Shown one piece after another: positions 1 through 64,000 of a stretch of 64,000 bases of DNA. The notes under the pieces are model-generated. The model was given only the letters and a program-made list of their open reading frames with translations, was not told the origin of the DNA and searched no databases. The stretch covers positions 5,520,150 to 5,584,149 of the forward strand of contig NC_133238.1 of the NCBI RefSeq assembly GCF_040436345.1, in the 5' to 3' direction. The translations under genes and the position numbers were made by a program. This stretch comes from Pagrus major. Taxonomy: Eukaryota; Chordata; Actinopteri; Spariformes; Sparidae. Each line of letters starts with the position of its first letter. The first letter of the stretch is position 1.

Positions 1-61
1 TGAGCCTCGCCCTGGGTGAACCACCTTCTTGATCATGGTATCTCCCCTGCCAGGTAAGTAT
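1..61 (-). ncRNA. RNU1: U1 snRNA, 5' 61 nt, cut by window edge
   Basis: Positions 61 down to 1 read as U1 nt 1-61, including the 5'-splice-site-pairing end and stem-loop I. The rest lies outside the window. The upstream dinucleotide at 127-128 is GC. Confidence 0.95.
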
Positions 62-706
62 GAGTTGGAACAGTCTGACACAGGATGGCCTTTCCCAGGC
101 TCAGCCCCCTGGCTGACGGTGCCTCTGCGGGGATAATAGCAGAGTTAGGTGCCTTGGGCAATTTGCTCATCCTCATTGGGCACTAAAAGTTGCTGCAAAT
201 TCAAAAACACTGGTGCGACTTGACGAGGGTGGCTGGTCCACACATTGTGCCTGTTTTGTGTCCTTTTTCCAGCGATCCATCGCTCGGCAAAATAGAAAAA
301 TAACACTCCGTCAACGGCCACTTGGCATGATGTCTCCGCCCAGTCTGAATGCAACGAGAGACAATGTGCCGCACAAAAGCCTACCAGTAGGCATTCCAGC
401 AATGGACGCGTCCAGACCACATTTCTTATGCAATGCCTCGCAGAGGAGGAGACGCAACAAGGTTTGTGCCGTCTCTAGCAGGCCACGCCCACTCTGCCCT
501 TTTACCGGGAAAACGGGTAACCCGCACGCAACGCACTGCGACACAGCAGACGCCGGTGTACTGCAACGCTGTGACTTTCAGGACGGATTGAAACGGTAAC
601 ACAAGGACCCCAAAGCAGCATTCAGAGGCTGAAGGTCGGCTTTCCGAGCTGCTCGGCAGAAAGCGCGGGAGACGAGCACTCACTTGTTTTTCTTCCACAT
701 TGTCAT
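62..706. repeat. U1 intergenic spacer, one 645-bp example
   Basis: No second RNA gene or credible protein gene is recognisable here. The spacer holds the candidate promoter next to U1 and several short perfect inverted repeats: GCGAT-CC-ATCGC (273-284), CCTAC-CA-GTAGG (381-392) and CCGAG-CTG-CTCGG (643-655). Variable sites used to type units are: 127-128 (G/T then C/G/A/T), 231 (T or G), 411 (C or T), the base corresponding to 4086 (C or G), 629 (C or T), 635 (C or T), 668-669 (GG or CC) and 683 (C or T). Confidence 0.85.
682..698 (-). terminator. Candidate snRNA 3' box
   Basis: On the transcript strand, 9-25 nt past the U1 end, GTGGAAGAAAAACAAGTG resembles the vertebrate 3' box (GTTTN0-3AAARNNAGA) used with the Integrator complex to form snRNA 3' ends. 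The AAAACAAG core fits all but the last base; the 5' GTTT does not. Nine units carry a C-to-T change at the plus-strand base 24 before U1, turning the AAG into AAA. Confidence 0.45.
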
Positions 707-870
707 CAGGGGAGAGCGCGGACGCAGTCCCCCACTACCACAAATTATGCAGTCGAGATTCCCACATTTGGGGAATTCGCAGGGGTCAGCACAACCGGAG
801 TGCAATGGCTGAGCCTCGCCCTGGGTGAACCACCTTCTTGATCATGGTATCTCCCCTGCCAGGTAAGTAT
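707..870 (-). ncRNA. RNU1: U1 snRNA copy 1 (reference copy)
   Basis: U1 snRNA is the RNA core of the U1 snRNP, which recognises 5' splice sites in the nucleus. This copy is 164 nt, the same as human U1. Landmarks in RNA numbering: nt 1-11 AUACUUACCUG pairs with the 5' splice site; stem-loop I has loop nt 28-37 GAUCAAGAAG (U1-70K site; human, from memory, has C at nt 33); stem-loop II loop nt 65-74 AUUGCACUCC is the U1A site; stem-loop III is nt 91-117; the Sm site AAUUUGUGG is nt 125-133; stem-loop IV is nt 138-164. Relative to human, nt 95 and 113 are swapped to A and U, keeping a stem III pair, which suggests the RNA is under selection. The start is set by the conserved 5' end and the finish by the terminal CUG. 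The upstream dinucleotide is GA. Confidence 0.97.
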
Positions 871-909
871 GAGTTGGAACAGTCTGACACAGGATGGCCT
901 TTCCCAGGC

Positions 910-931
910 TCAGCCCCCTGGCTGACGGTGC
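910..931 (-). promoter_or_regulatory. Candidate U1 PSE region (recurs in every intact unit)
   Basis: It lies 40-61 bp upstream of the U1 start, where vertebrate snRNA genes carry the proximal sequence element bound by SNAPc. The transcript-sense strand reads CACCGT at 925-930, matching the CACCNT core of the human PSE consensus as I recall it. It overlaps an inverted repeat, TCAGCC(A)GGGG-GCTGA-like, at 910-925. Single units vary in its loop (near 2950 and 8613). The assignment is by position and partial motif only. Confidence 0.45.
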
Positions 932-1001
932 CTCTGAGGGGATAATAGCAGAGTTAGGTGCCTTGGGCAATTTGCTCATCCTCATTGGGCACTAAAAGTT
1001 G

Positions 1002-1009
1002 CTGCAAAT
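1002..1009 (+). promoter_or_regulatory. Octamer-like site, candidate distal element
   Basis: CTGCAAAT matches the octamer ATGCAAAT at 7 of 8 positions and lies 132-139 bp upstream of the U1 start. Vertebrate snRNA distal elements usually sit nearer -200 and combine an octamer with a ZNF143 site; I saw no convincing ZNF143 site. A CCAAT on the transcript strand and a GGGCGG further upstream are other possible activator sites. The same offset recurs in every full unit and is deleted in the 414-bp units. Confidence 0.3.
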
Positions 1010-1515
1010 TCAAAAACACTGGTGCGACTTGACGAGGGTGGCTGGTCCACACATTGTGCCTGTTTTGTGTCCTTTTTCCAGCGATCCATCGCTCGGCAAA
1101 ATAGAAAAATAACACTCCGTCAACGGCCACTTGGCATGATGTCTCCGCCCAGTCTGAATGCAACCAGAGACAATGTGCCGCACAAAAGCCTACCAGTAGG
1201 CATTCCAGCAATGGACGCGTCCAGACCACATTTCTTATGCAATGCCTCGCAGAGGAGGAGACGCAACAAGGTTTGTGCCGTCTCTAGCAGGCCACGCCCA
1301 CTCTGCCCTTTTACCGGGAAAACGGGTAACCCGCACGCAACGCACTGCGACACAGCAGACGCCGGTGTACTGCAACGCTGTGACTTTCAGGACGGATTGA
1401 AACGGTAACACAAGGACCCCAAAGCAGCATTCAGAGGTTGAAGGTCGGCTTTCCGAGCTGCTCGGCAGAAAGCGCGGGAGACGAGCACTCACTTGTTTTT
1501 CTTCCACATTGTCAT

Positions 1516-1679
1516 CAGGGGAGAGCGCGGACGCAGTCCCCCACTACCACAAATTATGCAGTCGAGATTCCCACATTTGGGGAATTCGCAGGGGTCAGCA
1601 CAACCGGAGTGCAATGGCTGAGCCTCGCCCTGGGTGAACCACCTTCTTGATCATGGTATCTCCCCTGCCAGGTAAGTAT
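1516..1679 (-). ncRNA. RNU1: U1 snRNA copy 2
   Basis: Full 164 nt, same as copy 1. The upstream dinucleotide is GC. The next unit to the right is gene-less (2328-2741). Confidence 0.96.
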
Positions 1680-2327
1680 GAGTTGGAACAGTCTGACACA
1701 GGATGGCCTTTCCCAGGCTCAGCCCCCTGGCTGACGGTGCCTCTGCGGGGATAATAGCAGAGTTAGGTGCCTTGGGCAATTTGCTCATCCTCATTGGGCA
1801 CTAAAAGTTGCTGCAAATTCAAAAACACTGGTGCGACTTGACGAGGGTGGCTGGTCCACACATTGTGCCTGTTTTGTGTCCTTTTTCCAGCGATCCATCG
1901 CTCGGCAAAATAGAAAAATAACACTCCGTCAACGGCCACTTGGCATGATGTCTCCGCCCAGTCTGAATGCAACCAGAGACAATGTGCCGCACAAAAGCCT
2001 ACCAGTAGGCATTCCAGCAATGGACGCGTCCAGACCACATTTCTTATGCAATGCCTCGCAGAGGAGGAGACGCAACAAGGTTTGTGCCGTCTCTAGCAGG
2101 CCACGCCCACTCTGCCCTTTTACCGGGAAAACGGGTAACCCGCACGCAACGCACTGCGACACAGCAGACGCCGGTGTACTGCAACGCTGTGACTTTCAGG
2201 ACGGATTGAAACGGTAACACAAGGACCCCAAAGCAGCATTCAGAGGTTGAAGGTCGGCTTTCCGAGCTGCTCGGCAGAAAGCGCGGGAGACGAGCACTCA
2301 CTTGTTTTTCTTCCACATTGTCATCAG

Positions 2328-2741
2328 ACAAATAACACTCCGTCAACGGCCACTTGGCATGATGTCTCCGCCCAGTCTGAATGCAACCAGAGACAATGTG
2401 CCGCACAAAAGCCTACCAGTAGGCATTCCAGCAATGGACGCGTCCAGACCACATTTCTTATGCAATGCCTCGCAGAGGAGGAGACGCAACAAGGTTTGTG
2501 CCGTCTCTAGCAGGCCACGCCCACTCTGCCCTTTTACCGGGAAAACGGGTAACCCGCACGCAACGCACTGCGACACAGCAGACGCCGGTGTACTGCAACG
2601 CTGTGACTTTCAGGACGGATTGAAACGGTAACACAAGGACCCCAAAGCAGCATTCAGAGGTTGAAGGTCGGCTTTCCGAGCTGCTCGGCAGAAAGCGCGG
2701 GAGACGAGCACTCACTTGTTTTTCTTCCACATTGTCATCAG
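2328..2741 (-). repeat. Gene-less 414-bp unit (395-bp deletion of U1 and promoter)
   Basis: Relative to an 809-bp unit this lacks the whole U1 gene, the PSE region, the octamer-like site and the rest of the first 234 bp of upstream spacer. The join reads TCATCAGACAAATAAC: spacer next to the U1 3' end runs straight into distal spacer. AG occurs at both deletion edges, so the break used 2-3 bp of microhomology; one A-to-C change follows. All twelve such units share this join, so they descend from one event. It should make no U1. Confidence 0.95.
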
Positions 2742-2902
2742 GGGAGAGCGCGGACGCAGTCCCCCACTACCACAAATTATGCAGTCGAGATTCCCACATT
2801 TGGGGAATTCGCAGGGGTCAGCACAACCGGAGTGCAATGGCTGAGCCTCGCCCTGGGTGAACCACCTTCTTGATTATGGTATCTCCCCTGCCAGGTAAGT
2901 AT
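2739..2902 (-). ncRNA. RNU1: U1 snRNA copy 3, G28A variant
   Basis: Full length, with G28A (plus-strand T at 2875) at the first base of the U1-70K loop; copies 25 and 30 share it. The upstream dinucleotide is TG, and the PSE-region inverted repeat has an altered loop (CCAT near 2948). Confidence 0.95.
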
Positions 2903-3547
2903 GAGTTGGAACAGTCTGACACAGGATGGCCTTTCCCAGGCTCAGCCCCATGGCTGACGGTGCCTCTTGGGGGATAATAGCAGAGTTAGGTGCCTTGGGC
3001 AATTTGCTCATCCTCATTGGGCACTAAAAGTTGCTGCAAATTCAAAAACACTGGTGCGACTTGACGAGGGGGGCTGGTCCACACATTGTGCCTGTTTTGT
3101 GTCCTTTTTCCAGCGATCCATCGCTCGGCAAAATAGAAAAATAACACTCCGTCAACGGCCACTTGGCATGATGTCTCCGCCCAGTCTGAATGCAACCAGA
3201 GACAATGTGCCGCACAAAAGCCTACCAGTAGGCATTCCAGCAATGGACGCGTCCAGACCACATTTCTTATGCAATGCCTCGCAGAGGAGGAGACGCAACA
3301 AGGTTTGTGCCGTCTCTAGCAGGCCACGCCCACTCTGCCCTTTTACCGGGAAAACGGGTAACCCGCACGCAACGCACTGCGACACAGCAGACGCCGGTGT
3401 ACTGCAACGCTGTGACTTTCAGGACGGATTGAAACGGTAACACAAGGACCCCAAAGCAGCATTCAGAGGTTGAAGGTTGGCTTTCCGAGCTGCTCGGCAG
3501 AAAGCGCGGGAGACGAGCACTCATTTGTTTTTCTTCCACATTGTCAT

Positions 3548-3711
3548 CAGGGGAGAGCGCGGACGCAGTCCCCCACTACCACAAATTATGCAGTCGAGAT
3601 TCCCACATTTGGGGAATTCGCAGGGGTCAGCACAACCGGAGTGCAATGGCTGAGCCTCGCCCTGGGTGAACCACCTTCTTGATCATGGTATCTCCCCTGC
3701 CAGGTAAGTAT
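3548..3711 (-). ncRNA. RNU1: U1 snRNA copy 4
   Basis: Full length. 3'-box T allele; upstream dinucleotide GG. Its upstream spacer is the first A-type unit of the dimeric stretch and has a private G-to-A change near 3966. Confidence 0.96.
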
Positions 3712-4356
3712 GAGTTGGAACAGTCTGACACAGGATGGCCTTTCCCAGGCTCAGCCCCCTGGCTGACGGTGCCTCTGGGGGGATAATAGCAGAGTTAGGT
3801 GCCTTGGGCAATTTGCTCATCCTCATTGGGCACTAAAAGTTGCTGCAAATTCAAAAACACTGGTGCGACTTGACGAGGGTGGCTGGTCCACACATTGTGC
3901 CTGTTTTGTGTCCTTTTTCCAGCGATCCATCGCTCGGCAAAATAGAAAAATAACACTCCGTCAACAGCCACTTGGCATGATGTCTCCGCCCAGTCTGAAT
4001 GCAACCAGAGACAATGTGCCGCACAAAAGCCTACCAGTAGGCATTCCAGCAATGGACGCGTCCAGACCACATTTCTTATGCAATGGCTCGCAGAGGAGGA
4101 GACGCAACAAGGTTTGTGCCGTCTCTAGCAGGCCACGCCCACTCTGCCCTTTTACCGGGAAAACGGGTAACCCGCACGCAACGCACTGCGACACAGCAGA
4201 CGCCGGTGTACTGCAACGCTGTGACTTTCAGGACGGATTGAAACGGTAACACAAGGACCCCAAAGCAGCATTCAGAGGTTGAAGGTTGGCTTTCCGAGCT
4301 GCTCGGCAGAAAGTGCGGGAGACGAGCACTCATTTGTTTTTCTTCCACATTGTCAT

Positions 4357-4520
4357 CAGGGGAGAGCGCGGACGCAGTCCCCCACTACCACAAATTATGC
4401 AGTCGAGATTCCCACATTTGGGGAATTCGCAGGGGTCAGCACAACCGGAGTGCAATGGCTGAGCCTCGCCCTGGGTGAACCACCTTCTTGATCATGGTAT
4501 CTCCCCTGCCAGGTAAGTAT
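4357..4520 (-). ncRNA. RNU1: U1 snRNA copy 5
   Basis: Full length. 3'-box T allele; upstream GG; upstream spacer B-type with GCGGAG instead of GCAGAG near 4599. Confidence 0.96.
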
Positions 4521-5165
4521 GAGTTGGAACAGTCTGACACAGGATGGCCTTTCCCAGGCTCAGCCCCCTGGCTGACGGTGCCTCTGGGGGGATAATAGCG
4601 GAGTTAGGTGCCTTGGGCAATTTGCTCATCCTCATTGGGCACTAAAAGTTGCTGCAAATTCAAAAACACTGGTGCGACTTGACGAGGGTGGCTGGTCCAC
4701 ACATTGTGCCTGTTTTGTGTCCTTTTTCCAGCGATCCATCGCTCGGCAAAATAGAAAAATAACACTCCGTCAACGGCCACTTGGCATGATGTCTCCGCCC
4801 AGTCTGAATGCAACCAGAGACAATGTGCCGCACAAAAGCCTACCAGTAGGCATTCCAGCAATGGACGTGTCCAGACCACATTTCTTATGCAATGCCTCGC
4901 AGAGGAGGAGACGCAACAAGGTTTGTGCCGTCTCTAGCAGGCCACGCCCACTCTGCCCTTTTACCGGGAAAACGGGTAACCCGCACGCAACGCACTGCGA
5001 CACAGCAGACGCCGGTGTACTGCAACGCTGTGACTTTCAGGACGGATTGAAACGGTAACACAAGGACCCCAAAGCAGCATTCAGAGGTTGAAGGTTGGCT
5101 TTCCGAGCTGCTCGGCAGAAAGCGCGCCAGACGAGCACTCACTTGTTTTTCTTCCACATTGTCAT

Positions 5166-5329
5166 CAGGGGAGAGCGCGGACGCAGTCCCCCACTACCAC
5201 AAATTATGCAGTCGAGATTCCCACATTTGGGGAATTCGCAGGGGTCAGCACAACCGGAGTGCAATGGCTGAGCCTCGCCCTGGGTGAACCACCTTCTTGA
5301 TCATGGTATCTCCCCTGCCAGGTAAGTAT
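5166..5329 (-). ncRNA. RNU1: U1 snRNA copy 6
   Basis: Full length. CC allele 38-39 bases beyond the U1 3' end; upstream GG; upstream spacer A-type. Confidence 0.96.
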
Positions 5330-5974
5330 GAGTTGGAACAGTCTGACACAGGATGGCCTTTCCCAGGCTCAGCCCCCTGGCTGACGGTGCCTCTGGGGGG
5401 ATAATAGCAGAGTTAGGTGCCTTGGGCAATTTGCTCATCCTCATTGGGCACTAAAAGTTGCTGCAAATTCAAAAACACTGGTGCGACTTGACGAGGGTGG
5501 CTGGTCCACACATTGTGCCTGTTTTGTGTCCTTTTTCCAGCGATCCATCGCTCGGCAAAATAGAAAAATAACACTCCGTCAACGGCCACTTGGCATGATG
5601 TCTCCGCCCAGTCTGAATGCAACCAGAGACAATGTGCCGCACAAAAGCCTACCAGTAGGCATTCCAGCAATGGACGCGTCCAGACCACATTTCTTATGCA
5701 ATGGCTCGCAGAGGAGGAGACGCAACAAGGTTTGTGCCGTCTCTAGCAGGCCACGCCCACTCTGCCCTTTTACCGGGAAAACGGGTAACCCGCACGCAAC
5801 GCACTGCGACACAGCAGACGCCGGTGTACTGCAACGCTGTGACTTTCAGGACGGATTGAAACGGTAACACAAGGACCCCAAAGCAGCATTCAGAGGTTGA
5901 AGGTTGGCTTTCCGAGCTGCTCGGCAGAAAGTGCGGGAGACGAGCACTCATTTGTTTTTCTTCCACATTGTCAT

Positions 5975-6138
5975 CAGGGGAGAGCGCGGACGCAGTCCCC
6001 CACTACCACAAATTATGCAGTCGAGATTCCCACATTTGGGGAATTCGCAGGGGTCAGCACAACCGGAGTGCAATGGCTGAGCCTCGCCCTGGGTGAACCA
6101 CCTTCTTGATCATGGTATCTCCCCTGCCAGGTAAGTAT
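5975..6138 (-). ncRNA. RNU1: U1 snRNA copy 7
   Basis: Full length. 3'-box T allele; upstream GG; upstream spacer B-type with GCGGAG near 6217. Confidence 0.96.
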
Positions 6139-6783
6139 GAGTTGGAACAGTCTGACACAGGATGGCCTTTCCCAGGCTCAGCCCCCTGGCTGACGGTGCC
6201 TCTGGGGGGATAATAGCGGAGTTAGGTGCCTTGGGCAATTTGCTCATCCTCATTGGGCACTAAAAGTTGCTGCAAATTCAAAAACACTGGTGCGACTTGA
6301 CGAGGGTGGCTGGTCCACACATTGTGCCTGTTTTGTGTCCTTTTTCCAGCGATCCATCGCTCGGCAAAATAGAAAAATAACACTCCGTCAACGGCCACTT
6401 GGCATGATGTCTCCGCCCAGTCTGAATGCAACCAGAGACAATGTGCCGCACAAAAGCCTACCAGTAGGCATTCCAGCAATGGACGTGTCCAGACCACATT
6501 TCTTATGCAATGCCTCGCAGAGGAGGAGACGCAACAAGGTTTGTGCCGTCTCTAGCAGGCCACGCCCACTCTGCCCTTTTACCGGGAAAACGGGTTACCC
6601 GCACGCAACGCACTGCGACACAGCAGACGCCGGTGTACTGCAACGCTGTGACTTTCAGGACGGATTGAAACGGTAACACAAGGACCCCAAAGCAGCATTC
6701 AGAGGTTGAAGGTTGGCTTTCCGAGCTGCTCGGCAGAAAGCGCGCCAGACGAGCACTCACTTGTTTTTCTTCCACATTGTCAT

Positions 6784-6947
6784 CAGGGGAGAGCGCGGAC
6801 GCAGTCCCCCACTACCACAAATTATGCAGTCGAGATTCCCACATTTGGGGAATTCGCAGGGGTCAGCACAACCGGAGTGCAATGGCTGAGCCTCGCCCTG
6901 GGTGAACCACCTTCTTGATCATGGTATCTCCCCTGCCAGGTAAGTAT
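6784..6947 (-). ncRNA. RNU1: U1 snRNA copy 8
   Basis: Full length. CC allele in the 3' flank; upstream GG; upstream spacer A-type. Confidence 0.96.
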
Positions 6948-7592
6948 GAGTTGGAACAGTCTGACACAGGATGGCCTTTCCCAGGCTCAGCCCCCTGGCT
7001 GACGGTGCCTCTGGGGGGATAATAGCAGAGTTAGGTGCCTTGGGCAATTTGCTCATCCTCATTGGGCACTAAAAGTTGCTGCAAATTCAAAAACACTGGT
7101 GCGACTTGACGAGGGTGGCTGGTCCACACATTGTGCCTGTTTTGTGTCCTTTTTCCAGCGATCCATCGCTCGGCAAAATAGAAAAATAACACTCCGTCAA
7201 CGGCCACTTGGCATGATGTCTCCGCCCAGTCTGAATGCAACCAGAGACAATGTGCCGCACAAAAGCCTACCAGTAGGCATTCCAGCAATGGACGCGTCCA
7301 GACCACATTTCTTATGCAATGGCTCGCAGAGGAGGAGACGCAACAAGGTTTGTGCCGTCTCTAGCAGGCCACGCCCACTCTGCCCTTTTACCGGGAAAAC
7401 GGGTAACCCGCACGCAACGCACTGCGACACAGCAGACGCCGGTGTACTGCAACGCTGTGACTTTCAGGACGGATTGAAACGGTAACACAAGGACCCCAAA
7501 GCAGCATTCAGAGGTTGAAGGTTGGCTTTCCGAGCTGCTCGGCAGAAAGTGCGGGAGACGAGCACTCATTTGTTTTTCTTCCACATTGTCAT

Positions 7593-7756
7593 CAGGGGAG
7601 AGCGCGGACGCAGTCCCCCACTACCACAAATTATGCAGTCGAGATTCCCACATTTGGGGAATTCGCAGGGGTCAGCACAACCGGAGTGCAATGGCTGAGC
7701 CTCGCCCTGGGTGAACCACCTTCTTGATCATGGTATCTCCCCTGCCAGGTAAGTAT
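7593..7756 (-). ncRNA. RNU1: U1 snRNA copy 9
   Basis: Full length. 3'-box T allele; upstream GG; upstream spacer B-type. Confidence 0.96.
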
Positions 7757-8401
7757 GAGTTGGAACAGTCTGACACAGGATGGCCTTTCCCAGGCTCAGC
7801 CCCCTGGCTGACGGTGCCTCTGGGGGGATAATAGCAGAGTTAGGTGCCTTGGGCAATTTGCTCATCCTCATTGGGCACTAAAAGTTGCTGCAAATTCAAA
7901 AACACTGGTGCGACTTGACGAGGGTGGCTGGTCCACACATTGTGCCTGTTTTGTGTCCTTTTTCCAGCGATCCATCGCTCGGCAAAATAGAAAAATAACA
8001 CTCCGTCAACGGCCACTTGGCATGATGTCTCCGCCCAGTCTGAATGCAACCAGAGACAATGTGCCGCACAAAAGCCTACCAGTAGGCATTCCAGCAATGG
8101 ACGTGTCCAGACCACATTTCTTATGCAATGCCTCGCAGAGGAGGAGACGCAACAAGGTTTGTGCCGTCTCTAGCAGGCCACGCCCACTCTGCCCTTTTAC
8201 CGGGAAAACGGGTAACCCGCACGCAACGCACTGCGACACAGCAGACGCCGGTGTACTGCAACGCTGTGACTTTCAGGACGGATTGAAACGGTAACACAAG
8301 GACCCCAAAGCAGCATTCAGAGGTTGAAGGTTGGCTTTCCGAGCTGCTCGGCAGAAAGCGCGCCAGACGAGCACTCACTTGTTTTTCTTCCACATTGTCA
8401 T

Positions 8402-8565
8402 CAGGGGAGAGCGCGGACGCAGTCCCCCACTACCACAAATTATGCAGTCGAGATTCCCACATTTGGGGAATTCGCAGGGGTCAGCACAACCGGAGTGCAA
8501 TGGCTGAGCCTCGCCCTGGGTGAACCACCTTCTTGATCATGGTATCTCCCCTGCCAGGTAAGTAT
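8402..8565 (-). ncRNA. RNU1: U1 snRNA copy 10
   Basis: Full length. CC allele in the 3' flank; upstream GG; the PSE-region inverted repeat has loop CCGT (near 8611) instead of CCCT. Confidence 0.96.
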
Positions 8566-9210
8566 GAGTTGGAACAGTCTGACACAGGATGGCCTTTCCC
8601 AGGCTCAGCCCCGTGGCTGACGGTGCCTCTGGGGGGATAATAGCAGAGTTAGGTGCCTTGGGCAATTTGCTCATCCTCATTGGGCACTAAAAGTTGCTGC
8701 AAATTCAAAAACACTGGTGCGACTTGACGAGGGTGGCTGGTCCACACATTGTGCCTGTTTTGTGTCCTTTTTCCAGCGATCCATCGCTCGGCAAAATAGA
8801 AAAATAACACTCCGTCAACGGCCACTTGGCATGATGTCTCCGCCCAGTCTGAATGCAACCAGAGACAATGTGCCGCACAAAAGCCTACCAGTAGGCATTC
8901 CAGCAATGGACGCGTCCAGACCACATTTCTTATGCAATGCCTCGCAGAGGAGGAGACGCAACAAGGTTTGTGCCGTCTCTAGCAGGCCACGCCCACTCTG
9001 CCCTTTTACCGGGAAAACGGGTAACCCGCACGCAACGCACTGCGACACAGCAGACGCCGGTGTACTGCAACGCTGTGACTTTCAGGACGGATTGAAACGG
9101 TAACACAAGGACCCCAAAGCAGCATTCAGAGGTTGAAGGTCGGCTTTCCGAGCTGCTCGGCAGAAAGCGCGGGAGACGAGCACTCACTTGTTTTTCTTCC
9201 ACATTGTCAT

Positions 9211-9374
9211 CAGGGGAGAGCGCGGACGCAGTCCCCCACTACCACAAATTATGCAGTCGAGATTCCCACATTTGGGGAATTCGCAGGGGTCAGCACAACC
9301 GGAGTGCAATGGCTGAGCCTCGCCCTGGGTGAACCACCTTCTTGATCATGGTATCTCCCCTGCCAGGTAAGTAT
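9211..9374 (-). ncRNA. RNU1: U1 snRNA copy 11
   Basis: Full length. Upstream GG. Its upstream spacer has private changes near 9599 (CTCTGC) and 9721 (GACACGTCC). It is the last intact U1 before LINE copy 1. Confidence 0.96.
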
Positions 9375-10019
9375 GAGTTGGAACAGTCTGACACAGGATG
9401 GCCTTTCCCAGGCTCAGCCCCCTGGCTGACGGTGCCTCTGGGGGGATAATAGCAGAGTTAGGTGCCTTGGGCAATTTGCTCATCCTCATTGGGCACTAAA
9501 AGTTGCTGCAAATTCAAAAACACTGGTGCGACTTGACGAGGGTGGCTGGTCCACACATTGTGCCTGTTTTGTGTCCTTTTTCCAGCGATCCATCGCTCTG
9601 CAAAATAGAAAAATAACACTCCGTCAACGGCCACTTGGCATGATGTCTCCGCCCAGTCTGAATGCAACCAGAGACAATGTGCCGCACAAAAGCCTACCAG
9701 TAGGCATTCCAGCAATGGACACGTCCAGACCACATTTCTTATGCAATGCCTCGCAGAGGAGGAGACGCAACAAGGTTTGTGCCGTCTCTAGCAGGCCACG
9801 CCCACTCTGCCCTTTTACCGGGAAAACGGGTAACCCGCACGCAACGCACTGCGACACAGCAGACGCCGGTGTACTGCAACGCTGTGACTTTCAGGACGGA
9901 TTGAAACGGTAACACAAGGACCCCAAAGCAGCATTCAGAGGTTGAAGGTCGGCTTTCCGAGCTGCTCGGCAGAAAGCGCGGGAGACGAGCACTCACTTGT
10001 TTTTCTTCCACATTGTCAT

Positions 10020-10146
10020 CAGGGGAGAGCGCGGACGCAGTCCCCCACTACCACAAATTATGCAGTCGAGATTCCCACATTTGGGGAATTCGCAGGGGTC
10101 AGCACAACCGGAGTGCAATGGCTGAGCCTCGCCCTGGGTGAACCAC
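10020..10146 (-). pseudogene. U1 snRNA copy 12, 3' part (nt 38-164), split by LINE copy 1
   Basis: It carries U1 nt 38-164 with no other change seen. The insertion separates it from its promoter and from nt 1-37, so it cannot form normal U1; stem-loop I is destroyed. The element's 3' end abuts nt 38. Confidence 0.96.
10130..10146. repeat. 17-bp target-site duplication, left copy
   Basis: CGCCCTGGGTGAACCAC (U1 nt 54-38 on the plus strand) is repeated at 15405-15421 on the other side of LINE copy 1. Up to 4 bp (CGCC) at the inner edge of the right copy could come from the element, so the true duplication is 13-17 bp. Confidence 0.93.
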
Positions 10147-10336
10147 TTTTCACTTTTTAGAAGCTTTTATTAATTTCAGTCAAAATTAGTTACAGACATA
10201 CATTAATCCCACAATTAAAATTGCCCAACACCAAGTAGATATTCTAATCAAATAAATAATAGTTACATTTCATTCAATAAACATTCTATTCAGCAGTTGT
10301 AACACCAAATAGATGTTCCATTCAGTTTTCTTAATT
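10147..10336 (-). other. 3' UTR of LINE copy 1
   Basis: 190 bp, AT-rich, ending in sense ...AAAAAGTGAAAA against U1 nt 38. The tail has four A residues; copy 2 has five, so the tail length varies by slippage. A CATTT block near 10270 is missing from copy 2. Confidence 0.85.
10166..10171 (-). terminator. Polyadenylation signal AATAAA of LINE copy 1
   Basis: AATAAA in sense orientation, about 20 nt before the element's 3' end, which is the normal spacing for polyadenylation. It would let the element end its own RNA independently of the U1 3' box. The same signal is at 27991-27996 in copy 2. Confidence 0.6.
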
Positions 10337-13300
10337 TTAAAAAAGATCCATTAAAGCAACAGGAATTTTGTCAGTTTTCCACCAGTTTTTCATTTCTTGA
10401 TCATTATACTTAATTCTATCCCTAATGATGTAGTCCCTGACACCTGTAATGCCAACCTTTGCCACAGAATCAGGTGAAATAGAGAGCTTTCTGAAGGCAG
10501 TTAGGTTTCTGCATTTCCAGATACCTTCTTTGACACAGTTGATGATTGCCCACCACCTTTCATTTCTGTCCTTTTCATCTGTCTCAATGTTTCCATATAA
10601 AACATCCATTTCATTAGGGGCTCTAAAAAGGTCTGTTAACCATGGATTTAGAATTTCCCACACTGCCCTTGAAACAGCGCATGACCAAAAGCAGTGGGCC
10701 ACATCTTCACCATCATTACAATTTTTTATTGGACATTTAGCACTACGTGTGCATCGCCTTCTCAGTAAGAAGGCTCTTGTAGGGACACAATTTTGGGCTA
10801 TCTTCCAGGCCAGGTCCTTATGTACATTGAACAAAAATGGTAAGTTTACATTTTTCCAAACTCTGATGCATTTGCTCTCAGGTAGGATACCTACCGGCAC
10901 AAGGCTAGAGGTCGGGGGTGAAAGGCACCCCTCCACATCAACCCTATCTATTTTACCTACCACAGACCAATCTAACTTTGCTACTTTAAAGAGTGTTAAT
11001 GCTCTCTCGTATAGAGCTGGTCTACTTTCAGCATTGGGCGTACAAAGAGAAACCCTTTTACCCTTCCCTCGATACATCATGCGGCCTACCCAAAACTTGG
11101 CAAAATGAAACCAGAGACTGGTATTGCTCTCTGTAAAAACCGCATTTAAAATTGGTGTCAAAAAAAGGGCATCAAATTTGGCCCCCAACTCAGGTACAGC
11201 TTTCCCTCCTTTAACCAGAGGTTTGTACATGATGTCTCTTTTGACATGTTCTTGTTGGGAGCTCCAAATGAATTGAAACATGATGCGTCTCAAAGAGGTC
11301 AGGAATGTCTTGGGAGCTGGCAGAGTGGCTCCCAGAAAGGTCAAAGAGGCCAGAACCTCAGCCTTAATCACCAAAATTTTGCCAGTGAATGTTAGATCCC
11401 TCTCCTCCCACTGAAGCAATTTCCCTTTGATAGCTGGTAATCTTGTTTCCCAATTTATGATTTCCATTCCCTTCCCAATTTCCACTCCCAAAATTTTTAC
11501 CCTCTCTTCTTTTTCAACCAACCCTAAATCAGGCTTTCTTTCTGGCCAATTAAGGTAGAGGATCTCACTTTTGGCCCGGTTCAGTTTGGCCCCAGATGCT
11601 TGAGAAAATTGCTCACTCCACTGGAGGGCTTTAACCATTGAATTATTGCTGGTACAAAGGATTGTCAAGTCATCCATATACAGGGACATTTTAGCCTCCT
11701 TTCCATTACTACCAGGGACAGGAAGGCCCCGAATATCAGTGTCATGTTTTATCCCACAGGCCAGAGGCTCCATGGCTAGTACAAACAGGCTGACTGATAG
11801 CGGGCATCCCTGTCTGACCCCTGACTGGATCTTAATAGGTTCACTGAAGTGGCCATTAATGTTTACTCTACTAGAGCAATCAAAGTACAGTAAATTAATC
11901 CATGCCCTCAACTGTGGGCCAAACCCAAACCTCACCAGTGCTTCTTTGAGATACTCATGGCTTATTCTATCAAAGGCTTTTTCTAAATCCAGGCCAGCAA
12001 TACATAGGGGTACATTGCGATCTAAAGCATACAAGTATGAATCTCTTATTAAAGCAAGGTTATCACTCATGGAGCGACCTGGAACCACACAGGTCTGCTC
12101 GACCCCAACCAACCTCTCTATTACCTCTTGTAGGCGAAGAAAGATTGCTTTTGCTAGAATCTTACGATCAACACCAAGGAGTGTAAGGGGGCGCCAGTTT
12201 TTAAGATCTTTTTTCTCACCTTTCTTAAATAGAAGGGAAATGGTACCTTCCTTTAGGGATGGTGGTAACGACCCTAATTGGAGGCTCTCATTGTACATCT
12301 CCAAAAGAGGGGCCTTTAACTCTGCCCAGAAGGTAGTATAAAATTCTTTTGGCAACCCATCTGCCCCAGGGGCCTTGTTATTTTGCATGCTTTCTACTGC
12401 TTTGGTGAGTTCACTCAGAGATATTTTACTGTCAAGCTTCCCTTTAAATTCGTTAATATTTTTATCTACTTTAGATAGAAGGTTTTCTAAAGCTGTCTTA
12501 TCTAAATCTTCACTTTTGTAAAGATCAGAGTAGAAGGAGTGTACACAACTTAGTATCTCATGTATTTCAGTTTTTTCTTGCCCCTCTTTATTCTTTAATC
12601 CTTCTATAAAGTTTTTAGGCCTAGCTAATTTCCTAAAAAAGTATCTAGAGCATTTTTCATTGTTTTCCATGTGGTGGACTCGGCTACGAATCAGTAGCCC
12701 CCGACTGGCCGCCGTGGAGAGGCGTAACATCTCTCTCTTCAATTGAGCTATATCCTCTGCAACATCTAGCCCGGCATAAGCCATTATATAAAATCTCTGC
12801 AGCTTTGCCTGATATTTCTGGAGCTTCAGACGTCTCTTTTTAGCAGTTCGTTTACCCACCTCTATGAAAAAAGTTTTTGCCCTAATCTTGACTTCTTCCC
12901 ACCATTCCCCCACAGAGTTGAAGGAGGGCTTAAGAGAGAGCCATTGGTTAAGCTTCACCTTAAAATCATTGACCACCTTTGCATCTTGTAGTAGGGAAAT
13001 ATTCAGCTTCCATGAACCTCTACCTTTTTTGATGTTTTCTTTAAACATGAGAGAACATTCAATTTTATGATGGTCAGAGAAAAAAACTGGCGTGACTGCT
13101 GCATCTACAACCTGCAGCCCCCTTGATGTCAACAGAAAGTCTATTCTGGAATGGGTTCTGCCGTTGGACCAGGTATACCCAGGTAAACTCGGATTTTTTA
13201 AGCGGTAAACATCTATCAGTCTAAAATCTTTAATAATGTTTTTTAGGATTTCAGAACTGGAGTCCAGCCTTACTGTGGAGGTGGTTAACTTTTCTTTTTT

Positions 13301-13762
13301 GCTTACCAAGCAGTTGAAATCGCCACCCAGAATGACCTCTCTGTTACACAACAAAAGGGGTTGTAATTCTTTGAGCACTGTTAACCGTTCTCGGAGCTCA
13401 ACAGGGCAATACACATTGATTACTCTTAACTTAGCGTTAAACAGTGAAACATCAACACATAGAATTCTCCCATCTATCACACGTTGTACCTTCTGGATGA
13501 TAAAATCATGCCCTCTAAATAATACTGCAACCCCTGAAGATCTGTTTTTGTTGTCGCCTGACCATACTGATGGGCCGTGGCTCCATCTCTCCTCGAAGAC
13601 CTTGTAATTCTCTCTATAGGATACATTACATTCTTGAAGTAGGAAGATGTCATTACCCTCTGAGTGTAGAAAAGTGAAGGCTGATGAGCACTTTACTGGG
13701 TCATTTAGTCCTCTAGTATTGAGGGATGCTATAGAGAGAGGAGCCATAGAAGTGCAGTTCAA
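10337..13762 (-). CDS. LINE ORF2: APE endonuclease / reverse transcriptase (copy 1, open)
   Basis: 1141 aa, uninterrupted. It nicks target DNA and reverse-transcribes the element RNA from the exposed 3' end. N-terminal APE domain: SLNTRGL (13-19), LLQE with catalytic E44, GGDFN (146-150), RIDFLL with D208, SDHH (229-232). Reverse transcriptase: NNKAPGADGLP (461-471), LDLEKAFD (591-598; D592), SGVRQGCPLS (647-656) and the catalytic YMDD (695-698). A C-terminal zinc motif has C1010, C1015, H1023 and C1028. All the key residues are present, so the enzyme may be active. It starts 40 bp after the ORF1 stop, so translation would need reinitiation or a similar route. YMDD is less usual than F/YADD in LINEs. 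Confidence 0.95.
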   Translation of the reverse strand: MNCTSMAPLSIASLNTRGLNDPVKCSSAFTFLHSEGNDIFLLQECNVSYRENYKVFEERWSHGPSVWSGDNKNRSSGVAVLFRGHDFIIQKVQRVIDGRILCVDVSLFNAKLRVINVYCPVELRERLTVLKELQPLLLCNREVILGGDFNCLVSKKEKLTTSTVRLDSSSEILKNIIKDFRLIDVYRLKNPSLPGYTWSNGRTHSRIDFLLTSRGLQVVDAAVTPVFFSDHHKIECSLMFKENIKKGRGSWKLNISLLQDAKVVNDFKVKLNQWLSLKPSFNSVGEWWEEVKIRAKTFFIEVGKRTAKKRRLKLQKYQAKLQRFYIMAYAGLDVAEDIAQLKREMLRLSTAASRGLLIRSRVHHMENNEKCSRYFFRKLARPKNFIEGLKNKEGQEKTEIHEILSCVHSFYSDLYKSEDLDKTALENLLSKVDKNINEFKGKLDSKISLSELTKAVESMQNNKAPGADGLPKEFYTTFWAELKAPLLEMYNESLQLGSLPPSLKEGTISLLFKKGEKKDLKNWRPLTLLGVDRKILAKAIFLRLQEVIERLVGVEQTCVVPGRSMSDNLALIRDSYLYALDRNVPLCIAGLDLEKAFDRISHEYLKEALVRFGFGPQLRAWINLLYFDCSSRVNINGHFSEPIKIQSGVRQGCPLSVSLFVLAMEPLACGIKHDTDIRGLPVPGSNGKEAKMSLYMDDLTILCTSNNSMVKALQWSEQFSQASGAKLNRAKSEILYLNWPERKPDLGLVEKEERVKILGVEIGKGMEIINWETRLPAIKGKLLQWEERDLTFTGKILVIKAEVLASLTFLGATLPAPKTFLTSLRRIMFQFIWSSQQEHVKRDIMYKPLVKGGKAVPELGAKFDALFLTPILNAVFTESNTSLWFHFAKFWVGRMMYRGKGKRVSLCTPNAESRPALYERALTLFKVAKLDWSVVGKIDRVDVEGCLSPPTSSLVPVGILPESKCIRVWKNVNLPFLFNVHKDLAWKIAQNCVPTRAFLLRRRCTRSAKCPIKNCNDGEDVAHCFWSCAVSRAVWEILNPWLTDLFRAPNEMDVLYGNIETDEKDRNERWWAIINCVKEGIWKCRNLTAFRKLSISPDSVAKVGITGVRDYIIRDRIKYNDQEMKNWWKTDKIPVALMDLF

Positions 13763-13802
13763 AGGGGTGAAGAGGGTTAGTTCAGTGACAACTATGTAAC
13801 AT

Positions 13803-15341
13803 CTACTTTTTCTTAATTATCTTCTTTTTCTTTGGTTTCACATCTCTTTCCACCTTTCTTGACATGTCTTTTATCTGTGTTGTAGATGTAAAAGCAACTA
13901 CAACATCTTGCTCAAGAAAGGGGTTTGATGTGGGGGAGGAAACGGGCCAGTTGGAATGAGGTAACACAGAAGAGGTCGAGGGGGAGGATTCACCTGATGG
14001 GGGGGACTCATTTACCCGTTTTCTTGAAGGAGAGTCCACTGTGTCTGGTACCAAGGTGGTGGCAATGGGAAGGGGCAAAGAGGTCAGTAAGGACTGGGAG
14101 GCATCTTCAGCCCGTTCCATGGAGGTCTGGGAGCTGGGATCTGGCACTGATGCAAGGTTGACTGTAGATGTTGACCTCGGGCGTTGGCCATCCAATGATG
14201 AGGAGGCAGATGAGTCTGGTCCCTGATGGATGGTGATGATTGGCAGCAGGGATGTTGAGCCCTCAACTTCCTCGAAGAGAGAATTGGCCGTTGGTTCTTG
14301 TTTCAAGGTAGCTGCATGAGGAGAGATGCTAGCCAGCAGGTTGTCCAGACGGTTCCCTGCCTCCTGTAGAGTCATCGGTGTCAACTCTGTCCTTGAGCTG
14401 GAGCCAGGTTCGGGAGGATGGTCTGCTTGATGGAAAGCAGTGAGGTCCATTGTGGAGGCAGGGGAGTTGAACGCTTCGTCGTCATTCTCTAATAGCCCAG
14501 CGCTCCAGTCCAAGACTCGTGTTCCCTCTTGTACCTCCTCCTCCAGGTCCAACACCGGTTCTTCACTTGGCTGTTGGAGTGCAGGGCCAGATGGCTGTCG
14601 CACTGGGCTTGTATGTTGAGAGGGCGCCTGATTGTTGCCAGAGTTTTCAGCAATGTGGTCTTGGCCTAAAGAAACAATTGATCTTACTGTGGACAGTTTC
14701 AGCCGGTTGGAGTATGCTTGAGGGCAGTCTTTAAAGCGATGTTGGGCTGAGGCACAGAGATTGCATTTTACAGGGGTTGGACATTGGGCTGTTGTATGGT
14801 CGAATGCTTTGCAGTTCCTGCAGATGTCCACCGTACATGCAGCAGCCAGATGTTCTAGGCTGCCGCATTTACGACATTCTTTTGGCTGACCAGAGTAGAA
14901 CACAGACCCTCTGAAGGCTCCCAACTGGATGGTGCTTGGGAGATGCTGGAGGACCCCCTGTCGCCTTATGAGACGCACTTGAAATCGTCTGGTGCCTGTC
15001 TTGATTCCATCTATGTCAACAACTTCCATGGCATGAATCACCTCACAGTACCGAGCCATCCATGTCCAAACATCCTGGTTCCTGACTCTCTCAGAGAAAA
15101 TCATTACATGTACTGTTTTCAGGTCTCTCTCTGCCAAAGGTGACATAATAATGTTCTTGAAGCTTGTTGTTGACTTTTTCTTGATTTCAAACTTTTCCAG
15201 GCAACTTTCGTAGTATCGTGTTGTTGTAAATATCACCTCAAAGATCTTCTTACCCGGAAATGCAAAAACGTAGTCAAGCTGGTTGGTGGAAATGCCAAGT
15301 TCTTTTTGCAAAATCTGTCTGCTGAATTGCAGCCGGTCCAT
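13803..15341 (-). CDS. LINE ORF1: triple zinc-knuckle RNA-binding protein (copy 1, first codon lost)
   Basis: 512 aa from the first available Met, which is codon 24 of the copy 2 protein. The frame is open further upstream to the junction at 15404 and, without an ATG, on through U1 nt 1-54, so the element is fused in frame to U1 sequence. The insertion starts exactly at ORF1 codon 2, so the native start is missing. Three CX2CX4HX4C knuckles and a lysine-rich C-terminus match copy 2. Whether Met24 gives a working protein is unknown. Confidence 0.88.
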   Translation of the reverse strand: MDRLQFSRQILQKELGISTNQLDYVFAFPGKKIFEVIFTTTRYYESCLEKFEIKKKSTTSFKNIIMSPLAERDLKTVHVMIFSERVRNQDVWTWMARYCEVIHAMEVVDIDGIKTGTRRFQVRLIRRQGVLQHLPSTIQLGAFRGSVFYSGQPKECRKCGSLEHLAAACTVDICRNCKAFDHTTAQCPTPVKCNLCASAQHRFKDCPQAYSNRLKLSTVRSIVSLGQDHIAENSGNNQAPSQHTSPVRQPSGPALQQPSEEPVLDLEEEVQEGTRVLDWSAGLLENDDEAFNSPASTMDLTAFHQADHPPEPGSSSRTELTPMTLQEAGNRLDNLLASISPHAATLKQEPTANSLFEEVEGSTSLLPIITIHQGPDSSASSSLDGQRPRSTSTVNLASVPDPSSQTSMERAEDASQSLLTSLPLPIATTLVPDTVDSPSRKRVNESPPSGESSPSTSSVLPHSNWPVSSPTSNPFLEQDVVVAFTSTTQIKDMSRKVERDVKPKKKKIIKKK

Positions 15342-15404
15342 CTGAAGATCTTCCAGAAGGTCGAAGCGGACAGCATTCCTGCGGTTGGCTTGATTGTTTC
15401 CTAA

Positions 15405-15421
15405 CGCCCTGGGTGAACCAC
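15405..15421. repeat. 17-bp target-site duplication, right copy
   Basis: This matches 10130-10146. It is followed directly by the rest of U1 (nt 37 down to 1), confirming that a single U1 gene was split. Confidence 0.93.
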
Positions 15422-15458
15422 CTTCTTGATCATGGTATCTCCCCTGCCAGGTAAGTAT
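15405..15458 (-). pseudogene. U1 snRNA copy 12, 5' part (nt 1-54), split by LINE copy 1
   Basis: U1 nt 1-54 with the intact upstream region (upstream dinucleotide TG) run directly into LINE ORF1. Transcription from this U1 promoter would give a U1-LINE chimera rather than U1. Confidence 0.95.
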
Positions 15459-16103
15459 GAGTTGGAACAGTCTGACACAGGATGGCCTTTCCCAGGCTCA
15501 GCCCCCTGGCTGACGGTGCCTCTTGGGGGATAATAGCAGAGTTAGGTGCCTTGGGCAATTTGCTCATCCTCATTGGGCACTAAAAGTTGCTGCAAATTCA
15601 AAAACACTGGTGCGACTTGACGAGGGTGGCTGGTCCACACATTGTGCCTGTTTTGTGTCCTTTTTCCAGCGATCCATCGCTCGGCAAAATAGAAAAATAA
15701 CACTCCGTCAACGGCCACTTGGCATGATGTCTCCGCCCAGTCTGAATGCAACCAGAGACAATGTGCCGCACAAAAGCCTACCAGTAGGCATTCCAGCAAT
15801 GGACGCGTCCAGACCACATTTCTTATGCAATGCCTCGCAGAGGAGGAGACGCAACAAGGTTTGTGCCGTCTCTAGCAGGCCACGCCCACTCTGCCCTTTT
15901 ACCGGGAAAACGGGTAACCCGCACGCAACGCACTGCGACACAGCAGACGCCGGTGTACTGCAACGCTGTGACTTTCAGGACGGATTGAAACGGTAACACA
16001 AGGACCCCAAAGCAGCATTCAGAGGTTGAAGGTTGGCTTTCCGAGCTGCTCGGCAGAAAGCGCGGGAGACGAGCACTCATTTGTTTTTCTTCCACATTGT
16101 CAT

Positions 16104-16267
16104 CAGGGGAGAGCGCGGACGCAGTCCCCCACTACCACAAATTATGCAGTCGAGATTCCCACATTTGGGGAATTCGCAGGGGTCAGCACAACCGGAGTGC
16201 AATGGCTGAGCCTCGCCCTGGGTGAACCACCTTCTTGATCATGGTATCTCCCCTGCCAGGTAAGTAT
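16104..16267 (-). ncRNA. RNU1: U1 snRNA copy 13
   Basis: Full length. 3'-box T allele; upstream GG; upstream spacer B-type (GGACGTGTCC near 16612). Confidence 0.96.
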
Positions 16268-16912
16268 GAGTTGGAACAGTCTGACACAGGATGGCCTTTC
16301 CCAGGCTCAGCCCCCTGGCTGACGGTGCCTCTGGGGGGATAATAGCAGAGTTAGGTGCCTTGGGCAATTTGCTCATCCTCATTGGGCACTAAAAGTTGCT
16401 GCAAATTCAAAAACACTGGTGCGACTTGACGAGGGTGGCTGGTCCACACATTGTGCCTGTTTTGTGTCCTTTTTCCAGCGATCCATCGCTCGGCAAAATA
16501 GAAAAATAACACTCCGTCAACGGCCACTTGGCATGATGTCTCCGCCCAGTCTGAATGCAACCAGAGACAATGTGCCGCACAAAAGCCTACCAGTAGGCAT
16601 TCCAGCAATGGACGTGTCCAGACCACATTTCTTATGCAATGCCTCGCAGAGGAGGAGACGCAACAAGGTTTGTGCCGTCTCTAGCAGGCCACGCCCACTC
16701 TGCCCTTTTACCGGGAAAACGGGTAACCCGCACGCAACGCACTGCGACACAGCAGACGCCGGTGTACTGCAACGCTGTGACTTTCAGGACGGATTGAAAC
16801 GGTAACACAAGGACCCCAAAGCAGCATTCAGAGGTTGAAGGTTGGCTTTCCGAGCTGCTCGGCAGAAAGCGCGCCAGACGAGCACTCACTTGTTTTTCTT
16901 CCACATTGTCAT

Positions 16913-17076
16913 CAGGGGAGAGCGCGGACGCAGTCCCCCACTACCACAAATTATGCAGTCGAGATTCCCACATTTGGGGAATTCGCAGGGGTCAGCACAA
17001 CCGGAGTGCAATGGCTGAGCCTCGCCCTGGGTGAACCACCTTCTTGATCATGGTATCTCCCCTGCCAGGTAAGTAT
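16913..17076 (-). ncRNA. RNU1: U1 snRNA copy 14
   Basis: Full length. CC allele in the 3' flank; upstream TG; upstream spacer with GAGGGGGGCTGG near 17240. Confidence 0.96.
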
Positions 17077-17721
17077 GAGTTGGAACAGTCTGACACAGGA
17101 TGGCCTTTCCCAGGCTCAGCCCCCTGGCTGACGGTGCCTCTTGGGGGATAATAGCAGAGTTAGGTGCCTTGGGCAATTTGCTCATCCTCATTGGGCACTA
17201 AAAGTTGCTGCAAATTCAAAAACACTGGTGCGACTTGACGAGGGGGGCTGGTCCACACATTGTGCCTGTTTTGTGTCCTTTTTCCAGCGATCCATCGCTC
17301 GGCAAAATAGAAAAATAACACTCCGTCAACGGCCACTTGGCATGATGTCTCCGCCCAGTCTGAATGCAACCAGAGACAATGTGCCGCACAAAAGCCTACC
17401 AGTAGGCATTCCAGCAATGGACGCGTCCAGACCACATTTCTTATGCAATGGCTCGCAGAGGAGGAGACGCAACAAGGTTTGTGCCGTCTCTAGCAGGCCA
17501 CGCCCACTCTGCCCTTTTACCGGGAAAACGGGTAACCCGCACGCAACGCACTGCGACACAGCAGACGCCGGTGTACTGCAACGCTGTGACTTTCAGGACG
17601 GATTGAAACGGTAACACAAGGACCCCAAAGCAGCATTCAGAGGTTGAAGGTCGGCTTTCCGAGCTGCTCGGCAGAAAGCGCGGGAGACGAGCACTCACTT
17701 GTTTTTCTTCCACATTGTCAT

Positions 17722-17885
17722 CAGGGGAGAGCGCGGACGCAGTCCCCCACTACCACAAATTATGCAGTCGAGATTCCCACATTTGGGGAATTCTCAGGGG
17801 TCAGCACAACCGGAGTGCAATGGCTGAGCCTCGCCCTGGGTGAACCACCTTCTTGATCATGGTATTTCCCCTGCCAGGTAAGTAT
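17722..17885 (-). ncRNA. RNU1: U1 snRNA copy 15, G20A and C92A variant
   Basis: Full length, with two changes not seen in other copies: G20A (plus-strand T at 17866) beside stem-loop I and C92A (T at 17794) at the base of stem-loop III. Upstream TG. It is the most diverged uninterrupted U1 here and could be a minor variant or on its way to a pseudogene. Confidence 0.93.
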
Positions 17886-18530
17886 GAGTTGGAACAGTCT
17901 GACACAGGATGGCCTTTCCCAGGCTCAGCCCCCTGGCTGACGGTGCCTCTTGGGGGATAATAGCAGAGTTAGGTGCCTTGGGCAATTTGCTCATCCTCAT
18001 TGGGCACTAAAAGTTGCTGCAAATTCAAAAACACTGGTGCGACTTGACGAGGGTGGCTGGTCCACACATTGTGCCTGTTTTGTGTCCTTTTTCCAGCGAT
18101 CCATCGCTCGGCAAAATAGAAAAATAACACTCCGTCAACGGCCACTTGGCATGATGTCTCCGCCCAGTCTGAATGCAACCAGAGACAATGTGCCGCACAA
18201 AAGCCTACCAGTAGGCATTCCAGCAATGGACGCGTCCAGACCACATTTCTTATGCAATGCCTCGCAGAGGAGGAGACGCAACAAGGTTTGTGCCGTCTCT
18301 AGCAGGCCACGCCCACTCTGCCCTTTAACCGGGAAAACGGGTAACCCGCACGCAACGCACTGCGACACAGCAGACGCCGGTGTACTGCAACGCTGTGACT
18401 TTCAGGACGGATTGAAACGGTAACACAAGGACCCCAAAGCAGCATTCAGAGGTTGAAGGTCGGCTTTCCGAGCTGCTCGGCAGAAAGCGCGGGAGACGAG
18501 CACTCACTTGTTTTTCTTCCACATTGTCAT

Positions 18531-18694
18531 CAGGGGAGAGCGCGGACGCAGTCCCCCACTACCACAAATTATGCAGTCGAGATTCCCACATTTGGGGAAT
18601 TCGCAGGGGTCAGCACAACCGGAGTGCAATGGCTGAGCCTCGCCCTGGGTGAACCACCTTCTTGATCATGGTATCTCCCCTGCCAGGTAAGTAT
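18531..18694 (-). ncRNA. RNU1: U1 snRNA copy 16
   Basis: Full length. Upstream TG. Its 3' flank has a private T-to-A change near 18327. Confidence 0.96.
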
Positions 18695-19339
18695 GAGTTG
18701 GAACAGTCTGACACAGGATGGCCTTTCCCAGGCTCAGCCCCCTGGCTGACGGTGCCTCTTGGGGGATAATAGCAGAGTTAGGTGCCTTGGGCAATTTGCT
18801 CATCCTCATTGGGCACTAAAAGTTGCTGCAAATTCAAAAACACTGGTGCGACTTGACGAGGGTGGCTGGTCCACACATTGTGCCTGTTTTGTGTCCTTTT
18901 TCCAGCGATCCATCGCTCGGCAAAATAGAAAAATAACACTCCGTCAACGGCCACTTGGCATGATGTCTCCGCCCAGTCTGAATGCAACCAGAGACAATGT
19001 GCCGCACAAAAGCCTACCAGTAGGCATTCCAGCAATGGACGTGTCCAGACCACATTTCTTATGCAATGCCTCGCAGAGGAGGAGACGCAACAAGGTTTGT
19101 GCCGTCTCTAGCAGGCCACGCCCACTCTGCCCTTTTACCGGGAAAACGGGTAACCCGCACGCAACGCACTGCGACACAGCAGACGCCGGTGTACTGCAAC
19201 GCTGTGACTTTCAGGACGGATTGAAACGGTAACACAAGGACCCCAAAGCAGCATTCAGAGGTTGAAGGTTGGCTTTCCGAGCTGCTCGGCAGAAAGCGCG
19301 GGAGACGAGCACTCACTTGTTTTTCTTCCACATTGTCAT

Positions 19340-19503
19340 CAGGGGAGAGCGCGGACGCAGTCCCCCACTACCACAAATTATGCAGTCGAGATTCCCACAT
19401 TTGGGGAATTCGCAGGGGTCAGCACAACCGGAGTGCAATGGCTGAGCCTCGCCCTGGGTGAACCACCTTCTTGATCATGGTATCTCCCCTGCCAGGTAAG
19501 TAT
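19340..19503 (-). ncRNA. RNU1: U1 snRNA copy 17
   Basis: Full length. Upstream TG; upstream spacer with GAGGGGGGCTGG near 19668. Confidence 0.96.
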
Positions 19504-20148
19504 GAGTTGGAACAGTCTGACACAGGATGGCCTTTCCCAGGCTCAGCCCCCTGGCTGACGGTGCCTCTTGGGGGATAATAGCAGAGTTAGGTGCCTTGGG
19601 CAATTTGCTCATCCTCATTGGGCACTAAAAGTTGCTGCAAATTCAAAAACACTGGTGCGACTTGACGAGGGGGGCTGGTCCACACATTGTGCCTGTTTTG
19701 TGTCCTTTTTCCAGCGATCCATCGCTCGGCAAAATAGAAAAATAACACTCCGTCAACGGCCACTTGGCATGATGTCTCCGCCCAGTCTGAATGCAACCAG
19801 AGACAATGTGCCGCACAAAAGCCTACCAGTAGGCATTCCAGCAATGGACGCGTCCAGACCACATTTCTTATGCAATGCCTCGCAGAGGAGGAGACGCAAC
19901 AAGGTTTGTGCCGTCTCTAGCAGGCCACGCCCACTCTGCCCTTTTACCGGGAAAACGGGTAACCCGCACGCAACGCACTGCGACACAGCAGACGCCGGTG
20001 TACTGCAACGCTGTGACTTTCAGGACGGATTGAAACGGTAACACAAGGACCCCAAAGCAGCATTCAGAGGTTGAAGGTCGGCTTTCCGAGCTGCTCGGCA
20101 GAAAGCGCGGGAGACGAGCACTCACTTGTTTTTCTTCCACATTGTCAT

Positions 20149-20312
20149 CAGGGGAGAGCGCGGACGCAGTCCCCCACTACCACAAATTATGCAGTCGAGA
20201 TTCCCACATTTGGGGAATTCGCAGGGGTCAGCACAACCGGAGTGCAATGGCTGAGCCTCGCCCTGGGTGAACCACCTTCTTGATCATGGTATCTCCCCTG
20301 CCAGGTAAGTAT
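20149..20312 (-). ncRNA. RNU1: U1 snRNA copy 18
   Basis: Full length. Upstream GG. Its upstream spacer has private C-to-T changes near 20521 and 20790. Confidence 0.96.
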
Positions 20313-20957
20313 GAGTTGGAACAGTCTGACACAGGATGGCCTTTCCCAGGCTCAGCCCCCTGGCTGACGGTGCCTCTGGGGGGATAATAGCAGAGTTAGG
20401 TGCCTTGGGCAATTTGCTCATCCTCATTGGGCACTAAAAGTTGCTGCAAATTCAAAAACACTGGTGCGACTTGACGAGGGTGGCTGGTCCACACATTGTG
20501 CCTGTTTTGTGTCCTTTTTCTAGCGATCCATCGCTCGGCAAAATAGAAAAATAACACTCCGTCAACGGCCACTTGGCATGATGTCTCCGCCCAGTCTGAA
20601 TGCAACCAGAGACAATGTGCCGCACAAAAGCCTACCAGTAGGCATTCCAGCAATGGACGCGTCCAGACCACATTTCTTATGCAATGCCTCGCAGAGGAGG
20701 AGACGCAACAAGGTTTGTGCCGTCTCTAGCAGGCCACGCCCACTCTGCCCTTTTACCGGGAAAACGGGTAACCCGCACGCAACGCACTGTGACACAGCAG
20801 ACGCCGGTGTACTGCAACGCTGTGACTTTCAGGACGGATTGAAACGGTAACACAAGGACCCCAAAGCAGCATTCAGAGGTTGAAGGTCGGCTTTCCGAGC
20901 TGCTCGGCAGAAAGCGCGGGAGACGAGCACTCACTTGTTTTTCTTCCACATTGTCAT

Positions 20958-21121
20958 CAGGGGAGAGCGCGGACGCAGTCCCCCACTACCACAAATTATG
21001 CAGTCGAGATTCCCACATTTGGGGAATTCGCAGGGGTCAGCACAACCGGAGTGCAATGGCTGAGCCTCGCCCTGGGTGAACCACCTTCTTGATCATGGTA
21101 TCTCCCCTGCCAGGTAAGTAT
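20958..21121 (-). ncRNA. RNU1: U1 snRNA copy 19
   Basis: Full length. Upstream GG. The upstream spacer has GCAACGAGAG (near 21411) and GAGGCTGAAG (near 21686), a pair otherwise seen together only in the first spacer of the window. Confidence 0.96.
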
Positions 21122-21766
21122 GAGTTGGAACAGTCTGACACAGGATGGCCTTTCCCAGGCTCAGCCCCCTGGCTGACGGTGCCTCTGGGGGGATAATAGC
21201 AGAGTTAGGTGCCTTGGGCAATTTGCTCATCCTCATTGGGCACTAAAAGTTGCTGCAAATTCAAAAACACTGGTGCGACTTGACGAGGGTGGCTGGTCCA
21301 CACATTGTGCCTGTTTTGTGTCCTTTTTCCAGCGATCCATCGCTCGGCAAAATAGAAAAATAACACTCCGTCAACGGCCACTTGGCATGATGTCTCCGCC
21401 CAGTCTGAATGCAACGAGAGACAATGTGCCGCACAAAAGCCTACCAGTAGGCATTCCAGCAATGGACGCGTCCAGACCACATTTCTTATGCAATGCCTCG
21501 CAGAGGAGGAGACGCAACAAGGTTTGTGCCGTCTCTAGCAGGCCACGCCCACTCTGCCCTTTTACCGGGAAAACGGGTAACCCGCACGCAACGCACTGCG
21601 ACACAGCAGACGCCGGTGTACTGCAACGCTGTGACTTTCAGGACGGATTGAAACGGTAACACAAGGACCCCAAAGCAGCATTCAGAGGCTGAAGGTCGGC
21701 TTTCCGAGCTGCTCGGCAGAAAGCGCGGGAGACGAGCACTCACTTGTTTTTCTTCCACATTGTCAT

Positions 21767-21930
21767 CAGGGGAGAGCGCGGACGCAGTCCCCCACTACCA
21801 CAAATTATGCAGTCGAGATTCCCACATTTGGGGAATTCGCAGGGGTCAGCACAACCGGAGTGCAATGGCTGAGCCTCGCCCTGGGTGAACCACCTTCTTG
21901 ATCATGGTATCTCCCCTGCCAGGTAAGTAT
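21767..21930 (-). ncRNA. RNU1: U1 snRNA copy 20
   Basis: Full length. Upstream GA. A gene-less unit follows to the right. Confidence 0.96.
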
Positions 21931-22578
21931 GAGTTGGAACAGTCTGACACAGGATGGCCTTTCCCAGGCTCAGCCCCCTGGCTGACGGTGCCTCTGAGGG
22001 GATAATAGCAGAGTTAGGTGCCTTGGGCAATTTGCTCATCCTCATTGGGCACTAAAAGTTGCTGCAAATTCAAAAACACTGGTGCGACTTGACGAGGGTG
22101 GCTGGTCCACACATTGTGCCTGTTTTGTGTCCTTTTTCCAGCGATCCATCGCTCGGCAAAATAGAAAAATAACACTCCGTCAACGGCCACTTGGCATGAT
22201 GTCTCCGCCCAGTCTGAATGCAACCAGAGACAATGTGCCGCACAAAAGCCTACCAGTAGGCATTCCAGCAATGGACGCGTCCAGACCACATTTCTTATGC
22301 AATGCCTCGCAGAGGAGGAGACGCAACAAGGTTTGTGCCGTCTCTAGCAGGCCACGCCCACTCTGCCCTTTTACCGGGAAAACGGGTAACCCGCACGCAA
22401 CGCACTGCGACACAGCAGACGCCGGTGTACTGCAACGCTGTGACTTTCAGGACGGATTGAAACGGTAACACAAGGACCCCAAAGCAGCATTCAGAGGTTG
22501 AAGGTCGGCTTTCCGAGCTGCTCGGCAGAAAGCGCGGGAGACGAGCACTCACTTGTTTTTCTTCCACATTGTCATCAG

Positions 22579-22992
22579 ACAAATAACACTCCGTCAACGG
22601 CCACTTGGCATGATGTCTCCGCCCAGTCTGAATGCAACCAGAGACAATGTGCCGCACAAAAGCCTACCAGTAGGCATTCCAGCAATGGACGCGTCCAGAC
22701 CACATTTCTTATGCAATGCCTCGCAGAGGAGGAGACGCAACAAGGTTTGTGCCGTCTCTAGCAGGCCACGCCCACTCTGCCCTTTTACCGGGAAAACGGG
22801 TAACCCGCACGCAACGCACTGCGACACAGCAGACGCCGGTGTACTGCAACGCTGTGACTTTCAGGACGGATTGAAACGGTAACACAAGGACCCCAAAGCA
22901 GCATTCAGAGGTTGAAGGTCGGCTTTCCGAGCTGCTCGGCAGAAAGCGCGGGAGACGAGCACTCACTTGTTTTTCTTCCACATTGTCATCAG
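22579..22992 (-). repeat. Gene-less 414-bp unit
   Basis: Same deletion join as at 2328. The only one in the middle segment. Confidence 0.95.
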
Positions 22993-23153
22993 GGGAGAGC
23001 GCGGACGCAGTCCCCCACTACCACAAATTATGCAGTCGAGATTCCCACATTTGGGGAATTCGCAGGGGTCAGCACAACCGGAGTGCAATGGCTGAGCCTC
23101 GCCCTGGGTGAACCACCTTCTTGATCATGGTATCTCCCCTGCCAGGTAAGTAT
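22990..23153 (-). ncRNA. RNU1: U1 snRNA copy 21
   Basis: Full length. Its 3' flank is the gene-less unit. Upstream TG, with GAGGGGGGCTGG near 23318. Confidence 0.96.
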
Positions 23154-23798
23154 GAGTTGGAACAGTCTGACACAGGATGGCCTTTCCCAGGCTCAGCCCC
23201 CTGGCTGACGGTGCCTCTTGGGGGATAATAGCAGAGTTAGGTGCCTTGGGCAATTTGCTCATCCTCATTGGGCACTAAAAGTTGCTGCAAATTCAAAAAC
23301 ACTGGTGCGACTTGACGAGGGGGGCTGGTCCACACATTGTGCCTGTTTTGTGTCCTTTTTCCAGCGATCCATCGCTCGGCAAAATAGAAAAATAACACTC
23401 CGTCAACGGCCACTTGGCATGATGTCTCCGCCCAGTCTGAATGCAACCAGAGACAATGTGCCGCACAAAAGCCTACCAGTAGGCATTCCAGCAATGGACG
23501 CGTCCAGACCACATTTCTTATGCAATGCCTCGCAGAGGAGGAGACGCAACAAGGTTTGTGCCGTCTCTAGCAGGCCACGCCCACTCTGCCCTTTTACCGG
23601 GAAAACGGGTAACCCGCACGCAACGCACTGCGACACAGCAGACGCCGGTGTACTGCAACGCTGTGACTTTCAGGACGGATTGAAACGGTAACACAAGGAC
23701 CCCAAAGCAGCATTCAGAGGTTGAAGGTCGGCTTTCCGAGCTGCTCGGCAGAAAGCGCGGGAGACGAGCACTCACTTGTTTTTCTTCCACATTGTCAT

Positions 23799-23962
23799 CA
23801 GGGGAGAGCGCGGACGCAGTCCCCCACTACCACAAATTATGCAGTCGAGATTCCCACATTTGGGGAATTCGCAGGGGTCAGCACAACCGGAGTGCAATGG
23901 CTGAGCCTCGCCCTGGGTGAACCACCTTCTTGATCATGGTATCTCCCCTGCCAGGTAAGTAT
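23799..23962 (-). ncRNA. RNU1: U1 snRNA copy 22
   Basis: Full length. Upstream TG; private change TTTCACAGG near 23994 about 35 bp upstream of the start; upstream spacer B-type. Confidence 0.96.
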
Positions 23963-24607
23963 GAGTTGGAACAGTCTGACACAGGATGGCCTTTCACAGG
24001 CTCAGCCCCCTGGCTGACGGTGCCTCTTGGGGGATAATAGCAGAGTTAGGTGCCTTGGGCAATTTGCTCATCCTCATTGGGCACTAAAAGTTGCTGCAAA
24101 TTCAAAAACACTGGTGCGACTTGACGAGGGTGGCTGGTCCACACATTGTGCCTGTTTTGTGTCCTTTTTCCAGCGATCCATCGCTCGGCAAAATAGAAAA
24201 ATAACACTCCGTCAACGGCCACTTGGCATGATGTCTCCGCCCAGTCTGAATGCAACCAGAGACAATGTGCCGCACAAAAGCCTACCAGTAGGCATTCCAG
24301 CAATGGACGTGTCCAGACCACATTTCTTATGCAATGCCTCGCAGAGGAGGAGACGCAACAAGGTTTGTGCCGTCTCTAGCAGGCCACGCCCACTCTGCCC
24401 TTTTACCGGGAAAACGGGTAACCCGCACGCAACGCACTGCGACACAGCAGACGCCGGTGTACTGCAACGCTGTGACTTTCAGGACGGATTGAAACGGTAA
24501 CACAAGGACCCCAAAGCAGCATTCAGAGGTTGAAGGTTGGCTTTCCGAGCTGCTCGGCAGAAAGCGCGCCAGACGAGCACTCACTTGTTTTTCTTCCACA
24601 TTGTCAT

Positions 24608-24771
24608 CAGGGGAGAGCGCGGACGCAGTCCCCCACTACCACAAATTATGCAGTCGAGATTCCCACATTTGGGGAATTCGCAGGGGTCAGCACAACCGGA
24701 GTGCAATGGCTGAGCCTCGCCCTGGGTGAACCACCTTCTTGATCATGGTATCTCCCCTGCCAGGTAAGTAT
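24608..24771 (-). ncRNA. RNU1: U1 snRNA copy 23
   Basis: Full length. CC allele in the 3' flank; upstream TG. Confidence 0.96.
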
Positions 24772-25416
24772 GAGTTGGAACAGTCTGACACAGGATGGCC
24801 TTTCCCAGGCTCAGCCCCCTGGCTGACGGTGCCTCTTGGGGGATAATAGCAGAGTTAGGTGCCTTGGGCAATTTGCTCATCCTCATTGGGCACTAAAAGT
24901 TGCTGCAAATTCAAAAACACTGGTGCGACTTGACGAGGGTGGCTGGTCCACACATTGTGCCTGTTTTGTGTCCTTTTTCCAGCGATCCATCGCTCGGCAA
25001 AATAGAAAAATAACACTCCGTCAACGGCCACTTGGCATGATGTCTCCGCCCAGTCTGAATGCAACCAGAGACAATGTGCCGCACAAAAGCCTACCAGTAG
25101 GCATTCCAGCAATGGACGCGTCCAGACCACATTTCTTATGCAATGCCTCGCAGAGGAGGAGACGCAACAAGGTTTGTGCCGTCTCTAGCAGGCCACGCCC
25201 ACTCTGCCCTTTTACCGGGAAAACGGGTAACCCGCACGCAACGCACTGCGACACAGCAGACGCCGGTGTACTGCAACGCTGTGACTTTCAGGACGGATTG
25301 AAACGGTAACACAAGGACCCCAAAGCAGCATTCAGAGGTTGAAGGTTGGCTTTCCGAGCTGCTCGGCAGAAAGCGCGGGAGACGAGCACTCATTTGTTTT
25401 TCTTCCACATTGTCAT

Positions 25417-25580
25417 CAGGGGAGAGCGCGGACGCAGTCCCCCACTACCACAAATTATGCAGTCGAGATTCCCACATTTGGGGAATTCGCAGGGGTCAGC
25501 ACAACCGGAGTGCAATGGCTGAGCCTCGCCCTGGGTGAACCACCTTCTTGATCATGGTATCTCCCCTGCCAGGTAAGTAT
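25417..25580 (-). ncRNA. RNU1: U1 snRNA copy 24
   Basis: Full length. 3'-box T allele; upstream GG; private GCGTTAG near 25662; upstream spacer B-type. Confidence 0.96.
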
Positions 25581-26225
25581 GAGTTGGAACAGTCTGACAC
25601 AGGATGGCCTTTCCCAGGCTCAGCCCCCTGGCTGACGGTGCCTCTGGGGGGATAATAGCAGCGTTAGGTGCCTTGGGCAATTTGCTCATCCTCATTGGGC
25701 ACTAAAAGTTGCTGCAAATTCAAAAACACTGGTGCGACTTGACGAGGGTGGCTGGTCCACACATTGTGCCTGTTTTGTGTCCTTTTTCCAGCGATCCATC
25801 GCTCGGCAAAATAGAAAAATAACACTCCGTCAACGGCCACTTGGCATGATGTCTCCGCCCAGTCTGAATGCAACCAGAGACAATGTGCCGCACAAAAGCC
25901 TACCAGTAGGCATTCCAGCAATGGACGTGTCCAGACCACATTTCTTATGCAATGCCTCGCAGAGGAGGAGACGCAACAAGGTTTGTGCCGTCTCTAGCAG
26001 GCCACGCCCACTCTGCCCTTTTACCGGGAAAACGGGTAACCCGCACGCAACGCACTGCGACACAGCAGACGCCGGTGTACTGCAACGCTGTGACTTTCAG
26101 GACGGATTGAAACGGTAACACAAGGACCCCAAAGCAGCATTCAGAGGTTGAAGGTTGGCTTTCCGAGCTGCTCGGCAGAAAGCGCGCCAGACGAGCACTC
26201 ACTTGTTTTTCTTCCACATTGTCAT

Positions 26226-26389
26226 CAGGGGAGAGCGCGGACGCAGTCCCCCACTACCACAAATTATGCAGTCGAGATTCCCACATTTGGGGAATTCGCA
26301 GGGGTCAGCACAACCGGAGTGCAATGGCTGAGCCTCGCCCTGGGTGAACCACCTTCTTGATTATGGTATCTCCCCTGCCAGGTAAGTAT
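26226..26389 (-). ncRNA. RNU1: U1 snRNA copy 25, G28A variant
   Basis: Full length with G28A (plus-strand T at 26362), as in copies 3 and 30. CC allele in the 3' flank; upstream TG with GAGGGGGGCTGG. Confidence 0.95.
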
Positions 26390-27034
26390 GAGTTGGAACA
26401 GTCTGACACAGGATGGCCTTTCCCAGGCTCAGCCCCCTGGCTGACGGTGCCTCTTGGGGGATAATAGCAGAGTTAGGTGCCTTGGGCAATTTGCTCATCC
26501 TCATTGGGCACTAAAAGTTGCTGCAAATTCAAAAACACTGGTGCGACTTGACGAGGGGGGCTGGTCCACACATTGTGCCTGTTTTGTGTCCTTTTTCCAG
26601 CGATCCATCGCTCGGCAAAATAGAAAAATAACACTCCGTCAACGGCCACTTGGCATGATGTCTCCGCCCAGTCTGAATGCAACCAGAGACAATGTGCCGC
26701 ACAAAAGCCTACCAGTAGGCATTCCAGCAATGGACGCGTCCAGACCACATTTCTTATGCAATGCCTCGCAGAGGAGGAGACGCAACAAGGTTTGTGCCGT
26801 CTCTAGCAGGCCACGCCCACTCTGCCCTTTTACCGGGAAAACGGGTAACCCGCACGCAACGCACTGCGACACAGCAGACGCCGGTGTACTGCAACGCTGT
26901 GACTTTCAGGACGGATTGAAACGGTAACACAAGGACCCCAAAGCAGCATTCAGAGGTTGAAGGTTGGCTTTCCGAGCTGCTCGGCAGAAAGCGCGGGAGA
27001 CGAGCACTCATTTGTTTTTCTTCCACATTGTCAT

Positions 27035-27198
27035 CAGGGGAGAGCGCGGACGCAGTCCCCCACTACCACAAATTATGCAGTCGAGATTCCCACATTTGGG
27101 GAATTCGCAGGGGTCAGCACAACCGGAGTGCAATGGCTGAGCCTCGCCCTGGGTGAACCACCTTCTTGATCATGGTATCTCCCCTGCCAGGTAAGTAT
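27035..27198 (-). ncRNA. RNU1: U1 snRNA copy 26
   Basis: Full length. 3'-box T allele; upstream TG. It is the last intact U1 before LINE copy 2. Confidence 0.96.
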
Positions 27199-27843
27199 GA
27201 GTTGGAACAGTCTGACACAGGATGGCCTTTCCCAGGCTCAGCCCCCTGGCTGACGGTGCCTCTTGGGGGATAATAGCAGAGTTAGGTGCCTTGGGCAATT
27301 TGCTCATCCTCATTGGGCACTAAAAGTTGCTGCAAATTCAAAAACACTGGTGCGACTTGACGAGGGGGGCTGGTCCACACATTGTGCCTGTTTTGTGTCC
27401 TTTTTCCAGCGATCCATCGCTCGGCAAAATAGAAAAATAACACTCCGTCAACGGCCACTTGGCATGATGTCTCCGCCCAGTCTGAATGCAACCAGAGACA
27501 ATGTGCCGCACAAAAGCCTACCAGTAGGCATTCCAGCAATGGACGCGTCCAGACCACATTTCTTATGCAATGCCTCGCAGAGGAGGAGACGCAACAAGGT
27601 TTGTGCCGTCTCTAGCAGGCCACGCCCACTCTGCCCTTTTACCGGGAAAACGGGTAACCCGCACGCAACGCACTGCGACACAGCAGACGCCGGTGTACTG
27701 CAACGCTGTGACTTTCAGGACGGATTGAAACGGTAACACAAGGACCCCAAAGCAGCATTCAGAGGTTGAAGGTCGGCTTTCCGAGCTGCTCGGCAGAAAG
27801 CGCGGGAGACGAGCACTCACTTGTTTTTCTTCCACATTGTCAT

Positions 27844-27970
27844 CAGGGGAGAGCGCGGACGCAGTCCCCCACTACCACAAATTATGCAGTCGAGATTCCC
27901 ACATTTGGGGAATTCGCAGGGGTCAGCACAACCGGAGTGCAATGGCTGAGCCTCGCCCTGGGTGAACCAC
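27844..27970 (-). pseudogene. U1 snRNA copy 27, 3' part (nt 38-164), split by LINE copy 2
   Basis: U1 nt 38-164 cut off from its promoter. The break after nt 38 is at the same base as in copy 12. Confidence 0.96.
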
Positions 27971-28156
27971 TTTTTCACTTTTTAGAAGCTTTTATTAATT
28001 TCAGTCAAAATTAGTTACAGACATACATAAATCACACAATTACAATTACCCAACACCAAGTAGATATTCTAATCAAATAAATAATAGTTACATTCAATAA
28101 ACATTCCATTCAGCAGTTGTAACATCAAATAGATGTTCCATTCAGTTTCCTTAATT
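27971..28156 (-). other. 3' UTR of LINE copy 2
   Basis: 186 bp with AATAAA at 27991-27996 on the minus strand and five A residues at the tail. It lacks a short CATTT block that copy 1 has near 10270. Confidence 0.85.
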
Positions 28157-31100
28157 TTAAAAAAGATCCATTAAAGCAACAGGAATTTTGTCAGTTTTCC
28201 ACCAATTTTTCATTTCTTGATCATTATACTTAATTCTATCCCTAATGATGTAGTCCCTGACACCTGTAATGCCAACCTTTGCCACAGAATCAGGTGAAAT
28301 AGAGAGCTTTCTGAAGGCAGTTAGGTTTCTGCATTTCCAGATACCTTCTTTGACACAGTTGATGATTGCCCACCACCTTTCATTTCTGTCCTTTTCATCT
28401 GTCTCAATGTTTCCATATAAAACATCCATTTCATTAGGGGCTCTAAAAAGGTCTGTTAACCATGGTTTTACAATTTCCCACACTGCCCTTGAAACAGCGC
28501 ATGACCAAAAGCAGTGAGCCACATCTTCACCATCATTACAATTTTTTTTGGACATTTAGCACTACGTGTGCATCGCCTTCTCAGCAAGAAGGCTCTTGTA
28601 GGGACACAATTTTGGGCTATCTTCCAGGCCAGGTCCTTATGTACATTGAACAAAAATGGTAAGTTTACATTTTTCCAAACTCTGATGCATTTGCTCTCAG
28701 GTAGGATACCTACCGGCACAAGGCTAGAGGTCGGGGGTGAAAGGCACCCCTCCACATCAACCCTATCTATTTTACCTACCACGGACCAATCTAACTTTGC
28801 TACTTTAAAGAGTGTTAATGCTCTCTCGTATAGAGCTGGTCTACTTTCAGCATTGGGCGTACAAAGAGAAACCCTTTTACCCTTCCCTCTATACATCATG
28901 CGGCCTACCCAAAACTTGGCAAAATGAAACCAGAGACTGGTATTGCTCTCTGTAAAAACAGCATTCAAAATTGGTGTCAAAAAAAGGGCATCAAATTTGG
29001 CCCCCAACTCAGGTACAGCTTTCCCTCCTTTAACCAGAGGTTTGTACATGATGTCTCTTTTGACATGTTCTTGTTGGGAGCTCCAAATGAATTGAAACAT
29101 GATGCGTCTCAAAGAGGTCAGGAATGTCTTGGGAGCTGGCAGAGTGGCCGCCAGAAAGGTCAAAGAGGCCAGAACCTCAGCCTTAATCACCAAAATTTTG
29201 CCAGTGAATGTTAGATCCCTCTGCTCCCACTGAAGCAATTTTCCTTTGATAGCTGGTAGTCTTGCTTCCCAATTTATTATTTCCATTCCCTTCCCAATTT
29301 CCACTCCCAAAATTTTTACTCTCTCTTCTTTTTCAACTAACCCTAAATCAGGCTTTCTTTCTGGCCAATTAAGGTAGAGGATCTCACTCTTGGCCCGGTT
29401 CAGTTTGGCCCCAGATGCTTGAGAAAATTGCTCACTCCACTGGAGGGCTTTAACCATTGAATTATTGCTGGTACAAAGGATTGTCAAGTCATCCATATAC
29501 AGGGACATTTTAGCCTCCTTTCCATTACTACCAGGGACAGGAAGGCCCCGAATATCAGTGTCATGTTTTATCCCACAGGCCAGAGGCTCCATGGCTAGTA
29601 CAAACAGGCTGACTGATAGCGGGCATCCCTGTCTGACCCCTGCCTGGATCTTAATAGGTTCACTGAAGTGGCCATTAATGTTTACTCTACTAGAGCAATC
29701 AAAGTACAGTAAATTAATCCATGCCCTCAACTGTGGGCCGAACCCAAACCTCACCAGTGCTTCTTTGAGATACTCATGGCTTATTCTATCAAAGGCTTTT
29801 TCTAAATCCAGGCCAGCAATACATAGGGGTACATTGCGATCTAAAGCATACAAGTATGAATCTCTTATTAAAGCAAGGTTATCACTCATGGAGCGACCTG
29901 GAACCACACAGGTCTGCTCGACCCCAACCAACCTCTCTATCACCTCTTGTAGGCGAAGAAAGATTGCTTTTGCTAGAATCTTACGATCAACACCAAGGAG
30001 TGTAAGGGGGCGCCAGTTTTTAAGATCTTTTTTTTCACCTTTCTTGTATAGAAGGGAAATGGTACCTTCCTTTAGGGATGGTGGTAACGACCCTAATTGG
30101 AGGCTCTCATTGTACATCTCCAAAAGAGGGGCCTTTAACTCTGCCCAGAAGGTAGTATAAAATTCTTTTGGCAACCCATCTGCCCCAGGGGCCTTGTTAT
30201 TTTGCATGCTTTCTACTGCTTTGGTGAGTTCACTCAGAGATATTTTACTGTCAAGCTTCCCTTTAAATTCGTTAATATTTTTATCTACTTTAGAAAGAAG
30301 GTTTTCTAAAGCTGTCTTATCTAAATCTTCACTTTTGTAAAGATCAGAGTAGAAGGAGTGTACACAACTTAGTATCTCATGTATTTCAGTTTTTTCTTGT
30401 CCCTCTTTATTCTTTAATCCTTCTATAAAGTTTTTAGGCCTAGCTAATTTCCTAAAAAAGTATCTAGAGCATTTTTCATTGTTTTCCATGTGGTGGACTC
30501 GGCTACGAATCAGTAGCCCCCGACTGGCCGCCGTGGAGAGGCGTAACATCTCTCTCTTCAATTGAGCTATATCCTCTGCAACATCTAGCCCGGCATAAGC
30601 CATTATATAAAATCTCTGCAGCTTTGCCTGATATTTCTGGAGCTTCAGACGTCTCTTTTTAGCAGTTCGTTTACCCACCTCTATGAAAAAAGTTTTTGCC
30701 CTAATCTTGACTTCTTCCCACCATTCCCCCACAGAGTTGAAGGAGGGCTTAAGAGAGAGCCATTGGTTAAGCTTCACCTTAAAATCATTGACCACCTTTG
30801 CATCTTGTAGTAGGGAAATATTCAGCTTCCATGAACCTCTACCTTTTTTGATGTTTTCTTTAAACATGAGAGAACATTCAATTTTATGATGGTCAGAGAA
30901 AAAAACTGGCGTGACTGCTGCATCTACAACCTGCAGCCCCCTTGATGTCAACAGAAAGTCTATTCTGGAATGGGTTCTGCCGTTGGACCAGGTATACCCA
31001 GGTAAACTCGGATTTTTTAAGCGGTAAACATCTATCAGTCTAAAATCTTTAATAATGTTTTTTAGGATTTCAGAACTGGAGTCCAGCCTTACTGTGGAGG

Positions 31101-31581
31101 TGGTTAACTTTTCTTTTTTGCTTACCAAGCAGTTGAAATCGCCACCCAGAATGACCTCTCTGTTACACAACAAAAGGGGTTGTAATTCTTTGAGCACTGT
31201 TAACCGTTCTCGGAGCTCAACAGGGCAATACACATTGATTACTCTTAACTTAGCGTTAAACAGTGAAACATCAACACATAGAATTCTCCCATCTATCACA
31301 CGTTGTACCTTCTGGATGATAAAATCATGCCCTCTAAATAATACTGCAACCCCTGAAGATCTGTTTTTGTTGTCGCCTGACCATACTGATGGGCCGTGGC
31401 TCCATCTCTCCTCGAAGACCTTGTAATTCTCTCTATAGGATACATTACATTCTTGAAGTAGGAAGATGTCATTACCCTCTGAGTGTAGAAAAGTGAAGGC
31501 TGATGAGCACTTTACTGGGTCATTTAGTCCTCTAGTATTGAGGGATGCTATAGAGAGAGGAGCCATAGAAGTGCAGTTCAA
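28157..31581 (-). pseudogene. LINE ORF2, copy 2, frameshifted near the C-terminus
   Basis: Residues 1 to about 1011 match copy 1, including all the endonuclease and reverse transcriptase residues. A one-base loss in a T run near 28548 (eight T where copy 1 has TTTTTTATT) shifts the frame. Translation then ends at 28468 after 26 unrelated residues, losing three of the four CCHC zinc ligands and the last 130 or so residues. Substitutions relative to copy 1 include F512Y, S647A, T-to-A in NWETRLP, E-to-Q in QWEERDL and G-to-A in TFLGATLP. The element probably cannot move by itself. Confidence 0.93.
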
Positions 31582-31621
31582 AGGGGTGAAGAGGGTTAGT
31601 TCAGTGACAACTATGTAACAT

Positions 31622-33229
31622 CTACTTTTTCTTAATTATCTTCTTTTTCTTTGGTTTCACATCTCTTTCCACCTTTCTTGACATGTCTTTTATCTGTGTT
31701 GTAGATGTAAAAGCAACTACAACATCTTGCTCAAGAAAGGGGTTTGATGTGGGGGAGGAAACGGGCCAGTTGGAATGAGGTAACACAGAAGAGGTCGAGG
31801 GGGAGGATTCACCTGATGGGGGGGACTCATTTACCCGTTTTCTTGAAGGAGAGTCCACTGTGTCTGGTACCAAGGTGGTGGCAATGGGAAGGGGCAAAGA
31901 GGTCAGTAAGGACTGGGAGGCATCTTCAGCCCGTTCCATGGAGGTCTGGGAGCTGGGATCTGGCACTGATGCAAGGTTGACTGTAGATGTTGACCTCGGG
32001 CGCTGGCCATCCAATGATGAGGAGGCAGATGAGTCTGGTCCCTGATGGATGGTGATGATTGGCAGCAGGGATGTTGAGCCCTCAACTTCCTCGAAGAGAG
32101 AATTGGCCGTTGGTTCTTGTTTCAAGGTAGCTGCATGAGGAGAGATGCTAGCCAGCAGGTTGTCCAGACGGTTCCCTGCCTCCTGTAGAGTCATCGGTGT
32201 CAACTCTGTCCTTGAGCTGGAGCCAGGTTCGGGAGGATGGTCTGCTTGATGGAAAGCAGTGAGGTCCATTGTGGAGGCAGGGGAGTTGAACGCTTCGTCG
32301 TCATTCTCTAATAGCCCAGCGCTCCAGTCCAAGACTCGTGTTCCCTCTTGTACCTCCTCCTCCAGGTCCAACACCGGTTCTTCACTTGGCTGTTGGAGTG
32401 CAGGGCCAGATGGCTGTCGCACTGGGCTTGTATGTTGAGAGGGCGCCTGATTGTTGCCAGAGTTTTCAGCAATGTGGTCTTGGCCTAAAGAAACAATTGA
32501 TCTTACTGTGGACAGTTTCAGCCGGTTGGAGTATGCTTGAGGGCAGTCTTTAAAGCGATGTTGGGCTGAGGCACAGAGATTGCATTTTACAGGGGTTGGA
32601 CATTGGGCTGTTGTATGGTCGAATGCTTTGCAGTTCCTGCAGATGTCCACCGTACATGCAGCAGCCAGATGTTCTAGGCTGCCGCATTTACGACATTCTT
32701 TTGGCTGACCAGAGTAGAACACAGACCCTCTGAAGGCTCCCAACTGGATGGTGCTTGGGAGATGCTGGAGGACCCCCTGTCGCCTTATGAGACGCACTTG
32801 AAATCGTCTGGTGCCTGTCTTGATTCCATCTATGTCAACAACTTCCATGGCATGAATCACCTCACAGTACCGAGCCATCCATGTCCAAACATCCTGGTTC
32901 CTGACTCTCTCAGAGAAAATCATTACATGTACTGTTTTCAGGTCTCTCTCTGCCAAAGGTGACATAATAATGTTCTTGAAGCTTGTTGTTGACTTTTTCT
33001 TGATTTCAAACTTTTCCAGGCAACTTTCGTAGTATCGTGTTGTTGTAAATATCACCTCAAAGATCTTCTTACCCGGAAATGCAAAAACGTAGTCAAGCTG
33101 GTTGGTGGAAATGCCAAGTTCTTTTTGCAAAATCTGTCTGCTGAATTGCAGCCGGTCCATCTGAAGATCTTCCAGAAGGTCGAAGCGGACAGCATTCCTG
33201 CGGTTGGCTTGATTGTTTCCTAACGCCAT
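31622..33229 (-). CDS. LINE ORF1: triple zinc-knuckle RNA-binding protein (copy 2, complete)
   Basis: 535 aa. ORF1 proteins of this kind coat the element RNA to form the retrotransposition particle. Three CX2CX4HX4C knuckles: C179-C182-H187-C192, C197-C200-H205-C210 and C216-C219-H224-C229. Residues 90-165 form a compact region before the knuckles, as in ZCCHC3-like proteins and Tx1-clade ORF1. Residues 240-520 are Ser/Pro/Thr/Glu-rich and look disordered; the end is a lysine run. The start is chosen at 33229 because it is the first in-frame ATG after an in-frame open 5' UTR boundary and has a strong context (A at -3, G at +4). The stop is 40 bp before ORF2. Confidence 0.94.
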   Translation of the reverse strand: MALGNNQANRRNAVRFDLLEDLQMDRLQFSRQILQKELGISTNQLDYVFAFPGKKIFEVIFTTTRYYESCLEKFEIKKKSTTSFKNIIMSPLAERDLKTVHVMIFSERVRNQDVWTWMARYCEVIHAMEVVDIDGIKTGTRRFQVRLIRRQGVLQHLPSTIQLGAFRGSVFYSGQPKECRKCGSLEHLAAACTVDICRNCKAFDHTTAQCPTPVKCNLCASAQHRFKDCPQAYSNRLKLSTVRSIVSLGQDHIAENSGNNQAPSQHTSPVRQPSGPALQQPSEEPVLDLEEEVQEGTRVLDWSAGLLENDDEAFNSPASTMDLTAFHQADHPPEPGSSSRTELTPMTLQEAGNRLDNLLASISPHAATLKQEPTANSLFEEVEGSTSLLPIITIHQGPDSSASSSLDGQRPRSTSTVNLASVPDPSSQTSMERAEDASQSLLTSLPLPIATTLVPDTVDSPSRKRVNESPPSGESSPSTSSVLPHSNWPVSSPTSNPFLEQDVVVAFTSTTQIKDMSRKVERDVKPKKKKIIKKK

Positions 33230-33331
33230 GCTGGTCCTCTGGCCAGAAAGGAGCCGGTATGATATAGCCGCCGACGCTATTTACTTTATTGTGCCCCATA
33301 CACCGCTCGACAACAATAGAGTCAGTTGATC
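33230..33331 (-). other. 5' UTR of LINE copy 2
   Basis: 102 bp between U1 nt 34 and the ORF1 ATG. It holds an upstream ATG at 33299 that opens a 68-codon frame overlapping the ORF1 start, which could lower ORF1 translation. I see no convincing internal promoter in so short a leader. Confidence 0.8.
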
Positions 33332-33365
33332 CTTGATCATGGTATCTCCCCTGCCAGGTAAGTAT
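33332..33365 (-). pseudogene. U1 snRNA copy 27, 5' part (nt 1-34), split by LINE copy 2
   Basis: U1 nt 1-34 with the intact upstream region (TG) lead straight into the LINE 5' UTR. Nt 35-37 are absent. The promoter could drive a full-length LINE RNA with a 34-nt U1 leader. Confidence 0.94.
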
Positions 33366-34010
33366 GAGTTGGAACAGTCTGACACAGGATGGCCTTTCCC
33401 AGGCTCAGCCCCCTGGCTGACGGTGCCTCTTGGGGGATAATAGCAGAGTTAGGTGCCTTGGGCAATTTGCTCATCCTCATTGGGCACTAAAAGTTGCTGC
33501 AAATTCAAAAACACTGGTGCGACTTGACGAGGGTGGCTGGTCCACACATTGTGCCTGTTTTGTGTCCTTTTTCCAGCGATCCATCGCTCGGCAAAATAGA
33601 AAAATAACACTCCGTCAACGGCCACTTGGCATGATGTCTCCGCCCAGTCTGAATGCAACCAGAGACAATGTGCCGCACAAAAGCCTACCAGTAGGCATTC
33701 CAGCAATGGACGTGTCCAGACCACATTTCTTATGCAATGCCTCGCAGAGGAGGAGACGCAACAAGGTTTGTGCCGTCTCTAGCAGGCCACGCCCACTCTG
33801 CCCTTTTACCGGGAAAACGGGTAACCCGCACGCAACGCACTGCGACACAGCAGACGCCGGTGTACTGCAACGCTGTGACTTTCAGGACGGATTGAAACGG
33901 TAACACAAGGACCCCAAAGCAGCATTCAGAGGTTGAAGGTTGGCTTTCCGAGCTGCTCGGCAGAAAGCGCGCCAGACGAGCACTCACTTGTTTTTCTTCC
34001 ACATTGTCAT

Positions 34011-34174
34011 CAGGGGAGAGCGCGGACGCAGTCCCCCACTACCACAAATTATGCAGTCGAGATTCCCACATTTGGGGAATTCGCAGGGGTCAGCACAACC
34101 GGAGTGCAATGGCTGAGCCTCGCCCTGGGTGAACCACCTTCTTGATCATGGTATCTCCCCTGCCAGGTAAGTAT
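34011..34174 (-). ncRNA. RNU1: U1 snRNA copy 28
   Basis: Full length. CC allele in the 3' flank; upstream TG. First intact U1 after LINE copy 2. Confidence 0.96.
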
Positions 34175-34819
34175 GAGTTGGAACAGTCTGACACAGGATG
34201 GCCTTTCCCAGGCTCAGCCCCCTGGCTGACGGTGCCTCTTGGGGGATAATAGCAGAGTTAGGTGCCTTGGGCAATTTGCTCATCCTCATTGGGCACTAAA
34301 AGTTGCTGCAAATTCAAAAACACTGGTGCGACTTGACGAGGGTGGCTGGTCCACACATTGTGCCTGTTTTGTGTCCTTTTTCCAGCGATCCATCGCTCGG
34401 CAAAATAGAAAAATAACACTCCGTCAACGGCCACTTGGCATGATGTCTCCGCCCAGTCTGAATGCAACCAGAGACAATGTGCCGCACAAAAGCCTACCAG
34501 TAGGCATTCCAGCAATGGACGCGTCCAGACCACATTTCTTATGCAATGCCTCGCAGAGGAGGAGACGCAACAAGGTTTGTGCCGTCTCTAGCAGGCCACG
34601 CCCACTCTGCCCTTTTACCGGGAAAACGGGTAACCCGCACGCAACGCACTGCGACACAGCAGACGCCGGTGTACTGCAACGCTGTGACTTTCAGGACGGA
34701 TTGAAACGGTAACACAAGGACCCCAAAGCAGCATTCAGAGGTTGAAGGTTGGCTTTCCGAGCTGCTCGGCAGAAAGCGCGGGAGACGAGCACTCATTTGT
34801 TTTTCTTCCACATTGTCAT

Positions 34820-34983
34820 CAGGGGAGAGCGCGGACGCAGTCCCCCACTACCACAAATTATGCAGTCGAGATTCCCACATTTGGGGAATTCGCAGGGGTC
34901 AGCACAACCGGAGTGCAATGGCTGAGCCTCGCCCTGGGTGAACCACCTTCTTGATCATGGTATCTCCCCTGCCAGGTAAGTAT
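34820..34983 (-). ncRNA. RNU1: U1 snRNA copy 29
   Basis: Full length. 3'-box T allele; upstream GG; upstream spacer B-type. Confidence 0.96.
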
Positions 34984-35628
34984 GAGTTGGAACAGTCTGA
35001 CACAGGATGGCCTTTCCCAGGCTCAGCCCCCTGGCTGACGGTGCCTCTGGGGGGATAATAGCAGAGTTAGGTGCCTTGGGCAATTTGCTCATCCTCATTG
35101 GGCACTAAAAGTTGCTGCAAATTCAAAAACACTGGTGCGACTTGACGAGGGTGGCTGGTCCACACATTGTGCCTGTTTTGTGTCCTTTTTCCAGCGATCC
35201 ATCGCTCGGCAAAATAGAAAAATAACACTCCGTCAACGGCCACTTGGCATGATGTCTCCGCCCAGTCTGAATGCAACCAGAGACAATGTGCCGCACAAAA
35301 GCCTACCAGTAGGCATTCCAGCAATGGACGTGTCCAGACCACATTTCTTATGCAATGCCTCGCAGAGGAGGAGACGCAACAAGGTTTGTGCCGTCTCTAG
35401 CAGGCCACGCCCACTCTGCCCTTTTACCGGGAAAACGGGTAACCCGCACGCAACGCACTGCGACACAGCAGACGCCGGTGTACTGCAACGCTGTGACTTT
35501 CAGGACGGATTGAAACGGTAACACAAGGACCCCAAAGCAGCATTCAGAGGTTGAAGGTTGGCTTTCCGAGCTGCTCGGCAGAAAGCGCGCCAGACGAGCA
35601 CTCACTTGTTTTTCTTCCACATTGTCAT

Positions 35629-35792
35629 CAGGGGAGAGCGCGGACGCAGTCCCCCACTACCACAAATTATGCAGTCGAGATTCCCACATTTGGGGAATTC
35701 GCAGGGGTCAGCACAACCGGAGTGCAATGGCTGAGCCTCGCCCTGGGTGAACCACCTTCTTGATTATGGTATCTCCCCTGCCAGGTAAGTAT
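35629..35792 (-). ncRNA. RNU1: U1 snRNA copy 30, G28A variant
   Basis: Full length with G28A (plus-strand T at 35765). CC allele in the 3' flank; upstream TG with GAGGGGGGCTGG. Confidence 0.95.
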
Positions 35793-36437
35793 GAGTTGGA
35801 ACAGTCTGACACAGGATGGCCTTTCCCAGGCTCAGCCCCCTGGCTGACGGTGCCTCTTGGGGGATAATAGCAGAGTTAGGTGCCTTGGGCAATTTGCTCA
35901 TCCTCATTGGGCACTAAAAGTTGCTGCAAATTCAAAAACACTGGTGCGACTTGACGAGGGGGGCTGGTCCACACATTGTGCCTGTTTTGTGTCCTTTTTC
36001 CAGCGATCCATCGCTCGGCAAAATAGAAAAATAACACTCCGTCAACGGCCACTTGGCATGATGTCTCCGCCCAGTCTGAATGCAACCAGAGACAATGTGC
36101 CGCACAAAAGCCTACCAGTAGGCATTCCAGCAATGGACGCGTCCAGACCACATTTCTTATGCAATGCCTCGCAGAGGAGGAGACGCAACAAGGTTTGTGC
36201 CGTCTCTAGCAGGCCACGCCCACTCTGCCCTTTTACCGGGAAAACGGGTAACCCGCACGCAACGCACTGCGACACAGCAGACGCCGGTGTACTGCAACGC
36301 TGTGACTTTCAGGACGGATTGAAACGGTAACACAAGGACCCCAAAGCAGCATTCAGAGGTTGAAGGTTGGCTTTCCGAGCTGCTCGGCAGAAAGCGCGGG
36401 AGACGAGCACTCATTTGTTTTTCTTCCACATTGTCAT

Positions 36438-36601
36438 CAGGGGAGAGCGCGGACGCAGTCCCCCACTACCACAAATTATGCAGTCGAGATTCCCACATTT
36501 GGGGAATTCGCAGGGGTCAGCACAACCGGAGTGCAATGGCTGAGCCTCGCCCTGGGTGAACCACCTTCTTGATCATGGTATCTCCCCTGCCAGGTAAGTA
36601 T
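36438..36601 (-). ncRNA. RNU1: U1 snRNA copy 31
   Basis: Full length. 3'-box T allele, the last one in the window; upstream GG; upstream spacer has GGACGTGTCC. Confidence 0.96.
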
Positions 36602-37246
36602 GAGTTGGAACAGTCTGACACAGGATGGCCTTTCCCAGGCTCAGCCCCCTGGCTGACGGTGCCTCTGGGGGGATAATAGCAGAGTTAGGTGCCTTGGGCA
36701 ATTTGCTCATCCTCATTGGGCACTAAAAGTTGCTGCAAATTCAAAAACACTGGTGCGACTTGACGAGGGTGGCTGGTCCACACATTGTGCCTGTTTTGTG
36801 TCCTTTTTCCAGCGATCCATCGCTCGGCAAAATAGAAAAATAACACTCCGTCAACGGCCACTTGGCATGATGTCTCCGCCCAGTCTGAATGCAACCAGAG
36901 ACAATGTGCCGCACAAAAGCCTACCAGTAGGCATTCCAGCAATGGACGTGTCCAGACCACATTTCTTATGCAATGCCTCGCAGAGGAGGAGACGCAACAA
37001 GGTTTGTGCCGTCTCTAGCAGGCCACGCCCACTCTGCCCTTTTACCGGGAAAACGGGTAACCCGCACGCAACGCACTGCGACACAGCAGACGTTGGTGTA
37101 CTGCAACGCTGTGACTTTCAGGACGGATTGAAACGGTAACACAAGGACCCCAAAGCAGCATTCAGAGGTTGAAGGTTGGCTTTCCGAGCTGCTCGGCAGA
37201 AAGCGCGGGAGACGAACACTCACTTGTTTTTCTTCCACATTGTCAT

Positions 37247-37410
37247 CAGGGGAGAGCGCGGACGCAGTCCCCCACTACCACAAATTATGCAGTCGAGATT
37301 CCCACATTTGGGGAATTCGCAGGGGTCAGCACAACCGGAGTGCAATGGCTGAGCCTCGCCCTGGGTGAACCACCTTCTTGATCATGGTATCTCCCCTGCC
37401 AGGTAAGTAT
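37247..37410 (-). ncRNA. RNU1: U1 snRNA copy 32
   Basis: Full length. Upstream GG. Its 3' flank has private changes near 37092 (GTTGG) and 37215 (ACGAACAC). Confidence 0.96.
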
Positions 37411-38055
37411 GAGTTGGAACAGTCTGACACAGGATGGCCTTTCCCAGGCTCAGCCCCCTGGCTGACGGTGCCTCTGGGGGGATAATAGCAGAGTTAGGTG
37501 CCTTGGGCAATTTGCTCATCCTCATTGGGCACTAAAAGTTGCTGCAAATTCAAAAACACTGGTGCGACTTGACGAGGGTGGCTGGTCCACACATTGTGCC
37601 TGTTTTGTGTCCTTTTTCCAGCGATCCATCGCTCGGCAAAATAGAAAAATAACACTCCGTCAACGGCCACTTGGCATGATGTCTCCGCCCAGTCTGAATG
37701 CAACCAGAGACAATGTGCCGCACAAAAGCCTACCAGTAGGCATTCCAGCAATGGACGCGTCCAGACCACATTTCTTATGCAATGCCTCGCAGAGGAGGAG
37801 ACGCAACAAGGTTTGTGCCGTCTCTAGCAGGCCACGCCCACTCTGCCCTTTTACCGGGAAAACGGGTAACCCGCACGCAACGCACTGCGACACAGCAGAC
37901 GCCGGTGTACTGCAACGCTGTGACTTTCAGGACGGATTGAAACGGTAACACAAGGACCCCAAAGCAGCATTCAGAGGTTGAAGGTCGGCTTTCCGAGCTG
38001 CTCGGCAGAAAGCGCGGGAGACGAGCACTCACTTGTTTTTCTTCCACATTGTCAT

Positions 38056-38219
38056 CAGGGGAGAGCGCGGACGCAGTCCCCCACTACCACAAATTATGCA
38101 GTCGAGATTCCCACATTTGGGGAATTCGCAGGGGTCAGCACAACCGGAGTGCAATGGCTGAGCCTCGCCCTGGGTGAACCACCTTCTTGATCATGGTATC
38201 TCCCCTGCCAGGTAAGTAT
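38056..38219 (-). ncRNA. RNU1: U1 snRNA copy 33
   Basis: Full length. Upstream GT. Confidence 0.96.
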
Positions 38220-38864
38220 GAGTTGGAACAGTCTGACACAGGATGGCCTTTCCCAGGCTCAGCCCCCTGGCTGACGGTGCCTCTGTGGGGATAATAGCAG
38301 AGTTAGGTGCCTTGGGCAATTTGCTCATCCTCATTGGGCACTAAAAGTTGCTGCAAATTCAAAAACACTGGTGCGACTTGACGAGGGTGGCTGGTCCACA
38401 CATTGTGCCTGTTTTGTGTCCTTTTTCCAGCGATCCATCGCTCGGCAAAATAGAAAAATAACACTCCGTCAACGGCCACTTGGCATGATGTCTCCGCCCA
38501 GTCTGAATGCAACCAGAGACAATGTGCCGCACAAAAGCCTACCAGTAGGCATTCCAGCAATGGACGCGTCCAGACCACATTTCTTATGCAATGCCTCGCA
38601 GAGGAGGAGACGCAACAAGGTTTGTGCCGTCTCTAGCAGGCCACGCCCACTCTGCCCTTTTACCGGGAAAACGGGTAACCCGCACGCAACGCACTGCGAC
38701 ACAGCAGACGCCGGTGTACTGCAACGCTGTGACTTTCAGGACGGATTGAAACGGTAACACAAGGACCCCAAAGCAGCATTCAGAGGTTGAAGGTCGGCTT
38801 TCCGAGCTGCTCGGCAGAAAGCGCGGGAGACGAGCACTCACTTGTTTTTCTTCCACATTGTCAT

Positions 38865-39028
38865 CAGGGGAGAGCGCGGACGCAGTCCCCCACTACCACA
38901 AATTATGCAGTCGAGATTCCCACATTTGGGGAATTCGCAGGGGTCAGCACAACCGGAGTGCAATGGCTGAGCCTCGCCCTGGGTGAACCACCTTCTTGAT
39001 CATGGTATCTCCCCTGCCAGGTAAGTAT
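38865..39028 (-). ncRNA. RNU1: U1 snRNA copy 34
   Basis: Full length. Upstream GT; the upstream spacer carries the linked pair AAACCACTGG (near 39171) and GAGACGATG (near 39325), shared only with copies 48 and 49. Confidence 0.96.
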
Positions 39029-39673
39029 GAGTTGGAACAGTCTGACACAGGATGGCCTTTCCCAGGCTCAGCCCCCTGGCTGACGGTGCCTCTGTGGGGA
39101 TAATAGCAGAGTTAGGTGCCTTGGGCAATTTGCTCATCCTCATTGGGCACTAAAAGTTGCTGCAAATTCAAAACCACTGGTGCGACTTGACGAGGGTGGC
39201 TGGTCCACACATTGTGCCTGTTTTGTGTCCTTTTTCCAGCGATCCATCGCTCGGCAAAATAGAAAAATAACACTCCGTCAACGGCCACTTGGCATGATGT
39301 CTCCGCCCAGTCTGAATGCAACCAGAGACGATGTGCCGCACAAAAGCCTACCAGTAGGCATTCCAGCAATGGACGCGTCCAGACCACATTTCTTATGCAA
39401 TGCCTCGCAGAGGAGGAGACGCAACAAGGTTTGTGCCGTCTCTAGCAGGCCACGCCCACTCTGCCCTTTTACCGGGAAAACGGGTAACCCGCACGCAACG
39501 CACTGCGACACAGCAGACGCCGGTGTACTGCAACGCTGTGACTTTCAGGACGGATTGAAACGGTAACACAAGGACCCCAAAGCAGCATTCAGAGGTTGAA
39601 GGTCGGCTTTCCGAGCTGCTCGGCAGAAAGCGCGGGAGACGAGCACTCACTTGTTTTTCTTCCACATTGTCAT

Positions 39674-39837
39674 CAGGGGAGAGCGCGGACGCAGTCCCCC
39701 ACTACCACAAATTATGCAGTCGAGATTCCCACATTTGGGGAATTCGCAGGGGTCAGCACAACCGGAGTGCAATGGCTGAGCCTCGCCCTGGGTGAACCAC
39801 CTTCTTGATCATGGTATCTCCCCTGCCAGGTAAGTAT
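39674..39837 (-). ncRNA. RNU1: U1 snRNA copy 35
   Basis: Full length. Upstream GG; upstream spacer with CCGCATGC near 40300, also seen near 61823. Confidence 0.96.
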
Positions 39838-40482
39838 GAGTTGGAACAGTCTGACACAGGATGGCCTTTCCCAGGCTCAGCCCCCTGGCTGACGGTGCCT
39901 CTGGGGGGATAATAGCAGAGTTAGGTGCCTTGGGCAATTTGCTCATCCTCATTGGGCACTAAAAGTTGCTGCAAATTCAAAAACACTGGTGCGACTTGAC
40001 GAGGGTGGCTGGTCCACACATTGTGCCTGTTTTGTGTCCTTTTTCCAGCGATCCATCGCTCGGCAAAATAGAAAAATAACACTCCGTCAACGGCCACTTG
40101 GCATGATGTCTCCGCCCAGTCTGAATGCAACCAGAGACAATGTGCCGCACAAAAGCCTACCAGTAGGCATTCCAGCAATGGACGCGTCCAGACCACATTT
40201 CTTATGCAATGCCTCGCAGAGGAGGAGACGCAACAAGGTTTGTGCCGTCTCTAGCAGGCCACGCCCACTCTGCCCTTTTACCGGGAAAACGGGTAACCCG
40301 CATGCAACGCACTGCGACACAGCAGACGCCGGTGTACTGCAACGCTGTGACTTTCAGGACGGATTGAAACGGTAACACAAGGACCCCAAAGCAGCATTCA
40401 GAGGTTGAAGGTCGGCTTTCCGAGCTGCTCGGCAGAAAGCGCGGGAGACGAGCACTCACTTGTTTTTCTTCCACATTGTCAT

Positions 40483-40646
40483 CAGGGGAGAGCGCGGACG
40501 CAGTCCCCCACTACCACAAATTATGCAGTCGAGATTCCCACATTTGGGGAATTCGCAGGGGTCAGCACAACCGGAGTGCAATGGCTGAGCCTCGCCCTGG
40601 GTGAACCACCTTCTTGATCATGGTATCTCCCCTGCCAGGTAAGTAT
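40483..40646 (-). ncRNA. RNU1: U1 snRNA copy 36
   Basis: Full length. Upstream GG. Confidence 0.96.
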
Positions 40647-41291
40647 GAGTTGGAACAGTCTGACACAGGATGGCCTTTCCCAGGCTCAGCCCCCTGGCTG
40701 ACGGTGCCTCTGGGGGGATAATAGCAGAGTTAGGTGCCTTGGGCAATTTGCTCATCCTCATTGGGCACTAAAAGTTGCTGCAAATTCAAAAACACTGGTG
40801 CGACTTGACGAGGGTGGCTGGTCCACACATTGTGCCTGTTTTGTGTCCTTTTTCCAGCGATCCATCGCTCGGCAAAATAGAAAAATAACACTCCGTCAAC
40901 GGCCACTTGGCATGATGTCTCCGCCCAGTCTGAATGCAACCAGAGACAATGTGCCGCACAAAAGCCTACCAGTAGGCATTCCAGCAATGGACGCGTCCAG
41001 ACCACATTTCTTATGCAATGCCTCGCAGAGGAGGAGACGCAACAAGGTTTGTGCCGTCTCTAGCAGGCCACGCCCACTCTGCCCTTTTACCGGGAAAACG
41101 GGTAACCCGCACGCAACGCACTGCGACACAGCAGACGCCGGTGTACTGCAACGCTGTGACTTTCAGGACGGATTGAAACGGTAACACAAGGACCCCAAAG
41201 CAGCATTCAGAGGTTGAAGGTCGGCTTTCCGAGCTGCTCGGCAGAAAGCGCGGGAGACGAGCACTCACTTGTTTTTCTTCCACATTGTCAT

Positions 41292-41455
41292 CAGGGGAGA
41301 GCGCGGACGCAGTCCCCCACTACCACAAATTATGCAGTCGAGATTCCCACATTTGGGGAATTCGCAGGGGTCAGCACAACCGGAGTGCAATGGCTGAGCC
41401 TCGCCCTGGGTGAACCACCTTCTTGATCATGGTATCTCCCCTGCCAGGTAAGTAT
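41292..41455 (-). ncRNA. RNU1: U1 snRNA copy 37
   Basis: Full length. Upstream GG; no difference from copy 36's unit noticed. Confidence 0.96.
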
Positions 41456-42100
41456 GAGTTGGAACAGTCTGACACAGGATGGCCTTTCCCAGGCTCAGCC
41501 CCCTGGCTGACGGTGCCTCTGGGGGGATAATAGCAGAGTTAGGTGCCTTGGGCAATTTGCTCATCCTCATTGGGCACTAAAAGTTGCTGCAAATTCAAAA
41601 ACACTGGTGCGACTTGACGAGGGTGGCTGGTCCACACATTGTGCCTGTTTTGTGTCCTTTTTCCAGCGATCCATCGCTCGGCAAAATAGAAAAATAACAC
41701 TCCGTCAACGGCCACTTGGCATGATGTCTCCGCCCAGTCTGAATGCAACCAGAGACAATGTGCCGCACAAAAGCCTACCAGTAGGCATTCCAGCAATGGA
41801 CGCGTCCAGACCACATTTCTTATGCAATGCCTCGCAGAGGAGGAGACGCAACAAGGTTTGTGCCGTCTCTAGCAGGCCACGCCCACTCTGCCCTTTTACC
41901 GGGAAAACGGGTAACCCGCACGCAACGCACTGCGACACAGCAGACGCCGGTGTACTGCAACGCTGTGACTTTCAGGACGGATTGAAACGGTAACACAAGG
42001 ACCCCAAAGCAGCATTCAGAGGTTGAAGGTCGGCTTTCCGAGCTGCTCGGCAGAAAGCGCGGGAGACGAGCACTCACTTGTTTTTCTTCCACATTGTCAT

Positions 42101-42264
42101 CAGGGGAGAGCGCGGACGCAGTCCCCCACTACCACAAATTATGCAGTCGAGATTCCCACATTTGGGGAATTCGCAGGGGTCAGCACAACCGGAGTGCAAT
42201 GGCTGAGCCTCGCCCTGGGTGAACCACCTTCTTGATCATGGTATCTCCCCTGCCAGGTAAGTAT
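42101..42264 (-). ncRNA. RNU1: U1 snRNA copy 38
   Basis: Full length. Upstream GG; a gene-less unit follows to the right. Confidence 0.96.
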
Positions 42265-42912
42265 GAGTTGGAACAGTCTGACACAGGATGGCCTTTCCCA
42301 GGCTCAGCCCCCTGGCTGACGGTGCCTCTGGGGGGATAATAGCAGAGTTAGGTGCCTTGGGCAATTTGCTCATCCTCATTGGGCACTAAAAGTTGCTGCA
42401 AATTCAAAAACACTGGTGCGACTTGACGAGGGTGGCTGGTCCACACATTGTGCCTGTTTTGTGTCCTTTTTCCAGCGATCCATCGCTCGGCAAAATAGAA
42501 AAATAACACTCCGTCAACGGCCACTTGGCATGATGTCTCCGCCCAGTCTGAATGCAACCAGAGACAATGTGCCGCACAAAAGCCTACCAGTAGGCATTCC
42601 AGCAATGGACGCGTCCAGACCACATTTCTTATGCAATGCCTCGCAGAGGAGGAGACGCAACAAGGTTTGTGCCGTCTCTAGCAGGCCACGCCCACTCTGC
42701 CCTTTTACCGGGAAAACGGGTAACCCGCACGCAACGCACTGCGACACAGCAGACGCCGGTGTACTGCAACGCTGTGACTTTCAGGACGGATTGAAACGGT
42801 AACACAAGGACCCCAAAGCAGCATTCAGAGGTTGAAGGTCGGCTTTCCGAGCTGCTCGGCAGAAAGCGCGGGAGACGAGCACTCACTTGTTTTTCTTCCA
42901 CATTGTCATCAG

Positions 42913-43326
42913 ACAAATAACACTCCGTCAACGGCCACTTGGCATGATGTCTCCGCCCAGTCTGAATGCAACCAGAGACAATGTGCCGCACAAAAGCCTA
43001 CCAGTAGGCATTCCAGCAATGGACGCGTCCAGACCACATTTCTTATGCAATGCCTCGCAGAGGAGGAGACGCAACAAGGTTTGTGCCGTCTCTAGCAGGC
43101 CACGCCCACTCTGCCCTTTTACCGGGAAAACGGGTAACCCGCACGCAACGCACTGCGACACAGCAGACGCCGGTGTACTGCAACGCTGTGACTTTCAGGA
43201 CGGATTGAAACGGTAACACAAGGACCCCAAAGCAGCATTCAGAGGTTGAAGGTCGGCTTTCCGAGCTGCTCGGCAGAAAGCGCGGGAGACGAGCACTCAC
43301 TTGTTTTTCTTCCACATTGTCATCAG
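42913..43326 (-). repeat. Gene-less 414-bp unit
   Basis: Same deletion join as at 2328; first of ten in the right segment. Confidence 0.95.
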
Positions 43327-43487
43327 GGGAGAGCGCGGACGCAGTCCCCCACTACCACAAATTATGCAGTCGAGATTCCCACATTTGGGGAATTCGCAGG
43401 GGTCAGCACAACCGGAGTGCAATGGCTGAGCCTCGCCCTGGGTGAACCACCTTCTTGATCATGGTATCTCCCCTGCCAGGTAAGTAT
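43324..43487 (-). ncRNA. RNU1: U1 snRNA copy 39
   Basis: Full length. Its 3' flank is a gene-less unit; upstream GC. Confidence 0.96.
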
Positions 43488-44132
43488 GAGTTGGAACAGT
43501 CTGACACAGGATGGCCTTTCCCAGGCTCAGCCCCCTGGCTGACGGTGCCTCTGCGGGGATAATAGCAGAGTTAGGTGCCTTGGGCAATTTGCTCATCCTC
43601 ATTGGGCACTAAAAGTTGCTGCAAATTCAAAAACACTGGTGCGACTTGACGAGGGTGGCTGGTCCACACATTGTGCCTGTTTTGTGTCCTTTTTCCAGCG
43701 ATCCATCGCTCGGCAAAATAGAAAAATAACACTCCGTCAACGGCCACTTGGCATGATGTCTCCGCCCAGTCTGAATGCAACCAGAGACAATGTGCCGCAC
43801 AAAAGCCTACCAGTAGGCATTCCAGCAATGGACGCGTCCAGACCACATTTCTTATGCAATGCCTCGCAGAGGAGGAGACGCAACAAGGTTTGTGCCGTCT
43901 CTAGCAGGCCACGCCCACTCTGCCCTTTTACCGGGAAAACGGGTAACCCGCACGCAACGCACTGCGACACAGCAGACGCCGGTGTACTGCAACGCTGTGA
44001 CTTTCAGGACGGATTGAAACGGTAACACAAGGACCCCAAAGCAGCATTCAGAGGTTGAAGGTCGGCTTTCCGAGCTGCTCGGCAGAAAGCGCGGGAGACG
44101 AGCACTCACTTGTTTTTCTTCCACATTGTCAT

Positions 44133-44296
44133 CAGGGGAGAGCGCGGACGCAGTCCCCCACTACCACAAATTATGCAGTCGAGATTCCCACATTTGGGGA
44201 ATTCGCAGGGGTCAGCACAACCGGAGTGCAATGGCTGAGCCTCGCCCTGGGTGAACCACCTTCTTGATCATGGTATCTCCCCTGCCAGGTAAGTAT
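44133..44296 (-). ncRNA. RNU1: U1 snRNA copy 40
   Basis: Full length. Upstream GG. Confidence 0.96.
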
Positions 44297-44941
44297 GAGT
44301 TGGAACAGTCTGACACAGGATGGCCTTTCCCAGGCTCAGCCCCCTGGCTGACGGTGCCTCTGGGGGGATAATAGCAGAGTTAGGTGCCTTGGGCAATTTG
44401 CTCATCCTCATTGGGCACTAAAAGTTGCTGCAAATTCAAAAACACTGGTGCGACTTGACGAGGGTGGCTGGTCCACACATTGTGCCTGTTTTGTGTCCTT
44501 TTTCCAGCGATCCATCGCTCGGCAAAATAGAAAAATAACACTCCGTCAACGGCCACTTGGCATGATGTCTCCGCCCAGTCTGAATGCAACCAGAGACAAT
44601 GTGCCGCACAAAAGCCTACCAGTAGGCATTCCAGCAATGGACGCGTCCAGACCACATTTCTTATGCAATGCCTCGCAGAGGAGGAGACGCAACAAGGTTT
44701 GTGCCGTCTCTAGCAGGCCACGCCCACTCTGCCCTTTTACCGGGAAAACGGGTAACCCGCACGCAACGCACTGCGACACAGCAGACGCCGGTGTACTGCA
44801 ACGCTGTGACTTTCAGGACGGATTGAAACGGTAACACAAGGACCCCAAAGCAGCATTCAGAGGTTGAAGGTCGGCTTTCCGAGCTGCTCGGCAGAAAGCG
44901 CGGGAGACGAGCACTCACTTGTTTTTCTTCCACATTGTCAT

Positions 44942-45105
44942 CAGGGGAGAGCGCGGACGCAGTCCCCCACTACCACAAATTATGCAGTCGAGATTCCCAC
45001 ATTTGGGGAATTCGCAGGGGTCAGCACAACCGGAGTGCAATGGCTGAGCCTCGCCCTGGGTGAACCACCTTCTTGATCATGGTATCTCCCCTGCCAGGTA
45101 AGTAT
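44942..45105 (-). ncRNA. RNU1: U1 snRNA copy 41
   Basis: Full length. Upstream GC; a gene-less unit follows. Confidence 0.96.
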
Positions 45106-45753
45106 GAGTTGGAACAGTCTGACACAGGATGGCCTTTCCCAGGCTCAGCCCCCTGGCTGACGGTGCCTCTGCGGGGATAATAGCAGAGTTAGGTGCCTTG
45201 GGCAATTTGCTCATCCTCATTGGGCACTAAAAGTTGCTGCAAATTCAAAAACACTGGTGCGACTTGACGAGGGTGGCTGGTCCACACATTGTGCCTGTTT
45301 TGTGTCCTTTTTCCAGCGATCCATCGCTCGGCAAAATAGAAAAATAACACTCCGTCAACGGCCACTTGGCATGATGTCTCCGCCCAGTCTGAATGCAACC
45401 AGAGACAATGTGCCGCACAAAAGCCTACCAGTAGGCATTCCAGCAATGGACGCGTCCAGACCACATTTCTTATGCAATGCCTCGCAGAGGAGGAGACGCA
45501 ACAAGGTTTGTGCCGTCTCTAGCAGGCCACGCCCACTCTGCCCTTTTACCGGGAAAACGGGTAACCCGCACGCAACGCACTGCGACACAGCAGACGCCGG
45601 TGTACTGCAACGCTGTGACTTTCAGGACGGATTGAAACGGTAACACAAGGACCCCAAAGCAGCATTCAGAGGTTGAAGGTCGGCTTTCCGAGCTGCTCGG
45701 CAGAAAGCGCGGGAGACGAGCACTCACTTGTTTTTCTTCCACATTGTCATCAG

Positions 45754-46167
45754 ACAAATAACACTCCGTCAACGGCCACTTGGCATGATGTCTCCGCCCA
45801 GTCTGAATGCAACCAGAGACAATGTGCCGCACAAAAGCCTACCAGTAGGCATTCCAGCAATGGACGCGTCCAGACCACATTTCTTATGCAATGCCTCGCA
45901 GAGGAGGAGACGCAACAAGGTTTGTGCCGTCTCTAGCAGGCCACGCCCACTCTGCCCTTTTACCGGGAAAACGGGTAACCCGCACGCAACGCACTGCGAC
46001 ACAGCAGACGCCGGTGTACTGCAACGCTGTGACTTTCAGGACGGATTGAAACGGTAACACAAGGACCCCAAAGCAGCATTCAGAGGTTGAAGGTCGGCTT
46101 TCCGAGCTGCTCGGCAGAAAGCGCGGGAGACGAGCACTCACTTGTTTTTCTTCCACATTGTCATCAG
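45754..46167 (-). repeat. Gene-less 414-bp unit
   Basis: Same deletion join as at 2328. Confidence 0.95.
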
Positions 46168-46328
46168 GGGAGAGCGCGGACGCAGTCCCCCACTACCACA
46201 AATTATGCAGTCGAGATTCCCACATTTGGGGAATTCGCAGGGGTCAGCACAACCGGAGTGCAATGGCTGAGCCTCGCCCTGGGTGAACCACCTTCTTGAT
46301 CATGGTATCTCCCCTGCCAGGTAAGTAT
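46165..46328 (-). ncRNA. RNU1: U1 snRNA copy 42
   Basis: Full length. 3' flank is a gene-less unit; upstream GC. Confidence 0.96.
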
Positions 46329-46973
46329 GAGTTGGAACAGTCTGACACAGGATGGCCTTTCCCAGGCTCAGCCCCCTGGCTGACGGTGCCTCTGCGGGGA
46401 TAATAGCAGAGTTAGGTGCCTTGGGCAATTTGCTCATCCTCATTGGGCACTAAAAGTTGCTGCAAATTCAAAAACACTGGTGCGACTTGACGAGGGTGGC
46501 TGGTCCACACATTGTGCCTGTTTTGTGTCCTTTTTCCAGCGATCCATCGCTCGGCAAAATAGAAAAATAACACTCCGTCAACGGCCACTTGGCATGATGT
46601 CTCCGCCCAGTCTGAATGCAACCAGAGACAATGTGCCGCACAAAAGCCTACCAGTAGGCATTCCAGCAATGGACGCGTCCAGACCACATTTCTTATGCAA
46701 TGCCTCGCAGAGGAGGAGACGCAACAAGGTTTGTGCCGTCTCTAGCAGGCCACGCCCACTCTGCCCTTTTACCGGGAAAACGGGTAACCCGCACGCAACG
46801 CACTGCGACACAGCAGACGCCGGTGTACTGCAACGCTGTGACTTTCAGGACGGATTGAAACGGTAACACAAGGACCCCAAAGCAGCATTCAGAGGTTGAA
46901 GGTCGGCTTTCCGAGCTGCTCGGCAGAAAGCGCGGGAGACGAGCACTCACTTGTTTTTCTTCCACATTGTCAT

Positions 46974-47137
46974 CAGGGGAGAGCGCGGACGCAGTCCCCC
47001 ACTACCACAAATTATGCAGTCGAGATTCCCACATTTGGGGAATTCGCAGGGGTCAGCACAACCGGAGTGCAATGGCTGAGCCTCGCCCTGGGTGAACCAC
47101 CTTCTTGATCATGGTATCTCCCCTGCCAGGTAAGTAT
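46974..47137 (-). ncRNA. RNU1: U1 snRNA copy 43
   Basis: Full length. Upstream GG. Confidence 0.96.
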
Positions 47138-47782
47138 GAGTTGGAACAGTCTGACACAGGATGGCCTTTCCCAGGCTCAGCCCCCTGGCTGACGGTGCCT
47201 CTGGGGGGATAATAGCAGAGTTAGGTGCCTTGGGCAATTTGCTCATCCTCATTGGGCACTAAAAGTTGCTGCAAATTCAAAAACACTGGTGCGACTTGAC
47301 GAGGGTGGCTGGTCCACACATTGTGCCTGTTTTGTGTCCTTTTTCCAGCGATCCATCGCTCGGCAAAATAGAAAAATAACACTCCGTCAACGGCCACTTG
47401 GCATGATGTCTCCGCCCAGTCTGAATGCAACCAGAGACAATGTGCCGCACAAAAGCCTACCAGTAGGCATTCCAGCAATGGACGCGTCCAGACCACATTT
47501 CTTATGCAATGCCTCGCAGAGGAGGAGACGCAACAAGGTTTGTGCCGTCTCTAGCAGGCCACGCCCACTCTGCCCTTTTACCGGGAAAACGGGTAACCCG
47601 CACGCAACGCACTGCGACACAGCAGACGCCGGTGTACTGCAACGCTGTGACTTTCAGGACGGATTGAAACGGTAACACAAGGACCCCAAAGCAGCATTCA
47701 GAGGTTGAAGGTCGGCTTTCCGAGCTGCTCGGCAGAAAGCGCGGGAGACGAGCACTCACTTGTTTTTCTTCCACATTGTCAT

Positions 47783-47946
47783 CAGGGGAGAGCGCGGACG
47801 CAGTCCCCCACTACCACAAATTATGCAGTCGAGATTCCCACATTTGGGGAATTCGCAGGGGTCAGCACAACCGGAGTGCAATGGCTGAGCCTCGCCCTGG
47901 GTGAACCACCTTCTTGATCATGGTATCTCCCCTGCCAGGTAAGTAT
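47783..47946 (-). ncRNA. RNU1: U1 snRNA copy 44
   Basis: Full length. Upstream GC; upstream spacer has GAGGCTGAAG near 48511. Confidence 0.96.
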
Positions 47947-48591
47947 GAGTTGGAACAGTCTGACACAGGATGGCCTTTCCCAGGCTCAGCCCCCTGGCTG
48001 ACGGTGCCTCTGCGGGGATAATAGCAGAGTTAGGTGCCTTGGGCAATTTGCTCATCCTCATTGGGCACTAAAAGTTGCTGCAAATTCAAAAACACTGGTG
48101 CGACTTGACGAGGGTGGCTGGTCCACACATTGTGCCTGTTTTGTGTCCTTTTTCCAGCGATCCATCGCTCGGCAAAATAGAAAAATAACACTCCGTCAAC
48201 GGCCACTTGGCATGATGTCTCCGCCCAGTCTGAATGCAACCAGAGACAATGTGCCGCACAAAAGCCTACCAGTAGGCATTCCAGCAATGGACGCGTCCAG
48301 ACCACATTTCTTATGCAATGCCTCGCAGAGGAGGAGACGCAACAAGGTTTGTGCCGTCTCTAGCAGGCCACGCCCACTCTGCCCTTTTACCGGGAAAACG
48401 GGTAACCCGCACGCAACGCACTGCGACACAGCAGACGCCGGTGTACTGCAACGCTGTGACTTTCAGGACGGATTGAAACGGTAACACAAGGACCCCAAAG
48501 CAGCATTCAGAGGCTGAAGGTCGGCTTTCCGAGCTGCTCGGCAGAAAGCGCGGGAGACGAGCACTCACTTGTTTTTCTTCCACATTGTCAT

Positions 48592-48755
48592 CAGGGGAGA
48601 GCGCGGACGCAGTCCCCCACTACCACAAATTATGCAGTCGAGATTCCCACATTTGGGGAATTCGCAGGGGTCAGCACAACCGGAGTGCAATGGCTGAGCC
48701 TCGCCCTGGGTGAACCACCTTCTTGATCATGGTATCTCCCCTGCCAGGTAAGTAT
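48592..48755 (-). ncRNA. RNU1: U1 snRNA copy 45
   Basis: Full length. Upstream GG. Confidence 0.96.
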
Positions 48756-49400
48756 GAGTTGGAACAGTCTGACACAGGATGGCCTTTCCCAGGCTCAGCC
48801 CCCTGGCTGACGGTGCCTCTGGGGGGATAATAGCAGAGTTAGGTGCCTTGGGCAATTTGCTCATCCTCATTGGGCACTAAAAGTTGCTGCAAATTCAAAA
48901 ACACTGGTGCGACTTGACGAGGGTGGCTGGTCCACACATTGTGCCTGTTTTGTGTCCTTTTTCCAGCGATCCATCGCTCGGCAAAATAGAAAAATAACAC
49001 TCCGTCAACGGCCACTTGGCATGATGTCTCCGCCCAGTCTGAATGCAACCAGAGACAATGTGCCGCACAAAAGCCTACCAGTAGGCATTCCAGCAATGGA
49101 CGCGTCCAGACCACATTTCTTATGCAATGCCTCGCAGAGGAGGAGACGCAACAAGGTTTGTGCCGTCTCTAGCAGGCCACGCCCACTCTGCCCTTTTACC
49201 GGGAAAACGGGTAACCCGCACGCAACGCACTGCGACACAGCAGACGCCGGTGTACTGCAACGCTGTGACTTTCAGGACGGATTGAAACGGTAACACAAGG
49301 ACCCCAAAGCAGCATTCAGAGGTTGAAGGTCGGCTTTCCGAGCTGCTCGGCAGAAAGCGCGGGAGACGAGCACTCACTTGTTTTTCTTCCACATTGTCAT

Positions 49401-49564
49401 CAGGGGAGAGCGCGGACGCAGTCCCCCACTACCACAAATTATGCAGTCGAGATTCCCACATTTGGGGAATTCGCAGGGGTCAGCACAACCGGAGTGCAAT
49501 GGCTGAGCCTCGCCCTGGGTGAACCACCTTCTTGATCATGGTATCTCCCCTGCCAGGTAAGTAT
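49401..49564 (-). ncRNA. RNU1: U1 snRNA copy 46
   Basis: Full length. Upstream GC; upstream spacer has GAGGCTGAAG near 50129, repeating the order seen at copy 44. Confidence 0.96.
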
Positions 49565-50209
49565 GAGTTGGAACAGTCTGACACAGGATGGCCTTTCCCA
49601 GGCTCAGCCCCCTGGCTGACGGTGCCTCTGCGGGGATAATAGCAGAGTTAGGTGCCTTGGGCAATTTGCTCATCCTCATTGGGCACTAAAAGTTGCTGCA
49701 AATTCAAAAACACTGGTGCGACTTGACGAGGGTGGCTGGTCCACACATTGTGCCTGTTTTGTGTCCTTTTTCCAGCGATCCATCGCTCGGCAAAATAGAA
49801 AAATAACACTCCGTCAACGGCCACTTGGCATGATGTCTCCGCCCAGTCTGAATGCAACCAGAGACAATGTGCCGCACAAAAGCCTACCAGTAGGCATTCC
49901 AGCAATGGACGCGTCCAGACCACATTTCTTATGCAATGCCTCGCAGAGGAGGAGACGCAACAAGGTTTGTGCCGTCTCTAGCAGGCCACGCCCACTCTGC
50001 CCTTTTACCGGGAAAACGGGTAACCCGCACGCAACGCACTGCGACACAGCAGACGCCGGTGTACTGCAACGCTGTGACTTTCAGGACGGATTGAAACGGT
50101 AACACAAGGACCCCAAAGCAGCATTCAGAGGCTGAAGGTCGGCTTTCCGAGCTGCTCGGCAGAAAGCGCGGGAGACGAGCACTCACTTGTTTTTCTTCCA
50201 CATTGTCAT

Positions 50210-50373
50210 CAGGGGAGAGCGCGGACGCAGTCCCCCACTACCACAAATTATGCAGTCGAGATTCCCACATTTGGGGAATTCGCAGGGGTCAGCACAACCG
50301 GAGTGCAATGGCTGAGCCTCGCCCTGGGTGAACCACCTTCTTGATCATGGTATCTCCCCTGCCAGGTAAGTAT
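50210..50373 (-). ncRNA. RNU1: U1 snRNA copy 47
   Basis: Full length. Upstream GA followed by a gene-less unit, the same combination as copy 20. Confidence 0.96.
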
Positions 50374-51021
50374 GAGTTGGAACAGTCTGACACAGGATGG
50401 CCTTTCCCAGGCTCAGCCCCCTGGCTGACGGTGCCTCTGAGGGGATAATAGCAGAGTTAGGTGCCTTGGGCAATTTGCTCATCCTCATTGGGCACTAAAA
50501 GTTGCTGCAAATTCAAAAACACTGGTGCGACTTGACGAGGGTGGCTGGTCCACACATTGTGCCTGTTTTGTGTCCTTTTTCCAGCGATCCATCGCTCGGC
50601 AAAATAGAAAAATAACACTCCGTCAACGGCCACTTGGCATGATGTCTCCGCCCAGTCTGAATGCAACCAGAGACAATGTGCCGCACAAAAGCCTACCAGT
50701 AGGCATTCCAGCAATGGACGCGTCCAGACCACATTTCTTATGCAATGCCTCGCAGAGGAGGAGACGCAACAAGGTTTGTGCCGTCTCTAGCAGGCCACGC
50801 CCACTCTGCCCTTTTACCGGGAAAACGGGTAACCCGCACGCAACGCACTGCGACACAGCAGACGCCGGTGTACTGCAACGCTGTGACTTTCAGGACGGAT
50901 TGAAACGGTAACACAAGGACCCCAAAGCAGCATTCAGAGGTTGAAGGTCGGCTTTCCGAGCTGCTCGGCAGAAAGCGCGGGAGACGAGCACTCACTTGTT
51001 TTTCTTCCACATTGTCATCAG

Positions 51022-51435
51022 ACAAATAACACTCCGTCAACGGCCACTTGGCATGATGTCTCCGCCCAGTCTGAATGCAACCAGAGACAATGTGCCGCAC
51101 AAAAGCCTACCAGTAGGCATTCCAGCAATGGACGCGTCCAGACCACATTTCTTATGCAATGCCTCGCAGAGGAGGAGACGCAACAAGGTTTGTGCCGTCT
51201 CTAGCAGGCCACGCCCACTCTGCCCTTTTACCGGGAAAACGGGTAACCCGCACGCAACGCACTGCGACACAGCAGACGCCGGTGTACTGCAACGCTGTGA
51301 CTTTCAGGACGGATTGAAACGGTAACACAAGGACCCCAAAGCAGCATTCAGAGGTTGAAGGTCGGCTTTCCGAGCTGCTCGGCAGAAAGCGCGGGAGACG
51401 AGCACTCACTTGTTTTTCTTCCACATTGTCATCAG
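51022..51435 (-). repeat. Gene-less 414-bp unit
   Basis: Same deletion join as at 2328; begins a short run of 1223-bp dimers (50374-52819). Confidence 0.95.
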
Positions 51436-51596
51436 GGGAGAGCGCGGACGCAGTCCCCCACTACCACAAATTATGCAGTCGAGATTCCCACATTTGGGGA
51501 ATTCGCAGGGGTCAGCACAACCGGAGTGCAATGGCTGAGCCTCGCCCTGGGTGAACCACCTTCTTGATCATGGTATCTCCCCTGCCAGGTAAGTAT
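51433..51596 (-). ncRNA. RNU1: U1 snRNA copy 48
   Basis: Full length. Upstream GT with the AAACCACTGG / GAGACGATG pair in its upstream spacer, plus a private CACTCCGAC near 52070. Confidence 0.96.
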
Positions 51597-52244
51597 GAGT
51601 TGGAACAGTCTGACACAGGATGGCCTTTCCCAGGCTCAGCCCCCTGGCTGACGGTGCCTCTGTGGGGATAATAGCAGAGTTAGGTGCCTTGGGCAATTTG
51701 CTCATCCTCATTGGGCACTAAAAGTTGCTGCAAATTCAAAACCACTGGTGCGACTTGACGAGGGTGGCTGGTCCACACATTGTGCCTGTTTTGTGTCCTT
51801 TTTCCAGCGATCCATCGCTCGGCAAAATAGAAAAATAACACTCCGTCAACGGCCACTTGGCATGATGTCTCCGCCCAGTCTGAATGCAACCAGAGACGAT
51901 GTGCCGCACAAAAGCCTACCAGTAGGCATTCCAGCAATGGACGCGTCCAGACCACATTTCTTATGCAATGCCTCGCAGAGGAGGAGACGCAACAAGGTTT
52001 GTGCCGTCTCTAGCAGGCCACGCCCACTCTGCCCTTTTACCGGGAAAACGGGTAACCCGCACGCAACGCACTCCGACACAGCAGACGCCGGTGTACTGCA
52101 ACGCTGTGACTTTCAGGACGGATTGAAACGGTAACACAAGGACCCCAAAGCAGCATTCAGAGGTTGAAGGTCGGCTTTCCGAGCTGCTCGGCAGAAAGCG
52201 CGGGAGACGAGCACTCACTTGTTTTTCTTCCACATTGTCATCAG

Positions 52245-52658
52245 ACAAATAACACTCCGTCAACGGCCACTTGGCATGATGTCTCCGCCCAGTCTGAATG
52301 CAACCAGAGACAATGTGCCGCACAAAAGCCTACCAGTAGGCATTCCAGCAATGGACGCGTCCAGACCACATTTCTTATGCAATGCCTCGCAGAGGAGGAG
52401 ACGCAACAAGGTTTGTGCCGTCTCTAGCAGGCCACGCCCACTCTGCCCTTTTACCGGGAAAACGGGTAACCCGCACGCAACGCACTGCGACACAGCAGAC
52501 GCCGGTGTACTGCAACGCTGTGACTTTCAGGACGGATTGAAACGGTAACACAAGGACCCCAAAGCAGCATTCAGAGGTTGAAGGTCGGCTTTCCGAGCTG
52601 CTCGGCAGAAAGCGCGGGAGACGAGCACTCACTTGTTTTTCTTCCACATTGTCATCAG
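52245..52658 (-). repeat. Gene-less 414-bp unit
   Basis: Same deletion join as at 2328. Confidence 0.95.
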
Positions 52659-52819
52659 GGGAGAGCGCGGACGCAGTCCCCCACTACCACAAATTATGCA
52701 GTCGAGATTCCCACATTTGGGGAATTCGCAGGGGTCAGCACAACCGGAGTGCAATGGCTGAGCCTCGCCCTGGGTGAACCACCTTCTTGATCATGGTATC
52801 TCCCCTGCCAGGTAAGTAT
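52656..52819 (-). ncRNA. RNU1: U1 snRNA copy 49
   Basis: Full length. Upstream GT with the AAACCACTGG / GAGACGATG pair, as in copies 34 and 48. Confidence 0.96.
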
Positions 52820-53464
52820 GAGTTGGAACAGTCTGACACAGGATGGCCTTTCCCAGGCTCAGCCCCCTGGCTGACGGTGCCTCTGTGGGGATAATAGCAG
52901 AGTTAGGTGCCTTGGGCAATTTGCTCATCCTCATTGGGCACTAAAAGTTGCTGCAAATTCAAAACCACTGGTGCGACTTGACGAGGGTGGCTGGTCCACA
53001 CATTGTGCCTGTTTTGTGTCCTTTTTCCAGCGATCCATCGCTCGGCAAAATAGAAAAATAACACTCCGTCAACGGCCACTTGGCATGATGTCTCCGCCCA
53101 GTCTGAATGCAACCAGAGACGATGTGCCGCACAAAAGCCTACCAGTAGGCATTCCAGCAATGGACGCGTCCAGACCACATTTCTTATGCAATGCCTCGCA
53201 GAGGAGGAGACGCAACAAGGTTTGTGCCGTCTCTAGCAGGCCACGCCCACTCTGCCCTTTTACCGGGAAAACGGGTAACCCGCACGCAACGCACTGCGAC
53301 ACAGCAGACGCCGGTGTACTGCAACGCTGTGACTTTCAGGACGGATTGAAACGGTAACACAAGGACCCCAAAGCAGCATTCAGAGGTTGAAGGTCGGCTT
53401 TCCGAGCTGCTCGGCAGAAAGCGCGGGAGACGAGCACTCACTTGTTTTTCTTCCACATTGTCAT

Positions 53465-53628
53465 CAGGGGAGAGCGCGGACGCAGTCCCCCACTACCACA
53501 AATTATGCAGTCGAGATTCCCACATTTGGGGAATTCGCAGGGGTCAGCACAACCGGAGTGCAATGGCTGAGCCTCGCCCTGGGTGAACCACCTTCTTGAT
53601 CATGGTATCTCCCCTGCCAGGTAAGTAT
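53465..53628 (-). ncRNA. RNU1: U1 snRNA copy 50
   Basis: Full length. Upstream GG. Confidence 0.96.
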
Positions 53629-54273
53629 GAGTTGGAACAGTCTGACACAGGATGGCCTTTCCCAGGCTCAGCCCCCTGGCTGACGGTGCCTCTGGGGGGA
53701 TAATAGCAGAGTTAGGTGCCTTGGGCAATTTGCTCATCCTCATTGGGCACTAAAAGTTGCTGCAAATTCAAAAACACTGGTGCGACTTGACGAGGGTGGC
53801 TGGTCCACACATTGTGCCTGTTTTGTGTCCTTTTTCCAGCGATCCATCGCTCGGCAAAATAGAAAAATAACACTCCGTCAACGGCCACTTGGCATGATGT
53901 CTCCGCCCAGTCTGAATGCAACCAGAGACAATGTGCCGCACAAAAGCCTACCAGTAGGCATTCCAGCAATGGACGCGTCCAGACCACATTTCTTATGCAA
54001 TGCCTCGCAGAGGAGGAGACGCAACAAGGTTTGTGCCGTCTCTAGCAGGCCACGCCCACTCTGCCCTTTTACCGGGAAAACGGGTAACCCGCACGCAACG
54101 CACTGCGACACAGCAGACGCCGGTGTACTGCAACGCTGTGACTTTCAGGACGGATTGAAACGGTAACACAAGGACCCCAAAGCAGCATTCAGAGGTTGAA
54201 GGTCGGCTTTCCGAGCTGCTCGGCAGAAAGCGCGGGAGACGAGCACTCACTTGTTTTTCTTCCACATTGTCAT

Positions 54274-54437
54274 CAGGGGAGAGCGCGGACGCAGTCCCCC
54301 ACTACCACAAATTATGCAGTCGAGATTCCCACATTTGGGGAATTCGCAGGGGTCAGCACAACCGGAGTGCAATGGCTGAGCCTCGCCCTGGGTGAACCAC
54401 CTTCTTGATCATGGTATCTCCCCTGCCAGGTAAGTAT
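54274..54437 (-). ncRNA. RNU1: U1 snRNA copy 51
   Basis: Full length. Upstream GG. Confidence 0.96.
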
Positions 54438-55082
54438 GAGTTGGAACAGTCTGACACAGGATGGCCTTTCCCAGGCTCAGCCCCCTGGCTGACGGTGCCT
54501 CTGGGGGGATAATAGCAGAGTTAGGTGCCTTGGGCAATTTGCTCATCCTCATTGGGCACTAAAAGTTGCTGCAAATTCAAAAACACTGGTGCGACTTGAC
54601 GAGGGTGGCTGGTCCACACATTGTGCCTGTTTTGTGTCCTTTTTCCAGCGATCCATCGCTCGGCAAAATAGAAAAATAACACTCCGTCAACGGCCACTTG
54701 GCATGATGTCTCCGCCCAGTCTGAATGCAACCAGAGACAATGTGCCGCACAAAAGCCTACCAGTAGGCATTCCAGCAATGGACGCGTCCAGACCACATTT
54801 CTTATGCAATGCCTCGCAGAGGAGGAGACGCAACAAGGTTTGTGCCGTCTCTAGCAGGCCACGCCCACTCTGCCCTTTTACCGGGAAAACGGGTAACCCG
54901 CACGCAACGCACTGCGACACAGCAGACGCCGGTGTACTGCAACGCTGTGACTTTCAGGACGGATTGAAACGGTAACACAAGGACCCCAAAGCAGCATTCA
55001 GAGGTTGAAGGTCGGCTTTCCGAGCTGCTCGGCAGAAAGCGCGGGAGACGAGCACTCACTTGTTTTTCTTCCACATTGTCAT

Positions 55083-55246
55083 CAGGGGAGAGCGCGGACG
55101 CAGTCCCCCACTACCACAAATTATGCAGTCGAGATTCCCACATTTGGGGAATTCGCAGGGGTCAGCACAACCGGAGTGCAATGGCTGAGCCTCGCCCTGG
55201 GTGAACCACCTTCTTGATCATGGTATCTCCCCTGCCAGGTAAGTAT
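55083..55246 (-). ncRNA. RNU1: U1 snRNA copy 52
   Basis: Full length. Upstream GC; starts a pair of 1223-bp dimers. Confidence 0.96.
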
Positions 55247-55894
55247 GAGTTGGAACAGTCTGACACAGGATGGCCTTTCCCAGGCTCAGCCCCCTGGCTG
55301 ACGGTGCCTCTGCGGGGATAATAGCAGAGTTAGGTGCCTTGGGCAATTTGCTCATCCTCATTGGGCACTAAAAGTTGCTGCAAATTCAAAAACACTGGTG
55401 CGACTTGACGAGGGTGGCTGGTCCACACATTGTGCCTGTTTTGTGTCCTTTTTCCAGCGATCCATCGCTCGGCAAAATAGAAAAATAACACTCCGTCAAC
55501 GGCCACTTGGCATGATGTCTCCGCCCAGTCTGAATGCAACCAGAGACAATGTGCCGCACAAAAGCCTACCAGTAGGCATTCCAGCAATGGACGCGTCCAG
55601 ACCACATTTCTTATGCAATGCCTCGCAGAGGAGGAGACGCAACAAGGTTTGTGCCGTCTCTAGCAGGCCACGCCCACTCTGCCCTTTTACCGGGAAAACG
55701 GGTAACCCGCACGCAACGCACTGCGACACAGCAGACGCCGGTGTACTGCAACGCTGTGACTTTCAGGACGGATTGAAACGGTAACACAAGGACCCCAAAG
55801 CAGCATTCAGAGGTTGAAGGTCGGCTTTCCGAGCTGCTCGGCAGAAAGCGCGGGAGACGAGCACTCACTTGTTTTTCTTCCACATTGTCATCAG

Positions 55895-56308
55895 ACAAAT
55901 AACACTCCGTCAACGGCCACTTGGCATGATGTCTCCGCCCAGTCTGAATGCAACCAGAGACAATGTGCCGCACAAAAGCCTACCAGTAGGCATTCCAGCA
56001 ATGGACGCGTCCAGACCACATTTCTTATGCAATGCCTCGCAGAGGAGGAGACGCAACAAGGTTTGTGCCGTCTCTAGCAGGCCACGCCCACTCTGCCCTT
56101 TTACCGGGAAAACGGGTAACCCGCACGCAACGCACTGCGACACAGCAGACGCCGGTGTACTGCAACGCTGTGACTTTCAGGACGGATTGAAACGGTAACA
56201 CAAGGACCCCAAAGCAGCATTCAGAGGTTGAAGGTCGGCTTTCCGAGCTGCTCGGCAGAAAGCGCGGGAGACGAGCACTCACTTGTTTTTCTTCCACATT
56301 GTCATCAG
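55895..56308 (-). repeat. Gene-less 414-bp unit
   Basis: Same deletion join as at 2328. Confidence 0.95.
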
Positions 56309-56469
56309 GGGAGAGCGCGGACGCAGTCCCCCACTACCACAAATTATGCAGTCGAGATTCCCACATTTGGGGAATTCGCAGGGGTCAGCACAACCGGAGT
56401 GCAATGGCTGAGCCTCGCCCTGGGTGAACCACCTTCTTGATCATGGTATCTCCCCTGCCAGGTAAGTAT
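56306..56469 (-). ncRNA. RNU1: U1 snRNA copy 53
   Basis: Full length. Gene-less units on both sides; upstream GC. Confidence 0.96.
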
Positions 56470-57117
56470 GAGTTGGAACAGTCTGACACAGGATGGCCTT
56501 TCCCAGGCTCAGCCCCCTGGCTGACGGTGCCTCTGCGGGGATAATAGCAGAGTTAGGTGCCTTGGGCAATTTGCTCATCCTCATTGGGCACTAAAAGTTG
56601 CTGCAAATTCAAAAACACTGGTGCGACTTGACGAGGGTGGCTGGTCCACACATTGTGCCTGTTTTGTGTCCTTTTTCCAGCGATCCATCGCTCGGCAAAA
56701 TAGAAAAATAACACTCCGTCAACGGCCACTTGGCATGATGTCTCCGCCCAGTCTGAATGCAACCAGAGACAATGTGCCGCACAAAAGCCTACCAGTAGGC
56801 ATTCCAGCAATGGACGCGTCCAGACCACATTTCTTATGCAATGCCTCGCAGAGGAGGAGACGCAACAAGGTTTGTGCCGTCTCTAGCAGGCCACGCCCAC
56901 TCTGCCCTTTTACCGGGAAAACGGGTAACCCGCACGCAACGCACTGCGACACAGCAGACGCCGGTGTACTGCAACGCTGTGACTTTCAGGACGGATTGAA
57001 ACGGTAACACAAGGACCCCAAAGCAGCATTCAGAGGTTGAAGGTCGGCTTTCCGAGCTGCTCGGCAGAAAGCGCGGGAGACGAGCACTCACTTGTTTTTC
57101 TTCCACATTGTCATCAG

Positions 57118-57531
57118 ACAAATAACACTCCGTCAACGGCCACTTGGCATGATGTCTCCGCCCAGTCTGAATGCAACCAGAGACAATGTGCCGCACAAAA
57201 GCCTACCAGTAGGCATTCCAGCAATGGACGCGTCCAGACCACATTTCTTATGCAATGCCTCGCAGAGGAGGAGACGCAACAAGGTTTGTGCCGTCTCTAG
57301 CAGGCCACGCCCACTCTGCCCTTTTACCGGGAAAACGGGTAACCCGCACGCAACGCACTGCGACACAGCAGACGCCGGTGTACTGCAACGCTGTGACTTT
57401 CAGGACGGATTGAAACGGTAACACAAGGACCCCAAAGCAGCATTCAGAGGTTGAAGGTCGGCTTTCCGAGCTGCTCGGCAGAAAGCGCGGGAGACGAGCA
57501 CTCACTTGTTTTTCTTCCACATTGTCATCAG
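57118..57531 (-). repeat. Gene-less 414-bp unit
   Basis: Same deletion join as at 2328. Confidence 0.95.
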
Positions 57532-57692
57532 GGGAGAGCGCGGACGCAGTCCCCCACTACCACAAATTATGCAGTCGAGATTCCCACATTTGGGGAATTC
57601 GCAGGGGTCAGCACAACCGGAGTGCAATGGCTGAGCCTCGCCCTGGGTGAACCACCTTCTTGATCATGGTATCTCCCCTGCCAGGTAAGTAT
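57529..57692 (-). ncRNA. RNU1: U1 snRNA copy 54
   Basis: Full length. 3' flank is a gene-less unit; upstream GG. Confidence 0.96.
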
Positions 57693-58337
57693 GAGTTGGA
57701 ACAGTCTGACACAGGATGGCCTTTCCCAGGCTCAGCCCCCTGGCTGACGGTGCCTCTGGGGGGATAATAGCAGAGTTAGGTGCCTTGGGCAATTTGCTCA
57801 TCCTCATTGGGCACTAAAAGTTGCTGCAAATTCAAAAACACTGGTGCGACTTGACGAGGGTGGCTGGTCCACACATTGTGCCTGTTTTGTGTCCTTTTTC
57901 CAGCGATCCATCGCTCGGCAAAATAGAAAAATAACACTCCGTCAACGGCCACTTGGCATGATGTCTCCGCCCAGTCTGAATGCAACCAGAGACAATGTGC
58001 CGCACAAAAGCCTACCAGTAGGCATTCCAGCAATGGACGCGTCCAGACCACATTTCTTATGCAATGCCTCGCAGAGGAGGAGACGCAACAAGGTTTGTGC
58101 CGTCTCTAGCAGGCCACGCCCACTCTGCCCTTTTACCGGGAAAACGGGTAACCCGCACGCAACGCACTGCGACACAGCAGACGCCGGTGTACTGCAACGC
58201 TGTGACTTTCAGGACGGATTGAAACGGTAACACAAGGACCCCAAAGCAGCATTCAGAGGTTGAAGGTCGGCTTTCCGAGCTGCTCGGCAGAAAGCGCGGG
58301 AGACGAGCACTCACTTGTTTTTCTTCCACATTGTCAT

Positions 58338-58501
58338 CAGGGGAGAGCGCGGACGCAGTCCCCCACTACCACAAATTATGCAGTCGAGATTCCCACATTT
58401 GGGGAATTCGCAGGGGTCAGCACAACCGGAGTGCAATGGCTGAGCCTCGCCCTGGGTGAACCACCTTCTTGATCATGGTATCTCCCCTGCCAGGTAAGTA
58501 T
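58338..58501 (-). ncRNA. RNU1: U1 snRNA copy 55
   Basis: Full length. Upstream GG; heads the long 1223-bp dimer run. Confidence 0.96.
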
Positions 58502-59149
58502 GAGTTGGAACAGTCTGACACAGGATGGCCTTTCCCAGGCTCAGCCCCCTGGCTGACGGTGCCTCTGGGGGGATAATAGCAGAGTTAGGTGCCTTGGGCA
58601 ATTTGCTCATCCTCATTGGGCACTAAAAGTTGCTGCAAATTCAAAAACACTGGTGCGACTTGACGAGGGTGGCTGGTCCACACATTGTGCCTGTTTTGTG
58701 TCCTTTTTCCAGCGATCCATCGCTCGGCAAAATAGAAAAATAACACTCCGTCAACGGCCACTTGGCATGATGTCTCCGCCCAGTCTGAATGCAACCAGAG
58801 ACAATGTGCCGCACAAAAGCCTACCAGTAGGCATTCCAGCAATGGACGCGTCCAGACCACATTTCTTATGCAATGCCTCGCAGAGGAGGAGACGCAACAA
58901 GGTTTGTGCCGTCTCTAGCAGGCCACGCCCACTCTGCCCTTTTACCGGGAAAACGGGTAACCCGCACGCAACGCACTGCGACACAGCAGACGCCGGTGTA
59001 CTGCAACGCTGTGACTTTCAGGACGGATTGAAACGGTAACACAAGGACCCCAAAGCAGCATTCAGAGGTTGAAGGTCGGCTTTCCGAGCTGCTCGGCAGA
59101 AAGCGCGGGAGACGAGCACTCACTTGTTTTTCTTCCACATTGTCATCAG

Positions 59150-59563
59150 ACAAATAACACTCCGTCAACGGCCACTTGGCATGATGTCTCCGCCCAGTCT
59201 GAATGCAACCAGAGACAATGTGCCGCACAAAAGCCTACCAGTAGGCATTCCAGCAATGGACGCGTCCAGACCACATTTCTTATGCAATGCCTCGCAGAGG
59301 AGGAGACGCAACAAGGTTTGTGCCGTCTCTAGCAGGCCACGCCCACTCTGCCCTTTTACCGGGAAAACGGGTAACCCGCACGCAACGCACTGCGACACAG
59401 CAGACGCCGGTGTACTGCAACGCTGTGACTTTCAGGACGGATTGAAACGGTAACACAAGGACCCCAAAGCAGCATTCAGAGGTTGAAGGTCGGCTTTCCG
59501 AGCTGCTCGGCAGAAAGCGCGGGAGACGAGCACTCACTTGTTTTTCTTCCACATTGTCATCAG
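59150..59563 (-). repeat. Gene-less 414-bp unit
   Basis: Same deletion join as at 2328. Confidence 0.95.
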
Positions 59564-59724
59564 GGGAGAGCGCGGACGCAGTCCCCCACTACCACAAATT
59601 ATGCAGTCGAGATTCCCACATTTGGGGAATTCGCAGGGGTCAGCACAACCGGAGTGCAATGGCTGAGCCTCGCCCTGGGTGAACCACCTTCTTGATCATG
59701 GTATCTCCCCTGCCAGGTAAGTAT
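59561..59724 (-). ncRNA. RNU1: U1 snRNA copy 56
   Basis: Full length. Gene-less units on both sides; upstream GG. Confidence 0.96.
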
Positions 59725-60372
59725 GAGTTGGAACAGTCTGACACAGGATGGCCTTTCCCAGGCTCAGCCCCCTGGCTGACGGTGCCTCTGGGGGGATAAT
59801 AGCAGAGTTAGGTGCCTTGGGCAATTTGCTCATCCTCATTGGGCACTAAAAGTTGCTGCAAATTCAAAAACACTGGTGCGACTTGACGAGGGTGGCTGGT
59901 CCACACATTGTGCCTGTTTTGTGTCCTTTTTCCAGCGATCCATCGCTCGGCAAAATAGAAAAATAACACTCCGTCAACGGCCACTTGGCATGATGTCTCC
60001 GCCCAGTCTGAATGCAACCAGAGACAATGTGCCGCACAAAAGCCTACCAGTAGGCATTCCAGCAATGGACGCGTCCAGACCACATTTCTTATGCAATGCC
60101 TCGCAGAGGAGGAGACGCAACAAGGTTTGTGCCGTCTCTAGCAGGCCACGCCCACTCTGCCCTTTTACCGGGAAAACGGGTAACCCGCACGCAACGCACT
60201 GCGACACAGCAGACGCCGGTGTACTGCAACGCTGTGACTTTCAGGACGGATTGAAACGGTAACACAAGGACCCCAAAGCAGCATTCAGAGGTTGAAGGTC
60301 GGCTTTCCGAGCTGCTCGGCAGAAAGCGCGGGAGACGAGCACTCACTTGTTTTTCTTCCACATTGTCATCAG

Positions 60373-60786
60373 ACAAATAACACTCCGTCAACGGCCACTT
60401 GGCATGATGTCTCCGCCCAGTCTGAATGCAACCAGAGACAATGTGCCGCACAAAAGCCTACCAGTAGGCATTCCAGCAATGGACGCGTCCAGACCACATT
60501 TCTTATGCAATGCCTCGCAGAGGAGGAGACGCAACAAGGTTTGTGCCGTCTCTAGCAGGCCACGCCCACTCTGCCCTTTTACCGGGAAAACGGGTAACCC
60601 GCACGCAACGCACTGCGACACAGCAGACGCCGGTGTACTGCAACGCTGTGACTTTCAGGACGGATTGAAACGGTAACACAAGGACCCCAAAGCAGCATTC
60701 AGAGGTTGAAGGTCGGCTTTCCGAGCTGCTCGGCAGAAAGCGCGGGAGACGAGCACTCACTTGTTTTTCTTCCACATTGTCATCAG
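60373..60786 (-). repeat. Gene-less 414-bp unit
   Basis: Same deletion join as at 2328. Confidence 0.95.
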
Positions 60787-60947
60787 GGGAGAGCGCGGAC
60801 GCAGTCCCCCACTACCACAAATTATGCAGTCGAGATTCCCACATTTGGGGAATTCGCAGGGGTCAGCACAACCGGAGTGCAATGGCTGAGCCTCGCCCTG
60901 GGTGAACCACCTTCTTGATCATGGTATCTCCCCTGCCAGGTAAGTAT
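60784..60947 (-). ncRNA. RNU1: U1 snRNA copy 57
   Basis: Full length. Gene-less units on both sides; upstream GC. Confidence 0.96.
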
Positions 60948-61595
60948 GAGTTGGAACAGTCTGACACAGGATGGCCTTTCCCAGGCTCAGCCCCCTGGCT
61001 GACGGTGCCTCTGCGGGGATAATAGCAGAGTTAGGTGCCTTGGGCAATTTGCTCATCCTCATTGGGCACTAAAAGTTGCTGCAAATTCAAAAACACTGGT
61101 GCGACTTGACGAGGGTGGCTGGTCCACACATTGTGCCTGTTTTGTGTCCTTTTTCCAGCGATCCATCGCTCGGCAAAATAGAAAAATAACACTCCGTCAA
61201 CGGCCACTTGGCATGATGTCTCCGCCCAGTCTGAATGCAACCAGAGACAATGTGCCGCACAAAAGCCTACCAGTAGGCATTCCAGCAATGGACGCGTCCA
61301 GACCACATTTCTTATGCAATGCCTCGCAGAGGAGGAGACGCAACAAGGTTTGTGCCGTCTCTAGCAGGCCACGCCCACTCTGCCCTTTTACCGGGAAAAC
61401 GGGTAACCCGCACGCAACGCACTGCGACACAGCAGACGCCGGTGTACTGCAACGCTGTGACTTTCAGGACGGATTGAAACGGTAACACAAGGACCCCAAA
61501 GCAGCATTCAGAGGTTGAAGGTCGGCTTTCCGAGCTGCTCGGCAGAAAGCGCGGGAGACGAGCACTCACTTGTTTTTCTTCCACATTGTCATCAG

Positions 61596-62009
61596 ACAAA
61601 TAACACTCCGTCAACGGCCACTTGGCATGATGTCTCCGCCCAGTCTGAATGCAACCAGAGACAATGTGCCGCACAAAAGCCTACCAGTAGGCATTCCAGC
61701 AATGGACGCGTCCAGACCACATTTCTTATGCAATGCCTCGCAGAGGAGGAGACGCAACAAGGTTTGTGCCGTCTCTAGCAGGCCACGCCCACTCTGCCCT
61801 TTTACCGGGAAAACGGGTAACCCGCATGCAACGCACTGCGACACAGCAGACGCCGGTGTACTGCAACGCTGTGACTTTCAGGACGGATTGAAACGGTAAC
61901 ACAAGGACCCCAAAGCAGCATTCAGAGGTTGAAGGTCGGCTTTCCGAGCTGCTCGGCAGAAAGCGCGGGAGACGAGCACTCACTTGTTTTTCTTCCACAT
62001 TGTCATCAG
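61596..62009 (-). repeat. Gene-less 414-bp unit
   Basis: Same deletion join as at 2328; private CCGCATGC near 61823, shared with the full unit near 40300. Confidence 0.95.
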
Positions 62010-62170
62010 GGGAGAGCGCGGACGCAGTCCCCCACTACCACAAATTATGCAGTCGAGATTCCCACATTTGGGGAATTCGCAGGGGTCAGCACAACCGGAG
62101 TGCAATGGCTGAGCCTCGCCCTGGGTGAACCACCTTCTTGATCATGGTATCTCCCCTGCCAGGTAAGTAT
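62007..62170 (-). ncRNA. RNU1: U1 snRNA copy 58
   Basis: Full length. Gene-less units on both sides; upstream GG. Confidence 0.96.
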
Positions 62171-62818
62171 GAGTTGGAACAGTCTGACACAGGATGGCCT
62201 TTCCCAGGCTCAGCCCCCTGGCTGACGGTGCCTCTGGGGGGATAATAGCAGAGTTAGGTGCCTTGGGCAATTTGCTCATCCTCATTGGGCACTAAAAGTT
62301 GCTGCAAATTCAAAAACACTGGTGCGACTTGACGAGGGTGGCTGGTCCACACATTGTGCCTGTTTTGTGTCCTTTTTCCAGCGATCCATCGCTCGGCAAA
62401 ATAGAAAAATAACACTCCGTCAACGGCCACTTGGCATGATGTCTCCGCCCAGTCTGAATGCAACCAGAGACAATGTGCCGCACAAAAGCCTACCAGTAGG
62501 CATTCCAGCAATGGACGCGTCCAGACCACATTTCTTATGCAATGCCTCGCAGAGGAGGAGACGCAACAAGGTTTGTGCCGTCTCTAGCAGGCCACGCCCA
62601 CTCTGCCCTTTTACCGGGAAAACGGGTAACCCGCACGCAACGCACTGCGACACAGCAGACGCCGGTGTACTGCAACGCTGTGACTTTCAGGACGGATTGA
62701 AACGGTAACACAAGGACCCCAAAGCAGCATTCAGAGGTTGAAGGTCGGCTTTCCGAGCTGCTCGGCAGAAAGCGCGGGAGACGAGCACTCACTTGTTTTT
62801 CTTCCACATTGTCATCAG

Positions 62819-63232
62819 ACAAATAACACTCCGTCAACGACCACTTGGCATGATGTCTCCGCCCAGTCTGAATGCAACCAGAGACAATGTGCCGCACAAA
62901 AGCCTACCAGTAGGCATTCCAGCAATGGACGCGTCCAGACCACATTTCTTATGCAATGCCTCGCAGAGGAGGAGACGCAACAAGGTTTGTGCCGTCTCTA
63001 GCAGGCCACGCCCACTCTGCCCTTTTACCGGGAAAACGGGTAACCCGCACGCAACGCACTGCGACACAGCAGACGCCGGTGTACTGCAACGCTGTGACTT
63101 TCAGGACGGATTGAAACGGTAACACAAGGACCCCAAAGCAGCATTCAGAGGTTGAAGGTCGGCTTTCCGAGCTGCTCGGCAGAAAGCGCGGGAGACGAGC
63201 ACTCACTTGTTTTTCTTCCACATTGTCATCAG
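62819..63232 (-). repeat. Gene-less 414-bp unit
   Basis: Same deletion join as at 2328; private G-to-A near 62840 (CAACGACCAC). Confidence 0.95.
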
Positions 63233-63393
63233 GGGAGAGCGCGGACGCAGTCCCCCACTACCACAAATTATGCAGTCGAGATTCCCACATTTGGGGAATT
63301 CGCAGGGGTCAGCACAACCGGAGTGCAATGGCTGAGCCTCGCCCTGGGTGAACCACCTTCTTGATCATGGTATCTCCCCTGCCAGGTAAGTAT
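63230..63393 (-). ncRNA. RNU1: U1 snRNA copy 59
   Basis: Full length, the last U1 in the window. Upstream GG; 607 bp of ordinary spacer follow to the window end. Confidence 0.96.
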
Positions 63394-64000
63394 GAGTTGG
63401 AACAGTCTGACACAGGATGGCCTTTCCCAGGCTCAGCCCCCTGGCTGACGGTGCCTCTGGGGGGATAATAGCAGAGTTAGGTGCCTTGGGCAATTTGCTC
63501 ATCCTCATTGGGCACTAAAAGTTGCTGCAAATTCAAAAACACTGGTGCGACTTGACGAGGGTGGCTGGTCCACACATTGTGCCTGTTTTGTGTCCTTTTT
63601 CCAGCGATCCATCGCTCGGCAAAATAGAAAAATAACACTCCGTCAACGGCCACTTGGCATGATGTCTCCGCCCAGTCTGAATGCAACCAGAGACAATGTG
63701 CCGCACAAAAGCCTACCAGTAGGCATTCCAGCAATGGACGCGTCCAGACCACATTTCTTATGCAATGCCTCGCAGAGGAGGAGACGCAACAAGGTTTGTG
63801 CCGTCTCTAGCAGGCCACGCCCACTCTGCCCTTTTACCGGGAAAACGGGTAACCCGCACGCAACGCACTGCGACACAGCAGACGCCGGTGTACTGCAACG
63901 CTGTGACTTTCAGGACGGATTGAAACGGTAACACAAGGACCCCAAAGCAGCATTCAGAGGTTGAAGGTCGGCTTTCCGAGCTGCTCGGCAGAAAGCGCGG

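Follow-up and report, generated by a model that had tools for sequence, protein, structure and literature searches.

A tandem array of U1 snRNA genes in Pagrus major very probably harbors a currently or recently active LINE, related to Keno, whose APE-type endonuclease nicks U1 genes between nucleotides (nt) 37 and 38. The copies of this element, hereafter the U1 LINE, share a base-exact 3' junction and a single orientation, vary in their 5' junctions, are confined to the U1 array within the genome, and encode the domains described below. We analyzed a window of 64,000 nt (C24:5520150-5584149, contig NC_133238.1 of the 786-Mb, 25-contig assembly GCF_040436345.1), surveyed the array in the fetched stretch C24:5420001-5680000, and numbered U1 from the first base of its Rfam match.

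The window contains 59 Rfam matches to U1, all on the minus strand, comprising 57 complete genes and two interrupted ones, the latter being low-scoring matches at 10020-10192 and 27844-27981. The whole array covers ~203 kb and runs from C24:5638752 to a 100-N gap near position 5436126; because it touches this assembly gap, our counts of U1 genes and LINEs are lower bounds. Full-length U1 genes number 174 in C24:5420001-5680000, of which 157 are identical to the reference copy, and U1 genes account for about 14% of the array sequence. The 1223-bp units (window positions 1912-2741 and 11 similar places) stem from a duplicated 414-bp spacer stretch. An array terminus is formed by a U1 fragment that begins exactly at nt 89 with CTGCGAAT, the apparent duplication of the DNA transposon Dada-U1 (L024:8677-8752), and TTTGCAC lies 17 nt before this fragment. 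Further on, a DUF6729 region (L025:2019-2612) and an 839-aa frame with no Pfam match (L025:4085-6604) were observed, and the segment C24:5638677-5650000 is probably a Dada-U1-type DNA transposon situated between the U1 and U2 arrays.

Table 1. Features of the U1 array and of LINE copies A and B in the window (positions within the 64,000-nt stretch).
Feature	Position	Strand	Remark
U1 tandem array, LINE target	707..63393	-	809-bp and 1223-bp units
U1 nt 38-164, downstream of copy A	10020..10146	-	Rfam match and junction reading
LINE copy A, 5258 nt	10147..15404	-	5'-truncated by about 100 nt
ORF2 frame of copy A	10337..13816	-	1159 codons open: APE endonuclease, RT, zf-RVT
ORF1 of copy A	13803..15341	-	from first remaining ATG
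U1 nt 1-54, upstream of copy A	15405..15458	-	
U1 nt 38-164, downstream of copy B	27844..27970	-	Rfam match and junction reading
LINE copy B, 5361 nt	27971..33331	-	full length
ORF2 of copy B	28468..31581	-	frame broken towards C-terminus
ORF1 of copy B, 535 aa	31622..33229	-	two ZCCHC3-type RNA-binding domains and CCHC knuckle
U1 nt 1-34, upstream of copy B	33332..33365	-	nt 35-37 missing

The initial annotation described two near-identical LINEs in separate U1 genes, with the same orientation, a common 3' junction between nt 37 and 38, and unlike 5' junctions. This description is accurate in each part: copies A and B are alike at all but 35 of 5252 aligned bases, both lie on the minus strand, both carry an A tail followed by U1 nt 38, and A joins after U1 nt 54 whereas B joins after nt 34. 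The target site duplication of copy A corresponds to U1 nt 38-54, the last four bases of which, GGCG, also match the element. The original ORF1 start of this copy was lost through its 5' truncation.

Across the array, nine interrupted U1 genes, one of them holding two truncated copies in tandem, provide ten LINE 3' ends. All ten consist of GCTTCTAAAAAGTG and 4, 5 or 7 A residues, and all abut U1 nt 38 in the sense of U1 (C24:5420001-5680000); in the tandem pair, GTGGTTCACCCA (U1 nt 38-49) separates the first 3' end from the second copy. A base-exact 3' junction in a defined target, as in target-specific non-LTR retrotransposons, is thus present at ten of ten readable 3' ends. Flanks mostly unrelated to U1, named beforehand as the observation that would speak against site-specific nicking, were not encountered among them, and the decayed relatives of the element have no readable 3' end.

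Genome-wide searches gave the same picture. The whole-assembly search with the LINE 3' end that had been proposed at the outset (a 201-base query including 17 U1 bases, all first-look candidates scored) returned ten matches, every one inside the U1 array, and all ten LINE copies within the array sit in U1 genes. A pattern search for U1 nt 38-57 preceded by a base other than G at nt 37 gave nine matches, all at LINE-bearing loci (reversed control, 0), and a search for U1 nt 20-34 followed by a non-A base gave six, all at full-length copies. No near-identical ORF1 or ORF2 was found outside the U1 array in genome searches in which all first-look candidates were scored; a further search, in which 40 of 4736 candidates were scored, likewise placed near-identical matches in the array alone, and its list is a lower bound. 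Among U1 genes on other contigs (C2, C10, C13 and C22), the comparison covered C2, where four of four genes were read without insertion and are the same as the array genes over nt 1-129; a weak genome match between them spans 58 residues at 29%. The original claim of sequence-specific first-strand nicking in U1 is supported, as the best reading of these sequences, by the 3' junction being exact in 10 of 10 cases and by the absence of near-identical copies outside the array in the searches as scoped above.

The proteins of the U1 LINE are compatible with such a mode of insertion. ORF1 contains PF23057, PF23058 and PF00098, that is, two ZCCHC3-type RNA-binding domains and a CCHC knuckle. ORF2 contains an N-terminal APE endonuclease (Exo_endo_phos), a reverse transcriptase (RT) and a zf-RVT match slightly under the curated cut-off (27.1 vs 27.5 bits), and its Pfam matches include no restriction-like endonuclease domain. 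Of the six full-length copies, three have both frames open, one contains a stop, and in two the frames are broken. The best solved relatives are L1 ORF2 proteins. The PDB entries LTX and LR1 (2v0r, 2v0s), which we take to be loop-swapped L1 variants, were rejected as Tx1/R1 references, since, when aligned, they match L1 endonuclease nearly throughout.

A second array begins about 10 kb past the U1 array (C24:5648459-5680000, L025-L028; plus strand), and in its 918-bp tandem units U2 and U5 genes alternate. This array contains a Keno-type LINE with 35% ORF2 identity to the U1 LINE over 1102 columns and 40% identity over ORF1 residues 9-260; PF23057, PF23058 and PF00098 are common to both ORF1 proteins. 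At the 3' junction of the Keno-type LINE an A tail is followed by TCTGTTCTTATCAGTTTAAT in all three copies of the fetched part, which places the junction at U2 nt 38 or 39, as A38 may belong to the tail. Full-length copies join after U2 nt 26 in both cases where the 5' end was read. The section of PMC6136364 that describes Keno gives its target as U2 snRNA genes, with insertion before TCTGTTCTTATCAGTTTAAT, and calls it Tx1-type. The Keno-type LINE of the U2-U5 array has exactly this target. The U1 LINE shares with Keno an APE-type endonuclease and an RT, and its target is U1 in 10 of 10 cases; on account of this Keno-like working combined with a different target, we assign it to a related lineage whose target is new. 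The U1 LINE is therefore a U1-specific relative of Keno and not Keno itself.

The proposed phylogenetic placement of ORF2 was carried out with LINEs of the same genome, in an RT tree of eight rows, two of which (L039 and L040) overlap the RT stretch only partly. In this tree the U1 LINE groups with the U2-targeting Keno-type LINE, at a support of 88/90 (ultrafast bootstrap / SH-aLRT) that falls under the 95/80 mark of the tool. Taken together with the relation to Keno and with ORF1, this eight-row, same-genome tree makes membership of the U1 LINE in the Tx1 clade likely. An ORF2 search of IMG/VR and GTDB contigs yielded no confirmed relative. The genome contains 28 matches to PF23058 (all 36 candidates scored), all on C24, of which 22 lie at 5.44-5.82 Mb (a region holding the U1 array and the beginning of the U2-U5 array) and six at 1.85-2.05 Mb; insertion sites were sought in the fetched DNA, which lies outside the 5.68-5.80 Mb stretch and the copies at 1.85-1.89 Mb. 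Matches at C24:1.846-1.869 Mb and 5.794-5.816 Mb, 3.9 Mb apart, mirror each other on opposite strands with equal or nearly equal scores, suggesting an inverted duplication or an inversion with shared ends.

The neighboring LINE bears on the question of how the site is chosen. The chromatin or promoter complex of snRNA genes could contribute to this choice in addition to the DNA sequence, a reading that we regard as improbable. Measured from the transcription start, the nick is at 37 nt in U1 and at 37-38 nt in U2, an agreement within 1 nt that has a chance probability of about 0.016, and the two sites are no more alike in sequence than chance allows (position pairs doing equally well make up a fraction of 0.11 to 0.97 depending on the stretch compared, and of 0.13 by gapped local score). 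However, this coincidence was noticed post hoc and has two data points, the base-exact cut suggests direct recognition of DNA, and Dada-U1 uses a different site in U1. As the similarity of the two targets does not exceed chance, we also discarded target sequence similarity between U1 and U2 as the cause of target switching.

The 5' junctions fall into several types. In all six full-length copies the junction follows U1 nt 34 and nt 35-37 are missing; four of them have TATCAACTG there and two have GATCAACTG. Copies A and c5471 join after U1 nt 54 at element base ~103, with nt 38-54 duplicated. The two truncated tandem copies join after U1 nt 43 (element base ~4989, a 6-bp duplication of nt 38-43) and after nt 49 (element base ~4455, an 11-12 bp duplication of nt 38-49), respectively, so that both duplications within this one U1 gene begin at nt 38. 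From the tandem pair we had considered that U1 from nt 38 onward suffices as a target. Insertion of the downstream copy before the other would mean that the later one entered an ordinary stretch of U1 nt 1-49, so that no sequence past nt 49 is required; in the reverse order, the boundary between LINE tail and nt 38 was itself a target. As the pair can be read either way, the idea was dropped.

Not all of these copies are independent. Copy B (cB5553) and c5491 show no substitution in 5359 bases and have nearly identical flanking spacers; they look like array duplicates. Copies A and c5471 have the 5' junction and the spacer haplotype upstream in common, yet 37 of 5253 bases in their bodies are different, which indicates exchange between copies. 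Two LINE body types occur in the array, differing mainly in the 3' half (after element base about 2900), and two of the 5' junction types are found with both body types, a further sign of exchange. The number of distinguishable insertion events is thus not ten but between four (5' junctions alone) and seven (junction, first base, tail and body type). Under uniform insertion into an 809-bp unit on either strand (2 x 809 sites), a simple formula gives a probability of 2e-10 that four independent events coincide. Because tandem copies may descend from one another, copies A and B, from which the initial annotation had argued, were by themselves insufficient as proof.

Such exchange is what would be needed if a single LINE had entered a U1 gene by chance and had then been multiplied by unequal exchange and gene conversion, the truncated forms being later rearrangements. 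The identity of B and c5491 and the junction and haplotype common to A and c5471 demonstrate that exchange occurs. Nevertheless, we consider this course of events very unlikely: the truncated copies retain upstream U1 nt 35-37, which are absent from the full-length copies; duplications always start at nt 38, so that rearrangement must have mimicked target duplications several times; and the adjoining Keno-type LINE behaves alike in U2. An artefact of assembling a long, near-identical array that has one 100-N gap at its low edge is hardly credible, given that the copies differ in substitutions, tail lengths and spacer haplotypes and that the broken-junction pattern recurs at nine places.

The preferred reading, sequence-specific nicking of U1 genes, can be formulated as a series of steps. 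The APE-type endonuclease of ORF2 would nick the bottom strand of a U1 gene between nt 37 and 38, and the A-tailed RNA of the element would be reverse-transcribed from the nick (target-primed reverse transcription). Joining at the 5' end would be imprecise, with full-length copies attached at nt 34 and losing nt 35-37 and truncated copies leaving duplications of 6-17 bp. From the sequence data we infer that the site-specific nick is made by ORF2 itself and that there are active copies. The U1 array, being large and redundant, represents a refuge for the element, as each insertion costs a single gene out of about 180.

Relatives outside the array point to a possible link with U1 transcription. 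The decayed relatives L032, L033 and L036 (C24:2.02-2.03 and 5.81 Mb) have no U1 in the fetched DNA. Another relative at C24:2.05 Mb, 53-55% identical to the U1 LINE, has an ORF1 frame open over 524 codons and an ORF2 that is lost after about residue 366-387; a search of about 11.7 kb past the break did not recover its 3' half. At its 5' end this relative has a head made of U1 nt 3-48 with no mismatch, and in the entire genome a U1 fragment broken before nt 3 occurs once and one broken after nt 48 occurs once, both at this locus. The head adjoins no U1 promoter. Instead it abuts a decayed U2/U5 unit with 68% identity, the end of which consists of U2 nt 1-26 and a few Keno-like bases. These features suggest a retro-inserted U1::LINE transcript generated by read-through from a U1 promoter. 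The same head could arise if a LINE hit a U1 pseudogene or if the template was switched to U1 RNA.

More generally, the LINE might be expressed from the host U1 promoter as a cotranscript of a U1 5' fragment and the LINE, with the C24:2.05 Mb relative as an off-target, retro-inserted cotranscript; we put this forward tentatively and think it somewhat doubtful. U1 nt 1-34 stay in place upstream of the full-length copies, and the 5' UTR of the LINE is 102 nt long, leaving little room for a promoter of its own. On the other hand, T or G precedes ATCAACTG in full-length copies, and this variable base looks like an untemplated one added after the LINE's own transcript start. If the cotranscript reading is true, the lineage would be a parasite of U1 transcription as well as of U1 genes.

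A U1-specific retrotransposon adds a target to those of such elements. Its co-occurrence with a U2-specific relative in the neighboring array of the same contig makes a shift of endonuclease specificity between RNA genes testable, and U1, as a conserved and highly repeated site, may be of use in targeted insertion work. In the pages of PMC4640811 that treat these elements (2015), Dada-U1 is named the sole U1-targeting transposon then reported. Our search of the openly licensed PMC literature found no U1-targeting LINE; a name for it may exist in Repbase or Dfam, which lie beyond that search.

Among known systems, Keno is the closest in organization. Compared via the Keno-type LINE of this genome, Keno and the U1 LINE have in common an APE endonuclease, an RT and zf-RVT in ORF2 and two ZCCHC3-type domains with a CCHC knuckle in ORF1. 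The Keno-type LINE also resembles the U1 LINE in its base-exact 3' junction in a multicopy snRNA gene, its short A tail and the loss of target bases at the 5' junction of full-length copies, whereas the target is U2 in one and U1 in the other. Mutsu (5S rRNA), Tx1 and Kibi, presumably of the same clade, reportedly have other targets. Both Keno and Utopia are given as U2-targeting elements in PMC4640811, which assigns to Utopia a restriction-like endonuclease. Utopia is thus similar to the U1 LINE in its snRNA gene target and exact 3' boundary but differs in the type of endonuclease, which is APE in the U1 LINE. Dada-U1 is a DNA transposon of U1 genes with the apparent duplication CTGCGAAT, for which the account in PMC3706591 prefers GCGAAT. 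In this genome CTGCGAAT corresponds to U1 nt 89-96; Dada-U1 and the U1 LINE therefore both insert in U1 genes, at different sites and as a DNA transposon and a LINE, respectively. The U1 head of the C24:2.05 Mb relative has a counterpart in SINEU elements, which are said to possess an snRNA-derived 5' head and to be linked to Tx1-type LINEs. SINEU elements of crocodilians are characterized, in a title within the reference list of PMC5753468, as SINEs with snRNA-derived heads. Both have an snRNA-derived 5' head, but SINEU elements are SINEs, whereas the C24:2.05 Mb relative is a LINE with ORFs.
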